From positions 6,510,001-6,574,000 of the forward strand of contig NZ_JACHMX010000001.1 in the NCBI RefSeq assembly GCF_014205155.1: a stretch of 64,000 nucleotides of DNA, given 5' to 3'. The DNA comes from Amycolatopsis umgeniensis (GTDB taxonomy: Bacteria; Actinomycetota; Actinomycetes; Mycobacteriales; Pseudonocardiaceae). Positions 1-64,000 of this stretch are shown one piece after another. How positions within the stretch are numbered: the first letter of the stretch is position 1; each line of letters begins with the position of its first letter. The translations under genes and the position numbers were made by a program. The notes below the pieces were generated by a model that did not search any database, was not told the origin of the DNA, and saw only the letters and a program-made list of their open reading frames with translations.

Positions 1-93
1 GGCCCGCTGGACGAGGCGCCGTCCCCGGCCCCGCCCGCGCCGACCAGCGTGCACGAAGGGCATCACGAGGGTCACACGGGAGGCACGCCGTGA
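1..93 (+). CDS. C-terminal end of an unidentified upstream protein (partial)
   Basis: An open frame enters from the left edge and stops at TGA 91-93, overlapping the GTG start of the copper ATPase (GTGA). Only 30 residues are visible. They are Pro/Ala-rich and end in a His-rich tail (HEGHHEGH). Such a tail and the translational coupling to a Cu(I) ATPase suggest a copper-handling protein, but no family can be assigned from this fragment. Confidence 0.5.
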
Positions 94-2288
94 GCGTCGG
101 GACATCCCAGCGGGTCGAACTGGCCATCGGCGGGATGACCTGCGCGTCCTGTGCCGCGCGGGTCGAACGCAAGCTGAACAAGGTCGACGGTGTCTCCGCC
201 ACGGTCAATTACGCCACCGAGAAGGCGCAGGTCGACTTTCCCGCCGCGGTGTCGGTCGACGACCTCGTCGGTGTCGTCGAGTCCGCGGGTTACACGGCCG
301 AGCCGCCGAAACCCGAGCCGGCCGAAGACAACACGGCGGGGCTCCAGCGGCGGCTCTCGGTCTCCGCCGTGCTCTCCGTTCCGGTGATCGTGCTGGCGAT
401 GGTCCCGGCCTGGCAGTTCACCTACTGGCAGTGGGTCTCGCTCGCCTTGGCCGCGCCTGTCGTCACCTGGGGCGCGTGGCCGTTCCACCGCCCGGCCTGG
501 ACGAACTTCCGTCATGGCGCCGCCACCATGGACACCCTGATCTCCCTCGGCGTCGCCGCGGCCACGCTCTGGTCGCTGTACGCGCTGCTGTTCGGCGCCG
601 CCGGAGTGCCCGGTATGCGTCACGGCTTCGAGCTGACCATGGAACGCGGGTCCGGCTCCGGCAACCTCTATCTCGAGGTCGCCGCCGGGGTCACCACGTT
701 CCTGCTGGCCGGCCGCTACTTCGAGGCGAGGTCCAAACGCCGTTCCGGCGCCGCCCTGCGTGCGCTGCTCGAACTCGGCGCGAAGGACGTCGCGGTTCTC
801 AGAAACGGTGTCGAGAGCCGTGTCCCGATCGGTGACCTGAAGGTCGGCGACGAGTTCGTCGTGCGTCCGGGGGAGAAGATCGCCACTGACGGCGTCGTGA
901 CCGACGGCGGTTCGGCGGTCGACGTGAGCATGCTGACGGGGGAAGCCGTCCCGGTCGAGGTGACCATCGGTGACACCGTGACCGGTGGGACGGTCAACGC
1001 GGGCGGAAGGCTCGTCGTCCGCGCCGCGCGGATCGGCGCCGACACCCGGCTCGCGCAGATGGCGCGGCTGGTCGAGGACGCGCAGAACGGCAAGGCCCGG
1101 GTCCAGCGCCTCGCCGACCGGGTGTCGGCCGTGTTCGTCCCGGTGGTGATCGCGCTCGCTGTCGGCACGCTCGGCTTCTGGCTCGGGGCGGGCAGCGGGG
1201 CGGACGCCGCCTTCACCGCCGCCGTCGCGGTCCTGATCATCGCCTGCCCGTGCGCGCTCGGCCTGGCCACGCCGACGGCGCTGCTCGTCGGCACCGGCCG
1301 CGGCGCGCAGCTGGGCATCCTCATCAAGGGGCCGGAGGTGCTCGAGTCCACTCGTGCCGTCGACACCGTGGTCCTCGACAAGACCGGCACGGTGACCGCG
1401 GGAAGGATGAGCCTCACCGATCTCCATGGCGGCAACGAGGTGCTCCGGCTCGCCGCCGCGGTCGAGCACGCTTCCGAACATCCGATCGCCCGCGCGATCG
1501 TCACGGCCGCCGAGGAGCGGTTGGGTCAGCTGCCGCCGGTCGAAGGGTTCCGTAACGTCGAGGGTCTGGGCGTCATCGGCGAGGTCGAGGGCAAGACCGT
1601 CCTCGCCGGGCGTCCCGCTCTCCTCGACCAGCACGGCATCACCATCGGCGACGAGCTCGCGCAGGTCAAGGCGGCCGCCGAGGAACGCGGCGCGACCGCT
1701 GTCGTCGTCGCCCGCGACGGCGAGGCGCTCGGTGTGGTCGTCGTCGCCGATACGGTCAAGCCGACCTCGAAGCAGGCCGTGGCGGAACTACGGGCGCTCG
1801 GGCTCCGGCCGGTTCTGCTGACCGGCGACAACACCGGATCCGCGCGAGCGGTCGCCGCCGAGGTGGGGATCGACGAGGTCGTCGCCGAGGTCCTGCCCGC
1901 GGACAAGGTCGACGTCGTCAAACGGCTCCAGGCCGAGGGCCGGGTGGTCGCCATGGTCGGTGACGGCGTCAACGACGCGGCCGCGCTCGCGCGGGCCGAC
2001 CTCGGACTGTCGATGGGCACCGGGACGGACGCCGCGATCGAGGCGGGCGACCTGACCCTGGTCCGCGGCGATCTGCGCGCGGCCGTGGACGCCATCCGGC
2101 TTTCGCGCCGGACGCTGCGCACGATCAAGGGCAATCTGTTCTGGGCGTTCGCCTACAACGTCGCCGCGCTGCCGCTGGCCGCGCTCGGCCTGCTCAACCC
2201 CATGATCGCCGGGGCCGCGATGGCGTTCTCCTCGGTGTTCGTCGTCAGCAACAGCCTGCGGCTGCGCGGGTTCCGCGGGATTGCTTAA
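90..2288 (+). CDS. copA: Cu(I)-exporting P1B-type ATPase
   Basis: A 732-residue membrane pump that exports Cu(I) at the expense of ATP. In order it shows an N-terminal heavy-metal-associated domain with GMTCASC near residues 13-19, transmembrane helices, a TGE actuator motif, the CPC metal site at 386-388, the phosphorylated Asp430 in DKTGT, an HP motif (SEHP) in the nucleotide domain, and GDGVND in the hinge. The last helices carry the YN and MxxSS signatures typical of the Cu(I) subgroup. Length is normal for CopA/CtpV proteins. The GTG start overlaps the stop of the upstream frame. The stop overlaps that of the convergent csoR gene by three bases, which supports copper-responsive control. 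Silver may also be a substrate. Confidence 0.96.
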
Positions 2289-2566
2289 GAGCGGACCAGC
2301 CGGGCGATGGCGTCGGACGCCTCCCGGACCTTGAGGTCGGCCTCTTCCCCGCCCGCGGCGGCCGCCTGGACCACGCAGGTGGCGAGGTGCTCGTCCAGCA
2401 GTTCGAGGGAGAACGACTGCAGCGCCTTGGTGGCCGCGGACACCTGGGTCAGGATGTCGATGCAGTACTTGTCCTCTTCGACCATCCGCTGCAAACCGCG
2501 GATCTGCCCCTCGATCCGGCGCAGGCGCTTGAGGTAGGCCTCCCGCTCGCTGCCGTAGCCCGTCAT
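2285..2566 (-). CDS. csoR: CsoR-family copper-sensing repressor
   Basis: A 93-residue all-helical repressor of the CsoR/RcnR family that releases its operator when it binds Cu(I). The ligand set is complete: Cys35 in KYCIDIL, His60 and Cys64 in DEHLATC, at the spacing of the Mycobacterium tuberculosis protein. The ATG at 2564-2566 was chosen because the protein then begins as family members do ([11 protein letters not shown]); a longer frame upstream is spurious. It lies tail-to-tail with the copper ATPase and divergent from a YCII gene. Its likely targets are the copper genes of this flank. Confidence 0.95.
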
Positions 2567-2605
2567 TCCGCACCCGTTCTCTCGTCGTTCCCCAGCCATC
2601 GCCGA

Positions 2606-2624
2606 GTATACCCTCCCCACGTAT
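2606..2624. promoter_or_regulatory. Possible CsoR operator / promoter of csoR
   Basis: GTATACCCTCCCCACGTAT lies about 40 bp upstream of csoR in the divergent csoR-YCII gap. On the minus strand it reads GGGTATACT, with a good -10-like TATACT. The run of C/G flanked by TA steps resembles CsoR boxes, but the dyad is imperfect. Autoregulation is inferred. Confidence 0.4.
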
Positions 2625-2734
2625 CCGCCCCGGGCGGGCGAAATTCGCGGGTGCCAGGATGTCGAGGACGATCCGGTGACTCCGACTCCTGCGTGAGTGG
2701 CCGGGACACGGCCGGACGACCAGGAGGAACACCG

Positions 2735-3097
2735 ATGAAGTACATGATCATGATCACGATGAACCCCGCCGCGTGGGACGCCCTCCCCGAGGCCGAGCGC
2801 GACGAGGTGGTCGCCCGCATCGACCCTTTCATGAAGAAGCTGACCGAGAGCGGCGAGCTGCTCGGGACGCAGGCGCTGGGGGAGCCGAAGGAGAGCACGG
2901 TGGTCCGGGTACGTGACGGCGTCCCGGTGGTCACCGACGGCCCGTTCGCGGAGTCGAAGGAGTATCTGGCCGGCTTCTACCTGGTCGAATGCGACAGCAA
3001 GGAACGCGCGATCGAGATCGCGGGCCAGGTCCCGGACGCGCACATCAACGCGATGGAGATCCGGCCGGTGGTCTATTCGTCGGGCGACGACGCTTAA
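2735..3097 (+). CDS. YCII-related domain protein
   Basis: A 120-residue ferredoxin-like-fold protein of the YCII/DGPF group, beginning MKYMIMI and containing the characteristic DGPF near residue 70 (VTDGPFAESKE). These small alpha/beta-barrel proteins often sit beside ECF sigma factors; their reaction is unknown. A strong AGGAGG at 2723-2728 fixes the ATG start. No sigma-factor neighbour is present here. The gene diverges from csoR and ends four bases into the convergent coiled-coil gene. Confidence 0.85.
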   Translation: MKYMIMITMNPAAWDALPEAERDEVVARIDPFMKKLTESGELLGTQALGEPKESTVVRVRDGVPVVTDGPFAESKEYLAGFYLVECDSKERAIEIAGQVPDAHINAMEIRPVVYSSGDDA

Positions 3098-3762
3098 GTG
3101 GCGGCCGCTTCGGTGCCGGTGCGGGCCTCTGGCCTGCTCCGGCGCTGAACGGGCACTTCGGGTTTCGTGTCGGCGGTGAGCGTCAGGACCGTACCGGCTT
3201 CGGCGAGCAGATCGCGGCAGCCGAGCAGTTGCTTCAGCACACCCTCGCGCAGGCTGAGGGCCACGTCGGCCTTCTGTCGCGCTTCGGAGACCAGGCGCTC
3301 GCCTTCGGTGGCGGCGTCGTCGAGCAGTTTCCGTGCTCTCGCCTGCGCGGCTTCGTCCTGTGCGGCGAGCACGCGCATCGCCTCCGCCCTGCGCAGCGTC
3401 ATGGCGAGTTCGAAGTCTTCGGTGATCCGCCTCCGCTCCGCCTCGGCCTCGGCAGCCTTTTCGGTGGCGCGCGCGGTGATGTCTTCGGCCTCTTCGCGGG
3501 TGAGTTCGAGCATTCGGCGCGATCGCTCCTGCAGCGCGTCCGGGGCGATCGGGACGCGGCTGATCCGGTCGACGCTGGCCTTCAGCTCACGGTTTTCCTC
3601 TTGGGTGGCGGTGAGCCTGGCGGCGAGAGCTTCGCCGCGGCGAAGCGCTTCATCGCGTTCGGCGGCCACGCGCCGTAGTTCGGTTTCCACCTCGCGAACG
3701 AATTCCCGGACCTGGGCGCGATTGAAACCACGCCACGCCAGATCGAAGCCGGGCATTTCCAT
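3094..3762 (-). CDS. DivIVA-like coiled-coil protein
   Basis: A 222-residue soluble protein. The first 60 residues (FDLAWRGFNRAQVREFV) match the membrane-binding N-terminal module of DivIVA/Wag31-type proteins. After that comes a long Ala/Glu/Arg-rich coiled coil to about residue 190 and a basic disordered tail. DivIVA proteins mark poles and septa. This one is shorter than Wag31 and lies away from the division cluster, so it is probably an accessory paralogue. The ATG start gives the conserved MEMPGFDL beginning. No partner is evident in the neighbourhood. Confidence 0.75.
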   Translation of the reverse strand: MEMPGFDLAWRGFNRAQVREFVREVETELRRVAAERDEALRRGEALAARLTATQEENRELKASVDRISRVPIAPDALQERSRRMLELTREEAEDITARATEKAAEAEAERRRITEDFELAMTLRRAEAMRVLAAQDEAAQARARKLLDDAATEGERLVSEARQKADVALSLREGVLKQLLGCRDLLAEAGTVLTLTADTKPEVPVQRRSRPEARTGTEAAAT

Positions 3763-4006
3763 TGGTCACCTCCACAGTGGGCGATCCGTCACCTGTGTGC
3801 GGCTTCTCGTAGACGACAGAGTTCCTTGTCGCACGGGGGCTTTCCCCGCCCAGTGTGCCTGAAGCCGCAACGACACGCGTCACTGGTGGGTGATCTTTGC
3901 GCCGAGCGGTCCGCGCAAGCGGGAAGAAGGGTGATCCTGGAACCGGTGGGAGAATGGACGATCATCGCTTGACCCCTGTCCCTTGACTCACAGTGGAGGT
4001 GGCCGC

Positions 4007-4702
4007 GTGACGAGTAGCCGAATTCGGGTCCCTGGCTGGAATACGGCGACCGCGGCCGAGGGGTATCGGCAGGTCAGAGAGAACATCGCGATCTTGCTCG
4101 CCGATCACGCGGGCGCGGGCGGCCGCACCGTGCCGTCGTGTCCACAGTGGAGCGTGCGGGATCTGCTCGCGCATCTGACCGAGATCTGCGACCGGGTGAT
4201 CACCCGGTTCGGCGGTGAGCCGTGCCCGGTTCCGGAGACGGCGTCGGCCGCCGAACTGCTGCGGCTCTGGACCGAGCGCGGACTCGAGGCCGACACCCTC
4301 CTCGCCGCGGACGGCGAGGGGAAGAGCCGCGGCGACATCATGGTGATGGACGCCTTCACCCACGAACTCGATCTCCGCTACGCACTCGGCGTTCCGCCGC
4401 CGGAGGCGCACGCGGCCTGGCTGCGCGGTTTCGAAGTGCTCGTCAGCGGTCTCGCCACCTCGCTGGGGAGCCACGGGCTGCCCGGGATGCGGATCGAGAT
4501 CGAGGGCGCGACCTGGATCGCCGGCACCGAACCGGTCGCCGCCGTGCTCTCGGGCCCGCCCGTGGACCTGTACCGGTCACTCGCCGGGCGCCGGAGCCCG
4601 GCCCAGATCGCCGCCCTGGACTGGCTGGGCGATCCGGAACCGTGGCTCCGGGCCTTCACGTGGGGGCCGTTCGTCCCGCCGGCCGAGGCCGTCGAGCGCT
4701 GA
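4007..4702 (+). CDS. Maleylpyruvate isomerase-like (DinB-type) protein
   Basis: A 231-residue protein with the four-helix MDMPI/DinB N-terminal domain. WSVRDLLAHL and DAFTHELDLRYAL carry the histidines that bind a divalent metal in mycothiol-dependent enzymes, and a C-terminal sterol-carrier-like half follows (about residues 135-225). Family members transfer or isomerise using mycothiol; the substrate is unknown. GTG at 4007 is preceded by GGAGG at good spacing. It is convergent with the copper CopCD gene, with no gap. Confidence 0.75.
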   Translation: MTSSRIRVPGWNTATAAEGYRQVRENIAILLADHAGAGGRTVPSCPQWSVRDLLAHLTEICDRVITRFGGEPCPVPETASAAELLRLWTERGLEADTLLAADGEGKSRGDIMVMDAFTHELDLRYALGVPPPEAHAAWLRGFEVLVSGLATSLGSHGLPGMRIEIEGATWIAGTEPVAAVLSGPPVDLYRSLAGRRSPAQIAALDWLGDPEPWLRAFTWGPFVPPAEAVER

Positions 4703-6037
4703 TCAGCCTGTCGGGGACATCGACGACAGCGCCGCGGCCAGCGCGAGCACCACGGCCACGATCAGCACCTCGACCCCGACGCTGACCCGCAGTTTCCGCA
4801 GGTCGGCGGTCACGACGCCGGTGCCGCCGCGGCCGGCGATCCCGCGTCGCACCGCGTTGCGGCTCAGGTTCGCCACCAGCAGCAACGCGGCGAAACCGGT
4901 CAGCTTCAGCAGGAAGACGATGCCGTAGGCCGACGTCCAGAGCGCTTCCACCGACGGGACGAGCCGGAAGCCCAGATAGGCGCCGCTGACCACCATGATC
5001 ACGATCGACCAGGTGGCGATCGGGTGGAACCGCGCCAACGCCGGTTCGGCCTCGTCCGCCGAGTACCTGCCGCGCAGCAGCACGGCCAGCTGGATCAGCC
5101 CGCCCACCCAGACGGCCATCGCACCGAAGTGCGCGAGGTCGGCGCTGACCGACAGGAACATGATCTTGTCGGCGACGGCGTGCCCGGTCGCGGAGAAGCT
5201 CAGCATCACGACGAACCCGGCCGCGATGCCGAGGTTCTCGTAGCGCGACCGCAGCCTGTCCGGCAGGTCGCCCGCCAGCAGCCGTCGCACGATCACGGCG
5301 AGCGCGACGATCGCGGCCAGGCGCAGGAGCAGCAGCTTCCCGTACGCCACTCGCAGGGTCGCCTCGATCAGCTCCGGTTCGAAGACCGCGCCGACGCCCC
5401 GGCCCGCGACGTAGGGGCCTTGCAGCAGGAACCCGGCCACGGCCGTCAGGGCGGAAAGCCACACGCCCGTGGTGATCAGTTTCCGCGCCGCCGGGTCGGT
5501 CCGGCCGCCCGGACGGCAGACCAGCACGAACACCAGCCCGCCGAGCAGGGCCACCCCGCCGAAAGAACCCCAGCGGAAGGTGGTGAACAGCGCGTCGGTC
5601 ACCGGATCGGTCCCGGTGGAGGCGGACACCGCGCCCGCCGAGGTGATGAGCGGCCCGGTGCCGATCACGAACGCGATCGTGCCGCGGACGGGATGTGAGT
5701 CCGTCGAGACGAACGCGTACTCGACGAGGTAGCTGCCGTCGGGGAGATCCGGCTCGAGTTTGACGGCGACCTGCTCGGCGACGTCACCGGGCTGGAACAC
5801 CGGCCCGCTGACGACGTTCGTGCCCTGCTGGTCGACGACCTTGATCGAGTTCGGCTGGATGCCGATGTTCTCCGACAGGGTGATCGAGACCAGCGGGGGC
5901 GCCGAGGTGAGCCGGGCGCCGTCGGCGGGGGTGGAGGAGAGGAGTTCGACGTGGGCCGAGGCGGGGGCCGCGGCGAGTACCGCGACCCCGAACCACGCGG
6001 CCACCAGGGCCAGGAGCGCGAAGAGTCTCCTGGTCAC
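4703..6037 (-). CDS. CopC-CopD fusion, copper uptake/resistance membrane protein
   Basis: A 444-residue protein with a Sec signal peptide ending ASA and a mature N-terminus starting AHVELL, whose histidine is the usual copper ligand of CopC. The CopC beta-sandwich spans about residues 28-125, including the second His region (DSHPVRG). About eight CopD-type membrane helices follow (150-440). Such fusions move copper across the membrane or supply it to cuproenzymes. Its start overlaps the stop of the upstream His-rich membrane gene by four bases, so both form one operon read leftwards. Confidence 0.9.
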   Translation of the reverse strand: MTRRLFALLALVAAWFGVAVLAAAPASAHVELLSSTPADGARLTSAPPLVSITLSENIGIQPNSIKVVDQQGTNVVSGPVFQPGDVAEQVAVKLEPDLPDGSYLVEYAFVSTDSHPVRGTIAFVIGTGPLITSAGAVSASTGTDPVTDALFTTFRWGSFGGVALLGGLVFVLVCRPGGRTDPAARKLITTGVWLSALTAVAGFLLQGPYVAGRGVGAVFEPELIEATLRVAYGKLLLLRLAAIVALAVIVRRLLAGDLPDRLRSRYENLGIAAGFVVMLSFSATGHAVADKIMFLSVSADLAHFGAMAVWVGGLIQLAVLLRGRYSADEAEPALARFHPIATWSIVIMVVSGAYLGFRLVPSVEALWTSAYGIVFLLKLTGFAALLLVANLSRNAVRRGIAGRGGTGVVTADLRKLRVSVGVEVLIVAVVLALAAALSSMSPTG

Positions 6038-6612
6038 GAGGCCGTCGACGCCAGCTCACGCCGGCTCTCGGGCGCGCACGTGCAACCCGTCAGCTGCCAT
6101 TCGGCGGCGGCGGCCTTCCGGTGCACGAGCATCGCGATGATCATCGGGATGGTGACGATCGTGTTGTAGAACAGGTGCAGCTCCACGCGCGGGATGAACA
6201 GCTGGATGATGCTGCTCGGCGCTGTCCCGCCGCCGAGGCGCCAGCCGGTCTGTGCCTGGATCAGCAGGAGCAGATGCTCGATGTGGTGCCAGAACTGCAG
6301 GCCGAGCGCCAGGTTCCACCACTGCCGCGAGCGGCCGGCGAAGCCCTTGCGCAGGGCGAACAGGAAGATCAGCATGACGATGGCGTAGCCGTAGTGCAGC
6401 CATTCGGAGCTGATCAGCTTGGGGAACGGGATGCCGAGCACGCCGCGCGCGTCCGAGGTCTTCCAGCCCAGGGCGTAGATCTGGAACGCCTGCACCAGGT
6501 GTTCCGCCCAGTGAGCGAGCACGACGAGCGCGAAGATGTTGAGCGCCGCGCGGTGGTATTTCCCGTTGAGCGAGGCGAGTAGGCCCGGACGTGGCGAATC
6601 GAGTGAGGCCAT
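6034..6612 (-). CDS. His-rich membrane protein, partner of CopCD
   Basis: A 192-residue protein with about five hydrophobic helices. Histidines are conspicuous inside or next to them: HWAEH near 34-38, FWHHIEHLLL near 118-127 and ELHLFY near 153, suggesting a metal or heme site in the membrane. No family was recognised. It overlaps the CopC-CopD gene by ATGA, pointing to a shared copper role. The ATG has AAGGAG upstream. The C-terminus (CTCAPE) has two cysteines. Confidence 0.7.
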   Translation of the reverse strand: MASLDSPRPGLLASLNGKYHRAALNIFALVVLAHWAEHLVQAFQIYALGWKTSDARGVLGIPFPKLISSEWLHYGYAIVMLIFLFALRKGFAGRSRQWWNLALGLQFWHHIEHLLLLIQAQTGWRLGGGTAPSSIIQLFIPRVELHLFYNTIVTIPMIIAMLVHRKAAAAEWQLTGCTCAPESRRELASTAS

Positions 6613-6647
6613 GAAGAGGCTCCTTGGGCGAAAGACCGGCCGGTGAC

Positions 6648-6664
6648 GGATATCGAAGATATCC
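6648..6664. promoter_or_regulatory. Perfect palindrome upstream of the CopCD operon
   Basis: GGATATC-GAA-GATATCC is a perfect 7-bp inverted repeat with a 3-bp centre, 36 bp upstream of the operon start. Its size and position suit a dimeric repressor site. The binding protein is unknown; a copper regulator is an obvious candidate. Confidence 0.45.
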
Positions 6665-6791
6665 CGCGAACCGGCCGTTCCCGTTACTCCGGATTGCTGA
6701 TCTGACTCGTAGTGTTACGCCGTTCGGTTGCCGGTAACCACGAATGGATCAGTGAAATGCACCGTGGGTCACGGAATGGTGGCCCGGTTGG

Positions 6792-7478
6792 TCAGCGGAT
6801 GACGATTCCGTTCGACACCTGAGGCGCGGCGGGGATGTGGAACAGCTCGGTGAACAGTTCCAAGTACTCGAAGGCGCCCTCGATCCGGATCTTGCCGGTC
6901 CGGACCGCGTCGGCGGCGCTGAGCTCCCCGCTCAGCAGATCCTTGATGAACGGGCCGAGCGGCTCGATCGTCGCGTCGGCGCCGGGGTGCGCGCCGTCCG
7001 CGACCTTGAGCGCGCCGTCCTCGATGATCGCGTGCAGGACCATCTCACCCGGATAGCGCAGCTCGTAGGTGGCGTGGGTGCCCTTGGCCTTCTCGCTCTG
7101 GAAGGTCGTGTACAGCGAGAGGATCGCCGCGTCCAGGGTGAAAACGTCCTCGGGAGCGGGCTGCCCGAGCGACCGCGCCCCCCAGAGACCGAGGTCCAGC
7201 ACGATCTGGTCGAGTTCGCCGCCGTACTCGGTGAGTTCGTAGACCACGGCGGCGTCGAGCTGGGGGAGCAGGCGGCGGCGCAGCACGCCGGACTGCTCGA
7301 GTTCGTTGAGCCGCGCGGACAGCGTGCTCGCGGGGATCTTGGGCAGGCCCGCCTGCAGTTCGGTGAACCGCTTCGGGCCGAGGACGAGGTCACGGACGAT
7401 CAGCAGCGACCAGCGTTCGCCGATGATCTCCAGCGCCCTGGCGAGACCACAGAACTGTCCATAGGTACGACTGCTCAT
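6792..7478 (-). CDS. HxlR-type regulator with SCP2-like C-terminal domain (copy 1)
   Basis: A 228-residue protein. Residues 1-100 are an HxlR winged helix (ALEIIGERWSLLIVRDLVLG, PKRFTELQAGLP). Residues 120-225 form an SCP2-like sterol-carrier domain that could bind a hydrophobic ligand. This suggests a one-component sensor, perhaps of a pathway product. It lies 42 bp downstream of SARP copy 1 on the same strand. A near twin, also 228 residues, sits in the same order downstream of SARP copy 2, so the two-gene unit was duplicated. A direct role in the enediyne locus is inferred from position. Confidence 0.85.
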   Translation of the reverse strand: MSSRTYGQFCGLARALEIIGERWSLLIVRDLVLGPKRFTELQAGLPKIPASTLSARLNELEQSGVLRRRLLPQLDAAVVYELTEYGGELDQIVLDLGLWGARSLGQPAPEDVFTLDAAILSLYTTFQSEKAKGTHATYELRYPGEMVLHAIIEDGALKVADGAHPGADATIEPLGPFIKDLLSGELSAADAVRTGKIRIEGAFEYLELFTELFHIPAAPQVSNGIVIR

Positions 7479-7520
7479 CCGTCGATCCTCACTTTCGTTT
7501 CCCGTGGCAGAGGTCGGTTT

Positions 7521-8360
7521 TCACGCGGGTTCACCCTCGGAGAGCAGGTCATGGTGCAGGATCTGCAGCTCGTCGCAGGGTTCCACGCCCAGTTCATTGT
7601 TGAGCCTCGCGCGCACCTGGCGGTAGGTCGCGAGCGCGTCGGATCGTCGCCCGCTGCGGCCGAGCACGCGGATCAGCTGGCCGTGCAGGGCTTCGTCCAG
7701 CGGGTTCGCGGTGACCAGTGAACGCAGTTCGCCGATCAGCTCGTGCCGCATCCCGGCCGCGATGTCCGCCTCGATGCGCAGGTGCAGGGTGCTGCGCCGC
7801 TGCTCGACGAGGTCGACGGCGTACGCCGACAGCACCGGTCCACAATGGACGTTCGCGAGCGGCGGGCCGGCCCACAGGTCCAGCGCCTCCCGGAAGGACT
7901 TCGCCGCTTCGGCGTGCTCGCCGCGTAGCTGCAGCTCCCGGCCCTTCTTCTGCAGTGCCTGGAACTCGAAGACGTCCACCTGCTCGCGGTCGATCCGGAA
8001 CACGTAACCCGGCGGTTTCGTCGCCAGCATGGTCTCGCCGTAGGGGGCGAGGCCGTTCTCGTCGATGCACCGGCGCAGCTGGTAGACGTAGGTGTGCATC
8101 GTGGTGCGGACGCTGCGCGGCGGGTCGTTGGCCCACAGTTCCTGGACGATCGTGTCGATGTGCACGATCTTGCCCGGGCTCATCACCAGCATGGCGAGCA
8201 CCTGGAGCAGTTTCGGTGTCGTCGGCGCGTAGTCGATCCCGTCCCGCAGGAGTTCGAGCGGGCCGAGGAGCGTGAAGCGGAGTGGACTTGCGGACAGCGC
8301 CGGAATCGGGTTGGGTGCCGAGCCGTGGTGCGTGTCCGATACTCGTGATCCGGGGTACAT
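7521..8360 (-). CDS. SARP-family pathway activator (copy 1)
   Basis: A 279-residue AfsR/DnrI-type activator. An OmpR-like winged helix occupies about residues 30-115 (TPKLLQVLAMLVMSPG, ELWANDPPRSVRTTMHTYVY) and a bacterial transcriptional activation domain follows (120-275). There is no NB-ARC domain, as in small cluster-situated SARPs. I chose ATG 8358-8360 because GGAGGG precedes it at 8 bases; the frame continues upstream but without homology. It diverges from the YcaO gene and is followed by HxlR copy 1. It probably activates one or both biosynthetic arms. Confidence 0.9.
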   Translation of the reverse strand: MYPGSRVSDTHHGSAPNPIPALSASPLRFTLLGPLELLRDGIDYAPTTPKLLQVLAMLVMSPGKIVHIDTIVQELWANDPPRSVRTTMHTYVYQLRRCIDENGLAPYGETMLATKPPGYVFRIDREQVDVFEFQALQKKGRELQLRGEHAEAAKSFREALDLWAGPPLANVHCGPVLSAYAVDLVEQRRSTLHLRIEADIAAGMRHELIGELRSLVTANPLDEALHGQLIRVLGRSGRRSDALATYRQVRARLNNELGVEPCDELQILHHDLLSEGEPA

Positions 8361-8580
8361 CGCAAGCGCCCTCCAGCTCGATACGCGTCGTGTCGTTTTC
8401 CCAGTGCATCGACAGTGACAGAGCGCCCCGTCACCGGGCCAGTGAGCCGTCCACCAGGTCCCGCGTGCGTGTCTCCCGGGAAAACATGGGTTTTTCACAT
8501 CCGAGCCGTGAATCGCGCACTGGCCGATATGTGCTCTCTGGCAGCAGGATTCGGAGACCGCACCGACCTAGGGGGTTCCC
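8361..8580. promoter_or_regulatory. Divergent promoter region SARP-1 / ycaO
   Basis: This 220-bp gap drives the SARP-HxlR unit leftwards and the YcaO-SagB unit rightwards. CGACAGTGACAGAG at 8410-8423 is repeated exactly upstream of SARP copy 2 (41835-41848). Read on the SARP strand it contains tandem CTGTCA/CTGTC. A GGGGG ribosome site lies five bases before the YcaO ATG. No other gene was seen. Confidence 0.6.
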
Positions 8581-10857
8581 ATGCACGAGACCGTGTTGAC
8601 CGGGTCCGGCTCCAGCACCGGCGGTCTGGGATTCAAACGGCATCTGCGCGCGGAGATCAGCGAGGGCAACGGCGCATACCTGTTCTCGGAGCAGGGGGTG
8701 ATCGCGATGCGCGGCGCGCAGGTCGCCTCGGTGGCGGCGCTGCTCGACGGCACCCGTGACCTCGACGCGGTTCTGTCCGCCTGCCCGGCGGGGATGAGCG
8801 CCGAGCAGGTCACCGGGGTGCTGGCGCGGTTGGTGGAAGCGGGTCTGGTCACCGTCCGGGTGCCGGACGAGCTCAGCGGGGACGAGCGCGCGCTCGCGTA
8901 CTGGGACGCGTGCGGTCTCGACGCGTCCGCGGTGGCTTGCCGGCAGAAGCCCGCGACGGCGAGCCTGACCGCGATCGGCCGCGGTGTGGACACCTCCCAG
9001 GTGCAGAACGCGCTCGTCGCGAGCGGTATCGAGGTGGTCGGCACCGCCTCCGAACTGGCCATCGTGCTGTGCGACGACTACCTCGACCCGAGGCTGGCCG
9101 AGATCGACGCCGAGCACCGGCGCACCGGCAGGCCGTGGTTGCTGGCGCGGCCGTCGGGTTCGCAGGTGTGGATCGGCCCGATCATGCAACCCGGCCGGTC
9201 CGGCTGCTGGCACTGCCTGACCAACCGGCTGTGGGGGCACCGGCACGCGGAGGCCTGTGTGCAGGAGGTGCTCGGGCACGACGGCCCCGCCTCGTTCCCG
9301 ATGCCCGCCGTGCCGCCGCTGACCGCGGCCGCGTCGCATCTGATCTCCCTCGAAGCGTCCAAATGGCTGGCGGGACACCGGTATCCGGGTCAGCAGGCCG
9401 TCTGGATCCTCGACACCCTCGACCTGCAGGGCAGGCTGCACGAACTGCGGCGGCGCCCGCAGTGTCCGGAATGCGGCGACGACGGGATCGTCGCCGAGCG
9501 GACGGCCGAACCGGTCGTGCTGCGGGAAGCGAAGAAGGCGACCTCGGGCGGTGGCGGGCACCGGACGCTCACCCCGGTCGAGGTGCTCGACCGCTACGGC
9601 CACCTGGTCAGCCCGGTCACCGGCGTCATCAAGGAGATCGCCCGCGACCCGAGGGCGCCGGCGTTCGTGAACGCGTACCGCTCCGGGCTCAACGTCGCGC
9701 GTCGGGTGCGTGGTGAGGCCGGCTTGCAGGCCGGGCTGCGCGGGGACAACGGCGGCAAGGGCGCGAGCCCGCTCGACGCCGAGGTCGGCGCGCTGTGCGA
9801 AGCGATCGAGCGGTTCTCCGCGAACTACCAGGGCGACGAACTGCGGATCCGGGACACCTTCCGCGCGCTCGGCGAGGACGCCGTCCACCCGAACTCGTGC
9901 ATGCTCTTCGACGAGCGCCAGTACGCCGCGCGCGACGAATGGAACGCCAAGCACGCGATCTTCCAGCACGTCCCCGAACGGTTCGATGACAAGGCCGCCG
10001 TCGACTGGACGCCGCTGTGGTCGCTTTCGCAGCAGCGCCGGAAGCTGATGCCGACGGCGTACCTCTACTACGGCGTGCCGCCGGAGTGCGGGATCACGGG
10101 GATGCGCGCCGACTCCAATGGCTGCGCGGCGGGCAGCAGCCTCGAAGACGCGATCCTGCAAGGACTTCTCGAGCTCGTCGAGCGCGACGCCGTCGCGATG
10201 TGGTGGTACAACCGGCTTCCCATGCCCGGCGTCGACATCGCCACGTTCGACGACCCGTGGGCCGAGGAGATGGTCGGGCAGTACGCGCGGGCAGGCCGGG
10301 AACTGTGGGTCCTCGATCTGACCGCGGACCTCGGCGTCCCGGTGATGGTCGCGCTGTCCAGGAGTATCGCCGGGCCGCGCGAGAACGTCATGATGGGATT
10401 CGGCGCCCACCTGGACCCCAGGACGGCGCTGCGGAGGGCGGTCAGCGAGCTCAACCAGATGATCCCCGCGGTGCTCGCGAACGACGTCGAACTCGACGAT
10501 CCCGATGCGGCGCAGTGGCTCCGGCACGCTACGGTCGCCAACCAGCCGTACCTGCGGCCGGCGCCCGGGCGATCGGCGAGACGGGCCGCGGACTTCAAGT
10601 TCGTCCGGCGGCCCGACGTACGGGACGACGTGGAATCACTGGTACGCAAGCTGTCCGCGCTGGGGATGGAGACGCTGGTGCTCGATCAGACCCGACCCGA
10701 CATCGACCTGCCGGTGGTCAGGGTGGTCGTTCCGGGGCTGCGGCCCTTCTGGAGCCGCTTCGCCCCCGGACGGCTGTTCGACGTGCCGGTGCGGCTCGGC
10801 AGGCTCGCCGAACCCACCTCCTACGACCGGCTGAACCCCTTCCCCATGTTCTTGTAG
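8581..10857 (+). CDS. YcaO cyclodehydratase fused to a leader-binding/E1-like domain
   Basis: A 758-residue fusion expected to cyclodehydrate Cys/Ser/Thr of a precursor peptide to azolines using ATP. Residues 1-300 resemble the peptide-binding/E1-like half. They include a four-cysteine zinc site: Cys209 and Cys212 (CWHC), Cys295 and Cys298 (CPEC). The YcaO domain spans about 370-758, with the ATP/Mg residues Glu407, Glu410 and Arg411 and the second set Glu531, Glu534 and Arg535. It ends NPFPMFL, a short version of the Pro-rich tail of azoline-forming YcaO proteins. The SagB gene follows after 18 bp. No precursor peptide is adjacent; the best candidate lies at 35923. Thioamide or amidine chemistry is less likely given SagB. 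Confidence 0.9.
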   Translation: MHETVLTGSGSSTGGLGFKRHLRAEISEGNGAYLFSEQGVIAMRGAQVASVAALLDGTRDLDAVLSACPAGMSAEQVTGVLARLVEAGLVTVRVPDELSGDERALAYWDACGLDASAVACRQKPATASLTAIGRGVDTSQVQNALVASGIEVVGTASELAIVLCDDYLDPRLAEIDAEHRRTGRPWLLARPSGSQVWIGPIMQPGRSGCWHCLTNRLWGHRHAEACVQEVLGHDGPASFPMPAVPPLTAAASHLISLEASKWLAGHRYPGQQAVWILDTLDLQGRLHELRRRPQCPECGDDGIVAERTAEPVVLREAKKATSGGGGHRTLTPVEVLDRYGHLVSPVTGVIKEIARDPRAPAFVNAYRSGLNVARRVRGEAGLQAGLRGDNGGKGASPLDAEVGALCEAIERFSANYQGDELRIRDTFRALGEDAVHPNSCMLFDERQYAARDEWNAKHAIFQHVPERFDDKAAVDWTPLWSLSQQRRKLMPTAYLYYGVPPECGITGMRADSNGCAAGSSLEDAILQGLLELVERDAVAMWWYNRLPMPGVDIATFDDPWAEEMVGQYARAGRELWVLDLTADLGVPVMVALSRSIAGPRENVMMGFGAHLDPRTALRRAVSELNQMIPAVLANDVELDDPDAAQWLRHATVANQPYLRPAPGRSARRAADFKFVRRPDVRDDVESLVRKLSALGMETLVLDQTRPDIDLPVVRVVVPGLRPFWSRFAPGRLFDVPVRLGRLAEPTSYDRLNPFPMFL

Positions 10858-10875
10858 ATCCCGCTGGAGCAACTG

Positions 10876-12345
10876 GTGTCGACTGATCCCCCCGCCGGTG
10901 TGGCCGAGACGATCCCCCTGTGGTCGCTCACCGACGACAGCCTTGTCGAGATCGGTGAGGACGGCTCACTGGTGGTCGTCACCCGGTGGGGGGAGTACGA
11001 CTTCGACCGTGCGGAACCACTGGTCCGGGAATCGTTGCGGCGGATGGCCTTGGGGCCGGTCTCCCTGGCGAACGTGACTTCGTCTTGGGAACCGGTCGAG
11101 CGTGAGCCCGATCTCGAAGGCGAGCTGAGCTGGACGGCCGAGGGCGCCGACGCGCTGCGCCAAGCGCTCAAGGAGCTCGGCGGTTCGGTGGTGCATTCAC
11201 TCGGTCTCGCCGACGGGAAAGGCCCGCTGCTGTCGGTGATCCCGGTGGTGCTCGCGCCCGTGTTCGAGCCGGTGGAGATCCCGGCCGCGCGCCCGATCCG
11301 GTTGTCCCGCTTCTGTTCCCTGCGCTCCGATGCCGACGGGATGGGGCTGGAGTCGCCGTCCGCGCGGTACCGCGTCGTGCTGTACCAGCCGTGGGCGGTG
11401 CACGTTGCCGCGACCTTGGCGACGGCGAAGTCGACGGGGGACATCGCCACCACGACGGGGATCGAGGCCGGCGTGGTCGGCGCGATCGTGTCCTATCTGG
11501 TCGCGGCGGGTGTCGTCCAGATCGCCGGGGAGCACGGCCGGTTCGCCGAGGACGACGACCCCGAGCTGGGCCTGTGGTCCCCGGACGAACTGTTGTTCCA
11601 CACCACGAGCCGGACCTGGCGGCCCGGTGGCCCGGCCGATCTGCCCGGGCTCGGGAAACCGCCGGTGGTCAAGGCCGCCACCGGCGAGGGACCGGTGTAC
11701 GCGCTCTACCGGCCGGATCTGGCCGACCGCGCGGAAACCGATCCGACGCTGACGACGTTGCTGGAGAACGACCACAGCTGCCCCGAATTCACCGAGGGCG
11801 TGCTGTCCGCGGAGCAGATCGGCGAGTTCCTGTTCCGCGGCGCGCGGATCCGGTCGATCGGGCCCGCCCACATGCCCAACGGGCCCAGCCACAGCGCTTC
11901 GCAGCGGCCGTACTTCAGCGTCGCCTGCCTGTACGAGCTCGAGCTGTACGTCTCGGTGAACCGTTGTTCGGGGCTGGATCGCGGGATCTACCACTACGAT
12001 CCGCTCGACCACCGGCTCAGCCTGGTCAACGACGACGAGTCCGATCTCGACGCGATGCTCGACATGGCGATGATCGGCGGCGGCAACCACCGGCGTCCCT
12101 CGGCGCTGATCACGGTGACCGCGCGGATGCCGAGGATGGCGTCGGTACTCGGCGGTGGCGCGTACGCCACGACGCTCGCGCACGTCGGCGCCTTGCAACA
12201 GACGCTTTATCTCGTCGCCCGCGCGATGGGGCTGACCGCGCACGCCGTCCCGGTGGACGCCGGCGACCGCGTCGACCGCGCCCTCAAACTCGAATGGCCC
12301 GCCGAGGTGGGCGTCGGGGAGTGCGCGCTCGATCTCCCGGCTTGA
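10876..12345 (+). CDS. SagB-type FMN dehydrogenase (azoline oxidase)
   Basis: A 489-residue protein of the nitroreductase-like SagB/ThcOx family, which oxidises azolines to azoles with FMN. An N-terminal winged-helix-like region of about 270 residues precedes the FMN domain (about 290-489). The usual motif RPY-PSGGA-LYELELY appears here as RPY-FSVAC-LYELELY (344-358), so the Ser-Gly-Gly core is altered. The rest of the domain looks intact (GIYHYDPLDHRL, LGGGAYATTLAHVGALQQTL). The GTG start lies 18 bp after the YcaO gene, so the two are co-transcribed. Whether the altered motif affects FMN or substrate binding is unknown. Confidence 0.85.
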   Translation: MSTDPPAGVAETIPLWSLTDDSLVEIGEDGSLVVVTRWGEYDFDRAEPLVRESLRRMALGPVSLANVTSSWEPVEREPDLEGELSWTAEGADALRQALKELGGSVVHSLGLADGKGPLLSVIPVVLAPVFEPVEIPAARPIRLSRFCSLRSDADGMGLESPSARYRVVLYQPWAVHVAATLATAKSTGDIATTTGIEAGVVGAIVSYLVAAGVVQIAGEHGRFAEDDDPELGLWSPDELLFHTTSRTWRPGGPADLPGLGKPPVVKAATGEGPVYALYRPDLADRAETDPTLTTLLENDHSCPEFTEGVLSAEQIGEFLFRGARIRSIGPAHMPNGPSHSASQRPYFSVACLYELELYVSVNRCSGLDRGIYHYDPLDHRLSLVNDDESDLDAMLDMAMIGGGNHRRPSALITVTARMPRMASVLGGGAYATTLAHVGALQQTLYLVARAMGLTAHAVPVDAGDRVDRALKLEWPAEVGVGECALDLPA

Positions 12346-12456
12346 CTGAACACCGATCTCGCGTGACTGAACACCGAACTCGCGTGATTGAAGGCGGATC
12401 TCGCGTGTTCCGTCTTCAATCACGCGAGATCGCCTCTCAATCACGCGAGATCGCCG
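12344..12456. repeat. Inverted repeat array with CTCGCGTGA core (array 1)
   Basis: Directly after sagB, three direct units (CTGAACACCGATCTCGCGTGA-like) are followed by two inverted units (TCAATCACGCGAGATCGCC). The RNA could fold into alternative long hairpins. The same core recurs at 31402-31539. It probably serves as a terminator or REP-like intergenic element. Confidence 0.8.
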
Positions 12457-12606
12457 TTCGTGCTGTCGACTCGACCGTTCGCCGATCGCGCAGACCTGGA
12501 TAACGCCTGGACAGACCCCATCTCGATCGCGTGTCGAGTGCTTCGAAATCGGTGACGCGTTTGCTGACCACAGAGGAAAAGCGACGGCGAATCCGAGGTT
12601 GGTCTG

Positions 12607-13509
12607 ATGCAGCTACGAACAGTCGCCACGGCGGCGAACGAGAAAGGCGTCATCGAATCCGGTCGGCTCCTCGAGCCGGCGTCCCCCTTGCAACCCGCGG
12701 TGCTGCAGGCCATCTCAGCGATGCACGCGAGGTATTTCGACCCGATCACCTTGGGCGACTTGGCATCCGAAGTCTTCGTCAGCCCGTTCCACTTCTCGCG
12801 GATCTTCACCAAGGCGACCGGGGTGACCCCCGGCCGGTACCTCACCGCGATCCGGCTCTTCGAAGCGAAACGACTGCTGCTGACGACCTCGCTGACGGTG
12901 TCGGACATCGTGTGCAGCGTCGGCTACAGCAGTGTCGGCACGTTCACCAGCCGCTTCACCCGTGCGGTCGGGATGACCCCGACCCAGTACCGTGACCCCG
13001 AGGTCGGCAAGCTGCTCGTGGCGCTGGCGCCGCATTTCCAGCGGCTCCCCACCCTGGAGGCGTTGCACAGCGCCGGAATGGGCTGCGCCACGATGCGCAG
13101 CGGCACCGGCACGATCAGCGTGCGCGTCGAGACCCCGCGCGGGGCGGGCCCGGCGAGTGTCCTCATCGGACTGTTCGCCGAGTCGATCCCGCAGTGCGGC
13201 CCGGTCGCGTTCGGCGGCAGGGCCAACGTCCTGTCCGCGGACATCGAGATCCAGAACGTCCCCGAAGGCCGCTGGACCGTGATCGCGGTCGCCGAGCACG
13301 CCGCGGGGACGGCGGCCTCTTCGTTCTCCGTGGGCACCTTGCCCGCCCGCGTCGACATCACCCGGTTCGGCCGGGTCCATCTGCGGATGCCGATGCGCAC
13401 CCCGCAGCCGACCGACGCCCCGATGGCGATCACCCTGGCGGGCGGGCCCGCTTCCACCGGCAACCGGATGACCATGCCCGCGCCCGGCTACCTCCGTGCG
13501 GTGGCCTGA
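12607..13509 (+). CDS. AraC-type regulator with N-terminal HTH (copy 1)
   Basis: A 300-residue regulator in which the double helix-turn-helix comes first (about residues 30-130; SPFHFSRIFTKATGVTPGRY, SVGYSSVGTFTSRF). A unique C-terminal domain follows (140-300) instead of the usual N-terminal sensor. The same unusual order and the matching C-terminal stretch (GLFAESIP, NVPEGRW) are seen in the regulator at 44069, so they are paralogues bracketing the locus. It stands between sagB and the UNBL gene, behind its own promoter region, and is followed by a strong terminator. It probably controls the neighbouring enediyne operon. Confidence 0.85.
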   Translation: MQLRTVATAANEKGVIESGRLLEPASPLQPAVLQAISAMHARYFDPITLGDLASEVFVSPFHFSRIFTKATGVTPGRYLTAIRLFEAKRLLLTTSLTVSDIVCSVGYSSVGTFTSRFTRAVGMTPTQYRDPEVGKLLVALAPHFQRLPTLEALHSAGMGCATMRSGTGTISVRVETPRGAGPASVLIGLFAESIPQCGPVAFGGRANVLSADIEIQNVPEGRWTVIAVAEHAAGTAASSFSVGTLPARVDITRFGRVHLRMPMRTPQPTDAPMAITLAGGPASTGNRMTMPAPGYLRAVA

Positions 13510-13523
13510 CCGAACGTTTTGTT

Positions 13524-13562
13524 CCCGCGTTCTCCCGGTCACGCAAACCGGGAGAACGCGGG
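13524..13562 (+). terminator. Terminator hairpin after AraC copy 1
   Basis: A perfect 16-bp stem CCCGCGTTCTCCCGGT / ACCGGGAGAACGCGGG with a 7-base loop, 14 bp after the AraC stop. There is no clear T-run, as is common in actinomycetes. It separates the regulator from the unbLVU operon. Confidence 0.75.
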
Positions 13563-13652
13563 CGCAACCGTGGAGTAGCTGCTCCATCGCCGCACATGTG
13601 AGCCTTTAACCAGTCCTTTGAATCCGAATCCACCCGTTAGGGGGAGAGTGCG

Positions 13653-14630
13653 TTGGGCAATGGTTGGCGCACGTTCAGACGTCGCATGATCACACCGGAT
13701 GTCTCCGAGACGTCGCTGGACAAGCGGGGTTTCCACAAGAAAAGCCCAGCCGCTCAAGAATTGCTGGAGACCGTCGGTGAGAAATTCCTGCTCGGCTACG
13801 CGCACGCTGTCGAAGCGCGCACCGTCGAGCAGGCGGAAGAATGGCTCGAAGACATTCCGGTGAAATACCGCGGTTTCGCCTACGAAGGCGCGGGAATGGG
13901 GTACGGAATGCTGGACGGGCTGCCGGGAGGCGGCCGAGGGCACATCGCGGACTTCCTCGCCGGTCCCGGCGAGAAACACGACTACATCATCTACGTCGGT
14001 GTCGGCTGGGCGATGGCGCGGCTGCCGCGTTTCCGCTGGCCGTCCGCCGAGGACTTCGACCCGTTGCTGCGCTGGCTGGTGCTCGACGGGTACGGCTTCC
14101 ACCAGGCCTATTTCAAGACCGCCAAGTACATCGACGGTCAGTTCCAGGACCAGGACTTCAACTGGCCCAAGGGAAACAACGGCTACTCGTTGCGGGCGAT
14201 CGACCAGGGCATCGGCCGGGCGCTGTGGTTCATCTGCGGCACCGACGTCGATCGTGTCACCGACGCGATCGCGCGCTTCCCCGAGCGGCGCCACGGAGAC
14301 CTCTACGCCGGTGTCGGGCTCGCCTCGACGTACGCGTGCGGTGTCACCTCCGACGAACTGCTGAAGCTGGCCGAGTTCGCCGGTGAGTACCGGGGAAACC
14401 TGGCGCAGGGCAGCGCTTTCGCCGCCGAGGCCCGCGTCCGCGCCGGGCTGCTGATCCCCGAGACCGATGTCGCCACACAGGCCATCTGCGGGCTGCCCGC
14501 CGAGCGTGCCGCGGCCATCACCCAGGAAGTTCGCCCCGCCGTGGTCCGCGACGGCGAGCTCCCGCATTTCGAAACCTGGCGACAGCAGATCGCCGCCGAG
14601 GTACTCACTTCTGGAGGTGCAGGCAAATGA
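13653..14630 (+). CDS. unbL: DUF1702/UNBL enediyne cassette protein (copy 1)
   Basis: A 325-residue soluble protein of the DUF1702 family, one of the proteins that accompany PKSE in enediyne loci (UNBL). Its reaction is unknown. Conserved blocks are RGFAYEGAGMGYGMLDGLPG (74-93) and DQGIGRALWF. The TTG start follows GGGGAG at 7 bases. An ATG nearby is out of frame. Its stop overlaps the UNBV start (AATGA), so unbL-unbV-unbU-P450 are translationally coupled. A second DUF1702 gene lies at 43013, which is unusual for one locus. Confidence 0.88.
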   Translation: MGNGWRTFRRRMITPDVSETSLDKRGFHKKSPAAQELLETVGEKFLLGYAHAVEARTVEQAEEWLEDIPVKYRGFAYEGAGMGYGMLDGLPGGGRGHIADFLAGPGEKHDYIIYVGVGWAMARLPRFRWPSAEDFDPLLRWLVLDGYGFHQAYFKTAKYIDGQFQDQDFNWPKGNNGYSLRAIDQGIGRALWFICGTDVDRVTDAIARFPERRHGDLYAGVGLASTYACGVTSDELLKLAEFAGEYRGNLAQGSAFAAEARVRAGLLIPETDVATQAICGLPAERAAAITQEVRPAVVRDGELPHFETWRQQIAAEVLTSGGAGK

Positions 14631-16591
14631 GGTCGACCCTGGGCTGGCTCCGCAAGCAGCTTGCGGGCATCGTGGCGCTGCTGTTGATGGCGGGACTCTT
14701 CGTGGTGGCGCAGCTGCCGACGGTCTCCACCGCCGAAGCGGACACCATGGCCTCCAAGTACGCGTTCGAACCCTTGACGATCGCCCTGCCGGAGGCGGCG
14801 AAGAGCCAGTCGATCCGCACGGTGAACAAGGAGTACGAACACATCCGCGCCTGGATCTCGTCGGTCGGCGCCGCGATCGCGGTGAACGACCTCGACGGGG
14901 ACAAGCTCGCCAACGACCTGTGCTTCGTGGACCCGCGCAGCGACCAGGTGGTCGTCACCCCGACGCCGGGCAAGGGCGGTGACCGGTACGCGCCGTTCGC
15001 GCTCGACGCGGCGCCGTTGCCGATGGGCAAGTACATCGCACCCATGGGCTGTGTCCCCGCCGACCTGAACGAGGACGGGCGGGTCGACCTGCTGGCCTAC
15101 TACTGGGGCCGTACGCCGATCGCCTTCCTGGCGAAGCCGGTCGCAACCAAACTCGAGCCGTCGGCGTATGAGCCGGTGGAGCTGGTGCCGGGCAACAACT
15201 CCAAGAACGGCGAGTACTCCGGTCCACTGTGGAACACCAACGCCGCGTCCGTCGGTGACTTCGACGGCGACGGCCACCAGGACGTCTTCATCGGCAACTA
15301 CTTCCCCGACAGCGCGGTGCTGGACGACCGGGTCGACGGCGGGGTCGAGATGAACAAATCGATGTCGCACGCCGACAACGCCGGTGGCAAGTACATCCTC
15401 CGGTTCACCGGTGCCACCCAGGGCGCGAAACCGACCGCGACGTTCGCCCTCGACGACAAGGCCATCCCGGCCGACGCCCAGGGCGGCTGGTCGCTCGCGG
15501 CCAGTGCCACCGACGTCGACGGCGACAACCTGCCGGAGCTCTACATCGGCAACGACTTCGGGCACGACCGCCTGCTGTACAACAAGTCCCGCCCCGGCCA
15601 CGTCGAATTCGCCGAGGTGAAGGGGATCCGCGGGGCCGCCGAGCCGAAGTCGAAGGTGCTCGGCAACGACTCCTTCAAGGGCATGGGCGTCGACTTCGCC
15701 GACCTCGACCACGACGGTCTCTACGACCTGTACGTCAGCAACATCACGACGTCGTGGGGTATCGAGGAAAGCCACTTCCAGTTCATGAACACCGCCAAGG
15801 ACACCGCGGATCTGCGCGGCCGTCTGCAGGGCGGTGAGGCACCGTGGGTGGACCGCAGCGCACAGGCGGGCACCGCGTGGTCCGGCTGGGGCTGGGACGT
15901 CAAGATCGCCGACTACAACAACAGCGGCGAGTCCGTGATCACCCAGGCGACCGGTTTCGTCAAGGGTGACGTCAACCGCTGGCCGCAGCTGCAGGAACTG
16001 GCGACGTCCAACGACGAACTGCTGAAGCACCCGTACTTCTGGCCGAACATGGTGGCCGGTGACGACGTCGGCGGCGACCACACGCTGCACTTCTGGGCCA
16101 AGGGATCCGACGGCCGCTACACCGACCTGGCCCCGCGCCTCGGTCTCGCCGTCCCGGTGCCCACTCGCGGCATCGCCACCGGTGACGCCGACGGCGACGG
16201 CAAGCTCGACTTCGCCGTGGCCCGCCAGTGGGAGCAGCCGATCTTCTACCGCAACGTCAGCCCCGACTCCGGGTCGTACTTGAACCTGAAGCTGGTGCAC
16301 GACAAGGCTTCGGCCGAAGGTCCGCTGCCGGCGGCGGGAACCGCGGCGATCGGCGCGCAGGTCACCGTCATCACCCCCGACGGCAAGAAGTACATGGACC
16401 GCGTCGACGGCGGCAGCGGCCACTCCGGCAAGCGCAGCCACGAGGTCCAGATCGGACTCGGCAAGGTCACCGGGCCGGTGAAGGTGTGCCTGCAGTGGCG
16501 CGACCTGACGGGGACCATCCGCACCCAGGAAGTCCAGCTGACCCCGGGCAACCACACGTTCCAGCTCGGCGCTCAGGCTAAGGAGAAGTGA
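14627..16591 (+). CDS. unbV: UNBV enediyne cassette protein, CRTAC1-like
   Basis: A 654-residue exported or membrane-tethered protein. The N-terminus has a hydrophobic signal segment (12-35). The body is an FG-GAP/VCBS beta-propeller with calcium-binding loops such as DFDGDG at 211-216 and DADGDG at 520-525. An ASPIC/UnbV domain closes the chain (about 545-650). UNBV is a constant member of the enediyne cassette, with unknown chemistry. Its outward location suggests late maturation, export or protection rather than chain assembly. It is coupled to unbL upstream and unbU downstream. Confidence 0.92.
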   Translation: MRSTLGWLRKQLAGIVALLLMAGLFVVAQLPTVSTAEADTMASKYAFEPLTIALPEAAKSQSIRTVNKEYEHIRAWISSVGAAIAVNDLDGDKLANDLCFVDPRSDQVVVTPTPGKGGDRYAPFALDAAPLPMGKYIAPMGCVPADLNEDGRVDLLAYYWGRTPIAFLAKPVATKLEPSAYEPVELVPGNNSKNGEYSGPLWNTNAASVGDFDGDGHQDVFIGNYFPDSAVLDDRVDGGVEMNKSMSHADNAGGKYILRFTGATQGAKPTATFALDDKAIPADAQGGWSLAASATDVDGDNLPELYIGNDFGHDRLLYNKSRPGHVEFAEVKGIRGAAEPKSKVLGNDSFKGMGVDFADLDHDGLYDLYVSNITTSWGIEESHFQFMNTAKDTADLRGRLQGGEAPWVDRSAQAGTAWSGWGWDVKIADYNNSGESVITQATGFVKGDVNRWPQLQELATSNDELLKHPYFWPNMVAGDDVGGDHTLHFWAKGSDGRYTDLAPRLGLAVPVPTRGIATGDADGDGKLDFAVARQWEQPIFYRNVSPDSGSYLNLKLVHDKASAEGPLPAAGTAAIGAQVTVITPDGKKYMDRVDGGSGHSGKRSHEVQIGLGKVTGPVKVCLQWRDLTGTIRTQEVQLTPGNHTFQLGAQAKEK

Positions 16592-16596
16592 CCGTC

Positions 16597-17586
16597 ATGG
16601 CTGAGCAGACACTCACCGCACCGAAGAGCAACAAGACGATCACGGCCCTTCGCCGGTTCGCGATCTCGATCACCATCTTCAACATCATCGGCTACACCGT
16701 GCTCGGTTTCGAGCAGCCGTACGTCTATCCGTTCATCGCGCTGGCGACGGCGTACACCACGGAAATCCTGCTGGAGATCATCGGGGCGCGCGTCCAGGGG
16801 CGTGACGTCCGCTTCCGGGGCAACGGTTTCAAGGGACTGGTGGAGTTCCTGTTCCCGGCGCACATCACCGGTCTCGCGCTGAACATGCTGACCTACGTCA
16901 ACGACCAGGTCCTCGTGATGATCTTCGGCGTGGTGGTCGCCGTCGGTGCCAAGTGGGTCCTCCAGGCCCCGGTGCGCGGCAGGCTCCGGCACTACATGAA
17001 CCCGTCGAACTTCGGCATCACGATCATCCTGCTGGTGTTCCCCTGGGCGAGCATCGCGCCGCCCTATCACTTCACCGAGCAGGTCGACTCGTGGGTCGGC
17101 TGGCTGATCGTCGGCATCATCATGATCTCGGGCACCGTGCTCAACGCGCTGCTGACCCAGCGGATGTGGCTGATCGGCGCCTGGCTGATCACGTTCGCGC
17201 TGCAGGCGATCATCCGTGGCCTGGTGTTCGACACCGCCATCCCCGGCGCGCTCGGGATGATGACGGGCGTGGCGTTCGTGCTCTACACGAACTACATGGT
17301 CACCGACCCGGGCACGACCCCGTCGAAGCCCGCGTCGCAGATGCTGTTCGGTTCGGGGGTGGCGATCGCCTACGGGTTCTTCATGGTGGTCCACGTGGCG
17401 TACGGCCTCTTCCTCGCCACCGCCCTGGTCTGCCTGATCCGCGGGATGTTCCTGTGGGGCCTGCACTTCTCGCAGAAGGCCACCGCCAAGTGGGAGGCCG
17501 AGCAGGCGAAGTCGGCCGAGGTCACCAGCCTGCCCAAGCCGGCGGAGAAGCCGGAAACCGAAGAGACCGGGGCCGTGGCGGCATGA
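16597..17586 (+). CDS. unbU: UNBU enediyne cassette membrane protein
   Basis: A 329-residue protein with about eight to nine membrane helices, related to the NQR2/RnfD fold (NPSNFGITIILLVFPWASI) and always found with PKSE. Its role is unproven; redox membrane transport is a plausible guess. I chose ATG 16597, 11 bases after AGGAG at 16581-16585; the GTG at 16588 is too close to that site. It overlaps the P450 gene by four bases. A charged cytoplasmic tail (Lys/Glu/Ala-rich) ends the protein. Confidence 0.9.
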   Translation: MAEQTLTAPKSNKTITALRRFAISITIFNIIGYTVLGFEQPYVYPFIALATAYTTEILLEIIGARVQGRDVRFRGNGFKGLVEFLFPAHITGLALNMLTYVNDQVLVMIFGVVVAVGAKWVLQAPVRGRLRHYMNPSNFGITIILLVFPWASIAPPYHFTEQVDSWVGWLIVGIIMISGTVLNALLTQRMWLIGAWLITFALQAIIRGLVFDTAIPGALGMMTGVAFVLYTNYMVTDPGTTPSKPASQMLFGSGVAIAYGFFMVVHVAYGLFLATALVCLIRGMFLWGLHFSQKATAKWEAEQAKSAEVTSLPKPAEKPETEETGAVAA

Positions 17587-18935
17587 CCTCCGGTGCGGAA
17601 ACCACCCGGGGGGCGCGTCTCGCGCCCCCCGGGCCGCCGCGCCGAGCGACCTTCGGTCTGCTCAAGAAGCTCTTCACCGACCGGCTGGCGCTCATGTCGG
17701 ACTCGGCTGAGGCGCACGGGGACGTCGTCCGGATCGCGATCGGTCCCAAGACGATGTACCTGGTGAACCATCCCGAGCTGGCGAAACACGTACTCGCGGA
17801 CAACGCGGCGAACTACCACAAGGGAATCGGCCTCCAGGAGGCGAGGCGGGCACTCGGCGACGGGCTGCTCACCAGCGACGGCGACGTCTGGAAGAAGCAG
17901 CGCCGGACCATCCAGCCGGTGTTCCAGCCCAAGCGCATCGCGCGGCAGGCCTCGGTCGTCGCGAACGAGGTCGAAGGTCTCGTGAAACACCTGCGGGACA
18001 CCGAGGGACCGGTGGAGATCCTGCACGAGATGACCGGGCTGACGCTCGGGGTACTCGGCAAGACGCTGCTCGACGCGGACCTCGGCGGGTTCACCTCGCT
18101 GGGGCACTCGTTCGAAGCGGTGCAGGACCAGGCGATGTTCGAGGCGGTGACGCTGAGCATGGTCCCGCAGTGGGCCCCGCTCAAGAAACAACTGCGGTTC
18201 AAGGAATCGCGGGACGATCTCCGCCGGATCGCCGAGGAACTCGTCGAGCAGCGGCTGGCGAACCCGATCGAGGGCGGCGAGGACGTGCTTTCGCGTCTCA
18301 TCGCCACCGACGGGACCCGCGAGCAGATGCGCGACGAGCTGATCACCCTGCTGCTGGCCGGGCACGAGACGACGGCGAGCACGCTGGGCTGGGCGTTCCA
18401 CCTGCTCGACGAACATCCCGACGTCGCGGCGAAACTGCGCGCCGAGGCGGACGAGGTCCTCGGCGACCAGCTGCCGACGCATGACGACCTGCACCGGTTG
18501 CCGTACACGGCGAGGGTGGTCGAGGAGGTCATGCGGCTGTACCCGCCGGTGTGGCTGCTGCCGCGGGTGGCGCAGGCCGACGACGAGATCGGCGGCTATC
18601 ACATCCCCGCCGGCTCCGACGTCGTCGTCGTGCCCTACACCCTGCATCGCCACCCGGACTTCTGGCCGGATCCGGAGAAGTTCGACCCGGACCGCTTCGA
18701 TCCGGACCGCCCGAGCGGGCGGCCCAGGTACGCCTACATCCCGTTCGGCGCCGGGCCGCGGTTCTGCATCGGCAACAGCCTCGGCGTGATGGAGGCCGTT
18801 TTCGTGCTGACGATGGTCCTGCGGGATCTCGAGCTCAGGAAGCTGCCGGGCTACGAAGTCGTCCCGGAGGCGATGTTGTCGCTGCGGGTGCGCGGCGGCC
18901 TCCCGATGACCGTGCACACGAGGAACAGGAGGTAG
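17583..18935 (+). CDS. Cytochrome P450
   Basis: A 450-residue P450 of the CYP102/CYP4-like class. It has the I-helix AGHETT, the ExxR motif EEVMRL, the PERF-like DPDRFDP and the heme loop FGAGPRFCIGN with Cys395. It is translationally coupled to unbU, so it is an early member of the enediyne operon. In other enediyne loci such P450s oxidise the core. No dedicated ferredoxin gene lies nearby, so electron partners must be encoded elsewhere. Confidence 0.95.
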   Translation: MTSGAETTRGARLAPPGPPRRATFGLLKKLFTDRLALMSDSAEAHGDVVRIAIGPKTMYLVNHPELAKHVLADNAANYHKGIGLQEARRALGDGLLTSDGDVWKKQRRTIQPVFQPKRIARQASVVANEVEGLVKHLRDTEGPVEILHEMTGLTLGVLGKTLLDADLGGFTSLGHSFEAVQDQAMFEAVTLSMVPQWAPLKKQLRFKESRDDLRRIAEELVEQRLANPIEGGEDVLSRLIATDGTREQMRDELITLLLAGHETTASTLGWAFHLLDEHPDVAAKLRAEADEVLGDQLPTHDDLHRLPYTARVVEEVMRLYPPVWLLPRVAQADDEIGGYHIPAGSDVVVVPYTLHRHPDFWPDPEKFDPDRFDPDRPSGRPRYAYIPFGAGPRFCIGNSLGVMEAVFVLTMVLRDLELRKLPGYEVVPEAMLSLRVRGGLPMTVHTRNRR

Positions 18936-18940
18936 GTTCC

Positions 18941-19498
18941 GTGGATTCGGACGAACAGGTCAAGGTGTCCACTTTGGAGGCCTACGCGGACACGATCGTG
19001 CCGGGGGAGAAGCGGTTCCCCGACGACCACGCGATCGCCGGTGCTTCGGCGGGGCCGGGTGCCGTCGTCGCGGGCGCGCTCGAACTGCTGCACACCGAGG
19101 CGACCGGGGTGACCGTCGGACTGCCCTATCTGGCGCAGTCCCTCAACGACCACGCGAAGGTCTACGCCAAGGAACACGACCTCACCCTGGACGAGACGCT
19201 GCCGTCGTTCGTCGCACTGTCCTTCGTGGACAGGACGGCACTGGTGCGACAGCTGACCGCACCGGGGCATCCGGAGAAGGACGGCTGGGTCAGCCTCGCC
19301 TTGTTCTGCAACATGTCCTTCGACAGCGCGGCGCACAAGCACACCGCCGAAGCCATCGCCGAAGGCCACCCCGGTCTGCTGGCGATGGGGTACACCGCGC
19401 CCGACGAGGACGGCCTGTGGCGGTTCCCGAAGTTCTCCTACCGCCGCGAACTCGCGCAACTCCACCCTGACACCACGCCCTCCGGGAGCCCCGCATGA
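18941..19498 (+). CDS. DUF5987-like small partner of the GMC oxidoreductase
   Basis: A 185-residue soluble, mostly helical protein beginning VDSDEQVKVSTLEAYADTIV. Its size and position directly before, and overlapping by four bases, a GMC oxidoreductase resemble the gluconate 2-dehydrogenase gamma/subunit-3 type partners. I recall DUF5987 proteins in other enediyne loci but cannot confirm the family here. AGGAGG lies 8 bases before the GTG start. It probably forms a complex with the GMC enzyme. Confidence 0.65.
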   Translation: MDSDEQVKVSTLEAYADTIVPGEKRFPDDHAIAGASAGPGAVVAGALELLHTEATGVTVGLPYLAQSLNDHAKVYAKEHDLTLDETLPSFVALSFVDRTALVRQLTAPGHPEKDGWVSLALFCNMSFDSAAHKHTAEAIAEGHPGLLAMGYTAPDEDGLWRFPKFSYRRELAQLHPDTTPSGSPA

Positions 19499-21147
19499 AC
19501 GCGTACGACAAGACCGACGTCGTCATCGTCGGCAGCGGGTTCGGTGGCTCCATCCCCGCCTACCACTTGGCCGCGGGCGGGGCGAAGGTCACCGTGCTGG
19601 AACGTGGGCCGTGGCTGGAGACGAAGGAGTTCGAGCACGACTACCTGCTCGGTTCGTCCTACACCCGCGCGTTCGACTTCGTCGTCGGCGACGGGATGAG
19701 CGTGCTGGGCGGGAACTGCGTCGGCGGCGGCAGCGTGGTGTACTTCGCCGCGATGCCGCGGGCGCCGAAGTTCGTCTTCGAGCGCCACGGCAGCATCGGC
19801 AGGCGCATGTGGCCGTCGGCGCTGACGAGGGACACGCTGGAGCCTTGGTACGACCGGGTTTCGGATTCGCTCCCGGTGTCCACACAGGACTGGAACGACG
19901 TCTCGTACGCCGGTGGCCTGTGGGCCGCGCTCTGCGACCACTCGGGACGGACAGCCAACCCGGCGCCGGTCGCGGTGGACAACGACCGCTGTGTGAACTG
20001 CAACTTCATGATGGCCGGCTGCCGGTTCGACGCGAAACGCTCGCTGCTGACCAACTACCTGCCCGCCGCGCTCGCGCACGGTGCGAAGATCCGGCCGCTG
20101 CACGAGGTCCAGCGGATCGAGCGGATCGACGACGGCGACTACCGCGTGCACTTCAACATCGTCGACGACGAGGACTACCGCGTGCAGTCCGGCAGCGGGA
20201 CGATCGACGCGAAGGTCGTCATCATCGCCGCCGGTGCCGGGGCGACCCCGGTGATCCTGCAGCGGTCCGAGTCGGCGCTGGGCACCATGCCGCACGCGGT
20301 CGGCCGGTACTTCTCGGGCAACGGTGAGCGGCTCAACACCGCGATCATCAACGAAGAGCGGGTCCGCGAGGTGCTCGGACTGTCCCGTGAGGACGGGAAG
20401 GTCTACGAGGCCAACCACATCGGCAAGGGCCCGACCGTGGCGAACTGGGACAAACTCGACGGCTCGCTGCCGGAGTACGAGCGGTACTCGCTGGAGCAGC
20501 TGTACTTCCCGCCAGGGCTCGGCACGATCCTCGCGCAGGTGCCCGGTGGCGACGAACCACGCTGGTTCGGTCCGCAGAAGAAGGAGATCCTCAAGCAGTG
20601 GGCCTCCTGGCTGACCATCTTCCTGATGACCGAGGACGACAACGAGGGCGTCTTCGGCGCGCCGCCGCCCACCGGCAACGCCTACCGCATCTCGCAGCAG
20701 ATGCTCGGCCGCGGCCCTCTGAAATACGACCCGACGCCGAACACCCTGCACGGCTGGTCGCTGGCCGACGCGGAGTGCAAGGAGATCCTCGAGAAGGACG
20801 GCCTGGCGAAGGTGGCGCCGTGGACCAACGACGTCGTCGGCGCGTACACCGTGCACCCGCTGGCGTCCTGCCGGATCGGTGACGATCCGGAGACCTCGGC
20901 GCTGCACCCGAACCACGAACTCCGCAACCACCCCGGGATCTTCGTGACCGACAGCGCTTCCGTGCCGGGCGCGCTGACGGTGAACCCGGCGATGACGATC
21001 GCGGCGCTGGCCGAACGTTCGGTGCCGGGCATCGTGCGGGCGCTGCAGGCTCGCGGCGTCGACGTCACCTACGGCGCCCCGGCTCCGGACGGTTCCATCA
21101 CCGGGCGCCGGGCGGTCAGCAAGCTGTCGCTGGTGGCCGGGAGCTGA
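19495..21147 (+). CDS. GMC-family FAD oxidoreductase
   Basis: A 550-residue flavoenzyme of the cholesterol-oxidase-like GMC branch. The FAD motif GSGFGG is at 13-18. A cysteine trio, Cys166, Cys169 and Cys176 (CVNCNFMMAGC), is typical of this branch. The C-terminal catalytic pair is His454 (HPLASC) and Asn497 (NPAMT). It should oxidise an alcohol or a cyclic alkene of the polyketide. It is coupled to its small partner upstream and followed after 2 bp by an AhpD-like gene. Confidence 0.92.
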   Translation: MNAYDKTDVVIVGSGFGGSIPAYHLAAGGAKVTVLERGPWLETKEFEHDYLLGSSYTRAFDFVVGDGMSVLGGNCVGGGSVVYFAAMPRAPKFVFERHGSIGRRMWPSALTRDTLEPWYDRVSDSLPVSTQDWNDVSYAGGLWAALCDHSGRTANPAPVAVDNDRCVNCNFMMAGCRFDAKRSLLTNYLPAALAHGAKIRPLHEVQRIERIDDGDYRVHFNIVDDEDYRVQSGSGTIDAKVVIIAAGAGATPVILQRSESALGTMPHAVGRYFSGNGERLNTAIINEERVREVLGLSREDGKVYEANHIGKGPTVANWDKLDGSLPEYERYSLEQLYFPPGLGTILAQVPGGDEPRWFGPQKKEILKQWASWLTIFLMTEDDNEGVFGAPPPTGNAYRISQQMLGRGPLKYDPTPNTLHGWSLADAECKEILEKDGLAKVAPWTNDVVGAYTVHPLASCRIGDDPETSALHPNHELRNHPGIFVTDSASVPGALTVNPAMTIAALAERSVPGIVRALQARGVDVTYGAPAPDGSITGRRAVSKLSLVAGS

Positions 21148-21149
21148 TC

Positions 21150-22100
21150 ATGACACCGAAGGTGGTGCAGCTCGCCTTGCGGCGGGCTCTGCGCGAGGTC
21201 CGGCACGTCCGGCCGGTTCCGGCCGGCCGGGCGACCGGGCTCGTGCGCGACGTCTACCGCCAGGTGGAACGGGACTTCGGCATGCTGGCGCCGCCGGTCG
21301 CGCTGCACTCGCCGTCCCCTCCCGTACTCGCGGCCGTCTGGTCGATGCTGCGGGAATCGCTGGTGGCGGACGGGGCGACGAGCCGGGCGGACCGAGAGGT
21401 CGTCGCGACCCTGGTGTCGCAGGGGAATTCGTGCCCCTATTGCGTCGAGGTCCACGGGATGGCGCTGGGCTCGCTCGGGCGGTCTTCGGTGACCGAGGCG
21501 ATCGAGTCCGGCCATCCGGTGGCGGATCCGCGGGCTTCGGCGTCCTCCGCCGCGGCCCGGGCCGAGCTGACCGCGGTCGCGTTCGCGTTCCACTACCTGA
21601 ACCGGGTGGTGAGCGTGTTCCTCGGACCGTCGCCACTGCCTCCGTCCGTGCCGGATTCCGCGCGGCCCAAGGCGAAGGCCGTGCTCGGCCGGTTCCTGCG
21701 GCCCGAGCAGGGAGCTTCGCCGGGGGAGTCCCTGGAGTTCCTGCCCGCCGGGTCGCGTTCGGTCGACTGGGCTTCGGGTAATCCCGTGGTCGAGGATGCC
21801 TTCTCGCGTGCTTCCGCGGCTTTCGAGTCGCTGACGGTCCCCGCGGCCGTGCGGGATGTCGTCCTCAGCGAACTGTCCACTTGGGACGGATCGCCGCCGG
21901 GGCTGAGCCGTTCCTGGATCGACGCTTTCGACGATCCGGCCACCCGGCTGGCTTTGGTGGTCGCGAAAGCGCCGTATCAGGTCGACGACGCTTTGGTTTC
22001 GGCCGTCGGGCCGGTCGATCGGGAACTGGTCGAGCTGGTGGGCTGGACGGCTTTCACCGCCGCCGCCCACTGCGTTTCGCTCACCCCGATCCGCGATTAG
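21150..22100 (+). CDS. AhpD/carboxymuconolactone-decarboxylase-like protein 1
   Basis: A 316-residue all-helical protein with an AhpD-type redox motif CPYCVEVH (Cys95, Cys98, His102). It is about twice the usual CMD length, so a second degenerate module is likely in the C-terminal half. AhpD proteins reduce peroxides or relay thiol redox. In a pathway making a reactive warhead it could detoxify peroxides or catalyse a ring step. It is the last gene of the unbL operon, with a hairpin 17 bp later. Confidence 0.8.
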   Translation: MTPKVVQLALRRALREVRHVRPVPAGRATGLVRDVYRQVERDFGMLAPPVALHSPSPPVLAAVWSMLRESLVADGATSRADREVVATLVSQGNSCPYCVEVHGMALGSLGRSSVTEAIESGHPVADPRASASSAAARAELTAVAFAFHYLNRVVSVFLGPSPLPPSVPDSARPKAKAVLGRFLRPEQGASPGESLEFLPAGSRSVDWASGNPVVEDAFSRASAAFESLTVPAAVRDVVLSELSTWDGSPPGLSRSWIDAFDDPATRLALVVAKAPYQVDDALVSAVGPVDRELVELVGWTAFTAAAHCVSLTPIRD

Positions 22101-22437
22101 CCCGGTCGCTCAGGTCCGTGAAGGACTCCTTCCCTACCTTGAGCGTAGGGAAGGGGGCCTTCACGCGGCCTCGCTGTGACTGTTGATGCTCCTGGGACCA
22201 CCGGCGTGTTCGGGACATAGTCCGCGCGTCATCACGGCGGCCGTCACGGGATTCCCGTGGCGGCCGCCGGATTCGTTGGCCCGGCTTCAACAACATGAGA
22301 GAAGACTGTCGGCCCCGCTCAGGGTCATGCTTGACCGGACTGCAGATGCGGGCGGCGCCCGCGGTTCTGGGGACAGAGCGGGCGCCGAGACCGGATTCCG
22401 TGACTTGAGTGGTTGAGAGCTAGGGGAGTGCGGTGGC
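22101..22437. promoter_or_regulatory. Intergenic region upstream of pksE
   Basis: 337 bp without a gene. The first third holds the terminator hairpin. The remainder should contain the pksE promoter. GGGGAG about ten bases before the ATG is the ribosome site. No convincing -10/-35 pair or operator was picked out by eye. Confidence 0.5.
22117..22165 (+). terminator. Terminator hairpin at end of the unbL operon
   Basis: The arms CGTGAAGGACTCCTTCCCTAC and GTAGGGAAGGGGGCCTTCACG form a 21-bp stem with two mismatches and a 7-base loop, just after the AhpD-like stop. It isolates pksE from the upstream operon. Confidence 0.75.
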
Positions 22438-25400
22438 ATGAGCGTTGAGCGGATTTCGATTGTCGGTATCGGTCTCCGATACCCGGACGCCGGTTCCCCG
22501 GAAGAACTGTGGGAGAACGTCCTCGCCGGCCGCCGGGCGTTCCGGACACTGCCCGACGAGCGGATGAACCGCGAGGACTACTACTCGCCGGACGCCGGGG
22601 CCCCAGACCGTTTCTACGCGCAGAAGGCCGCGGTCCTCCGCGACTACGAATTCGACCGGATCAAGTACAAGGTCGCGGGCAGCACGTTCCGCTCGACCGA
22701 CACCACGCACTGGCTGGCCCTCGACGTCGCCGCGCAGGCCTTGGCGGACGCGGGCTTCCCCGAGGGCGAAGGGCTGCCGAGGCCCGCGACCGGCGTGGTC
22801 ATCGGCAACAGCCTCACCGGTGAGTTCTCGCGTGCCAACATCATGCGGCTGCGCTGGCCGTACGTCCGCCGCACGGTCGCGGCGGCGCTCGCCGAGCGCG
22901 GCTGGGCCGAGGGCGACACCGCGGAGTTCCTCCACGACCTCGAGGCGCAGTACAAGGCGCCGTTCCCCGAGATCGACGAGGACACGCTCGCGGGCGGGCT
23001 GGCGAACACGATCGCCGGCCGGGTCTGCAACTTCTTCGACTTCGGCGGCGGCGGGTTCACCGTGGACGGCGCCTGCTCGTCGTCGCTGCTTTCCGTGGTC
23101 ACCGCGGCGAACGCGCTCTCGGAAGGCGACCTCGACGTCGCCATCGCGGGCGGGGTCGACTTGTCGATCGACCCGTTCGAGGTGATCGGCTTCGCCAAGA
23201 CCGGCGCGCTCGCCAAACGCGAGATGAAGGTCTACGACGCCGACTCCAACGGGTTCTGGCCCGGTGAGGGCTCCGGCATGCTCGTCCTGATGCGCGAGGA
23301 GGACGCGATCGCGCAGGGCAAGCGGATCTACGCCTCGATCGGCGGCTGGGGTGTCTCGTCCGACGGCAAGGGCGGCATCACCCGCCCCGAGGCGTCGGGT
23401 CACCGCCTGGCGTTGAAGCGGGCTTACGACAAGGCCGGCTACGGCGTCGAGACCGTCTCCTACTTCGAGGGCCACGGCACCGGCACCGCACTGGGCGACG
23501 CCACCGAGATCGAGGCGCTGTCCACCGCCCGCCGCGACGCCGACCCGCTCGCCGAACGTGCCGCGCTGAGCACGATCAAGGGCAACATCGGCCACACCAA
23601 GGCCGCGGCCGGGGTCGCCGGGCTGATCAAGGCCACCCTCGCCGTCTACCACCAGGTCATCCCGCCCGCCACCGGCCACTACGAGCCGCACGAGTCGCTC
23701 GTCGGGGATTCCGCGCGGATGTACGTCCCGGCCGAGGCCGGGCTGTGGCCCTCGGACCACCCTGTCCGCGCGGGTGTCTCCGCGATGGGTTTCGGCGGGA
23801 TCAACTCGCACGTCACCGTCACCGAGGCCCCCGGCGCCGCGCGCCGCAAGGAACTCGACGAGAAGACCCGGTCGCTGGTCGCCGGACGGCAGGACAGCGA
23901 ACTGCTGCTGCTCGACGCCGACGACGCGGCCTCGCTGCGCGGTCAGGTGACCGGGCTGCTGGAGGTCGTTCCCAAGCTCTCGCTCGCCGAGCTGGCGGAC
24001 CTCGCCGGCACGCTTGCCGCGGAACTGTCCGGAAAGCCCGTCCGGGCCGCGATCGTCGCGACCAATCCGGACGACGCCGAGCGCAAGCTCTCGAAACTCC
24101 TCGACCTCCTCGGCGAGGGCGAGCCGGAAGTCTTCTCCTCGAGTGAGGGCATCTTCGCGAGCTCGCGATCCAAGGGGCCGAAGATCGGCTTCCTGTTCCC
24201 CGGTCAGGGTTCCGGGCAGGGCACGGTCGGCGCGGCGCGCAAACGTTTCGCCCACGCCGACGACATCTACCGGGCCGCGGGCCTGTCCACCGGTGCCGAC
24301 CAGGTCGCCACCGACGTCGCCCAGCCCCGGATCGTCACCGGTTCGCTCGCCGGGCTCCGGGTCCTGAAGAGCCTCGGCATCGAGGCGCAGACCGTCGCGG
24401 GCCACAGCCTCGGCGAGCTCACCTCGCTGCACTGGGGCGGCGCGCTCACCGAACGCGAAGTCCTCGCGCTGGCCAAGATCCGCGGCAGGGTGATGGCGAC
24501 CGCGAGCGACGGAAACGGTGCCATGGCGGCGATCGCCGCCACACCGGGCGTCGCCGAGCGGCTCGCGGAGGGCGAAGAGGTCGTCATCGCGGGCTACAAC
24601 GCGCCCGAACAGACCGTCCTTTCCGGACCGGCGGAGGCGATCGACAGGGTTGTCGCCCGCGCTCGCACCGAAGGGGTCACCGCCGCTCGCGTCAATGTTT
24701 CACACGCGTTCCACTCACCCGCGGTCGTCCCGGCCGCCGAGGCGATGACCGAGGAACTCGCCGCGTTCGACTTCACCAGGCTCGACCGGCCGGTCGTCTC
24801 CACGGTGACCGGTGACGTCCTGCACGCCGCCGAAGACCTGCGCGATCTCCTGCGTGACCAGGTGGTCCTGCCGGTCCGTTTCCGTGAGGCGGCCGCGAAG
24901 GTCGCCGAGCGCAGCGACCTGGTGATCGAGGTCGGACCCGGCCGGGTGCTCACCGGCCTGTTCCGCCAGATCGCGCCCGGCACCCCGGTGCTCCCGCTCG
25001 ACACCGACAGCCCGACGCTGGCCGCGGTGCTCAAGGTCGCCGGTGCCGCGTTCGCTTTCGGTGCCCCGCTGGAGACCTCCGCGCTCTTCGCGGGCCGCGT
25101 CGTCCGGGCACTGCCCGCCGACGGTGTCTTCAACTTCCTGGCGAGCCCGTGCGAGGCGGCGCCGTCCATCGGCGCGGTGCTGACTCGTGATCGCGTCGCC
25201 GCACCGGAAGAAGCGGGCCCGGCGGGAGAGGCCTCCGAAAGCGGCGGCAGCAGCACGCTCGATCTGTTGCGCAAGCTCGCTTCCGAGCGCGTCGAACTGC
25301 CGCTCGAAGCGGTCACCGCCGACACGCATCCGCTCGACGACCTGCACCTTTCGTCGATCACCGTCGGTCAGCTGGTCAACGACGTGACCCGGGCGCTCGG

Positions 25401-28275
25401 CCGCCCGGCGCTCGAGGGCATGCCGAACTTCGCCACCGTCTGTCTCGGCGAACTCGCCGAGATGATCGACGAACTGGCGCAGACCGCCAAACCCGCCGAC
25501 AGCAACCAGGCCGAGGTCGCCGGTGTCGGCCCGTGGGTCCGGCCGTTCGCGGTCGAGTACGTCGTCGCGCCGAAGCCGGCGCCCGACCTCACCCCGGGCA
25601 TCTCCACCGCCGGTCTCTCCCGGGCGGACTGGACGGCGTTCGCCCCGGACGGTCACCCGCTGGCGGAGCCGCTGCGCGCGGCGCTGTCCACCGCGGGTGT
25701 CGGAGACGGTGTCCTCCTCTGCCTGAACGAGGACAGCGACGCGGATGACGTCGGGCTGTTCCTTGACGCGGGCCGCGCGGTGCTGGCCGCGCCCAACGGC
25801 ACGCGGTTCGTCGTGGTGCAGCACGGACTCGGCGCCTCCGGCCTGGCGAAGACGCTTCGCCTGGAGGACCCGTCCGCGCGGACCACGATCGTCGATCTCG
25901 CCGACGTCAACCCGGTCGACCCCGAGGCCCTCACCGTCGCGGTGTCCACCGTGGTCACCGAAGTCGCGGCGACCACCGACTTCAGCGAAGTCCGCTACGA
26001 CTCGACCGGTGTTCGCACGGTGCCGAAACTGGGTGCGCTCAAACCGTCCGAGGCCGAAGGGACCCCGCTGGGCACCGAAGACGTCCTGCTCGTCACCGGT
26101 GGCGGCAAGGGCATCACCGCGGAAAGCGCTTTGGCGCTGGCCAAGGATTCCGGCGCGAAACTGGCGTTGCTCGGCCGGAGCGATCCGGCCGACGACGCCG
26201 AACTTTCGGAGAACCTCGGGCGGATGGCGGCGGCCGGTATCGACTTCCGCTACGAGCGCGCCGACGTCACCGCGGCCCAGCAGGTGGCGGACGCCATCGG
26301 CCGGATCCAGGCCGAGTTCGGCCCGGTCACCGCGGTCCTGCACGGCGCGGGCCGCAACGAGCCCGCCGCGCTGTTCTCCTTGACCGAGGAGACCTTCCGC
26401 AAGACCCTCGCCCCGAAGATCGGCGGCCTCAACGCCGTCCTCGACGCCGTCGACCAGGACAAGATCAAGCTGCTGGTCACCTTCGGCAGCATCATCGGAC
26501 GGGCGGGCCTGCGCGGTGAGGCGCACTACGCCACGGCCAACGACTGGATGACCGAACTGACCGTGCGCTTCGGCCGCGAACACCCCCTGGCGCGGGCGAT
26601 CGCCCTCGAATGGTCGGTCTGGTCCGGGACCGGGATGGGCGAAAAGCTCGGTGTGGTCAGCGCTTTGATGCGCGACGGCATCACCCCGATCCCGACCGAG
26701 GAGGGCATCGAGATCCTCCGCCAGGTCGTCGGCGATCCGGCCGCCCCGTCGGTACTGGTCGTCTGCGGCCGTACCGCGGGGCTGGCCACCCTGCCGGTGG
26801 AGAAGCGCGAACTGCCGCTGACCCGCTTCGTCGACCGCGCCGTCGTGCACTATCCCGGGGTCGAGCTGATCACCGAGGCCGACCTTTCGGCGGGCAGCGA
26901 CCCGTATCTGGCCGACCACCTGCTCGACGGTCAGCTGCTGTTCCCGGCGGTGATCGGCATGGAGGCGATGACCCAGGTCGCCAAGGCCGCGCTGGCCGCG
27001 GAAACCCTGCCGGCACCGGTGTTCTCCGACGTCGAGTTCCTGCGCCCGATCATCGTCTCGCCGGGCGGGTCGACCACGATCCGGCTCGCCGCGCTGGCCA
27101 GGGACGCCGAAACGGTGGACGTGGTGCTGCGCAGCGGGGAGACCGGGTTCAGCGCCGACCACTTCCGTGCCAGGCTGCGGTTCTCCCGGCCGGATCCGCT
27201 CGGCGAGACGGTGCTCCGCGACGTCGCGCTGCCGCCGGTCCCGGTCGACCCGACGACCGAGCTGTACGGCACGGTTCTCTTCCAGGGCAAGCGATTCCAG
27301 CGCGTCACCGGATACCGGCGGGCCAGTGCGCGGCACGCGGTCGCGGAGATCGCGACCGGCGCCGAGGTCGACTGGTTCGCGCCGTTCCTCCCGCAGGAAC
27401 AGCTCCTGGCCGACCCGGGCACCCGCGACGCGATGATGCACGCGATCCAGTGTTGCGTCCCGGACGCGACCCTGCTGCCGCAAGGGATCGAGCGGCTGTA
27501 CCTCGCCGAGCCCGGCGAGCAGGACCCGGAGTACGTGCTCCTCGACGCCCGCGAGCGTTCGCAGGACGGCGACAGCTACGTCTACGACCTCGACGTCCGC
27601 AACCCGGACGGGACGCTCGTCGAGCGGTGGGAAGGGCTGAAGCTGCGCGCGGTGCGCAAACGCGACGGCGAAGGGCCTTGGGTCCCGTCGATGCTCGGGT
27701 CCTATTTGGAGCGTTCCGTCGAACGGCTGCTCGGCTCGTCCCGCGCGATCGTCGTCGAACCGGATCCGGTGGGCGTTCCCGTGGAGACCACGCCCGAACG
27801 GCGGGCGCAGACGGCCTTGGCCGCCGGCCGCGCCGTCGACGCCCCGCTCGAGATCCGCTACCGGCCGGACGGGAAACCGGAGGCCGACGGGGTCGACGTC
27901 AGCGCGTCGCACAGCGCCGACCTCACCCTGGCGATCGCGGGCTCCGGCCAGATCGCTTGCGACGTCGAGACGGCGATCGAACGGACACCCGAGGACTGGG
28001 CGGGCTTGCTCGGCGAGGATCTGCTCGCGGTGGGCGAACTGCTCGCCGCGGACGCCCGCGAGCCGCTTTCGGTCGCGCACACCAGGGTCTGGAGCGCGCT
28101 GGAATGCGTGCGCAAGACCGGAGACATGACACAGGCGCTCACCGTGCACCGGGTCGACCCGGACGGCTGGGCGGTGCTTTCCCACGGCAGTGCCCGCATC
28201 GCCACCTGGGTGACGACCGTCAACGACCGGACCGATCCCGTCGTCTTCGCGGTGCTCCAGGGAGAGGAGAACTGA
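22438..28275 (+). CDS. pksE: Iterative enediyne polyketide synthase PKSE
   Basis: A 1945-residue megasynthase, the normal size for SgcE/CalE8/DynE8-type enzymes, which builds a polyene from acetyl and malonyl units. Domains in order: ketosynthase (1-460; Cys213 in DGACSSS, His346, His386), acyltransferase (580-870; Ser657 in GHSLGE, His759), ACP (940-1005; Ser972/973 in LHLSSIT), ketoreductase (1200-1430; TGGGKG near 1222, Tyr1364 in YATAN), dehydratase (1460-1730; His1494 in DHLLDG) and a C-terminal phosphopantetheinyl transferase (1750-1945; Asp1842 and Glu1844). All key residues are present, so it should be active and self-activating. The thioesterase gene starts two bases later. The domain order and built-in transferase are diagnostic of enediynes. 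Nine- versus ten-membered core type was not decided. Confidence 0.97.
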   Translation: MSVERISIVGIGLRYPDAGSPEELWENVLAGRRAFRTLPDERMNREDYYSPDAGAPDRFYAQKAAVLRDYEFDRIKYKVAGSTFRSTDTTHWLALDVAAQALADAGFPEGEGLPRPATGVVIGNSLTGEFSRANIMRLRWPYVRRTVAAALAERGWAEGDTAEFLHDLEAQYKAPFPEIDEDTLAGGLANTIAGRVCNFFDFGGGGFTVDGACSSSLLSVVTAANALSEGDLDVAIAGGVDLSIDPFEVIGFAKTGALAKREMKVYDADSNGFWPGEGSGMLVLMREEDAIAQGKRIYASIGGWGVSSDGKGGITRPEASGHRLALKRAYDKAGYGVETVSYFEGHGTGTALGDATEIEALSTARRDADPLAERAALSTIKGNIGHTKAAAGVAGLIKATLAVYHQVIPPATGHYEPHESLVGDSARMYVPAEAGLWPSDHPVRAGVSAMGFGGINSHVTVTEAPGAARRKELDEKTRSLVAGRQDSELLLLDADDAASLRGQVTGLLEVVPKLSLAELADLAGTLAAELSGKPVRAAIVATNPDDAERKLSKLLDLLGEGEPEVFSSSEGIFASSRSKGPKIGFLFPGQGSGQGTVGAARKRFAHADDIYRAAGLSTGADQVATDVAQPRIVTGSLAGLRVLKSLGIEAQTVAGHSLGELTSLHWGGALTEREVLALAKIRGRVMATASDGNGAMAAIAATPGVAERLAEGEEVVIAGYNAPEQTVLSGPAEAIDRVVARARTEGVTAARVNVSHAFHSPAVVPAAEAMTEELAAFDFTRLDRPVVSTVTGDVLHAAEDLRDLLRDQVVLPVRFREAAAKVAERSDLVIEVGPGRVLTGLFRQIAPGTPVLPLDTDSPTLAAVLKVAGAAFAFGAPLETSALFAGRVVRALPADGVFNFLASPCEAAPSIGAVLTRDRVAAPEEAGPAGEASESGGSSTLDLLRKLASERVELPLEAVTADTHPLDDLHLSSITVGQLVNDVTRALGRPALEGMPNFATVCLGELAEMIDELAQTAKPADSNQAEVAGVGPWVRPFAVEYVVAPKPAPDLTPGISTAGLSRADWTAFAPDGHPLAEPLRAALSTAGVGDGVLLCLNEDSDADDVGLFLDAGRAVLAAPNGTRFVVVQHGLGASGLAKTLRLEDPSARTTIVDLADVNPVDPEALTVAVSTVVTEVAATTDFSEVRYDSTGVRTVPKLGALKPSEAEGTPLGTEDVLLVTGGGKGITAESALALAKDSGAKLALLGRSDPADDAELSENLGRMAAAGIDFRYERADVTAAQQVADAIGRIQAEFGPVTAVLHGAGRNEPAALFSLTEETFRKTLAPKIGGLNAVLDAVDQDKIKLLVTFGSIIGRAGLRGEAHYATANDWMTELTVRFGREHPLARAIALEWSVWSGTGMGEKLGVVSALMRDGITPIPTEEGIEILRQVVGDPAAPSVLVVCGRTAGLATLPVEKRELPLTRFVDRAVVHYPGVELITEADLSAGSDPYLADHLLDGQLLFPAVIGMEAMTQVAKAALAAETLPAPVFSDVEFLRPIIVSPGGSTTIRLAALARDAETVDVVLRSGETGFSADHFRARLRFSRPDPLGETVLRDVALPPVPVDPTTELYGTVLFQGKRFQRVTGYRRASARHAVAEIATGAEVDWFAPFLPQEQLLADPGTRDAMMHAIQCCVPDATLLPQGIERLYLAEPGEQDPEYVLLDARERSQDGDSYVYDLDVRNPDGTLVERWEGLKLRAVRKRDGEGPWVPSMLGSYLERSVERLLGSSRAIVVEPDPVGVPVETTPERRAQTALAAGRAVDAPLEIRYRPDGKPEADGVDVSASHSADLTLAIAGSGQIACDVETAIERTPEDWAGLLGEDLLAVGELLAADAREPLSVAHTRVWSALECVRKTGDMTQALTVHRVDPDGWAVLSHGSARIATWVTTVNDRTDPVVFAVLQGEEN

Positions 28276-28276
28276 C

Positions 28277-28717
28277 ATGGCCGACTACTACGAGATCCTG
28301 CACACGGTCGGGTTCGAAGAGACCAACCTGGTCGGCAACGTCTACTACGTGAACTACGTGCGCTGGCAGGGCCGGTGCCGCGAGATGTTCCTGAAGGAGA
28401 AGGCGCCCGCCGTGCTCGAAGAGGTCCGCCACGACCTCAAGCTGTTCACGCTCAAGGTGGATTGCGAGTTCTACGCGGAGATCACCGCGTTCGACGAGCT
28501 GTCCATCCGGCTGCGGCTGGAAGAGCTGACGCAGACCCAGATCCAGTTCACCTTCGACTACGTCCACCTCACCGCGGAGGGCGAACGGCTGGTGGCCCGC
28601 GGACGACAGCGGATCGCGTGCATGCGCGGCCCGAACACGGCGACGGTGCCCAGCAGGGTGCCCGAGCAGCTGCGTGAGGCGCTGGCCCCGTACGCGGTCG
28701 ACGGCAAGGGGGAGTGA
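28277..28717 (+). CDS. Enediyne hotdog-fold thioesterase (TEBC)
   Basis: A 146-residue single-domain hotdog thioesterase like SgcE10, CalE7 and DynE7, which releases the polyene from PKSE. The start MADYYEILHTVGFEETNLVG and the YYVNYVRWQGRCRE stretch are typical. It follows pksE by one base and precedes a flavin-reductase gene, so they share a transcript. Length is normal for the family. Confidence 0.95.
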   Translation: MADYYEILHTVGFEETNLVGNVYYVNYVRWQGRCREMFLKEKAPAVLEEVRHDLKLFTLKVDCEFYAEITAFDELSIRLRLEELTQTQIQFTFDYVHLTAEGERLVARGRQRIACMRGPNTATVPSRVPEQLREALAPYAVDGKGE

Positions 28718-28718
28718 C

Positions 28719-29291
28719 GTGGGGACGGTGGAGGAGCCCTCGCGGCCGGTGCTGAAACGCCTGCCGACGCCCGCGACGCGACGCCGGTTGTCCGCGCAAG
28801 CCGGGCTGCGGGAGGTGATGGGCCAGTTCGCCACCGGGGTCACCGTGCTGACCGCCGGCGGCGAACGGGCCCACGGGATGACCGCCAACGCGGTCACCTC
28901 GGTGTCCCTCGAACCGCCGATGGTGCTGTGCTGTGTTTCCCGCGCGGCCCGGATGCACGAGGCGATCGTGACGGCGGGCTCGTACGCGGTCACGGTGCTG
29001 GCGTCCGATCAGAAGGACCTGGCGAAGTACTTCGCGGATTGGCGACGGCCCGCCGGGCTCGCGCAGTTCGACTCGGTGGACTGGACGGCGGGTCCGCAGA
29101 CCGGCTCCCCGCTGCTCGGCGGCGCGCTGGCGTGGCTGGAATGCGAGCTCGCCGAGGTCTACGAAGGCGGTGACCACTCGATCTTCCTCGGCAAGGTGGT
29201 CGCCTCGAGCCGCGGCACCGCGCAGGACTCGCTGGTCTTCTACGGCGGCGGCTACCACCAGATCGACGGCAGGGTCCGGGCATCCGCCTGA
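28719..29291 (+). CDS. Flavin reductase-like FMN-binding protein
   Basis: A 190-residue protein of the split-barrel flavin reductase family (MGQFATGVTVLTAGGERAHG, ANAVTSVSLEPPMVL). It supplies reduced FMN or FAD to partner monooxygenases, probably within the enediyne pathway. No FADH2-dependent monooxygenase was recognised in the operon; the FAD protein at 33373 could be a client. GTG 28719 begins two bases after the thioesterase stop and has GGGGAG upstream. Confidence 0.88.
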   Translation: MGTVEEPSRPVLKRLPTPATRRRLSAQAGLREVMGQFATGVTVLTAGGERAHGMTANAVTSVSLEPPMVLCCVSRAARMHEAIVTAGSYAVTVLASDQKDLAKYFADWRRPAGLAQFDSVDWTAGPQTGSPLLGGALAWLECELAEVYEGGDHSIFLGKVVASSRGTAQDSLVFYGGGYHQIDGRVRASA

Positions 29292-29306
29292 GAGAAAGGA
29301 ATCGTC

Positions 29307-29483
29307 ATGACCACCAACGAACCCGCCACCGTCCGGCCGGACGAGACGCCCGCCCCGGCGCCCCGTCCGCCGGTGGTGACCACGATGCCTCGGCTCGGAC
29401 GGGGGGTGTGCTGGCGCGACATCGTGCGCGAGATCGAACTCGACGAGCTCGAGCGCGAGGCCCGCATGAAGGAGGCGGCGTGA
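29307..29483 (+). CDS. Small protein upstream of the carboxylase beta gene
   Basis: A 58-residue protein with a Pro-rich first half and a charged helical second half (CWRDIVREIELDELEREARM). AAGGA precedes the ATG. Its stop overlaps the GTG of the carboxylase beta gene (GTGA), and its last bases supply that gene's GGAGG. Family unknown. The placement suggests an accessory or docking peptide for the carboxylase or the PKS. Confidence 0.65.
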   Translation: MTTNEPATVRPDETPAPAPRPPVVTTMPRLGRGVCWRDIVREIELDELEREARMKEAA

Positions 29484-31183
29484 CCCTGCAAGGTGATCCG
29501 GGCGCTCAGCGCACGGAGGACTCCGAGGTGGTGCCGCTGCCGGAAGACCGGCTGCGGCGCCCGCGGATCCCGAGGGCGAACGACGGGCAGGTGATCCCGC
29601 TCGCCCGCGGCGCCGAACCGGTGCACCCACCGGAACCGACCATGCCGTTGCTGCGCACCCAGCGCGACGAACTGCGCGAGCACATCGTCGACGGACGGCT
29701 CGACGGCGTCCGGCGGCAGCACTCGCTCGGCAAGCACACCGCGCGCGAACGGCTGGATCTGTTGCTGGATCCCGATTCCTTCACCGAGGTCGAGTTGTAC
29801 CGGCGGCATCAGGCGAGCGGGCTCGGGCTGGCGGAGAACCGGCCGTACACCGACGGCGTCATCGCGGGTTCGGGCACCATCGACGGCAGGCGCGTGTTCG
29901 TCTACGCGCAGGACTTCACCGTCTTCGGCGGTTCGCTCGGCGAGGCGCACGCGGCGAAGATCCACAAGGTGATGGATCTGGCGATCGCCACCGGTTCACC
30001 GCTGATCGGGCTCAACGACAGCGGCGGGGCGCGGATCCAGGAAGGCGTCATGGCGCTCAACGGCTACGGCGGCATCTTCCGCCGTCAGGTCGAAGCGTCC
30101 GGCGTCATCCCGCAGATCAGCGTGGTGCTGGGGCCGTGCGCCGGCGGGGCGGCGTATTCGCCCGCGCTGGCGGACTTCGTCTTCATGGTGCGCGACACCG
30201 CCCGCATGTACCTGACCGGGCCGGACGTCGTCGAGACCGTGACCGGCGAACGCGTCAGCCACGACGAACTCGGTGGTGCGGACGTGCACGGCGCGTCGTC
30301 CGGCGTGGCGACGGTGGTGCACGACGACGAGGAGAGCTGCCTCGCCGACGTCCGCTACCTGGTGTCGCTGCTGCCGTCGAACTACCTGGAGCCCTCGCCC
30401 GGCGAGCCTTCGCGGGACGCGGGCAAGGACCGGCGGCCCCGGTTCGCCGAACTCGTCCCCGTGGAGCCGAACAAGCCCTACGACATGCGGGACGTGTTCG
30501 CCGAACTCACCGACGACGGCGAGTTCTTCGAGCTGCACGAACGGTGGGCGCGGAACGTGCTGTGCGCGCTCGCGCGGGTCGACGGGCGTGTGGTCGGCCT
30601 GGTCGGCAACCAGCCGGTGGTGTTCGCCGGCGTACTCGACGGCCCGGCCTCGCAGAAGGCGGCGCGGTTCGTGCGGTTCTGCGACGCGTTCAGCATCCCG
30701 CTGGTGACGCTCGTGGACGTTCCCGGCTTCCTGCCGGGGGTCGAACAGGAGCACTCCGGGATCATCCGGCACGGGGCGCAGTTGCTGCACGCCTACTGCG
30801 AGGCGACCGTGCCGCGGATCCAGGTCATCCTGCGCAAGGCCTACGGCGGCGCGTACATCGTGATGGACTCGCGGTCCATCGGGACCGACCTGTCGCTGGC
30901 CTGGCCGACCAACCAGATCGCCGTGATGGGCGCGGAGGGCGCCGTCAACGTGCTGTTCCGCAAGGACCTCGCCGCCGCTCCCGACCCGGACGCCTTGCGC
31001 GCCCACCTGGTCGCCGAGTACACAGAGGAGTTCATGAACCCGCAGTACGCCGCCGAACGGGGGCTCGTCGACGACATCATCGACCCGGCGGACACCCGCT
31101 CGGCCGTCGCCAGGGCGCTGGCCATGCTGCAGGACAAGCGGAAGGCGGCGCCCCAGCGCAAGCACGGCAACCACCCGATCTGA
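29480..31183 (+). CDS. Acyl-CoA carboxylase beta (carboxyltransferase) subunit
   Basis: A 567-residue carboxyltransferase of the PccB/AccD type that makes malonyl-CoA or methylmalonyl-CoA. The N- and C-terminal crotonase-fold halves show NDSGGARIQEG and GPCAGGAAYSPAL, then VDVPGFLPG and AYGGAYIVMDS. About 54 residues extend before the usual family start (MPLLRTQRDEL). I kept GTG 29480, which overlaps the previous stop; ATG 29642 is the alternative. The epsilon gene follows after 10 bp. The biotinylated alpha subunit is not in the window, so one from elsewhere must be shared. Precursor supply to PKSE is the likely role. Confidence 0.92.
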   Translation: MTLQGDPGAQRTEDSEVVPLPEDRLRRPRIPRANDGQVIPLARGAEPVHPPEPTMPLLRTQRDELREHIVDGRLDGVRRQHSLGKHTARERLDLLLDPDSFTEVELYRRHQASGLGLAENRPYTDGVIAGSGTIDGRRVFVYAQDFTVFGGSLGEAHAAKIHKVMDLAIATGSPLIGLNDSGGARIQEGVMALNGYGGIFRRQVEASGVIPQISVVLGPCAGGAAYSPALADFVFMVRDTARMYLTGPDVVETVTGERVSHDELGGADVHGASSGVATVVHDDEESCLADVRYLVSLLPSNYLEPSPGEPSRDAGKDRRPRFAELVPVEPNKPYDMRDVFAELTDDGEFFELHERWARNVLCALARVDGRVVGLVGNQPVVFAGVLDGPASQKAARFVRFCDAFSIPLVTLVDVPGFLPGVEQEHSGIIRHGAQLLHAYCEATVPRIQVILRKAYGGAYIVMDSRSIGTDLSLAWPTNQIAVMGAEGAVNVLFRKDLAAAPDPDALRAHLVAEYTEEFMNPQYAAERGLVDDIIDPADTRSAVARALAMLQDKRKAAPQRKHGNHPI

Positions 31184-31193
31184 ACGGAGCGTC

Positions 31194-31385
31194 ATGTCAC
31201 CGTCCGAAGTGGACAGCGTGCCGGTCTTCCGGGTCCTGCGGGGGGATCCGGAAGACGCCGAACTGGCGGCGCTCGTCGCCGTCTTCACCGCGCTCGCTTC
31301 GGCGGCGCCCCCGCCCGCCGCGCCCGCGCGGTCGGCCTGGTCACCCCGGACCCCGGCGACCTGGCGCACGTCGATCCTGCGCTGA
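31194..31385 (+). CDS. Acyl-CoA carboxylase epsilon subunit
   Basis: A 63-residue protein with the short family signature VLRGDPEDAELAALVAVF (14-31), followed by a Pro/Ala-rich linker and a tail ending near WRTSILR. Epsilon subunits stabilise actinobacterial acyl-CoA carboxylase complexes. It directly follows the beta gene and is the last gene before a palindromic array. Confidence 0.88.
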   Translation: MSPSEVDSVPVFRVLRGDPEDAELAALVAVFTALASAAPPPAAPARSAWSPRTPATWRTSILR

Positions 31386-31401
31386 GGTCGTTCGAGGGCG
31401 T

Positions 31402-31539
31402 CACTCACGTGCTCAGACACGGAACTCGCGTGATTGGGCACGGAACTCGCGTGATCAGGCGCCGCACACCCGAGTGCGGCGTCTGATCACGCGAGTTCCG
31501 TCTCTGATCACGCGAGTTCCGTGTCTGAGCACGCGAGTG
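31402..31539. repeat. Nested inverted repeat with CTCGCGTGA core (array 2)
   Basis: About 138 bp forming a nearly complete nested palindrome. Two units GGAACTCGCGTGAT on the left are mirrored by two ATCACGCGAGTTCC units on the right around a GC-rich centre (GCCGCACACCCGAGTGCGGC). It lies between convergent genes and could terminate both. The core matches array 1 at 12344. Confidence 0.85.
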
Positions 31540-31548
31540 TCCCTTGAG

Positions 31549-31740
31549 TCACGCCGCGGTGACGGTCGTGAGCCGGTGTGTCGCCTCGGCTTCCCTGCGC
31601 GGGGGATACGTGCTGTGCCGCGTGTGCACGGCGACGTAGAGGACCTCACCGTCGATCACGGTCTCCAAGCCCGTTCGCTCGTCCGAGGCGAACGGGCCTC
31701 CGCAGGCCGCGCAGGTCCGCTGGCGATCCGCGGCGCTCAC
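31549..31740 (-). CDS. Small CxxC protein
   Basis: A 63-residue protein with one CxxC pair (TCAACGGPF) resembling half a zinc ribbon and a basic C-terminus. The GTG start overlaps the stop of the 37-residue gene upstream (GTGA), so both are translated from one message. No family recognised. It lies at the convergent junction with the carboxylase operon. Confidence 0.55.
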   Translation of the reverse strand: MSAADRQRTCAACGGPFASDERTGLETVIDGEVLYVAVHTRHSTYPPRREAEATHRLTTVTAA

Positions 31741-31850
31741 GGCCGGTCTCGGGGCTCCGGGACGGCCGGCTCGGACCACGACAGGCCCAGCAGGTCGACG
31801 TCCAGTTCGTCGTCGGCGTAGATCTCGTACGGGTCGAGGCGTTCGGTCAT
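31737..31850 (-). CDS. 37-residue acidic small protein
   Basis: An acidic peptide (TERLDPYEIYADDELDVDLL in the first half, Pro-rich end). AAGGAG precedes the ATG at good spacing, and it is coupled to the CxxC gene downstream, so translation is credible. It contains one Ser and no Cys, so it is not an obvious azole precursor. Family unknown. Confidence 0.5.
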   Translation of the reverse strand: MTERLDPYEIYADDELDVDLLGLSWSEPAVPEPRDRP

Positions 31851-32031
31851 GGCGCGCTCCTTGGATTTCGGGGTACCACAAGAGCACTACCGGTAGGCCC
31901 TCATCGGCGACTCGTTATTTGCTCATCGGGATCTCCAGTCGTCCTCGAGCGCACCACGATCGGCTTCCGACCGGAGGGGTCCATCCTGGGTTTGTCAAGT
32001 GAGCTCTTCATCCCGGCCCAGGAGGAACGTC

Positions 32032-32181
32032 ATGACGGCACAGGTGCGAATTTGGGTCGGGACCGATGATTTCGACCCGCGCGGGAACGCCGAGAACGAG
32101 GACACGGTGTTCGTTCCGGAGCAGAGACGGGCCGTCGAAAACGATTTCCCGGCCGAGCACATCATCCTCGGCTACAACTGA
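32032..32181 (+). CDS. 49-residue small protein
   Basis: A peptide starting MTAQVRIWVGTDDFDPRG and ending HIILGYN, with AGGAGGAA before its ATG. It has no Cys and few Ser/Thr. An in-frame GTG 33 bases earlier is less well placed. It begins the rightward gene run that leads to the FAD enzyme and the candidate precursor peptide. Family unknown; a small regulatory or RiPP-associated protein is possible. Confidence 0.5.
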   Translation: MTAQVRIWVGTDDFDPRGNAENEDTVFVPEQRRAVENDFPAEHIILGYN

Positions 32182-32294
32182 AGAACATGAGCCGCGACCA
32201 GCGTGGACAGCACGGACAGAGAAGACCACCGGGTATCGCGCGCGGGAGAATGAAGATCGTCCGCGACCCGGCAAGACCTCGAGGAGGCCTTCGG

Positions 32295-32603
32295 ATGGCT
32301 ATGCGCCTCCAGCTCACGTCGGGTTTGCAGGTGCTCGAAGAATGGGCGGTGAACGCACCCCAGGCCGACCGCAATGTTATCTACGAAGCCCTGTTCGCGG
32401 TAGCCGACGGATCCGCTTTTCTCATCTACGACATTTTCGGAGATGGCCGGGATCCGCATCAGTTCATTATTCTGGTGAAGCACGACCTCGTGATCAAAAT
32501 AGGGCTCCGCCGCACCGATTCCTCGTTCGAGATCGTTTATATCGGCGCACTGGAGCAGGGGACGCCCGCCGCGGCGTGGGCCGAGGACTCCGACGGGTCC
32601 TGA
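32295..32603 (+). CDS. Hypothetical 102-residue protein with atypical codon use
   Basis: A small protein (VLEEWAVNAPQADRNVIYEA, FIILVKHDLVIKIGLRR) predicted as mixed alpha/beta without membrane segments. AGGAGG eight bases upstream fixes ATG 32295. The frame is open further left but lacks a site. Codons such as ATA, ATT and TTT are commoner than in its neighbours, hinting at recent acquisition. The overall shape recalls small RelE-like folds, but no catalytic residues can be assigned. Confidence 0.6.
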   Translation: MAMRLQLTSGLQVLEEWAVNAPQADRNVIYEALFAVADGSAFLIYDIFGDGRDPHQFIILVKHDLVIKIGLRRTDSSFEIVYIGALEQGTPAAAWAEDSDGS

Positions 32604-32815
32604 CCTGCTACGCGGGCGGGCGAGGCCGACGAGACCAGGCTTCATACCGCTGAACGGACCAGTCCCGGGACCGGTGACGGCCGCCTTTCGCACCAGTGGA
32701 TCATGCTTTCCTCATCTTGACATCGTCCACTTGGGCATGAAATTCTTCCGGTGTTTGCGGATTAAGAATTCCTGGTGGGCGAAATTGCGGTAATCGAGGT
32801 CTGGAGGCATGAAAG

Positions 32816-33364
32816 ATGTCGTCACCCGAATTTCCTGGATTGGACGTTTCCACCCGGGTACGCGCACGTGACATTCAGATGGCCGGGGTGGCCGACGTCC
32901 GCCGCCGGGTACTGATGATCTCCGGTGCGATCGACACCACCGAGCACGACGTTTCGGTCAGCGTCAACCTGCCGGAGCCGGGCCGCTGGCAGGTGATCAA
33001 GTCCGAGACCAACCTGACCGACAAGACCTGGGTCGCGATGCAGGTCGTCACCGACGAGGACTCGACCTTCGTCGACGACGCCGAGACCCTCGTGCTCTCG
33101 CGCCAGTTCTCGAAGTCCTTCATGACCCCGGACCTGCGCCGCCTCACCTTCTACGACGGTGAAGTCCGGCCCGGCGAGGCCGTGCTGAAGGTGTACTCGC
33201 TGGACGCGGGCGGGCGGAAGCCGACCTACTCGTACTCCCGGTACAGCCCGATCGCGACCGACACCGCCGAGAAGTCCCGGCAGACGCTGGACGAGATGAT
33301 CAGCAACGGGATGCGGCAACGCCCGGTGATCGAGCTGATCGTCCCGGTGACCGTGATCGGCTGA
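32816..33364 (+). CDS. Unrecognised 182-residue protein, first gene of the FAD/AhpD operon
   Basis: A soluble, beta-rich protein (VSVSVNLPEPGRWQVIKSE, VLKVYSLDAGGRKP). It lacks a signal peptide or cysteines. GGAGG eight bases upstream supports ATG 32816. It starts a compact operon with the FAD protein, a 158-residue protein and an AhpD-like protein, followed by the candidate precursor peptide. A role in recognising or shielding the peptide is possible but only a guess. Confidence 0.6.
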   Translation: MSSPEFPGLDVSTRVRARDIQMAGVADVRRRVLMISGAIDTTEHDVSVSVNLPEPGRWQVIKSETNLTDKTWVAMQVVTDEDSTFVDDAETLVLSRQFSKSFMTPDLRRLTFYDGEVRPGEAVLKVYSLDAGGRKPTYSYSRYSPIATDTAEKSRQTLDEMISNGMRQRPVIELIVPVTVIG

Positions 33365-33372
33365 GTACGCCG

Positions 33373-34692
33373 GTGATCACCTTCGTTCCGGAACCCCGGC
33401 TGCTCGAATCGCCGCGCGGGCGGGAGTGGCCGGTCCTGCCGGCCACCCGCTCGGCCGTCACCCCCGAACCGCCGTCCGGCGCCGACGTGGTCATCGTCGG
33501 CGCCGGCCCCGCCGGGCTCGCGGTCGCTTCCGCGTTGTGGCACCACGGTGTCCGGGACCTCGTCCTCGTCGATCGCGACGGCCGTCCCTGCGGCCGGTTC
33601 TTCGACCGCGTCGATCTGCTCGGCCAGCGCGTGCTGCGTTCGCCGTACGAACACCACCCCGGCGTCGAGGGGTACCGCGACTGCGAACTGCTGGACTTCG
33701 CCCGGCTGCACTGGTCGGTGCTGACCCCGGTGGAGCGCCGCGAGATCCGCATGGCGCAGGCGGGGCATCGCTCGGTCGTCCCCGTCGACGTCTTCGAGGC
33801 GTACTGCCGTCATCTGGCCGCGAGCCATCACGTCACCGAGCGGACCTGGCGCGGTTCGGTCCGTGAAGTGCTGCCGACGTCGGAAGCGGTCACCGTGCGC
33901 GCGGACCGGTTCTCCGTCACCGCGCGCCACGTGGTGCTGTGCCTCGGCGAGGAACGCCGATCCGCCCCGGACACCTGGTGGGGCGGGGGTTATCCGCCAC
34001 GCGGCGTGAGCTACTGGGACGAACCCGTCCCCACCGCCGGCAACCGGCTCGCCGTCGTCGGCGCGGGTCTCACCGCCGCGCATCTGATCTCCAACGGCCT
34101 CGCCCAGGGCCGCGAGGTGCACTGGGTGGTCCGCGAAGCAGGCGAGCGCTACCAGTGCGCCGACGTCAACTCGTCGTTCTTCCGTCCCGAGGGCCGTGCC
34201 CGGTTCGACGGCGTGAGCTGGTCCGAAAGGCTCGAACTGATGGGCCGGTTCCGGCGCGCGTCGATCATGTTCGAGTTCCGGCCGACACTCGAGAAGGCCG
34301 AAGCCGAAGGGCGGCTGGTCGTGCATCGCGGCAAGGCGATCACGAAGGTGACGCCGGGGGGCGGCCTCCACCTCGAAGACGGTTCGCGCGTCTCCGTGGA
34401 CCACGCCGTCCTCGCGCTCGGCACGACACCCTCGATCGGCGACGGCCTGATGCCGGACAACGCCGTTCTCGACCAGGGCGGCTGGCCTCAGCTGGACGAG
34501 CGCACCTTCGCCTACGTCGGCGCGCCCAGGGTCTTCGCCGTCGGCGCCGCCGCGGGGATGGCGCTGGGCCCGGCCGCCCGCAACATCGACGGCCACCGTG
34601 TCGCCACCGCGCGGGTCGCGGCCGCCGTCGCCGAAAACCTGCGCCGGGACGCCCCGCTGCGGACGGCCGCGAAGGACGTCGCCCGTGTCTGA
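33373..34692 (+). CDS. FAD/NAD(P)-binding monooxygenase-like protein
   Basis: A 439-residue flavoprotein with two nucleotide folds: GAGPAG at 43-48 for FAD and VVGAGLTAAH near 228-237 for NAD(P)H. This resembles SidA/lysine N6-oxygenase and related FAD-dependent enzymes. The C-terminus has an ATG-type motif (LALGTTPS) and an FAD-closing stretch (FAVGAAAGM). A substrate in the peptide or polyketide arm is inferred. GTG start 8 bp after the upstream gene; the next gene overlaps by 8 bp. Confidence 0.82.
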   Translation: MITFVPEPRLLESPRGREWPVLPATRSAVTPEPPSGADVVIVGAGPAGLAVASALWHHGVRDLVLVDRDGRPCGRFFDRVDLLGQRVLRSPYEHHPGVEGYRDCELLDFARLHWSVLTPVERREIRMAQAGHRSVVPVDVFEAYCRHLAASHHVTERTWRGSVREVLPTSEAVTVRADRFSVTARHVVLCLGEERRSAPDTWWGGGYPPRGVSYWDEPVPTAGNRLAVVGAGLTAAHLISNGLAQGREVHWVVREAGERYQCADVNSSFFRPEGRARFDGVSWSERLELMGRFRRASIMFEFRPTLEKAEAEGRLVVHRGKAITKVTPGGGLHLEDGSRVSVDHAVLALGTTPSIGDGLMPDNAVLDQGGWPQLDERTFAYVGAPRVFAVGAAAGMALGPAARNIDGHRVATARVAAAVAENLRRDAPLRTAAKDVARV

Positions 34693-35161
34693 GCCCTACG
34701 ACTCACGGTTCACCCTGCCTTCGATCGACGACGACCCGGCGACCGAGGCGGGGGTGATCCTGATGGGACTCGACGCCGAACGGCTGCTCGCCGGCGTCGG
34801 GCTCGCGCGGATCGCCGACGAGCCCGGGCTGGTCGCGCTCGCCGTCGACCAGGCCCGGCACGACGCGCTCGACCTGGGCACCGAAGCGCTGATCGAAGCC
34901 GGGATCGCCCGCTGGCGCGCGGTCCGCCCGCTGATCGAAGCCGGTCAGGAGATGACGGCGGCCGGTTCCCTGCGGAAAGAATGGGAACACACCACCAAGC
35001 GGGTCACCGACACGGTGACCGGGCTCGGTCCGGCGTCGGTGGCCTGCCTCGCGGCTTGCTGGCTGCGCCGCGAAGACGTCGACGAGTTCGCCGAACACGG
35101 GCGGACGCCGGAAAAGGGGAGTGGCACGCACGATGTCCTATCTCGGGTCTTTGCCGACTGA
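34685..35161 (+). CDS. Unrecognised 158-residue protein in the FAD/AhpD operon
   Basis: A mostly helical acidic protein (DAERLLAGVGLARIADEPGL, VACLAACWLRREDVDEFAEH) with two closely spaced cysteines near residues 122-126. The GTG start lies inside the end of the FAD gene, and its end overlaps the AhpD-like gene by 29 bp, so the three are tightly coupled. No family assigned. Confidence 0.6.
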   Translation: MSEPYDSRFTLPSIDDDPATEAGVILMGLDAERLLAGVGLARIADEPGLVALAVDQARHDALDLGTEALIEAGIARWRAVRPLIEAGQEMTAAGSLRKEWEHTTKRVTDTVTGLGPASVACLAACWLRREDVDEFAEHGRTPEKGSGTHDVLSRVFAD

Positions 35162-35678
35162 CGCCACCTTGCTGCAGGTCTTCCAGAAGTTCCCCGCTCC
35201 GGCTTCGAAACTGCTGGACTTCCACGAACTCGTCATGCGGGCGCCGTCGGTGTTCGGCCCCGGTGAGCGGGAACTGATCGCGGCCTACGTCTCCGGCGTC
35301 AACGACTGCCGGTACTGCCACGGCGTCCACACCGTCACCGCGGAGGCTTTCGGCGTGCCTGAGGGCCTTCTGGCCGCCGCTCTGGCGGATCTGGACTCCT
35401 CGCCCGTGGACGACCGGATGAAGCCCGTGCTGGCCTACGTGGGCAAGCTGACGCGGACGCCGTCCCGGGTGACCGAGGAGGACGCCGCGGCCGTCTTCGC
35501 GGCGGGCTGGGACGAGGCGGCGCTGCACGACGCCGTACTCGTGTGCGCCCTGTTCAACTTCATGAACCGGATGGTCGAGGGACTCGGGATCCGCGCGGAC
35601 GCCGACTATGCGAAAACCTCGGGCGTGCGGCTCAAGGAGGGCGGCTACGCCGGTCTGGCGCGGCTGCTCGAGTCCTGA
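35133..35678 (+). CDS. AhpD/carboxymuconolactone-decarboxylase-like protein 2
   Basis: A 181-residue helical protein with a complete AhpD redox motif, Cys59, Cys62 and His66 in NDCRYCHGVH. It resembles peroxidase-related CMD proteins. It could reduce peroxides formed by the flavin or P450 enzymes, or act on thiols of the peptide. ATG 35133 has GGGGAG at 11 bases; GTG 35121 is too close to that site. It is the last gene before the candidate precursor peptide. It is the second AhpD-type gene of the locus. Confidence 0.85.
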   Translation: MSYLGSLPTDATLLQVFQKFPAPASKLLDFHELVMRAPSVFGPGERELIAAYVSGVNDCRYCHGVHTVTAEAFGVPEGLLAAALADLDSSPVDDRMKPVLAYVGKLTRTPSRVTEEDAAAVFAAGWDEAALHDAVLVCALFNFMNRMVEGLGIRADADYAKTSGVRLKEGGYAGLARLLES

Positions 35679-35922
35679 CGCCGGCCGTCCACTCCGGACA
35701 CTGTCTCCGGTGGTGACCGGCCTGTCGCGCTCCGCGCCCGGAAACCGCCTCCCTTGCTCCATCCGGAAGTCGCGACGGCGGAAGTGGAGCAGTCGAAGAG
35801 AACCTTCCGGCGTAGGCGAAAAGCACATCCGCGCGATGATGCATGGCACTGGTTGCGCACCGGCCTCGGGCAGCAGGATTTCCTCATCGAAGGAAACCAC
35901 CGAAACGCCTGGGAGACATGCG

Positions 35923-36114
35923 ATGCAGAACGCTGTGCTCGACAACGTCCGTTCGCTCTTCGCCGTCCGGGGAATCGACACCGGTGTCGCCGGTGACCAG
36001 GTCGACCTGGTGATCGACCGGTTCGACAACTGGACCAACCGGCCGGGCGGTCAGGTCTTCGACTGTTTCACCGGCGCCTGTTGTACCGCTCCGCCCTTGG
36101 CCGAGGCGAGTTGA
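35923..36114 (+). CDS. Candidate RiPP precursor peptide (63 residues)
   Basis: The protein divides into an amphipathic leader-like part (1-42; MQNAVLDNVRSLFAVRGIDT onwards, acidic, no Cys) ending PGG, and a short C-terminal part (QVFDCFTGACCTAPPLAEAS). Cys48, Cys53, Cys54, Thr50, Thr55 and Ser63 are possible azole sites. The PGG before it could be a cleavage site. GGGAGA six bases before the ATG supports translation, and a terminator hairpin follows 12 bp after the stop. The same locus holds YcaO and SagB, which need such a substrate. The link is inferred: no experimental or homology evidence is available here. An alternative is a small redox or metal-binding protein. Confidence 0.65.
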   Translation: MQNAVLDNVRSLFAVRGIDTGVAGDQVDLVIDRFDNWTNRPGGQVFDCFTGACCTAPPLAEAS

Positions 36115-36126
36115 GAGCATCCCTCG

Positions 36127-36164
36127 ACGGCCGTCTCCCGCACCCGGACGCGAGAGGCGGCCGT
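36127..36164 (+). terminator. Terminator hairpin after the candidate precursor gene
   Basis: ACGGCCGTCTC pairs with GAGAGGCGGCCGT, an imperfect GC-rich stem followed by TTTCG. It lies 12 bp after the peptide stop and closes the operon. Confidence 0.65.
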
Positions 36165-36216
36165 TTCGCGTGCCGCTCCTGATCAAGGCGACGGAAAGTC
36201 ACCGACCGACCACGAA

Positions 36217-36230
36217 ACACGTGCCCGTGT
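36217..36230. promoter_or_regulatory. Short palindrome upstream of response regulator 1
   Basis: ACACG-TGCC-CGTGT is a perfect 5-bp inverted repeat 120 bp upstream of the regulator. Operator function is speculative. Confidence 0.25.
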
Positions 36231-36350
36231 AACGCTTTTCCTCTCGTGCCACCCCGGTGGCCTCAGAGGACTCACCACTCGAACGGTGGAACGCGTTCCG
36301 TCCGAGCGTGTTTATCTTGGGGCACGGGGGCGTGGGCGGGGGACGGTGCG

Positions 36351-36959
36351 ATGGTGATCAGAGTTCTCGTGGCCGAAGACATGCACATCGTCAGAGGCGC
36401 GCTCGTGGCGTTGCTGCGGTTGGAGCCGGACATCGAAGTGGTGTCGGAAGTGGCGTCCGGAGACGAGATCCTCGCCGCCGCGCGGACTTCGCGCACCCAG
36501 GTCGCCATCATCGACATCGATCTCCCCGGCAAGGACGGGCTCACCGCGGCCACCGAACTGCACGAGCAGCTTCCCGAGGTCAGAACCCTCATCCTGACCA
36601 GCCTCGGCAGACCGGGCACGCTTCGCCGGGCCCTTGCGGCCAAAGTGAACGGCTTCATGTTGAAGGACGCCCCGGCGGAGAAACTCGCCAACGCCGTCCG
36701 CGGCGTCGCGGCCGGACGGCGGATGGTCGACGGCGACTTGGCGCTCGCCGCCTGGGACACCGCGGACTGCCCGCTGACCCCGCGCCAGATCGACGTCCTG
36801 CGACTGACCGCGGAGGGCCGCGACACCCTGGAGGTCGCGGCGAAGGCCTTTCTCTCCACCGGAACCGTCCGCAACTACCTGACCACCATCGTTTCGAAGC
36901 TCAACGCGCGCAACCGGGTCGACGCGATCCGCATCGCCAAAGAGGCGGGTTGGATCTAG
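36351..36959 (+). CDS. NarL/DesR-type response regulator 1
   Basis: A 202-residue two-component regulator: a receiver domain with Asp55 as the expected phosphate acceptor (AIIDIDLPGKDG), then a LuxR-type HTH (LTPRQIDVLRLTAEG, FLSTGTVRNYLTTIVSKL). Conserved AEDMHIVRGALVALL near the N-terminus is shared with the regulators at 41973 and 45248. It ends three bases before the convergent double kinase, its probable partner. Confidence 0.93.
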   Translation: MVIRVLVAEDMHIVRGALVALLRLEPDIEVVSEVASGDEILAAARTSRTQVAIIDIDLPGKDGLTAATELHEQLPEVRTLILTSLGRPGTLRRALAAKVNGFMLKDAPAEKLANAVRGVAAGRRMVDGDLALAAWDTADCPLTPRQIDVLRLTAEGRDTLEVAAKAFLSTGTVRNYLTTIVSKLNARNRVDAIRIAKEAGWI

Positions 36960-36962
36960 CGC

Positions 36963-39281
36963 CTAGACAGGGACCACCGCGCGCAGCCGGAACCGTCCGT
37001 CGGGTTCGACACCGGCCGTCAGTTCGCCGCCGAGCCCGGCGACGCGGTCGGACATGTTCGTGATGCCGCTGCCCGGCGCCTCGACCCGCACCGGTTTCTC
37101 CGCCTGCGGCGGCCGCCCGTTTTCGACGCCGTCGTTGACGATGTCCAGCGCGACACCGGCGCCGATCCGCCGCACGGCGATCTCGCAGCGTTCGACCTTG
37201 CTGTGCCGCAACACATTCGTCACGCCCTCGCGCAGCACCACGGCCAGCACGGTGCGCACGGTCGCCGGCAGGTCTTCGTGCTCGATCTCCAACCGCACCT
37301 GGACGTCGGCGGCCACCAGCACCGCCTGCGCCGACCGGGACTCCTGATCCAGCGACAGTTCCCGGTAGCCGCTCGCGACCGACCGGACGTCGGCCAGCGC
37401 CTGCCGGGTCAGCCCGAGGATCTCCAGTAGCTCATCGGAGGCCCTGTTCGTGTCGATGTCCATGATCCGGCTCGTCAGCTCGCTCTTCAGCGCGATCGCC
37501 GACAGGCTCATCCCCAGCAGGTCGTGCAGATCGCGGGCGAACCGCAGCCGCTCCTCCGCGACCGCGACCTCGGCGAGGCGTTTCCTGGTCTCGCCGAGTT
37601 CGGTCACCAGCCGGAGCAGCCAGATGAGACCGAACACCATCAGCCCGGTGTTCAAGATGGACGCGAAGCTGTAGAAGCCGCCGCTGAAGTCGGTGCCGTA
37701 ACCGATCCGGATCAGCACCACGCCGACGGCGGTCGCGGCGAACGCCGTCCACCCGGCCAGCGGCGGCAGCACCAGCAACGCGGTGCCGGCGAACAGGCTG
37801 GGCAGGCTCACCCAGGCATGCCCGAGCGGGATCAGCGGCAGGAAGATCAGGCAGGCCTGGACGAACAGCAGCGCGTAACTCTGCCGCGAGCGCAACCGGA
37901 CGTTCGGGCGGGCGAAATAGGACAGTTGCAGCGTGATCAGCGTGGTGAGATAACCGGCGATGAGCGCGATGGACCAGCCGTCGTCGGTCAGCATGAAGGC
38001 CCGGGTCATCGCCGACAGACCGAAGAGGATGAAGACCACCGTCAGCGTCCATTGGACGTTCCTGGCGTCGATCAGGGACCAGTGGCCCGGCCCTTGCTCC
38101 AGCGCCGTCTCGGCGGGTTCGACCTGGTCGGGCACCGGGAGTTCGGCGTGCAGCCGCCACTTGCCCGCCGCTTCGGGGCCGGCGCTCAGCGTCCCGCCGT
38201 GCCTGGAGACCTCCGCGGTCACCTCGCGCAGGCTCTCGGCCGTTTCCTCCGGGACGTCCTCGTGCGCCGTTCCGTCGTGGACGATCTCCAGCGCGACCCG
38301 GCCTTCGGTCTCGCGCACGGTGATCTCGCAGTGCTCGACGCCGGTGTAGCGGAGCACGTTCGTGACGCCCTCCCGCAGCACCTTCGCCAGCAGGGTCCGC
38401 AGCTTCACCGGCAGCTCGACCTGCTCGAGGTCGACCCGCACCGCGACGTTCGACGCCGAGAGCAGCGAGACCGCGGTCCGTGATTCCTTGTCGAGCGAAA
38501 GCTCCCGGTAGCCCCTGGCCACCGAGCGCACGTCGGACAGCGTCCGCTGGGCGATCCCGGTGATCTCGGCGAGTTCCTCACGCGCCCGGTCCAGCGACTT
38601 GCGCAGCAGCCGGTGCACCAGTTCGCCCTTCAGCGCGATCGCGGAAAGGCTGAGCCCGAGCAGGTCGTGCAGGTCCCTCGCGAAGGCCAGCCGCTGCTCG
38701 GCCACGGCACGCCGGGCCAGTTCGGTCCTGGCCTGGTGCAGTTCGGTCACCAGCCGCGCGAGCCAGGTCAGCAGGTACACGACCAGCGCGTAGAAGATCG
38801 CGGTGACGCTGTCGAACAGCGCCCCGAGCGGGGTGTCGTCGTAGGTCCACAGGATCCACGTCGTGGCCGCCATGAAGACGGTGAACACCGTCCAGCCCGT
38901 CCGCGGCCGGAAGAGCAGCAGCGCGCTGCCCGCCGCGAGGGTGGTCAGCGACGTCAGCGCGGCGTCGAAGTGCAGGGTCGGCAGGTACGCGAGGCAGGCT
39001 TGGACGACCAGCACGCCCTTCGCCAGCCGGGTGTCCAGGCGGACCGCCGGACGGGAGAAGTACAGCAGCTGGATCAGCAGCACGGGCCCGACGTACAGCA
39101 CCGCCAGCGCGCCCTGCCAGAAGTCCACGCCGGGCTGGAGCAGGATCGAGAGGAGGCCGAAGAGGCATGAGTTGACGAAGACGACCGTGATGATCAGTCC
39201 GGCGAGGAACAGCGCCCGCCGGGGCCGCCGGTCGATCCCCACCGGTTCGGCGGTCACCGCGAGCTGGTCCGGCACAGGCAC
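36963..39281 (-). CDS. Double-headed sensor histidine kinase
   Basis: A 772-residue protein that contains two complete DesK/NarX-like kinase units in one chain. Unit 1: five to six membrane helices (25-175), HisKA_3 with His205 (FARDLHDLLG), then an ATPase region with Asn308 and Asp336 but no GxG lid motif. Unit 2: helices (410-555), His585 in the same motif, an ATPase region with Asn689, Asp717 and an intact GSGITNM at 737-743. Unit 1 probably cannot hydrolyse ATP but keeps its phosphorylatable His, so unit 2 may phosphorylate both in an intramolecular pseudo-dimer. It is convergent with response regulator 1. The repeat arose by internal duplication. Confidence 0.9.
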   Translation of the reverse strand: MPVPDQLAVTAEPVGIDRRPRRALFLAGLIITVVFVNSCLFGLLSILLQPGVDFWQGALAVLYVGPVLLIQLLYFSRPAVRLDTRLAKGVLVVQACLAYLPTLHFDAALTSLTTLAAGSALLLFRPRTGWTVFTVFMAATTWILWTYDDTPLGALFDSVTAIFYALVVYLLTWLARLVTELHQARTELARRAVAEQRLAFARDLHDLLGLSLSAIALKGELVHRLLRKSLDRAREELAEITGIAQRTLSDVRSVARGYRELSLDKESRTAVSLLSASNVAVRVDLEQVELPVKLRTLLAKVLREGVTNVLRYTGVEHCEITVRETEGRVALEIVHDGTAHEDVPEETAESLREVTAEVSRHGGTLSAGPEAAGKWRLHAELPVPDQVEPAETALEQGPGHWSLIDARNVQWTLTVVFILFGLSAMTRAFMLTDDGWSIALIAGYLTTLITLQLSYFARPNVRLRSRQSYALLFVQACLIFLPLIPLGHAWVSLPSLFAGTALLVLPPLAGWTAFAATAVGVVLIRIGYGTDFSGGFYSFASILNTGLMVFGLIWLLRLVTELGETRKRLAEVAVAEERLRFARDLHDLLGMSLSAIALKSELTSRIMDIDTNRASDELLEILGLTRQALADVRSVASGYRELSLDQESRSAQAVLVAADVQVRLEIEHEDLPATVRTVLAVVLREGVTNVLRHSKVERCEIAVRRIGAGVALDIVNDGVENGRPPQAEKPVRVEAPGSGITNMSDRVAGLGGELTAGVEPDGRFRLRAVVPV

Positions 39282-39552
39282 CCCAGTGGTAACGGAAGAC
39301 GTCTCTTTCGGTTGTGCTTCGCCCTCACGACGGGCGTGGCACGACCCTCCATTGCGGTATATTCGGATCCTATCCCATACGTGTTACCCGCATAGATCCA
39401 CGAGGGTAAGGGATACCTGCCCGGTAGGTGACGTTTTCCCGGCCGGAGACAAGGAAAAACCCGCCGCTCACCCTCGCGGGTGTCGGTCGTTCGCACCACG
39501 CGGGGGCGGGCTCTCGCGGCGCGGCGGCACCGGTGGCCCTAAGCTTCGGCGC

Positions 39553-40173
39553 ATGGCCAGGTATTTCGACGTACATCCGGAAAATCCGCAACGGCGCGCG
39601 ATCGGACAGGTCGTCGACATCCTGCGCGAAGACGGTCTCATCGCGTACCCGACGGACTCCTGCTTCGCCCTCGGCTGCCAGCTGGGGAACAAGCAGGGCA
39701 TCGACCGCATCCGGAGCATCCGCAAACTGGACGACCGCCACCATTTCACCCTGGTGTGCCAGGATTTCGCCCAGCTGGGCCAGTTCGTGCACGTGGACAA
39801 CGTGGTCTTCCGCGCGGTCAAAGCGTCCACACCGGGCAGTTACACGTTCATCCTCCCGGCCACGAAGGAGGTTCCGCGCCGTCTGCTGCACGCCAAGAAG
39901 AAGACGGTCGGCGTGCGCATCCCGGATCACGTGGTCACGCAGGCGCTGCTGGCCGAGCTCGGTGAGCCGCTGCTGTCGAGCACGCTGCTGCTGCCGGACC
40001 AGGAGGAGCCGATGACCCAGGGCTGGGACATCAAGGAGCGGCTCGAGCACGTGGTGGACGCGGTGATCGACTCCGGCGAATGCGGGGTCGAACCCACCAC
40101 GGTCATCGATTTCTCGTCGGGGGAGCCGGAGATCGTCCGGCGGGGCGCCGGCGACACCAGCCGCTTCGAATGA
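39553..40173 (+). CDS. YciO/Sua5-family protein (threonylcarbamoyl-AMP synthase-like)
   Basis: A 206-residue YrdC-fold protein (AYPTDSCFALGCQLGNKQ, RSIRKLDDRHHFTLVCQDF) closest in length to YciO. Sua5/YrdC enzymes make threonylcarbamoyl-AMP for tRNA t6A; YciO paralogues have a weaker or different role. A housekeeping gene caught inside the regulatory part of the locus. ATG 39553 gives the usual start MARYFDVHP. The upstream 271-bp gap also serves the divergent kinase. Confidence 0.85.
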   Translation: MARYFDVHPENPQRRAIGQVVDILREDGLIAYPTDSCFALGCQLGNKQGIDRIRSIRKLDDRHHFTLVCQDFAQLGQFVHVDNVVFRAVKASTPGSYTFILPATKEVPRRLLHAKKKTVGVRIPDHVVTQALLAELGEPLLSSTLLLPDQEEPMTQGWDIKERLEHVVDAVIDSGECGVEPTTVIDFSSGEPEIVRRGAGDTSRFE

Positions 40174-40237
40174 CGCGATCCGGCACCTGCCCGCGCTGGT
40201 CGCGTGCGTGAGCGGGTGCCGGATCGCGAGGCCGTCT

Positions 40238-40924
40238 TCAGTGCGTGACGAGCCCTTCAGCCTTCGAAGGGGCCGACGGGATGTGGAACAGCCGCGTGAA
40301 CAGCTCCAGCCGCGCGGGATCACCCTTGACGGCCACCGCGCCGCAGGTGAGCGCGCTCTCGGCGGCCAGCTCGCCGTTCAGCAGCTTGAGCATGACCGGG
40401 CCGCGCGGCTCGATGACGATGTCCGGATCCGGATGCGGGCCCTCGCCCGCCGTCATCGCGCCGTCCTCGACCACCGCGTGGACGATCATCTGGTCGCCGT
40501 AGTGCAGCTCGAACGAGCACTCGACGCCGCGGGCCGCGTCCGGCTGGAACGTCGTGTACAGCGACAGGATGGCCGCGTCCAGGGTGAACAGGTCGTCCGC
40601 CGCCGGGTCGGTGAGCGAACGGGCGCCCCACAGGCCCAGCTGCAGCAGGATCTGGTCGAGGTCGTTGCCGTACTCGGTCAGCTCGTAGACCACGCCGGCG
40701 TCGAGCTGCGAGAGCACCCGGCGCTGGACGACGCCGTGGCGTTCGAGTTCGTTGAGCCGGGTCGACAGGATGCTCGTCGGGATCTTCGGCAGGCCCTGCT
40801 GCAGCTCGTCGTAGCGCTTCGGGCCGAGCACCAGGTCGCGGATCACGAGCAGGGACCAGCGTTCCCCGATGATCTCGAGCGCGCGGGCGAGGCCACAGAA
40901 CTGGCCGTAGGTGCGAGCGGTCAT
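40238..40924 (-). CDS. HxlR-type regulator with SCP2-like domain (copy 2)
   Basis: A 228-residue twin of the regulator at 6792: identical N-terminal core TYGQFCGLARALEIIGERWS, winged helix (1-100), SCP2-like domain (120-225, ending ELFTRLFHIP). It lies downstream of SARP copy 2 on the same strand with a 61-bp gap, the same order as copy 1. The divergence in the C-terminal half suggests a different ligand or a retuned response. Confidence 0.85.
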   Translation of the reverse strand: MTARTYGQFCGLARALEIIGERWSLLVIRDLVLGPKRYDELQQGLPKIPTSILSTRLNELERHGVVQRRVLSQLDAGVVYELTEYGNDLDQILLQLGLWGARSLTDPAADDLFTLDAAILSLYTTFQPDAARGVECSFELHYGDQMIVHAVVEDGAMTAGEGPHPDPDIVIEPRGPVMLKLLNGELAAESALTCGAVAVKGDPARLELFTRLFHIPSAPSKAEGLVTH

Positions 40925-40985
40925 GCTTGACTCCTCAACTTCCTGGATCTGGTGACGGGGTGGTTCTCGTTCGCCGGGACGGCGA

Positions 40986-41804
40986 TCAGCGGATCGGGTG
41001 TCGCTCGGAGAGCAGCTCGCGGTGCAGCTCTCGCAGTTCGGCGCAGGGTTCCACCCCCAGTTCGTCGTCGAGCCGCGTCCGCAGCCGCTGGTAGGCCGCC
41101 AGCGCGTCGCTGCGACGGCCGCTCAGCCCCAGCGCGCGGATCAGGTGGCCGTGCAGGGTCTCGTCGAGCGGGTCCGCGGTGGTCAGCGACCTCAGCACGC
41201 CGAGCATCTCCCGGTGCTGCCCGGCGCGGATCTCGGCTTCGATCCACAGGTCACGGGCGTTGCGGCGGTGCTCCAGCAGATAGACGGTGTAGGCGGCCAG
41301 TGTCGGTCCACAGTGGATGTTGGCCAGCGGGGGACCGGACCACAGGTCCAGCGCGGTACGGAACGCGTGGGCGGCCGCCGCGTGGTCGCCTCCGGTCAGC
41401 AGGTCGCGGCCGAGGCGGTGCAGCCGCGCGAACTCCGACACGTCGACCACGGCCGGATCGATCTCCAGCCGGTAGCCGGGCGCGCTGGTGACCAGCAGAC
41501 CCTCCCCACGGTCACCGTCGGGGTCGAGGTGACGGCGGAGGTGGTGGACATAGGTGTGCAGGGTCCGGCGGACGCTGCGCGGGGGAGCGTCGTTCCACAG
41601 CTCGTGGACCAGTGAGTCGACGCGGACCGTCTTGCCGGGACGGATGAGCAGCATCGCCAGCAGTTGCAGGAGCTTCGGCGTGGTCGGCGCGCGATCGACC
41701 CCGCCGGCGTGCAGTTCGACCGGGCCGAGGAGTCGCGCGCGCACCGTGTCCGGCCCCCGGTGCCCGGTGGCCGTGTCTCCCGGTTCGATGGTCATCGCGT
41801 GCAT
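40986..41804 (-). CDS. SARP-family pathway activator (copy 2)
   Basis: A 272-residue AfsR/DnrI-type activator with winged helix (20-105; TPKLLQLLAMLLIRPGKT, ELWNDAPPRSVRRTLHTYVH) and activation domain (110-265). It is paralogous to copy 1. ATG 41804 has GGAGG at eight bases; another ATG three codons on is possible. It precedes HxlR copy 2 and lies downstream of response regulator 2 on the same strand. Having two SARPs allows separate control of two gene sets, for example enediyne and peptide genes. Confidence 0.9.
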   Translation of the reverse strand: MHAMTIEPGDTATGHRGPDTVRARLLGPVELHAGGVDRAPTTPKLLQLLAMLLIRPGKTVRVDSLVHELWNDAPPRSVRRTLHTYVHHLRRHLDPDGDRGEGLLVTSAPGYRLEIDPAVVDVSEFARLHRLGRDLLTGGDHAAAAHAFRTALDLWSGPPLANIHCGPTLAAYTVYLLEHRRNARDLWIEAEIRAGQHREMLGVLRSLTTADPLDETLHGHLIRALGLSGRRSDALAAYQRLRTRLDDELGVEPCAELRELHRELLSERHPIR

Positions 41805-41834
41805 CCCCTACCCCTCCGGCGGACTCCCCCTCTG

Positions 41835-41848
41835 CGACAGTGACAGAG
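41835..41848. promoter_or_regulatory. Motif shared by both SARP promoters
   Basis: CGACAGTGACAGAG, identical to 8410-8423 upstream of SARP copy 1, lies 31 bp before the SARP-2 start. Flanking bases differ, which argues for selection on the motif rather than simple retained homology. Confidence 0.5.
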
Positions 41849-41972
41849 GCGGAACCTTCGGAACAGTGCCGGAAACACCCAGCTGACCTAGATTTCTTCC
41901 TTGCCCCACATGCGATCGTCACGACCTGGAGCGCGGAACCGGTTATGGCAGAACAGAAGACGCGCGAGCGGG

Positions 41973-42578
41973 TCAGAGCCAGTCGGAATCGGTGGCGATC
42001 CGGATGGCGTCGACCCGGTTGCGGGCGTTGAGTTTCGTGACCACCGTGGCGAGATAGTTCCGCACGGTTCCCGGTGACAGGAACAGTTCCGCCGCGATGT
42101 CGGCGACCGTGCGCCCGTTCGCGGCGAGCCGGAGGATCTCGACCTCGCGCGGCGTCAAGGGGCAATCTTCCGTTTCCCAGGCCGACAACGCCAGTTCGCT
42201 GTCGATGACGCGGCGGCCGATGGCGACCGAGCGGACGGCGTTGGCGAGTTTGTCGGCCGGCGCGTCCTTGAGCAGGAAGCCGTTGACCTTCGCGTCCAGC
42301 GCGCGGCGCACGGTGCCCGGGCGGCCGAGCGAGGTGAGGATCAGCGTGCGGACGCTGGGCAATTGCTGGTAGAGCTCGGAAGCGGCGGCGAGTCCGTCCT
42401 TGGCAGGCAGGTCGATGTCGATGATCGCGACGTCCGGGAGGTACTCTGCGGCCATCGGGAGGATCTTGTCGCCGGAGCAGACCTCCGCGACGACCTCTAT
42501 GTCCTGTTCGAGGTTCAGCAGTGCGACCAAGGCGCCGCGGACCATGTGCATATCCTCGGCCAATAGGACTCGGATCAC
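41973..42578 (-). CDS. NarL/DesR-type response regulator 2
   Basis: A 201-residue regulator, receiver with Asp54 (AIIDIDLPAKDG) plus LuxR-type HTH (LTPREVEILRLAANG, FLSPGTVRNYLATVVTKL). The start is GTG 42578 with GGAGG five bases upstream. No kinase gene adjoins it, so the double kinase at 36963 or an unlinked kinase must serve it. It faces away from the second DUF1702 gene across a 434-bp regulatory gap. Confidence 0.92.
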   Translation of the reverse strand: MIRVLLAEDMHMVRGALVALLNLEQDIEVVAEVCSGDKILPMAAEYLPDVAIIDIDLPAKDGLAAASELYQQLPSVRTLILTSLGRPGTVRRALDAKVNGFLLKDAPADKLANAVRSVAIGRRVIDSELALSAWETEDCPLTPREVEILRLAANGRTVADIAAELFLSPGTVRNYLATVVTKLNARNRVDAIRIATDSDWL

Positions 42579-43012
42579 TCCGACCTCCTCTATCCCCCAA
42601 AGATGCTAACTCTCAGTGTACATAGCAAGCCCGGAAGAGTGAATCTAAATCGCACGATTTGAGTTCGAGCGGTTTCCGGGCGCCTCCTGGAGTGATCACG
42701 ACCCTGGTGAGCTGCGACGATGCCGAAGGTTCGCAGATGCTGAAAATGCTACCGATCGATTACCGAGTGTCAGGATAATAGGTGGCAAAATGCCGTCAAA
42801 CGTGCCTCGCAATACCCGCTGAGTACGTTCCAAACCGGTGAATTCGCTCGGCGAACGGGTGAATTCACCATTGTCAATGGTGCCCGCCGGACCGATCGGC
42901 GGTACAGGCCGTCACCTCGACCGGCTGTCGAGCGGGCGGCGAGCGGGGCGTGGTCTCCTCGGCAAGAGCCGAGTTCGCGCGCGAAGCCGACACTATCCAC
43001 AAAGGACGTCTG
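42579..43012. promoter_or_regulatory. 434-bp divergent regulatory region, relatively AT-rich
   Basis: No gene seen. It holds the perfect palindrome AAATCG-CA-CGATTT (42647-42660), a direct repeat GGTGAATTC at 42837-42845 and 42858-42866 (21-bp spacing, suggestive of two-turn activator sites), and CACCATTG-T-CAATGGTG at 42866-42882. AAAGGA precedes the DUF1702 ATG. Confidence 0.6.
42866..42882. promoter_or_regulatory. Perfect operator-like palindrome upstream of DUF1702 copy 2
   Basis: CACCATTG-T-CAATGGTG, 8-bp arms around one base, 130 bp before the DUF1702 copy-2 start and touching the second GGTGAATTC repeat. The binding protein is unknown; an AraC, HxlR or NarL-type regulator of the locus is likely. 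Confidence 0.5.
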
Positions 43013-44008
43013 ATGAGCTCATTGCTGGGTGCCCTACGCAAGGTCCTGTTCGCACCCTCGCTGGCTTCGGTCGGCTTCGAGGGACGCGGCTTCGGGATCC
43101 CGCCCACCCCGGCGACCGCCCGGCTGGAGTCGATCCCGCAGGCGGTGGTGTGCGGGTTCGAATGGGGGATCGAGGCGCCGCCGCTGTGGGAGGCCGAACG
43201 GCGGCTGGACATGGTCGAGCCGGAGATGCGAGGGTTCGCCTACGAGGGCGCGGCGATGGCGTTCACCATCCTCGACGTCATGCCCGGCGGGCGTAAGGAC
43301 CGCACGGCCGAACTGATGAGCGGTCCCGGTCTCCCGCACGTGTTCCTGACCTACATCGGCATCGGGTTCGCGATGGCCCGGCTGCCCCGACCGCTGTGGA
43401 ACAAGGTGCTGCCGGATCTCGACGGCGTCCCGTTCCACCCGACGATGAGCTGGCTGGCGGTCGACGGCTACGCCTTCGACCGCGCCTACTTCGACACGCG
43501 CAAGTGGGTCGACGAGCAGTTCGTCCCCAAGCCGTACCCGTGGGCAGGCGCGCCCGCGTACTTCCCGCGTGCCTGCGACCAGGGCATCGGGCGGGCGCTG
43601 TGGTTCATCAACGGCGCGGACCCGGTGAAGGTCGCCGCGGCGGTCGGCCGGTTCCCGGCCGAACGCCGTCCGGATCTGTGGAGCGGGGTCGGGCTGGCCG
43701 CGACCTTCGCGGGCGGCTGCGATCAGGCCGGCCTGACCAGGCTGCGCGAGACGGCGGGGGAGCACCAGGACCACCTCGGCCTCGGCGTCGTGTTCGCGGT
43801 GAAGGCGAGGACGTTCTCCTCCTTCGTCCCGCCGCACACGCGCCGGGCTGCGCGGGCGCTCGCCGGGCTGAGCCTCGAGGAGGCCGTCGACCTGGCCGAC
43901 TCGACAGAGGTCGTCGAGAACGCCGCGGACGGGACGCCCGCCTACGAACTCTGGCGGCGCAACATCCGCGAGGGTTTCGCCCCGTCGGCGGGCCGCCTGT
44001 CCGCGTAG
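43013..44008 (+). CDS. DUF1702/UNBL enediyne cassette protein (copy 2)
   Basis: A 331-residue paralogue of the UNBL protein at 13653. Shared blocks include RGFAYEGA, MARLP, DGYAFDRAYFDTRKWVDEQF and DQGIGRALWFI. It has its own promoter region with operator-like palindromes and a terminator, and stands alone, not in a cassette operon. It may replace or modify the first copy's role, or be tied to regulation or resistance. Function of the family is unknown. Confidence 0.85.
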   Translation: MSSLLGALRKVLFAPSLASVGFEGRGFGIPPTPATARLESIPQAVVCGFEWGIEAPPLWEAERRLDMVEPEMRGFAYEGAAMAFTILDVMPGGRKDRTAELMSGPGLPHVFLTYIGIGFAMARLPRPLWNKVLPDLDGVPFHPTMSWLAVDGYAFDRAYFDTRKWVDEQFVPKPYPWAGAPAYFPRACDQGIGRALWFINGADPVKVAAAVGRFPAERRPDLWSGVGLAATFAGGCDQAGLTRLRETAGEHQDHLGLGVVFAVKARTFSSFVPPHTRRAARALAGLSLEEAVDLADSTEVVENAADGTPAYELWRRNIREGFAPSAGRLSA

Positions 44009-44015
44009 ACGTCGA

Positions 44016-44058
44016 GAAAGGGGCCTCCGAGACGGATCGCGTCTCGAAGGCCCCTTTC
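44016..44058. terminator. Bidirectional terminator between DUF1702 copy 2 and AraC copy 2
   Basis: GAAAGGGGCCTCCGAGAC pairs with GTCTCGAAGGCCCCTTTC around a short loop, with AAAG/CTTT ends on both strands. It lies in the 60-bp gap between two convergent genes. Confidence 0.8.
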
Positions 44059-44068
44059 CGGCGACCGG

Positions 44069-44812
44069 TCAGGCCGCGTGCTTGAACGGCTCGGGCCGGT
44101 ACCGCAGATCGGGCAGCGCGAGCAGGACCGGCGGGTCGAACAGGCGCTTGGGGCGCATCCGCAGGTCGGCCAGCCGCGCGGTGACGCCCGGCTCGACGGT
44201 GATCGGGCCATGATGGCCGGTGTACCCGGTGCCCCGGCGGGTGAGCGGCCCGGTCACGCAGTGCGCGATGAGGTGCCAGGTGCCTTCCGGGACATCGGTC
44301 AGCTGGTAGGGGCCGGGGACGTCGATGACCGTGTAACACACGGGCGCGCCCTCGGGGATGCGCGTCGGGAAGAGGCCGGCGAAGACGAGGCCGGGCGAGA
44401 TCTCCGGCGGCGCCGACACGAAACCGCGGACGGTCGCCCGCTTCGTGCCGGGAAGGGGGGTGCCGGCCAGCCGGTGCTGGAAACCACGCTGCTGGCGGTA
44501 CGCGGAGGGGGAGAGGCCGACGCGGCTGCTGAACCGCGTGCTGAACGTGCCGACGCTGTTGTAGCCCACTCGGTGGCTGATGTCGGCGACCGTGATCGAG
44601 GTCGTCAGCAGCAGGCGTTTGGCTTCGTCGAGCCGCAGCGCGGACAGGAACCGGCCGGGCGAGACGCCGGTGGCCTGCTGGAACACCCTGGTGAAATGGA
44701 ATTTGCTGAACGTCGCGGCTCGGGCGATGTCGTCGATAGTGAGCTCTTCGCCCAGTTTCTCGTTCATGGCCCCAATGGCTCGCTCCACGGCTCGCCGGAC
44801 AGTCTCATCCAT
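44069..44812 (-). CDS. AraC-type regulator with N-terminal HTH (copy 2)
   Basis: A 247-residue paralogue of the regulator at 12607. The double HTH comes first (1-105; FSKFHFTRVFQQATGVSPGR, RVGYNSVGTFSTRF). The C-terminal domain keeps GLFPTRIP and DVPEGTWHLIAH. It lacks the first copy's extended N-terminus and is 53 residues shorter. The end faces DUF1702 copy 2. It probably regulates that gene or response regulator 3. Confidence 0.85.
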   Translation of the reverse strand: MDETVRRAVERAIGAMNEKLGEELTIDDIARAATFSKFHFTRVFQQATGVSPGRFLSALRLDEAKRLLLTTSITVADISHRVGYNSVGTFSTRFSSRVGLSPSAYRQQRGFQHRLAGTPLPGTKRATVRGFVSAPPEISPGLVFAGLFPTRIPEGAPVCYTVIDVPGPYQLTDVPEGTWHLIAHCVTGPLTRRGTGYTGHHGPITVEPGVTARLADLRMRPKRLFDPPVLLALPDLRYRPEPFKHAA

Positions 44813-45247
44813 TGTACCGTCCTTTCGCTCGAGAAATTCTGGCGTGCTTTGCTGTTTTCGACAGTAGTGTTCGACGCCACTTCTCCTGAAGTGCTTGATT
44901 CACCGCCGGATATGGATTCATGTGCGTGGCGACGTGAAAATTTCACGGTGATCGGGCGCAGCCGGGGATCACGGGCCGGGCATGCGAAAACCACATGTCG
45001 CCGATGGTGCGAACACTGGATCTTCACGGCGGACGGCCGCAAAATTCCTGGTAGCGCATTCACGCCGGAACCACCCCGGCCGTGTTGGCGCGGTCCGAAG
45101 AACGTATTCCCGCGGCAACACAGAACCGGCCCTTGACCGCGTCCCCCCGCGGCGGTCAAGGGCCGGTTTCCATTTCGCGGGACGGGTGTGTGAGGATAGT
45201 ATTGTCGGCTCGTGGGGCGAGACGCAGGCGAAAGGCAGATGGGGTCG
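44813..45247. other. 435-bp gap upstream of AraC copy 2 and response regulator 3
   Basis: No convincing gene. A 74-codon frame (44921 to 45136) has no ribosome site and no clear third-position GC bias. The only strong element is the hairpin at 45124-45169. Promoters for both divergent regulators must lie here. Confidence 0.5.
45124..45169 (+). terminator. Orphan terminator-like hairpin upstream of response regulator 3
   Basis: A perfect 17-bp stem AACCGGCCCTTGACCGC / GCGGTCAAGGGCCGGTT with an 11-base loop and TTTCCATTT after it. No annotated gene ends here, so it may be a leader attenuator or end a small RNA. Confidence 0.65.
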
Positions 45248-45853
45248 ATGATCAAGGTCCTGGTCGCGGAGGACATGCACATTGTCCGTGGGGCCCTGGT
45301 CGCGCTGCTCGGGCTGGAAGCCGACATCGAGGTCGTCGCCGAATGCGCCAGCGGTGACGAGATCCTCCCGCTCGCCCAGTCCTCACGCCCCGACATCGCG
45401 CTCATCGACATCGACCTGCCGGGCAAGGACGGGCTCACCGCGGCCGCCGAACTGCACGAACAACTGCCGGGGGTGCGCACGCTGATCCTCACCTCGCTCG
45501 GCAGCCCCGGCACCCTCCGGCGGGCGCTGGCCGCGAAGGTCAACGGCTTCCTCCGCAAGGACGCGCCCGCCGACAGACTGGCCAACGCCGTCCGCGGGGT
45601 CGCCGCCGGACGCCGCGTCGTCGACGGCGATCTGGCGCTCGCCGCCTGGGACAGCGAGGAGTGCCCGCTCACCGCGCGCGAGATCGAGGTGCTCCGGCTG
45701 GCGTCGGTCGGCTCCGAGCCGACAGAGATCGCGGCCGAACTCTTCCTTTCCGCCGGGACCGTGCGGAACTATTTGACGACGATCGTGTCGAAGCTCAGCG
45801 CCCGCAACCGGGTCGACGCCGTGCGGATCGCGCGGGAGTCCGGCTGGCTGTGA
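45248..45853 (+). CDS. NarL/DesR-type response regulator 3
   Basis: A 201-residue regulator, receiver with Asp54 (ALIDIDLPGKDG) and LuxR-type HTH (LTAREIEVLRLASVG, FLSAGTVRNYLTTIVSKL). ATG 45248 gives MIKVLVAEDM like its paralogues; ATG 45239 is possible. It forms the right border of the locus. No kinase gene adjoins. The three regulators differ mainly in surface loops, so cross-talk with one kinase is plausible. Confidence 0.92.
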   Translation: MIKVLVAEDMHIVRGALVALLGLEADIEVVAECASGDEILPLAQSSRPDIALIDIDLPGKDGLTAAAELHEQLPGVRTLILTSLGSPGTLRRALAAKVNGFLRKDAPADRLANAVRGVAAGRRVVDGDLALAAWDSEECPLTAREIEVLRLASVGSEPTEIAAELFLSAGTVRNYLTTIVSKLSARNRVDAVRIARESGWL

Positions 45854-45869
45854 CCCGGCCGGGTCCGCG

Positions 45870-46967
45870 TCACCGGGCCGGGACGGTCATCGTCGCGTGG
45901 GCGAGATCCGCGGCGAACTCACCGGGGGAATCCGCTTCCGCGAGCAGGCGTCGCTGCCGGGCCGCGCCGGTGCCGTGCTCGAACAGCCAGTCCAGCCCCT
46001 TCTCGACGTCTTCGGTGTCACCGGCGGCGCTGAGCGCCGGCCGGATGAAGTCGACGAGTTCGCCGACCAGGTCGCGCTGATCGGCCTCCCTGCCGGTGAA
46101 GACGTCGATCCCCGGCCCGTCGAGGCCCCGGCGGGCGGCGGCCGTCAGCGCCGCGCCGATCCGGGTGCTGCGGGCACGCGGCACCCCGGTCGTTCCGGCG
46201 CAGGTCGCGACCAGCCCGCGGACCAGCGCCGTGAGGAGCACGGCGTCGTCGACGGCGAGACAGACGTCGGCGATCCGAATCTCGACCGTGGGGTAGCGAG
46301 GGGAAAGCCGGGCGTAGAAGTACACGCCCGCCGGGTCGAGGGCGGCGCCGTGGCTCAAGGCCTCCCCGATACTCCGGTCGTACGCGGCCGCACCGGGCCA
46401 TTCGTCGGGCGGTTTCGCCGTCGGCCACCGGTCCCAGATCGGGAAGCGCCTGCTGGACCAGCCGGAATCGGTGCCGTTCTCGACCGGCGAGTTGGCACTG
46501 AGCGCCAGCAACGGGGCGAGCCACGGCCGCAGTCCGGCGAGGACCCGCGCGGCGAGATCCCGCGACGGCAAGCCGACGTGCACGTGGCAGGCGCACGTCC
46601 CCGCGCCGTCGATCAGATCGGGGAACGCCTGGGCCATCCGCCGGTACCGGGGCTCCGGCATGATCGCGTCGGGCCGCAGTTCGCCGGGCGGTATGCCCGC
46701 CGCCACCATCAGGCAGCCGTCGTCCTCCGCCGCTTTCGCGACGATCTGCCGCAGCCTGATGAGTTCCGAACGCACCTCGTCCAGGCTGCGGCAAATGCCG
46801 GTCGCGGTCTCGATCTGGAACCGCATCAGCTCACCGGTGACGTCCGGCTCAGGGGCGAGGTGTTCGAGAAGAGCGGGCGCGCGCAACGCGACCGAGCCGT
46901 CCATCGGGTCGAGCAGGACGAATTCTTCTTCCACGCCAAGGGTGAAGTTCGTGCCGTCAACCGCCAT
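45870..46967 (-). CDS. YbdK-type carboxylate-amine ligase (GCS2 family)
   Basis: A 365-residue ATP-grasp-like ligase of the glutamate-cysteine ligase type 2 group (FTLGVEEEFVLLDP, HVHVGLPSRDLAARVL). Members make gamma-glutamyl bonds, weakly in YbdK itself; the EgtA branch makes gamma-glutamylcysteine for ergothioneine. No other ergothioneine gene is near, so the role is open. It is convergent with response regulator 3. Confidence 0.88.
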   Translation of the reverse strand: MAVDGTNFTLGVEEEFVLLDPMDGSVALRAPALLEHLAPEPDVTGELMRFQIETATGICRSLDEVRSELIRLRQIVAKAAEDDGCLMVAAGIPPGELRPDAIMPEPRYRRMAQAFPDLIDGAGTCACHVHVGLPSRDLAARVLAGLRPWLAPLLALSANSPVENGTDSGWSSRRFPIWDRWPTAKPPDEWPGAAAYDRSIGEALSHGAALDPAGVYFYARLSPRYPTVEIRIADVCLAVDDAVLLTALVRGLVATCAGTTGVPRARSTRIGAALTAAARRGLDGPGIDVFTGREADQRDLVGELVDFIRPALSAAGDTEDVEKGLDWLFEHGTGAARQRRLLAEADSPGEFAADLAHATMTVPAR

Positions 46968-47102
46968 GACTCTCCGTCTCTGATGATTTTCGCCGGTACC
47001 AATGAATCTCCCCCTTCCGGCGCGGCGAGGAAAGGGCCGGTGTGCTGAACTTCGTTGCGGCGAAAGTGTTTCAAGGACTTACGGAACGTCTAGTCTGAGT
47101 TC

Positions 47103-48047
47103 ATGATCGAGTTGTATCCGGCCATCGAGCCCTACGACGAGGGATTGCTCGATGTAGGTGACGGGAACGCCGTCCACTGGGAGACCTGCGGGAACCCGGA
47201 CGGGAAGCCCGCCGTCATGCTGCACGGCGGCCCCGGACAGGGGTGCGCGCCGGGGATGCGCCGCATGTTCGACCCGGCCCGCTACCGCGCGGTCCTGTTC
47301 GATCAGCGCGGCTGCGGCCGCAGCATCCCGCACGCGAGCGACCCGGCGACGGACATGCGGCACAACACGACGGACCACCTCGTCGCCGACATGGAACGGC
47401 TGCGGGAACACCTGGGCATCGACCGCTGGCTCGTCACCGGCGGCTCGTGGGGAACGACCCTCGCGCTGGCTTACGCCGAACGGCATCCGGAACGGGTGAC
47501 GGAGATCGTCGTCAGCGCCATCAGCACGACACGGCGCTCCGAGATCGACTGGTTGTATCGCGGCGTCGGCCGGTTCTTCCCCGAAGAGTGGGCCCGCTTC
47601 CGCGGCGATCACTCCGGCGATCTCGTCGCCGCCTACGCCCGGCTCATGGAAGATCCCGACCCGAACATCCGGACCGAGGCCGCTCGCGCGTGGCTCGTCT
47701 GGGAAGACACCGTACTGTCACTGGAACCCGGCGCGACCGTCCACAATGGCCCGATCGGCAGGGAGGAACTGGCTTTCGCGCGCATTGTCACGCACTACTA
47801 CTCCCATGACGGCTGGTTGGAACCCGGCGAACTGATCCGAGACGCGGGCCTGTTGCGAGAGATTCCCGGCGTGCTCATCCACGGGCGCCGCGACCTGAGC
47901 TGCCCGGTGGACACGGCTTGGGAACTCGCCCGCGCCTGGCCCGGAGCGGAATTGCTGATCGACGACGGTTCGGGCCATCGGTCGAGCGACGTGAAACGGG
48001 CCTGGAAACTGGAAGCACTGAACCGCTTCTGCTCGCGTGAGCGGTGA
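47103..48047 (+). CDS. pip: Proline iminopeptidase
   Basis: A 314-residue alpha/beta hydrolase of the S33 family that removes N-terminal proline. It shows the oxyanion motif HGGPG (41-45) and nucleophile Ser115 in GGSWGTT. The catalytic His is near the end (DDGSGHRSSD). Length is normal. It is followed by two paired hairpins and a convergent gene. A housekeeping role is likely. Confidence 0.92.
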   Translation: MIELYPAIEPYDEGLLDVGDGNAVHWETCGNPDGKPAVMLHGGPGQGCAPGMRRMFDPARYRAVLFDQRGCGRSIPHASDPATDMRHNTTDHLVADMERLREHLGIDRWLVTGGSWGTTLALAYAERHPERVTEIVVSAISTTRRSEIDWLYRGVGRFFPEEWARFRGDHSGDLVAAYARLMEDPDPNIRTEAARAWLVWEDTVLSLEPGATVHNGPIGREELAFARIVTHYYSHDGWLEPGELIRDAGLLREIPGVLIHGRRDLSCPVDTAWELARAWPGAELLIDDGSGHRSSDVKRAWKLEALNRFCSRER

Positions 48048-48108
48048 AGTCCACGTGTCACGAAAATCAACCCGAAGCGGCACTCGTCGATGGGCTTGTG
48101 GCGACCGA

Positions 48109-48151
48109 CTGTGTGGATTTTGGGACGTTGGATGACCCGATATCCACACAG
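48109..48151. terminator. Stem-loop 1 between convergent genes
   Basis: CTGTGTGGAT / ATCCACACAG, a perfect 10-bp stem with a 23-base inner region containing GACGTTG. It lies 60 bp after the iminopeptidase stop and probably terminates in both directions. Confidence 0.65.
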
Positions 48152-48191
48152 TCCCGCGATGACCGGTCCAGTCCGGCCGGGCTCCGAGAGG

Positions 48192-48234
48192 GTGTGTGGA
48201 AATAGAGACGTTGAGTGTCCCTATTTCCACACAC
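48192..48234. terminator. Stem-loop 2 between convergent genes
   Basis: GTGTGTGGAAATAG / CTATTTCCACACAC, a perfect 14-bp stem, again with GACGTTG in the loop region. It ends one base before the DUF4097 stop. Confidence 0.7.
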
Positions 48235-48235
48235 C

Positions 48236-49066
48236 TCAGGCAGCCGCACGGTGGATGACGATGTCGTCGAGCCGCGTGCGGGCGTAAACCCTGACCCCGC
48301 CGACCCCACCGACCCCGCCATCCGTGGCGAAGGCGCTGCGCACCGCACCCTTCGTGCTCTTGGCGTCCACCGAGACGGTGTCCCCGTCGACGCCGACGTC
48401 GATACCCCCGGAGGTGTTCACCAGCTCGGCTCGGCCACGCGACAGCCGTCCGATGCGGATGGGGCAGTTGGCCGCCTTCGCGGCGACGGCGCCGTCGGCG
48501 CGGTCGATGTCGAAACTGCCGTTCGCACCGGAGAGGTCGACGTCGGAGCGGGCGTGCCCGATCCAAACCCTCCCGTGCGAGCCCACGTACCGGACGGCGC
48601 CCACGACCTCGCCGATCCGCATCCCGGCGGCCCCGCCTTCGATGCCGACGGTCCCGGCGACGTACCCGATCCCGACCTCGCCCGCCGCCAGGTTCCCCCG
48701 GACCGCCGCGACGCGGTCGACCTGGATCCGGCCCGACGCCACGTCCAGCACGCAGTCACCGAACAGCCCTTCGGCGAGTACGTCCGACCACGCCGTGTTC
48801 AGTGTCAGCCGCGATCCGGTGGGCAGTTCGATCGTGATCGCGACCGAACCGTCCTTGCCGCCCGCCTTCTTCGTCTCGATCGACAGCTCCCCGTCCGCGA
48901 ACTCGACCTTGGTGTGCTCGGCGACCTTCACGTCCGACTTGCTCGCGGCGTCGACGGGCTCGACCCGCACCACCGTGTCCGTACGCTCGCTCGCGAGGAG
49001 GCGCACCCGGGCACCCGCGGTGGTCAGCGTGGCGGTGATCGGCTCCGGCGTGGTGAAAACAGACAT
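48236..49066 (-). CDS. DUF4097 adhesin-like beta-helix protein
   Basis: A 276-residue Gly/Val-rich protein with repeated strands (RIQVDRVAAVRGNLAAGEVG, SDVDLSGANGSFDIDRADG) typical of DUF4097 right-handed beta structures. No signal peptide is seen, so it is probably cytoplasmic. ATG 49066 has AGGGAG at eight bases. Function of the family is unknown. Confidence 0.82.
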   Translation of the reverse strand: MSVFTTPEPITATLTTAGARVRLLASERTDTVVRVEPVDAASKSDVKVAEHTKVEFADGELSIETKKAGGKDGSVAITIELPTGSRLTLNTAWSDVLAEGLFGDCVLDVASGRIQVDRVAAVRGNLAAGEVGIGYVAGTVGIEGGAAGMRIGEVVGAVRYVGSHGRVWIGHARSDVDLSGANGSFDIDRADGAVAAKAANCPIRIGRLSRGRAELVNTSGGIDVGVDGDTVSVDAKSTKGAVRSAFATDGGVGGVGGVRVYARTRLDDIVIHRAAA

Positions 49067-49142
49067 GGTGGGAACTCCCTCGGTGATGGTGCTCTTTCGT
49101 TGGTGGAGCAACGATCACCGACCGGCCTGACACCGGACCGTC

Positions 49143-50063
49143 ATGGCGCTGACACGCCGGGGACAGCGCGGCCGGACCGTCCCCGGCGCGCGAGTACGGC
49201 GGGGTGTCGGCGATGCTGTGGGCGTGGAGTACGTGTCCAGAGTGCCGCGACCGCCGCTGGACGGGCTGATCGACGACCTCTACTACCTGGAGGGCGCGCC
49301 TCCGTACGCCCGGCTGACGCTGCCGCCCGCACCGGCGGCGTTGCTCATCGTCAATCTCGGTGCGCCGTTCCGCATCCGCGCCGGCACCGGCATCGAGACG
49401 GCCGAATACGCCGACGGCTGCGTCATCACCATGCGCACCCGCGCGTTGGAGTTCGGCTATCCACTCCCGACCCGGTCCGTCGGCGTGCACGTCAAGCCGT
49501 GGGGGCTGGCGCCGTTCCTGTCGATGCCCGCGGCCGAGCTGTGTGACCGGCCGGTGACGCTGGAGCAGGTCTGGGGGCGGTCCGCGGTCGCCGGGCTGCG
49601 GGATCGGCTGGCCACGGCGGACGGACCGCGCGAGATGCTGACGCTGCTCGAGGAGGAGCTGATGCGACGGCTGTGCGAGACCGACGGCTTGGGGCTGGTC
49701 CGCCATACGCGCGGCGTCCTCGCGGCGACCGGCGGAGCGGCGGCGATCGGCGACCTGAGCGTGGCGGCCGGTGTCAGCAGCACTCATCTGGCACGGCGGT
49801 TCAAGCAGCTCGTCGGCGTCACGCCGAAGCGGCTGGCCCGCACCTACCGCCTCACCACCGCCGTGCTCGCGATCGACCCCGCCGGGCGGATCGACTGGAG
49901 CGACCTCGCCGGCGGTGCCGGCTACTTCGACCAGGCCCACTTCGGTCACGAGTTCCGGGAGTTCACCGGGCTCACGCCGACCAGGTACGTCGAAGTCCGG
50001 CGGCGGTTCCTGCGCGAACACCCCGGCCACGTGCTGGACGGCTGGCCGCTGCCCGCCGATTGA
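49143..50063 (+). CDS. AraC-family regulator with cupin-like sensor
   Basis: A 306-residue regulator with an N-terminal beta-rich sensor region (about 40-140) and a C-terminal AraC HTH (VAAGVSSTHLARRFKQLVGV, GGAGYFDQAHFGHEFREFTG). The ATG start lacks a good ribosome site; GTG 49224 (starting VEYVSRVP) is a likely true start. It diverges from the DUF4097 gene across about 76 bp, which it may control. Confidence 0.85.
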   Translation: MALTRRGQRGRTVPGARVRRGVGDAVGVEYVSRVPRPPLDGLIDDLYYLEGAPPYARLTLPPAPAALLIVNLGAPFRIRAGTGIETAEYADGCVITMRTRALEFGYPLPTRSVGVHVKPWGLAPFLSMPAAELCDRPVTLEQVWGRSAVAGLRDRLATADGPREMLTLLEEELMRRLCETDGLGLVRHTRGVLAATGGAAAIGDLSVAAGVSSTHLARRFKQLVGVTPKRLARTYRLTTAVLAIDPAGRIDWSDLAGGAGYFDQAHFGHEFREFTGLTPTRYVEVRRRFLREHPGHVLDGWPLPAD

Positions 50064-50129
50064 TTTCTTACAAGAGCGACGGCTCACGACAAGCTAGTTT
50101 CGGGGGCACCCCGAGAAGAGGAGAGCTCC

Positions 50130-50726
50130 GTGGGCAAGGTGGTCATGTACGGCTCGGTGTCGGTGGACGGCTTCATCGCGGACGAGGACGACCAGCCCGG
50201 GCCGCTGTTCGACTGGCTGTCCGGCGGTGACGTCCCCTTGGACGAGAGCGGAGCGCTCAAGGTGTCGCAGACGTCCTACGACTACACCCGGCCGTATTGG
50301 GACCGGATCGGGGTGACGATCGCCGGCCGCCACGTCTTCGACCTGACGGACGGCTGGGACGGGAAACCTCCGAGCGGGATCGACCACGTGGTCGTCGTGA
50401 CGCACCGGCCGGCGCCCGAGGGCTGGAACGCCGAGGCGCCGTTTCACTTCGTCGACGGTATCGAGGCAGCCGTGGCCAAGGCGCGGGAGCTCGCCGGTGA
50501 CCGTCTGGTCGAGGTCGCCGCCGGCGACGTCGGTGGCCAGGTGCTCGCCGCGGGCCTTGTCGACGAGGTGCGCATGGACGTCGTGCCCGTGGTGTTCGGA
50601 TCCGGCAAACGCTACTTCGGGTCGGTCGACGCGCAGCACCTGTTGGAGGATCCCGACGTGGTGATCCAGGGCATTCGGGTGCTTCACCTGCGCCATCAGG
50701 TGGCTAAGGCGACAAGGGCACTTTGA
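50130..50726 (+). CDS. RibD C-terminal/dihydrofolate-reductase-like protein
   Basis: A 198-residue Rossmann-like reductase of the RibD-C family (VVMYGSVSVDGFIADEDDQP, VAAGDVGGQVLAAGLVDEVR). It probably reduces an unknown substrate with NADPH. GTG 50130 follows a GAGGAG site. The last 23 bases overlap the convergent DNA ligase gene. Confidence 0.88.
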   Translation: MGKVVMYGSVSVDGFIADEDDQPGPLFDWLSGGDVPLDESGALKVSQTSYDYTRPYWDRIGVTIAGRHVFDLTDGWDGKPPSGIDHVVVVTHRPAPEGWNAEAPFHFVDGIEAAVAKARELAGDRLVEVAAGDVGGQVLAAGLVDEVRMDVVPVVFGSGKRYFGSVDAQHLLEDPDVVIQGIRVLHLRHQVAKATRAL

Positions 50727-51669
50727 CGTCCTCGGGCGCCTTGTCCGACCGCAGCCCCCGCCAGGTCGTGTGCCGCAGCCGTCCGTCCGGGGTCCAGTTC
50801 CGGTGCACGACCTCCCCGACGAGCTCCGGCGCCACCCAGTGCACCCGCCGCGCCCGCTCGCGCGGGACCTCCGAAGCGAAGGGCGGTGTCTTCCGCTCCA
50901 ATGGGGTGAGCCGGGCGTGCAGGTCTTCGAGGACCTTGTCGCTGAACCCGGTTCCGACGTCGCCGACGTACCGCAGGTCACCGGACTCGTCGTGCGCGCC
51001 GAGCAGCAGCGCGCCGAGCGTCCCCGAACGCCGTCCCTCGCCGGGGCGCCAGCCGCCGATCACGACCTCTTGGCTGTGCCACAGCGCCCGTTTGATCCAC
51101 TGCCTGGTCCGCTTGCCGGGGTGGTACCGGCTGTCGAGCTTCTTCGCGATCAGCCCTTCGAGCCCGTGTTGCCGGACGACCTCGAGCAGCTGATCAGGCG
51201 AGATGTCGTCGTCGGTGTACCCCGGCGGGATGACGAGGCGGTCGCCGCCGCCCAAGGACGTCAGCAGTTCGCGACGGGCCGCATAGGGCTCGTCGAGCAG
51301 GGTGGTGCCGTCGAGGAGCAGCACGTCGAAGGCGAAAAAGTGCACCGGGCTGCGTTCCAGCAGCGACGCGTCCGGCGTACGCAGGTGCCGCGTCTGCAAC
51401 AGCGGGAAGCTCGGCCGTCCCTGGTCGTCGAGGACGACGATCTCGCCGTCGAGGACGGCTTCGCGGCCATCGAGGGCTTCGCCGGTCACATCGGGATACG
51501 TCGCTGTGATGTCGAGGCCGCGTCGGCTGGTCAGACGCGTCTCGCCGTCGCGGGCGACACGAAGGCAGCAGCGGTAGCCGTCCCATTTGTACTCGTACCC
51601 CCACCCGCCGGTGGGCAGGTCGCCGTCGGTCGCCAGCATCGGGGCGATCGCGTCCGGCACGGTGCTCAT
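50704..51669 (-). CDS. ATP-dependent DNA ligase (LigD ligase-domain type)
   Basis: A 321-residue ligase. The catalytic Lys28 in YEYKWDGYR forms the adenylate, followed by motif III-like (FFAFDVLLLDG) and an OB-fold C-terminal part. It matches the ligase domain of LigD, here as a separate gene with no nuclease domain. It diverges from the polymerase-domain gene, 46 bp apart. It works in non-homologous end joining; no ku gene is in the window. Confidence 0.93.
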   Translation of the reverse strand: MSTVPDAIAPMLATDGDLPTGGWGYEYKWDGYRCCLRVARDGETRLTSRRGLDITATYPDVTGEALDGREAVLDGEIVVLDDQGRPSFPLLQTRHLRTPDASLLERSPVHFFAFDVLLLDGTTLLDEPYAARRELLTSLGGGDRLVIPPGYTDDDISPDQLLEVVRQHGLEGLIAKKLDSRYHPGKRTRQWIKRALWHSQEVVIGGWRPGEGRRSGTLGALLLGAHDESGDLRYVGDVGTGFSDKVLEDLHARLTPLERKTPPFASEVPRERARRVHWVAPELVGEVVHRNWTPDGRLRHTTWRGLRSDKAPEDVKVPLSP

Positions 51670-51715
51670 GCCTCACGGTACCCCGGGAACCCGTCCGGTG
51701 ATCTATCGTCGAGGG

Positions 51716-52633
51716 GTGCCTGAAGAGCGGATAACGGTCGAGGTCGAGGGACGGCGGCTCGGGCTGTCCAATTTGGACAAGGTGCTCTACCCGGCGCACG
51801 GTTTCACCAAACGCGAGGTGCTCGACTACTACCGCCGCATCGCCCCGGCCATGCTCCCGCATCTGCGCGACCGCGCCGCCACGTTCCGCCGGTTCCCGGA
51901 CGGCGTCGACGGCGAACCGTTCTACGAGAAGAACGTTTCCCGGCACGCGCCCGACTGGGTGCGCACCGCGCGGCTCACCAACCGCGGCCGCCGGGGCGGT
52001 GAGGAGACGCTCGACTACCCGGTGGTCGGCGATCTCCCGACGCTGATGTGGGCGGCCAATCTCGCCGCGCTGGAACTGCACGTTCCACAGTGGACTGTCG
52101 GACCTCGTGGCGCGCGGAAATCACCCGATCTGCTGGTGTTCGATCTCGACCCCGGCCTGCCCGCGGACGTCGTCGACTGCTGCCGGGTGGCCGAGACACT
52201 GAGCGACCTGCTCACCGAAGACGGCCTGACCGTCTACGCGAAGACAAGCGGCAACAAGGGAATGCAGCTGTACTGCCCGGTGCGCACGCGATCCGACGAA
52301 CGTACTTCCGAATACGCCAAGGCCGTCGCCGAGGAGCTCGCGCGCCGATCACCGGAAACCGTGGTCGCCCGGATGACGAAGGCGATCCGCCCCGGCCGCG
52401 TGTTCATCGACTGGAGCCAGAACAACACCGCCAAGACGACCATCGCGCCCTACTCCCTGCGCGGTCGCGCCATCCCGACCGTGTCCACCCCGGTGACGTG
52501 GGAGGAGGTCGAGGCCTGCCGCAAGGCCGCCGACCTGCTGTTCACCGCCGAGCAGGTGATCGAGCGCGTCGAGGAGATGGGCGACCTGTTCGGCGACATC
52601 GCCGAGCATCGCGCCGCCGTTCCCACTCGGTGA
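51716..52633 (+). CDS. LigD-type primase-polymerase domain protein
   Basis: A 305-residue AEP-fold polymerase (SNLDKVLYPAHGFTKREVLD, SGNKGMQLYCPV) with metal-binding Asp143 and Asp145 in FDLDPG. It fills gaps in end joining. GTG 51716 gives the standard start; a longer frame upstream overlaps the ligase on the other strand. A stand-alone polymerase divergent from its ligase is a common actinobacterial layout. Confidence 0.93.
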   Translation: MPEERITVEVEGRRLGLSNLDKVLYPAHGFTKREVLDYYRRIAPAMLPHLRDRAATFRRFPDGVDGEPFYEKNVSRHAPDWVRTARLTNRGRRGGEETLDYPVVGDLPTLMWAANLAALELHVPQWTVGPRGARKSPDLLVFDLDPGLPADVVDCCRVAETLSDLLTEDGLTVYAKTSGNKGMQLYCPVRTRSDERTSEYAKAVAEELARRSPETVVARMTKAIRPGRVFIDWSQNNTAKTTIAPYSLRGRAIPTVSTPVTWEEVEACRKAADLLFTAEQVIERVEEMGDLFGDIAEHRAAVPTR

Positions 52634-52760
52634 GGCGCGAATTGTCCGAAACAGGACAGCCACCCCGAAAGACCACTGTGGACTCCAGCCCGTTCCGCAT
52701 ACGATCGGCGGATCGGGCGCGCGGGGGTGCGCGCCCACCGTACTGGCGCCCGCGGGGCCG

Positions 52761-53312
52761 GTGAGGATGTGGCTGTTGACCGGGTATCACACGCTGGCCG
52801 AGACCGAAAACGCCGTACGGGCGAAGCTGGGCGGAATACCCCTGCTGTGGGAGCGGATGGAGGCGGTGGCCAATCTCCACCGGGCCGCCACGGCCGTCCG
52901 GCTGCATTTCGAGAACTCGGTCCTGCGCACCGCGGGACTCACCTGGACGGCGTTCGTGGTGCTCTGGGTGGTGTGGATCTTCGGCGAGAAGGAGACCCGG
53001 CACGTCGCCGCGGAGTCCGGGATCACCAAGGGAACGCTGACCGGGGTGATGAAGACCTTGGAAGCACACGGCCTGGTCACCCGGCGCAAACACCCCGTCG
53101 ACGGACGGCTGGTGCTGCTCGCGCTGACGCCGGAGGGCGAGCGGCTGATGCGGGAGCTCTTCCCCGAGTTCAACCAGGAGGAGGCGTTCGTGACCGATCG
53201 CCTCAGCCCGGCGGAGTGCACCGAACTGGCCGTTTCGCTGCGGGAGATCGTCAAACAACTCGAGGACAAGGGCGAGGAACGGCGGCAGGCGGCGGTGGCG
53301 AAGGACCGCTGA
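52761..53312 (+). CDS. MarR-family regulator
   Basis: A 183-residue winged-helix regulator (HVAAESGITKGTLTGVMKTL, HPVDGRLVLLALTPEGERLM) with helical ends for dimerisation. Start is GTG 52761 or ATG 52767; neither has a strong site. It precedes a decarboxylase-permease pair by 78 bp and may control it. Confidence 0.9.
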   Translation: MRMWLLTGYHTLAETENAVRAKLGGIPLLWERMEAVANLHRAATAVRLHFENSVLRTAGLTWTAFVVLWVVWIFGEKETRHVAAESGITKGTLTGVMKTLEAHGLVTRRKHPVDGRLVLLALTPEGERLMRELFPEFNQEEAFVTDRLSPAECTELAVSLREIVKQLEDKGEERRQAAVAKDR

Positions 53313-53390
53313 CCCCTACCGAAGACGGTTGCGCCAGACCTCCGGCGACTCTTACGTTTTTTGGAGCCGAACGATCGAAGGGCGCCCTTG

Positions 53391-54755
53391 ATGGACTTCC
53401 GGTACTGGCTCGGTCAGGCGTTGTCGTCGAACGAGGCGTGGGCGGAGACGTTCACCCCCGTACGGCCGCATCCCTCGCTGGAGATCTCCGACGGCCGGTT
53501 CGAGACCGCGTTCGAAGAGCTCACCGAGCGGTTGAAGGACAACTACCCGTTCTTCCACCCGTCCTACGCGGGGCAGATGCTCAAACCGCCGCATCCGGCC
53601 GCCGTGGTCGGCTATCTGACCGCGATGCTGGTCAACCCCAACAACCACGCGCTCGACGGCGGTCCCGCGACGGCCGAGATGGAACGCGAGGTCGTCGGTC
53701 AGCTGGCGACGATGTTCGGCTACACGGAGCATCTGGGGCATCTGACCACCAGCGGCACGGTGGCGAATCTGGAGGCGCTGTTCGTCGCGCGCGAAACGCA
53801 TCCGGGCAAGGGGATCGCCTACAGCGCGGAGGCGCACTACACGCACGGCCGGATGTGCGGCGTTCTCGGCGTCGAGGGGCATACGGTGCCCGTCGACGCC
53901 CGCGGCGCGATGGACCTCGACGCGCTCGAGGAACTGCTGCGCACCGGGAAGATCGGCACCGTGGTGCTCACCGCGGGCACGACGGCGCTCGGCACGGTGG
54001 AACCGGTCCACGAGGCCATGGCGCTGCGTGAACGGTACGGCGTGCGGGTGCACGTCGACGCCGCCTACGGTGGGTTCTTCCGGCTCCTGTCCGGTTTGGA
54101 CGGTCCCGAAGGGCTTCCCGAAGCCCCGTGGCTCGCGATCGCCGAGGCCGACTCGATCGTCATCGACCCGCACAAACACGGCCTCCAGCCCTACGGCTGC
54201 GGCGCGGTGCTGTTCAAGGACCCCGGTGCCGGCCGGTTCTACCTCCACGATTCGCCGTACACCTACTTCACTTCGGAAGATCTGCACCTCGGCGAGATCA
54301 GTCTCGAATGCTCGCGGGCGGGCGCGGCCGCCGCCGCGTTGTGGCTCACCTTCCGGCTGCTGCCGCCCACCCCCGACGGACTGGGCCGGGTGCTCGCGGC
54401 CGGGCGCCGCGCCGCGTTGCGGTGGGCGAAACTGCTCGAGGACTCCGAGCGGTTCGATCTGTACCAGTCACCGGAACTCGACATCGTCGTGTACTTCCCC
54501 CGCACGGAGCCGCGTTCCCTCTCGAAGATCGACGAGGCGAGCGCGCGGATCATGCGCGTCGGCATGGCCGCCGCCAAGGATCCGGTGTTCCTCAGCACGC
54601 TGCGGGTGAGCGCGCCGCGGTTCGGCCTGCGTCACACCGGGGTCGACGCGGATGCGGACGGCGCGCGGATCCTGCGTAGCGTGCTGATGAAGCCCGAAAG
54701 CGAGGACCACGTCGACCGGCTCCACGAACGGCTGGAAGAGTTGTCCCGCGGTTGA
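53391..54755 (+). CDS. PLP-dependent amino-acid decarboxylase (group II)
   Basis: A 454-residue PLP enzyme with the Schiff-base Lys262 in DPHKHGLQPYGCG and upstream HVDAAYGGFF for the ring-stacking/Asp region. The branch (tyrosine/aromatic or glutamate decarboxylase) cannot be fixed by eye. ATG 53391 is preferred over an upstream TTG. The permease gene follows 34 bp later, so the pair may import an amino acid and export its amine. Confidence 0.9.
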   Translation: MDFRYWLGQALSSNEAWAETFTPVRPHPSLEISDGRFETAFEELTERLKDNYPFFHPSYAGQMLKPPHPAAVVGYLTAMLVNPNNHALDGGPATAEMEREVVGQLATMFGYTEHLGHLTTSGTVANLEALFVARETHPGKGIAYSAEAHYTHGRMCGVLGVEGHTVPVDARGAMDLDALEELLRTGKIGTVVLTAGTTALGTVEPVHEAMALRERYGVRVHVDAAYGGFFRLLSGLDGPEGLPEAPWLAIAEADSIVIDPHKHGLQPYGCGAVLFKDPGAGRFYLHDSPYTYFTSEDLHLGEISLECSRAGAAAAALWLTFRLLPPTPDGLGRVLAAGRRAALRWAKLLEDSERFDLYQSPELDIVVYFPRTEPRSLSKIDEASARIMRVGMAAAKDPVFLSTLRVSAPRFGLRHTGVDADADGARILRSVLMKPESEDHVDRLHERLEELSRG

Positions 54756-54789
54756 GCACCGAGCACCGCCGCAGACGAATGGATCCACC

Positions 54790-56178
54790 ATGCCCGAATC
54801 AGGTCCCGCCGAACCCGTGACCGCGATCGAGACCCGTTCGCTCGGTACCGGCTTCCGGCGGCGGCACGTCACCATGCTGGCGATCAGCGGGGCGATCGGG
54901 GCGGGACTGTTCGTCGGCACCGGCGCGGGGATCAAGGCCGCGGGCCCCGGCATCCTGCTGTCCTATGTGGTCGCCGGCCTGCTCATGGTGCTCGTCATGC
55001 GCATGCTGGGCGAGATGGCGGCCGCCGAGCCGAGCAGCGGTTCGTTCTCGGTGTACGCGGAGAAGGCGCTCGGGCGCTGGGCCGGGTTCACCGTCGGCTG
55101 GCTGTACTGGTCGCTGCTGGTGGTCGTCGTGGCCGCCGAGGCCACCGCGGCGGCCGGGATCGCGAACGGGCTGCTGCCCGCGATCCCGCAGTGGACCTGG
55201 GTGCTGCTGTTCATGGCGGTGCTGACCGTGGTGAACCTGTTCGCCGTCCGGTCGTTCGGGGAGTTCGAGTTCTGGTTCGGCGCCATCAAGGTGACCGCCG
55301 TCGTCGGCTTCCTCGTCCTCGGCACGCTCGCGGTGTTCGGGATCCTGCCGGGGACCTCGCCGGTCGGCCTCGACAATCTCACCGGGCACGGCGGCTTCCT
55401 GCCCAACGGCCTCCAAGGGGTGCTGACCGGACTGCTCGCCGTCGCGTTCTCCTTCGGGGGCATGGAACTGGTCACGATCGCCGCGGCGGAGTCCGACGAT
55501 CCGGCGGGTTCGATCCGCCGCACCACGCGCACGGTCATCGTGCGGCTGCTGCTGTTCTACATCGGTTCCGTGGCGCTGATGGTGCTGTTGCTGCCGTGGG
55601 AGTCCGCGTCGGCCAACTCCAGCCCGTTCGTGACCATCCTGGAGCAGATCGGGGTGCCGTCCGCGGCGCTGCTGATGAGCTTCGTCGTGCTGACCTCGCT
55701 GCTCTCGGCGCTGAACGCGAACCTTTACGGCGCCTCGCGGATGGTGTTCTCCCTCGCCGACCGCGGTGAAGCGCCGCGCGCGATGCTGAAACTGTCCGGC
55801 ACGGGCGTCCCCCGGACGGCGGTGCTGGCGTCGGTGGCCTTCGGTTTCGTGGCCGTGCTGCTGAACTTCCTCGCCCCCGAACACGTGCTGCCGTTCCTGC
55901 TGAACGCCATCGGCGCGAACATCCTGCTGGTCTGGATCTTCGTCGCCATCTCCCAGCTGCGGCTGAGGAAGAGGGCGGAACGCGACGGCACGGCCGCGGA
56001 CCTGCCGGTGCGGATGTGGGGCTTCCCGTGGCTCAGCTGGGTCGCCCTGCTCGCGATGGCCGGCGTTCTCGTTCTCATGTGGACGGACGCCGACGCGCGT
56101 GCGCAGCTGTTCACCAGTGGCGCGGTGGCCGTGCTGATCGTGGCGATCAGCCTGCTCAGGCGACGTCGGCGACGCTGA
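54790..56178 (+). CDS. APC-family amino-acid permease
   Basis: A 462-residue transporter with about twelve helices (MLAISGAIGAGLFVGTGAGI, SFGGMELVTIAAAESDDPAG). It resembles GabP/AnsP-type permeases. It forms an operon with the decarboxylase. The end overlaps the convergent ROK gene by 23 bp. Confidence 0.92.
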   Translation: MPESGPAEPVTAIETRSLGTGFRRRHVTMLAISGAIGAGLFVGTGAGIKAAGPGILLSYVVAGLLMVLVMRMLGEMAAAEPSSGSFSVYAEKALGRWAGFTVGWLYWSLLVVVVAAEATAAAGIANGLLPAIPQWTWVLLFMAVLTVVNLFAVRSFGEFEFWFGAIKVTAVVGFLVLGTLAVFGILPGTSPVGLDNLTGHGGFLPNGLQGVLTGLLAVAFSFGGMELVTIAAAESDDPAGSIRRTTRTVIVRLLLFYIGSVALMVLLLPWESASANSSPFVTILEQIGVPSAALLMSFVVLTSLLSALNANLYGASRMVFSLADRGEAPRAMLKLSGTGVPRTAVLASVAFGFVAVLLNFLAPEHVLPFLLNAIGANILLVWIFVAISQLRLRKRAERDGTAADLPVRMWGFPWLSWVALLAMAGVLVLMWTDADARAQLFTSGAVAVLIVAISLLRRRRRR

Positions 56179-57160
56179 ACAGTTCGCGTTCCACCCGGCT
56201 GAGAGCCAGGCGGACCGCGCCGAGCGCCACCGAGTCGTCGCCGAGTATCGACGTCTCGACGCGCACCGGGAAGAGGGACAACCGGGACAGTTCGGTGCGC
56301 AGCGGCGCCGTCAGCAGTTCTCCGGCCCGCGCGAACCCGCCGCCGATCACCACCAGTTGCGGGTCGACCGTGAGCACCGTCGCGGCGAGGAGTTCGAGAA
56401 GCCTGCCGGGTGACGCGGACCAGCCGACCCGCCGCAGGACACCGATCTCGCCCGCCGCGCCGTGGTGGCCGTCATGCAGCTTCCCTCCGAGCAGCAGGCC
56501 CAGGGAGACGGTGCGCCCGGCCCGCACGTAGACGACGTCGTCGATACCGTGCGCGGCCCCGCGCCAATGCTCGGCGAGCGTCGCGAGTTTCGTGTCGTTC
56601 CCGGCCAGCACCGCGTATCCGCCGCCGAACTCCGCGGGGAGGTCGAGACCGGCCCAGCCGGGGAGGCGTTCACTGTTGACGACCTTGCCGTCGGACACCA
56701 CGCCCGTGGTGCCGATGCCGAGCACCCGCAGGTTCGCGTGGCCTTCGATGGCGTCGCCGAGCACCCGGCGCGCGACACCGAGCCTGTCGGGCCTCTCCAT
56801 TTCCGGTGTGAGTTCGGCCCTCGCTCGCCCGACGACGTCGCCACGAAGGTCTGCGACCAGGCACAACGCCTTGTGCGTGCCGACTTCGAGACCGGCGACA
56901 TGCCCGGCCTCGGGCCGGAAGCGGTAGCGCTTGGCGGGCCTGCCCACGGGGCGCGGAGCGTCGGGGGAGAGCGGGACCTCCTCGACCAGGCCCTGTCCGC
57001 CGAGGTCCGCGGCGATTTCTTCGACCGTCGGCCGGGAGACCTCGCTTGCTTTGACCAGTTCCGCGAGGGTGAGTTCCTCGGCCGCGTACAGCGCTCGCAG
57101 GACGGCGATGGCGTTGAGCCGCCGCAACAGCGACGGATCCCCTCCGGACAGTCTGGCCAT
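56156..57160 (-). CDS. ROK-family transcriptional regulator
   Basis: A 334-residue protein with an N-terminal winged helix (10-75; TLAELVKASEVSRPTVEEIA) and a sugar-kinase-like ROK domain (95-320; GIGTTGVVSDGK, GGGFARAGELL). The classic CxCGxxGC zinc motif is missing: the region reads GHHGAAGEIG, so metal binding and kinase activity are doubtful. It probably senses a sugar or related ligand. Confidence 0.88.
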   Translation of the reverse strand: MARLSGGDPSLLRRLNAIAVLRALYAAEELTLAELVKASEVSRPTVEEIAADLGGQGLVEEVPLSPDAPRPVGRPAKRYRFRPEAGHVAGLEVGTHKALCLVADLRGDVVGRARAELTPEMERPDRLGVARRVLGDAIEGHANLRVLGIGTTGVVSDGKVVNSERLPGWAGLDLPAEFGGGYAVLAGNDTKLATLAEHWRGAAHGIDDVVYVRAGRTVSLGLLLGGKLHDGHHGAAGEIGVLRRVGWSASPGRLLELLAATVLTVDPQLVVIGGGFARAGELLTAPLRTELSRLSLFPVRVETSILGDDSVALGAVRLALSRVERELFSVADVA

Positions 57161-57168
57161 GCGACTCC

Positions 57169-57597
57169 CTAGGCGTTGACGCGTTTGTCGTACTGGGCGC
57201 GCGCGACGGCGATCTGGCTCTGGTGGTCCTCGGTCCAGCTGACCAGCGACTGGATGGTCTTGTGCAGCGTGATGCCCATCGGGGTCAGCGCGTACTCGAC
57301 CCTGGGCGGCACGACCGGATAGACGGTGCGGCTCACGAGCCCGTCGCGTTCGAGGTGACGCAGCGTGGTGGTGAGCATGCGCTGGCTGATGCCGTCGATC
57401 TTGTACTTCAGCTCGGTGAACCGGAGGGTGTTCCGGTCGAGCAGCGCGATGACCAGGAGTGACCACTTGTCCGCCACCCTGTCCAGGATCTGGCGGACTT
57501 CGCAGTCCTCCCGGGTGTCCCACTGGAAGGCTTCGTAGTCCTCCTCGGTGAGTTCACAATGACTAGGTGAGTTCAAAGTGCCTTCTTCCATGGTCAT
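57169..57597 (-). CDS. HxlR-family regulator
   Basis: A 142-residue winged-helix protein (CEVRQILDRVADKWSLLVIA, LKYKIDGISQRMLTTTLRHL) with an N-terminal extension bearing Cys14 and the Cys before the HTH (DCEV), possible redox sensors. It diverges from an MFS exporter and probably represses it. It lacks the SCP2 domain of the locus regulators. Confidence 0.92.
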   Translation of the reverse strand: MTMEEGTLNSPSHCELTEEDYEAFQWDTREDCEVRQILDRVADKWSLLVIALLDRNTLRFTELKYKIDGISQRMLTTTLRHLERDGLVSRTVYPVVPPRVEYALTPMGITLHKTIQSLVSWTEDHQSQIAVARAQYDKRVNA

Positions 57598-57689
57598 CGA
57601 TGGTGACGGAAGATCTCCTTGGTTACAAGAGGGAACCGACCGGCAGATGAGTAACCGTCGGTCTCTCGTCCACTGAGGGAGAGCTGATC

Positions 57690-59129
57690 TTGACTACAAC
57701 ACGTGCCGCGGACCGGATGAGCGGGCGGGCCTGGGGCGTGCTCCTGGTGCTGTGCGGCGCCATCTTCCTGGAGGGCATCGACGTCGCGATGCTGAACGTG
57801 GCGTTGCCGTCCATCCGGGCCGAACTCGGCCTGTCGACGGCGACGCTGAGCGGCGTGGTGAGCGCCTACGTGCTCGGCTACGGCGGATTCATGCTGCTGG
57901 GCGGGCGCGCGGCCGACCTCTACGGCCGCCGTCGCATGTTCCTCGGCTGGCTGGTGGTGTTCCTCGTCTTCTCCGGTCTCGGCGGATTCGCCACGGAGGG
58001 CTGGATGCTGCTGCTCGCCCGGTTCGTCACCGGCGTCGCCGCGGCCTTCATGACCCCGGCCGGCCTGTCGATCATCACCACGAGCTTCGAAGAAGGCCCG
58101 AAGCGCAACAAGGCACTGCTGTTCTACGCGGGCACCGGGGCGGGCGGGTTCTCGCTCGGCCTGGTCATCGGCGGGCTGCTGACCAGGATCGACTGGCGCT
58201 GGGTGTTCTTCACTCCGGTGTTCCTGTCGGCCGTCATCCTGCTCGCCGCGCTCTGGCTGATCAAGGAACCCGCGCGAAAGGAACGCGTGCCCCAACGCCT
58301 GGACTTCGCCGGGGCGGTCACCGTGACCCTGGCGATGCTGCTGATCGCCTACGCGGTGGTCCGGCTGGAACATCCCGGACAGGGCTGGGGCTGGACGGTC
58401 GCCTCCTTCGCCGGGGGAGTGGCGGCGCTGGTGGCCTTCGTGGCCGTCGAACGCCGCTCGCCCGCGCCGTTGGTGCGGCTGGGCATCCTGAGGTCGGGGC
58501 CGCTGGTGCGGGCGAACACGAGCGCCCTGCTCTTCGCGGGTTCGTTCTTCGGGTTCCAGTTCCTCGTCACGCTGTACCTGCAGGAACTGCGGGGCTGGTC
58601 GACGCTCGAGACGAGTTTCGCGCTGCTGGCCGTCGGAATCGACGCGATCCTCGCGCCGACGCTGACCCCGTGGCTGGTGGCGAAGTTCGGCAACACGCGG
58701 CTGATCTTCGGCGGCTTCGTGCTCGCCGCCGTGGCGTACGCGCTCTTCCTGCCGCTCGGCCTGGACTGGACGTATGCGGCGATGTTCCCGTCGATGATCA
58801 TCCTGGGCCTCGGGTTCGCGCTCGCCTATGGTCCGCTGACGATCGTCGCCACCGACGGGATCGCCGAGGACGAGCAAGGACTGGCGGGCGGCCTGCTGTA
58901 CACGGCCTTCCAGTTCGGCGCGGCGCTCGGTCTGTCCGCGGTGACCGCGGTCAACGTCGCCGCCCTCGGGGACGGTTCGCCGGAGGCCGTGCTCGGCGGC
59001 TTCCGTGCGGCGCTCTTCGTGCCACTGGCGATGGCCGTCCTCGCCGCGGTCATCATCGCGTCCGGCCGTCAGCGCGTTTCGGTGAAGGAAGCCAGATTGG
59101 CCAGTGAGGAGGCGATTCCGGCTTCGTGA
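57690..59129 (+). CDS. MFS drug exporter (DHA2 type)
   Basis: A 479-residue transporter with about fourteen helices (MLNVALPSIRAELGLS, GGRAADLYGRRRMFLGWLVV) typical of DHA2 proton-driven multidrug pumps. The start is TTG after GGGAG. It lies divergent from the HxlR gene and overlaps the SRPBCC gene by 61 bp at the 3' end. It is 12 kb outside the biosynthetic locus, so a role in product export is possible but unsupported. Confidence 0.9.
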   Translation: MTTTRAADRMSGRAWGVLLVLCGAIFLEGIDVAMLNVALPSIRAELGLSTATLSGVVSAYVLGYGGFMLLGGRAADLYGRRRMFLGWLVVFLVFSGLGGFATEGWMLLLARFVTGVAAAFMTPAGLSIITTSFEEGPKRNKALLFYAGTGAGGFSLGLVIGGLLTRIDWRWVFFTPVFLSAVILLAALWLIKEPARKERVPQRLDFAGAVTVTLAMLLIAYAVVRLEHPGQGWGWTVASFAGGVAALVAFVAVERRSPAPLVRLGILRSGPLVRANTSALLFAGSFFGFQFLVTLYLQELRGWSTLETSFALLAVGIDAILAPTLTPWLVAKFGNTRLIFGGFVLAAVAYALFLPLGLDWTYAAMFPSMIILGLGFALAYGPLTIVATDGIAEDEQGLAGGLLYTAFQFGAALGLSAVTAVNVAALGDGSPEAVLGGFRAALFVPLAMAVLAAVIIASGRQRVSVKEARLASEEAIPAS

Positions 59130-59533
59130 TCCGCCTGTCCGATGCCGGGCGGGACACCCGTCGCGGTGACGGTCACTTCGGTGCCGTCACCCGCGGCGGC
59201 CAGTTGCCAGGTCATCGTCATGGTGCCCGCGAAGGCGGGGTCTCCGGACTCGAAAACGGCCAGCTGGACCACACGCTCCGGCGGCACCAGGTCGGCGAAC
59301 CCGACTTCGACGACGTCCGTCGCTTCCGAGGACTTACCGGGCGCGGCGGACGCGTCGAGGTAGGTGAGGATCATCCGGAAACCCCCGCCGGGCCTCGGAT
59401 CCCAGCGTTCGATCCGGCCGCGCATGCCTTCGGGCGGCAGCCAGGACTCGAGCGATTCCTTGTCGAGCAGGGCTTCGTAGACGGTCGCGGGCGGTGCGGC
59501 GATCACGCGGCTGCCGCTGTCGATCCTGTCCAT
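59069..59533 (-). CDS. SRPBCC/AHSA1-like protein
   Basis: A 154-residue START-like fold protein (RVIAAPPATVYEALLDKESL, WQLAAAGDGTEVTVTATGVP). AHSA1-like proteins bind hydrophobic ligands. CalC, the self-sacrificing calicheamicin resistance protein, has the same fold, but this gene is 13 kb from the locus, so resistance is speculation. It overlaps the convergent exporter gene. Confidence 0.85.
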   Translation of the reverse strand: MDRIDSGSRVIAAPPATVYEALLDKESLESWLPPEGMRGRIERWDPRPGGGFRMILTYLDASAAPGKSSEATDVVEVGFADLVPPERVVQLAVFESGDPAFAGTMTMTWQLAAAGDGTEVTVTATGVPPGIGQADHEAGIASSLANLASFTETR

Positions 59534-59582
59534 CGCCCGATTGTAGGACCGATACCCTGATCGCCGGGGAATCTACGAGAGG

Positions 59583-60071
59583 GTGATCCACATCGAGTTC
59601 GTCATCGCCTGGTCCGCCTTCCTCGGCGGCTGGCTCCTCGTCGCCGGGCCCATGTACCAGGGCGCCCTCGAACTCCGTGAGGAGAGCGAGCGGTTCGAAG
59701 ACCTGCGCTCGGTCCAGACGCGACGTCCCACCGGCGGCACCCCCGCGTCGCGCTGGTGGTGGCTGGTGCCGCCGGTGGCCGTCATCAAGGAACGCCGTCG
59801 CCGGAAGAAGGCGCAGCGCGAGTTCATGGAGACGCTCACGGCGGGCCAGCGGCGCACCATGACCACCTTCGCCAACAAGGCCAAAGGCTGGTTCATCGTC
59901 TGCGCGGGCGCCTTCTTCATCGCCCTCAAGGAGACTTGGCACCTGAACCATCTGTACCACTGGCCTTTGTGGACCTACATCGCGTTCGTGCTCGTCCCGC
60001 TGGTGCTGAGTTTCGTCCACACGTCCCGGGGTGTCCGCCTGACGGTGCTCATCATGGGTGCGGAGGAGTGA
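59583..60071 (+). CDS. Hypothetical membrane protein
   Basis: A 162-residue protein with a helix at the N-terminus (6-24), a basic cytoplasmic loop ([12 protein letters not shown]) and two C-terminal helices (102-155). No family recognised. GTG start; the last 20 bases overlap the convergent amidase gene. Confidence 0.65.
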
Positions 60072-61050
60072 TGGTGTCGCGGGTGATCGACTCGACCTTC
60101 TCCTGTGCCTTCTTGGCATCCGTGACCCAGAGCTTGTAGAAGTCGAACGGGCAGTCCGCGACACCCTTGTCGCCTTCGTCCGCGTCCTGCATGCCGGTGT
60201 ACCCGCGGTGCAGCAGCTTGAAGATGTGGTTCTGCGACTGGTCGTAGGTCCGCGCGTCGCGGATCGCCGAAACCGAAAGCTGCGCGTACTGGATCCCGTA
60301 TTCCTCTTCACCGGTCTCGCCGAGCGTGCGCCCGTCGAAACCGATGATCGCGGAGTGGCCGAAGTAGGAATAGACGCCGTCGAAACCGGCGGCGTTCGCC
60401 ACGGCCACGTAACAGTTGTTGGCCCACGCCATCGCCTTGGCCATCAGGACCTGCTGTTCCTTGGCCGGATACATGTAACCCTGGCAGCGCACGATCAGTT
60501 CGGCGCCCTTCATCGCGCAGTCGCGCCAGATCTCCGGGTAGTTCCCGTCGTCGCAGATGATCAGCGAGATCTTCATGCCCTTGGGGCCGTCGCTGACGTA
60601 GGTCTCCTCGCCGGGGTACCAGCCTTCGATCGGGCACCACGGCAGGATCTTGCGGTACTTCTGGACGATCTCGCCGCGGTCGTTGATGAGCACGAGGGTG
60701 TTGTACGGCGGTTTGTCCGGGTGGTCTTCGTGTCGTTCTCCGGTGATGGAGAAGACACCCCAGGTCTGGGCTTCCCGGCAAGCGGCGGCGAAGATTTCGG
60801 TCTCCTCACCGGGAATCGTCGCCGCGGTCTCGTACATTTCCTTCGGGTCGTACATGATGCCCTGCGTCGAGTACTCCGGGAACACCACGAGGTCCATACC
60901 GGGGAGCCCGGATTTCATGCCCACCACCATTTCGGCGATCTTGCGGGCGTTGTCGAGGACTTCGGCCTTGGTGTGCAGACGAGGCATCTTGTAGTTGACC
61001 ACCGCGACGCCGACCGTGTCCGGGCTGGCGGAAATGTCACCGTGTCGCAT
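60052..61050 (-). CDS. amiE: Aliphatic amidase
   Basis: A 332-residue nitrilase-superfamily amidase that hydrolyses short aliphatic amides. The catalytic triad sits at the textbook positions: Glu59 (VVFPEYS), Lys134 (YRKILPW) and Cys166 (IICDDGN). The start overlaps the end of amiS by 14 bp, giving an amiC-amiS-amiE order read leftwards. The C-terminus is slightly shorter than in Pseudomonas AmiE. Confidence 0.95.
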
Positions 61051-61660
61051 GAAGACTCCTTTTCTCCGACTGGGTTTTCAGGACGTCGAGGGAACCGGCC
61101 GCCGCGACGAGCACCACCGCGATCGCGGCCGCCAGCAGCGCCGTGCCGGCGTCGCTGCGGTACGCGCCGGTCAGGCCGAGGAAGGCGGGCACCGTGCAGG
61201 TCGGCTGGCTGAGCAGGAGGACGGTCCAGCCGGTGAACCGCGTCAGCCGTTCCTTGCCGAGGCCGAGCACCAGGAAGAACAACGTCCACAGCAGTGCCCA
61301 CGACAGCCAGATGACGCCGAACACCGGATCGTTGTCGTGCCAGAACGCGATTCCCGCGTACACCACGGCGGCGCCCGCCACGAAGAGCGAGAACCAGCCG
61401 ATGCCTTCGGGCGCCAGGCCCGCGAGGTTCGCGATGCCGACGTACAGGTAGGTGAAACCGAACAGGTACAGGCCGGACGCGGCGAGGATCGCGTCCGGAT
61501 TCCCGTTCGCCTGGGCGATCAGCACGGTCGGGGTGACGCACTGCAGTGCCCCGACGAACAGGTTCAGCACCGCCGCCGAACGCGGCGGTATCCGGCCGAG
61601 CAACATCAGGCCGTTGATCATCAAGGCGGCGCCGACGTAGAGCAGGCCCACGTTGCCCAT
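61037..61660 (-). CDS. amiS: AmiS/UreI-family amide or urea channel
   Basis: A 207-residue membrane protein with six helices of the AmiS/UreI family ([34 protein letters not shown]). It lets amides or urea into the cell. ATG 61660 has GGAGG at five bases. It lies between the binding protein and the amidase, as in amide-inducible operons. Confidence 0.92.
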
Positions 61661-61744
61661 GCCCACCTCCGCGTAATGTGCATCACATGGAATAATTTCA
61701 AATGAAAGTATGTGGTGTGCCGCGGTGAGTCAAGGGTGTGCGGT

Positions 61745-62821
61745 TCAGAGCCGGGTGAGGACTTCGAAGTCGTAACCGTCGGCGACCGCGAGATGGACGT
61801 GCTGGTCGGCCTGCTGCCCGCGGAACTCGATCGTGCCGCGCGGCCCGTGGTAGGCGACGCCGTCGATCGCGGCGTTGAGCGCGGGCAGATCCGGCGTCCC
61901 CGCCCGCCGGACGAGTTCCGCCAGCGTGTGCAGTCCCTCGTAACAGGATTCGGCGGCGTTGTTCAAGGCCGGGGCGCCGGGACCGTTTCGGTCGACGTAG
62001 CGGCCGAGCAGGTCCATCGCGTCGGCGGTGACCATGGACCGGAAGTAGGCGGCGGAGACGTACAGGTCGGCGGTGGCGTTCGCGCCGCTCGCGAGGAGCA
62101 TGTTCTCCTCCATCAGCGGGCTGAACCTGATCAGCCGGTCGCTGAGCCCGTGCGCGGCGAAGGCGCGGTTGAAGCGCACCGCGTCCTGCCCGACCAGCAA
62201 CATGAGCACACCGTCGCTTGTGGACTGTTCGACCGAACGGACCACTGTGGACATATCGCCCGCGCCGAGCCCGACGAACGCCTCGCCGGTGATGCGCAGG
62301 CCGAGATCCTTGGCGTAGTGCCGGATCGCCCGCGTCGTCCGGTGCGGCCAGACGTAGTCGTCGCCGACGACGAACCAGCGCCGGGCGCCGAGGTGGTCGC
62401 GCAGCCAGCGCAGGGCCGGCTCGATCTGGCAGCGCGGTGTTTCGCCCGTGCAGAAGATGCCCGAGCGGCGCTCGCCGCCTTCGTAGAGCGAGGTGTACAC
62501 GTACGGCACCCTGTCGGCCACGACCGGCGCGAGAGCGTGCCGGACCGAAGAGATGTGCCACCCGCTCACCGCGTCGACCTGTCCGCTCTCGACGAGGCGT
62601 CGCAGGTCTCCGGCTACTTGCCTGGGGCTGCCGCCGCCGTCGACGACTTCGGCCTCGACCTGTCTGCCGAGGATGCCGCCGGATTCGTTGAGCTCGTGGA
62701 CGGCCAGCTCCGTGATCGCCTCGCAGGACGGGCCGAACAGCCCGGCGGGCCCCTGCAACGGGACCACCATGGCCACGCGCCAGGTGTCGTCGCGGGTCCG
62801 CGTGGCGAGGCGTGGGGGCAT
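61745..62821 (-). CDS. amiC: AmiC-like amide/urea-binding protein
   Basis: A 358-residue periplasmic-binding-protein fold (VAMVVPLQGPAGLFGPSCEA, GWHISSVRHALAPVVADRVP) without a signal peptide. This suits the cytoplasmic sensor AmiC better than an ABC transporter receptor. AmiC senses amides and controls AmiR in Pseudomonas; no amiR gene is seen here, so the regulation must differ. It heads the amide operon and diverges from a MarR gene. Confidence 0.85.
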   Translation of the reverse strand: MPPRLATRTRDDTWRVAMVVPLQGPAGLFGPSCEAITELAVHELNESGGILGRQVEAEVVDGGGSPRQVAGDLRRLVESGQVDAVSGWHISSVRHALAPVVADRVPYVYTSLYEGGERRSGIFCTGETPRCQIEPALRWLRDHLGARRWFVVGDDYVWPHRTTRAIRHYAKDLGLRITGEAFVGLGAGDMSTVVRSVEQSTSDGVLMLLVGQDAVRFNRAFAAHGLSDRLIRFSPLMEENMLLASGANATADLYVSAAYFRSMVTADAMDLLGRYVDRNGPGAPALNNAAESCYEGLHTLAELVRRAGTPDLPALNAAIDGVAYHGPRGTIEFRGQQADQHVHLAVADGYDFEVLTRL

Positions 62822-62908
62822 GGCGCTCCGTGCGGTGGCCCGGTAAGGTCAAAGTGCTTTCACCTGGAAGTATTGCGAGGGTGTCCGGTTTTGGCAAGGG
62901 GACGGAAT

Positions 62909-63319
62909 ATGGGCACACGAGGCGTCGCGACGGCCGGGTTGTCGCTCACCGGCTCGCTCACCCGTGCCGCCAGGGCCGTCGCCACCAGGGTCGAGCAGGT
63001 GCTCGCCAAGGAAGGTCTCACCCTGGACCAGTGGCTGGTGCTGGACGCGTTGAGCGGCAAGGACGGCCTCGCCATGGCCGACCTCGCCGACCGGACGCTG
63101 ACCACCGGGCCGACCCTGACCAGGGTGGTCGACAAACTGGTGACCACCGCGCAGGCCTATCGCGAGGTCGACGCCGCCGACAGGCGCCGCGTGCTCGTCC
63201 ACCTCAGCGCCCGCGGCCGGGCGACGTACCGGCGCGTGGCCGCGAAGGTGTCGGAAGTGGAGGCGGGGCTCGCCGTGCCGGACGAGCTGCTCGCGGCGTT
63301 GCGGGGCCTCGGCGGCTGA
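62909..63319 (+). CDS. MarR-family regulator
   Basis: A 136-residue winged-helix protein (LDQWLVLDALSGKDGLAMAD, TTGPTLTRVVDKL, DAADRRRVLVHLSARG). ATG 62909 gives the normal family length; the open frame to its left is antisense to amiC. It diverges from amiC by 87 bp and is a likely regulator of the amidase operon. Confidence 0.9.
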   Translation: MGTRGVATAGLSLTGSLTRAARAVATRVEQVLAKEGLTLDQWLVLDALSGKDGLAMADLADRTLTTGPTLTRVVDKLVTTAQAYREVDAADRRRVLVHLSARGRATYRRVAAKVSEVEAGLAVPDELLAALRGLGG

Positions 63320-63322
63320 AAG

Positions 63323-63976
63323 TCAGGCGTGCGGCGGGTACGGCATCGGCGGGACCGGTGGCTTCGCCTTGGTCGCCGCGACGATGCCGAGGATTCCGGC
63401 GACGACGAGTGCGACGAACACGAACAGCGTGGCCACCACGAACACCACGCGGAAGCCGGTGGCGTCCGAGAGCAGCCCACCAAGGACCGGCGCGAGCGCC
63501 AGGGCGAGGACACCGAGGCCCGCCGTGATCCCGGCCGCGGCGCCGCGGCCGGCCTGGAGCCGCCGGATCAGGGCGATCGTCACCCCGAGGACGGCACCCG
63601 CGCCGAGCCCGGTGAGCACCCGGCCGACCAGGAGCAGGCCGATGTTGGGGACGAAGGCGATCAGCACCACGCCGAGGAGCATCGAGAAGATCGCCGGCAC
63701 GGTCACCGCCGTCGGGAAGCGTGCGCCGAGAAGCAGCCCTGCCGGGAAGGCGATCGCGGCCGCGACGAGGTACGAGACGAGGCCGTTCAGCAGCAGGGAC
63801 TGGCTGGACATGCCCAGATCGAGCTGAAGGGCCGACTCGCCGTCGAAGCGGTAGATCACGGTGACCAGGAAAAGGCCGATGAGCGCAGCGAAGGCGGGGC
63901 CGATGACCAGCCACCAGGGAGACCCGGCGGTCGGCTGCGGGGCACGCTGTGTCGAGGGCGGCACGTACATGCGCAC
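63323..63976 (-). CDS. Half-size MFS-like membrane protein
   Basis: A 217-residue protein with about six helices (GLVSYLVAAAIAFPAGLLLG, VGRVLTGLGAGAVLGVTIAL). It matches half an MFS transporter; a normal one has about 400 residues. The start (ATG 63976 or 63970) and stop are both clean, so it is a small protein rather than an edge truncation. It may need to dimerise. It is convergent with the MarR gene. Confidence 0.8.
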   Translation of the reverse strand: MRMYVPPSTQRAPQPTAGSPWWLVIGPAFAALIGLFLVTVIYRFDGESALQLDLGMSSQSLLLNGLVSYLVAAAIAFPAGLLLGARFPTAVTVPAIFSMLLGVVLIAFVPNIGLLLVGRVLTGLGAGAVLGVTIALIRRLQAGRGAAAGITAGLGVLALALAPVLGGLLSDATGFRVVFVVATLFVFVALVVAGILGIVAATKAKPPVPPMPYPPHA

Positions 63977-64000
63977 AACCTATAGCGCCCCGACGTGCCT

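Follow-up and report, generated by a model that had tools for sequence, protein, structure and literature searches.

The YcaO-SagB gene pair beside an enediyne polyketide synthase of Amycolatopsis umgeniensis is probably the enzyme half of a ComQXPA-like azol(in)e pheromone cassette, which would control a SARP activator and thereby the enediyne cluster. The cassette comprises a precursor peptide, YcaO, SagB, a membrane histidine kinase (HK), a LuxR-type regulator and often a SARP. It was analysed in a stretch of 64,000 nucleotides (the window) of the 9.2 Mb genome.

The enediyne parts named in a preliminary description of the window are all present, UnbU by position only. The enediyne PKS (PKSE; 22438..28275, + strand) was identified through Pfam, motif patterns and PDB matches, among them DynE8 chains. 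Pfam assigns KS, AT, KR and DH domains, and DGACSS and GHSLG were located by pattern search; LHLSSI and WSALECVRK, spotted by eye, are presumably ACP-like and PPTase-like motifs. Next to it on the same strand lies an E10-type enediyne thioesterase (28277..28717), whose closest PDB sequences are an ACP-polyene thioesterase (4i4j) and CalE7, with DynE7 lower. UnbL1, a DUF1702 protein (13686..14630, +; PF08012, E 3.7e-128), UnbV (14627..16591, +; Pfam UnbV_ASPIC and FG-GAP) and an UnbU-like protein (16597..17586, +) lie upstream. The latter has no Pfam match, and its relatives (52-77% identity outside the near clade) adjoin UnbV in most enediyne loci. Judged by sequence, a KS-AT-ACP-KR-DH-PPTase PKSE (ACP and PPTase by eye), an E10 thioesterase and UnbL/UnbV/UnbU mark the locus as an enediyne cluster. 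Other plus-strand genes assigned by Pfam encode a cytochrome P450 (17583..18935), a DUF5987 protein (18941-19498), a GMC oxidoreductase (19495-21147), a flavin reductase (28719..29291), an acyl-CoA carboxylase carboxyltransferase with its epsilon subunit (29480..31385), and DUF6235, DUF6423, FAD oxidoreductase, DUF6187 and CMD/AhpD proteins (32295..35678). A second DUF1702 gene, UnbL2 (43013..44008, +; PF08012, E 3.8e-140), was also found, therefore the enediyne gene set extends beyond position 36114. An Rfam search of the window gave no matches at the gathering threshold.

The YcaO cyclodehydratase (8581..10857, +) is of the TruD/LynD type and fused to a SagC/RRE-like part, as assigned by Pfam, TIGRFAM and PDB. 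Its YcaO domain matches PF02624 (E 1.9e-105) and TIGR03604 (274 bits, cut-off 219), and the protein also matches TIGR03882 (152 bits, cut-off 37). The cyanobactin heterocyclases TruD and LynD align over nearly its full length (558 and 550 bits). Two CxxC pairs, C209/C212 and C295/C298, are invariant in a 57-row alignment, counting columns occupied in 50 rows or more, and presumably form the zinc site. The SagB/ThcOx-type dehydrogenase (10900..12345, +; Pfam; TIGR03605, 111 bits, cut-off 78) is matched by the cyanobactin oxidase ThcOx at residues 133-241. The locus thus encodes the enzyme set expected of an azol(in)e RiPP (TOMM/LAP), a YcaO with an E1/RRE partner and a dehydrogenase. Cyanobactin pathways additionally contain PatA/PatG-type subtilisin proteases. 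Among the Pfam-scanned genes of 4703-51660 (a few ORFs below 60 aa left out) a subtilase is absent, so the locus does not qualify as a cyanobactin pathway; one alpha/beta hydrolase is encoded there (47103-48047). The locus also differs from cyanobactin pathways in its precursor family and in its linkage to HK, LuxR and SARP genes.

The small ORF that had been suggested as partner of these enzymes (35923..36114, +) encodes a peptide of 63 aa with the leader LVIDRFDNW and a core containing CFTGACCTAPPLAEAS. Because its leader motif, LVIDxFDxW, is shared with small ORFs adjoining the same YcaO family elsewhere (28 loci aligned), it is the likely YcaO/SagB precursor. The conserved leader and variable Cys/Ser/Thr core of this 28-row alignment are those predicted for an azol(in)e RiPP precursor. 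No precursor was found directly upstream of the window YcaO; the window clade keeps it beside the LuxR and HK genes. Extra stand-alone precursors were also seen, in seemingly ordinary gene neighbourhoods.

The LuxR/NarL-type response regulator of the cassette (36351..36959, +; Pfam) lies beside the precursor, followed by a tandem polytopic histidine kinase (36963..39275, −; HisKA_3), the likely receptor, which was characterized by Pfam, hydropathy and AlphaFold2. The model of the kinase shows membrane-embedded helical bundles and short loops. Its leading Foldseek matches are DesK kinase domains, and none of the 50 matches listed gave a recognisable counterpart of the membrane part. The arrangement found here, a pre-peptide adjoining a polytopic HisKA_3 kinase and a LuxR/NarL-type regulator, is also that of ComQXPA. 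SARP a (7521..8360, −; BTAD and Trans_reg_C) is divergent from YcaO and neighbours HxlR a (6792..7478, −; PF01638), and an AraC-type regulator was found at 12607..13509 (+; Pfam). HxlR b (40238-40924), SARP b (40986-41804) and LuxR b (41973-42578) are all encoded on the minus strand (Pfam). Paralogous regulators thus frame the locus as had been described, namely two SARPs and two HxlRs, with the window b copies sharing 60% and 65% identity with the a copies in two other loci (G124 and G283); the co-control proposed from this framing is likely, by way of operator sites.

The YcaO-SagB pair was confirmed, but it is not a lone pair, since HK and LuxR relatives adjoin YcaO-SagB in most loci. Of 43 regions, 35 have an HK and 34 a LuxR no more than 15 kb from YcaO. 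Both adjoin the precursor rather than YcaO in the window and in G054. Conservation is higher for the LuxR, whose relatives are mostly 63-83% identical, than for YcaO, where identity outside the near clade is mostly 51-69%.

A 16-bp inverted repeat was found upstream of YcaO in 32 of the 43 regions, including the SARP|YcaO promoter of the window, where the putative LuxR operator ACATGGGTTTTTCACA occupies 8484..8499 (+). A de novo motif search upstream of 37 precursor genes reached an LLR of 270 (best of 60 starts), compared with 71-76 on three shuffled sets (20 starts each). The window site scored 15.2 with a 31-site PWM from which it is absent, six of the 37 motif sequences (the window, G054, G132 and three orphan precursors) having been left out. 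With a PWM built solely from 12 non-enediyne cassette sites it was the top match of the window at 13.7, although shuffling the window 60 times gave a best score of 14.3 at least once. In all 17 other enediyne-linked regions tested, the best (12 regions) or second-best (5 regions) match of the same 12-site PWM was the precursor/YcaO promoter; of the 19 read, the two missing are G054, which has a site with the 31-site PWM, and G097, with none there. Sites scoring at least 11 were found in none of five YcaO loci lacking HK and LuxR, and only once (31-site PWM) in 400 kb across 20 enediyne stretches without the cassette. Of 34 loci with a nearby LuxR, six have no strong site closer than 600 bp to YcaO, and in two of these, G278 and G194, the site is at the precursor instead. 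The raw table of site against LuxR proximity gave a Fisher p of only 0.034 because the window, G054, G056 and G283, whose LuxR is far away or off the stretch, were counted as lacking LuxR yet carry the site. No site of at least 11 precedes the window PKSE or UnbL genes (31-site PWM), therefore control would putatively pass through the SARP.

Sites resembling the operator were also found ahead of an MFS gene and, in loci G214 and G260, ahead of a divergent run of 10 genes. In the window, PWM scans detected operator-like palindromes between AraC and LuxR genes (44932..44998; at 44932, 44933 and 44983). A tandem box upstream of the precursor (35786..35828) holds a diverged operator copy (minus strand, about 35813-35828, score 8.9). 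The box GGMGYAGNCGAAA upstream of precursors was considered as the mark of a regulon and rejected, its only exact match in the window being at the precursor. With up to two mismatches it was found at 35 places against 20.2 expected, and none of 100 shuffles gave as many; exact matches in the genome number 13, against 3 for the reversed pattern, and 2 of the 13 are at precursors. A stricter IUPAC operator pattern matched 7 places in a genome scan, one of them inside the window, against 1 for the control.

In the proposed pathway, the leader LVIDRFDNW would be bound by the RRE-like part of YcaO, and Cys/Thr residues of the short core would be converted to azol(in)es by YcaO and SagB, as is typical of their families. 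Leader removal and core export would follow, for which no candidate enzymes were found in the cassette. The polytopic membrane kinase may then sense the core and, as a member of its family, phosphorylate the neighbouring LuxR-type regulator. Bound to the inverted repeat in the promoter between the divergent SARP and YcaO genes (or in that of the precursor), this regulator would raise the SARP and the signal itself, and the SARP would switch on the enediyne genes. That the peptide acquires rings, leaves the cell, binds its receptor and acts as a signal is what we infer here. In other genera the same cassette adjoins other clusters.

Between the sister lineages G054 and G287, synonymous differences of 0.057-0.173 were measured for 23 genes (CMD1, DUF6235, ACC epsilon and small ORFs were left out), whereas the peptide core reaches 0.355, LuxR 0.307 and HK 0.298. 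The neighbouring Sua5 differs by 0.113, and divergence rises from within the peptide gene. At the protein level the leader differs by 6.5%, the core by 32%, the HK membrane parts by 21% and PKSE by 2.3%. At the DNA level, core, LuxR and HK differ here as one block, as an exchangeable specificity pair would; the difference goes back to one event, represented by two near-identical descendants. Types I and III differ in core but not markedly in HK. A partial Mantel test was dropped as proof of co-evolution. Correlation with core distance was 0.87 and 0.61 for HK sensors 1 and 2, but values were also raised for the kinase parts (0.70 and 0.67), LuxR (0.63), YcaO (0.60) and SARP a (0.40), therefore the correlation is not sensor-specific.

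The peptide could instead be an independent azole RiPP antibiotic, with kinase and regulator sensing it (or its damage) for self-control and the enediyne merely co-produced, a reading considered unlikely but worth retaining. The precursor and its enzymes make up a minimal azole RiPP set, and two-component systems adjoining RiPP genes can serve self-control, as in nisin. However, no exporter, leader peptidase or other protease, or immunity protein was recognised in the cassette, and operator-like sites also precede the MFS gene and the biosynthetic run of other enediyne loci. The block difference between core and receptor, which does not include YcaO/SagB, and the stand-alone precursors likewise argue against an independent antibiotic. 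A self-sensing antimicrobial peptide would account for much of what is observed.

Among 297 genomes, 98 long YcaO loci (at least 37% identity) were found, of which 29 have a DUF1702 gene among the matches listed no more than 60 kb away, with gaps of 21.4 kb at most. This linkage, seen in several genera, is a raw count, but DUF1702 itself is present in only 116 of the 297 genomes. It was taken from the 98 YcaO loci and 92 listed DUF1702 rows; some second tandem copies, the weakest listed rows and all unlisted matches were left out, and loci without DUF1702 are those with none among the 92. G124 was counted as unlinked with its YcaO and DUF1702 on different contigs, and in G097, where YcaO and SagB are not called as genes, YcaO was found by tblastn. 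The neighbours of U100, a locus counted away from DUF1702, are of types (CMD1, f21, w7) that also occur in enediyne loci. YcaO sets without enediyne genes adjoin type II PKS, type I PKS or other genes. Conversely, none of 20 sampled 20-kb DUF1702 stretches contains YcaO, SagB, LuxR or HK, whereas PKSE was found in 12, UnbV in 14 and DUF5987 with GMC in 14; 14 of the 20 genomes have no YcaO of at least 37% identity among the long matches listed.

These counts bear on the central proposal of the preliminary description, a joint enediyne-azole product, in which the modified peptide, attached to the enediyne core, would serve to bind DNA or protein. Linkage in several genera and the presence of both gene sets in one regulated neighbourhood speak for it. 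However, loci with an unchanged PKSE region and no YcaO/SagB pair had been named beforehand as evidence against it, and such loci were found. The obligate co-occurrence expected of a hybrid is not seen, the core varies strongly among loci with similar enediyne genes, and no joining ligase was recognised among the Pfam-scanned genes. Separate occurrence and core variation rule out the joint product as the main reading and leave it very improbable. Just as improbable is a chance neighbourhood, in which a regulated RiPP cassette would lie on the same genomic island as an enediyne cluster with no functional tie. The cassette is movable, with some copies near ordinary genes, and the linked loci G228, G190 and G201 lack a SARP a relative. 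Against chance, the YcaOs linked to enediyne genes group together on the tree (4 changes for 29 rows, against a shuffled mean of 19.2, with 0 of 500 as low), and SARPs at least 60% identical to SARP a (17 of 43 regions) are confined to the main enediyne-linked YcaO clade, including G056, itself enediyne-unlinked. That the peptide shields the producer, for example as an enediyne trap or carrier replacing an apoprotein, is scarcely credible: the core is Cys-rich in the window clade, but several other enediyne-linked cores have one Cys (among them those of G239, G194 and G141) or none (G260, G174), and the cassette also occurs without enediyne genes.

C-1027, calicheamicin and dynemicin represent known enediyne PKSE cluster types. 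PKSE, E10 thioesterase and UnbL/V/U are also found here, and the attached peptide cassette is what differs. ComQXPA of Bacillus is described as a quorum-sensing system with distinct communication types (PMC4008528, PMC4408185). As in ComQXPA, a small pre-peptide, a modifying enzyme, a histidine kinase and a response regulator are encoded together. Unlike it, the present cassette, known here from genes alone, has YcaO/SagB (and thus presumably azol(in)es) in place of the ComQ isoprenyl transferase, an often tandem-duplicated kinase and a nearby SARP. No ComQ-type family was found among the Pfam-scanned window genes (4703-51660). Goadsporin is an azole peptide that, according to PMC5303826, elicits both secondary metabolism and morphogenesis among actinomycetes. 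It differs in carrying six azoles plus dehydroalanines and in being an antibiotic. We know of no cognate receptor for goadsporin, which to our knowledge is not encoded inside a polyketide cluster. An enediyne cluster was described in Amycolatopsis sp. BCA-696 (PMC11237095), and signalling proteins near Bacteroidales RiPP precursors were named as a possible sign of signalling (PMC10352776). The accessible text of an azole RiPP survey (PMC4603692) makes no mention of Amycolatopsis, LuxR or histidine kinase. No earlier description of such a cassette was found in the literature searched, which excludes most subscription papers. In the text portions covered, nothing joined enediynes with SagB or peptide pheromones with a YcaO cyclodehydratase, and enediyne together with YcaO gave only unrelated work.

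The pheromone reading can be tentatively extended to Amycolatopsis and its family. They may share a pheromone class of cyanobactin-type azol(in)e peptides with interchangeable core and receptor types and often-tandem kinases, gating enediyne, type II and type I PKS clusters, with one clade fed by scattered stand-alone precursors of the home core type. In culture, enediyne clusters stay silent, as do many others of actinomycetes. Should a tailored peptide signal control them, the inducer of each locus could be predicted from its core sequence, and silence would become a testable lack of signal. YcaO/SagB RiPPs would then act as signals whose receptor and operator can be named, alongside thiolactone and prenylated pheromones, and the short azole-RiPP sets inside unrelated polyketide clusters would be explained.

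Gene calling by a codon-usage script, with naming by Pfam and NCBIfam, found in the window (6,510,001-6,574,000 of a 9.23-Mb genome, one contig) all genes named in the preliminary description. Enediyne genes reach past the region first outlined, with a second gene of the DUF1702 (UnbL) family at 43013-44008; most relatives carry two DUF1702 copies in tandem, unlike the separated pair of the window. The YcaO recurs at 92-96% in eleven named genome records, every one of them Amycolatopsis (coloradensis, azurea, orientalis, keratiniphila, and others), and the window is assigned to that genus accordingly. From 297 genomes of the family, 98 long YcaO loci were retained, 29 of them with a DUF1702 gene no more than 60 kb away. 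At 58% identity or more, 25 of 27 YcaO loci are enediyne-linked, the exceptions being G057 and G124, in which YcaO and DUF1702 are split over contigs. On a 57-row YcaO tree with G124 scored as linked, the 29 enediyne-linked rows need 4 changes, as against 19.2 with shuffled labels. The linkage is real, but it is not obligatory. Twenty 20-kb DUF1702 stretches from loci without linked YcaO contained PKSE in 12 and UnbV in 14 (59-70% identity) and YcaO, SagB, LuxR, or histidine kinase (HK) in none; the joint enediyne-peptide product initially proposed is therefore probably wrong.

Many relatives have a small ORF, called at about 40-80 aa, immediately 5' of YcaO; in the clade of the window and those closest to it, the ORF adjoins a LuxR/HK pair instead. 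In a 28-row alignment these ORFs had little in common beyond a leader motif, LVIDxFDxW, and a short tail whose Cys/Ser/Thr content varies. The window ORF (35923-36114) carries LVIDRFDNW as its motif and CFTGACCTAPP as its core; this peptide is the likely precursor for YcaO, in line with the pairing suggested earlier. A search of 5.8 billion proteins, restricted to those sharing exact 5-residue words with the query, returned 16 precursor matches at E ≤0.01, the window's own kind among them. Source names were available for 12, all "hypothetical protein" (11 from Amycolatopsis). The nearest solved structures to the window YcaO are TruD and LynD, and a 57-row alignment shows no variation in its CxxC pairs.

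The same cassette is found away from enediyne genes. HK and LuxR occur within 15 kb of YcaO in 15 of 20 loci sampled away from DUF1702 genes; these 15 include a recognised precursor in 12, an upstream SARP in eight, and SagB in all (whole in ten, N-terminal half only in five). The neighbours are KS-alpha/KS-beta-like, acyltransferase, and cyclase genes in U083 and their homologues in U213, a type I PKS in U030, an AMP-ligase and acyl-CoA dehydrogenase in U031, lipoyl enzymes in U193, and LacI and LuxR-type regulators in U147. The cassette is portable, and its presence beside such varied chemistry makes regulation or signalling likelier than supply of a building block. The loci with reduced SagB (161-226 aa; U193, U083, U224, U213, and U206) form one branch, where the product may remain an azoline; three of their five cores have an F-[ST]-V-H-[TC] stretch in common. 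A sister YcaO branch (U239, U060, and U170) lacks SagB, HK, LuxR, and a strong operator nearby, has small ORFs with the motif upstream in two loci, and is probably a different RiPP type.

In the DNA upstream of 37 precursor genes, two-strand EM recovered an inverted repeat, ATATGTGTTTTTCATA. Its log-likelihood ratio, from 60 starts, was 270; three base-shuffled sets, given 20 starts each, reached 71-76. A matrix of 31 sites, all from outside the window, gave 51 matches at ≥11 in 1.10 Mb (first 20 regions, training sites included) vs 4 in one base-shuffled copy, and 1 in 400 kb of 20 cassette-less enediyne stretches. As an out-of-sample matrix, 12 non-enediyne sites alone placed the top score of the 64-kb window, 13.7, at 8484-8499, between SARP and YcaO; the best scores of 60 shuffled windows averaged 8.75, but the largest, 14.3, exceeded it. 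Of the 19 other enediyne-linked regions, 17 were tested with this matrix; in all 17 the precursor/YcaO promoter ranked first (12) or second (5), and 40 matches at ≥10 fell in their 959 kb vs 3 in 400 kb of cassette-less stretches. In eleven named window-clade loci, the site is 93-98 bp ahead of the position that aligns with residue 1 of YcaO. Within 600 bp upstream of YcaO, a site ≥11 occurs in 28 of 34 loci with LuxR within 15 kb, and in 4 of the 9 without (the window, G054, G056, and G283, where LuxR lies far away or outside the stretch), the 5 with no site being those that lack both HK and LuxR; Fisher's p is 0.034 for the raw table, which counts those four as lacking LuxR. G214 and G260 have further sites between a divergent MFS gene and a ten-gene run (in G214: PrpF, acyl-CoA dehydrogenase, amidohydrolase, MFS, two ATP-grasp proteins, one without match, FAD enzyme, PLP enzyme, and methyltransferase). 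Since the 31-site matrix scan placed no site ≥11 before PKSE or the UnbL genes of the window, the link to them is likely to be SARP; co-control of peptide and enediyne genes, as first suggested, is likely. Three overlapping or close operator-like palindromes also lie at 44932-44998, between an AraC gene and another LuxR gene, adjoining UnbL2. Elsewhere in the window genome, four distant exact matches of a relaxed pattern (1092159, 1936594, 5718328, and 6504008) share the sequence GCGTGGAGTTTTCACG and are possibly a repeat element.

The window HK (36963-39275) is a tandem duplicate whose kinase parts resemble DesK. Relatives such as G283 have a single-length HK (about 370-440 aa) after SagB, absent from the window. 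An AlphaFold2 model (18 sequences; mean pLDDT 79.6, pTM 0.60) predicts stretches of membrane helices with short loops, a kinase following each stretch, and no apparent extracellular domain, which would fit binding of a small ligand within or at the membrane.

A cluster copy (≥75% identity) is present in 19 of 80 genomes of the genus. The core is CFTGACCTAPP (type I) in 16, one with PPM in place of PPL, CFTTVCTTAPP in G054, and CFTTCEVPPP in G287 and G231; database relatives add at least three further cores. The YcaO tree places G054 as sister to G287/G231. Synonymous difference between G054 and G287 ranges from 0.057 to 0.173 across 23 genes of the region, climbs inside the peptide gene (core 0.355), remains high in LuxR (0.307) and HK (0.298), and drops to 0.113 in the next gene. 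A shorter rise, seen between G287 and G231 as well, falls in the intergenic stretch before the peptide gene, and another lies between HK and Sua5. Protein difference is 6.5% in the leader, 32% in the core, 21% in both HK membrane parts, and 2.3% in PKSE. The simplest cause would be that core, regulator, and receptor were replaced together, in one block. This block difference is a single event, and core types III and I show no receptor jump matching their core change.

The oddest feature seen is the scattering of extra precursors: all 16 type I strains carry further copies at other genomic positions (25 in total), and the three others none. In the 15 examined (L197 and L198 of the window genome, and L199-L211), the CFTGACC core is constant, the leaders diverge, and no YcaO, LuxR, or HK lies within 7 kb. 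Ten aligned copies share with the cluster copy a box at about -105, and one family sits beside a gene read by eye as catalase. The extra precursors look like added inputs into one signal.

For the gene content, linkage, portability, conserved operator-like element, and one block difference observed here, the best account is a signalling cassette resembling ComQXPA but using azol(in)e chemistry. Rings would be formed in the peptide, which would be exported and bound by the receptor; LuxR would then bind the operator-like element, and SARP would control the enediyne genes. Such a cassette would have been recruited by enediyne and other clusters.
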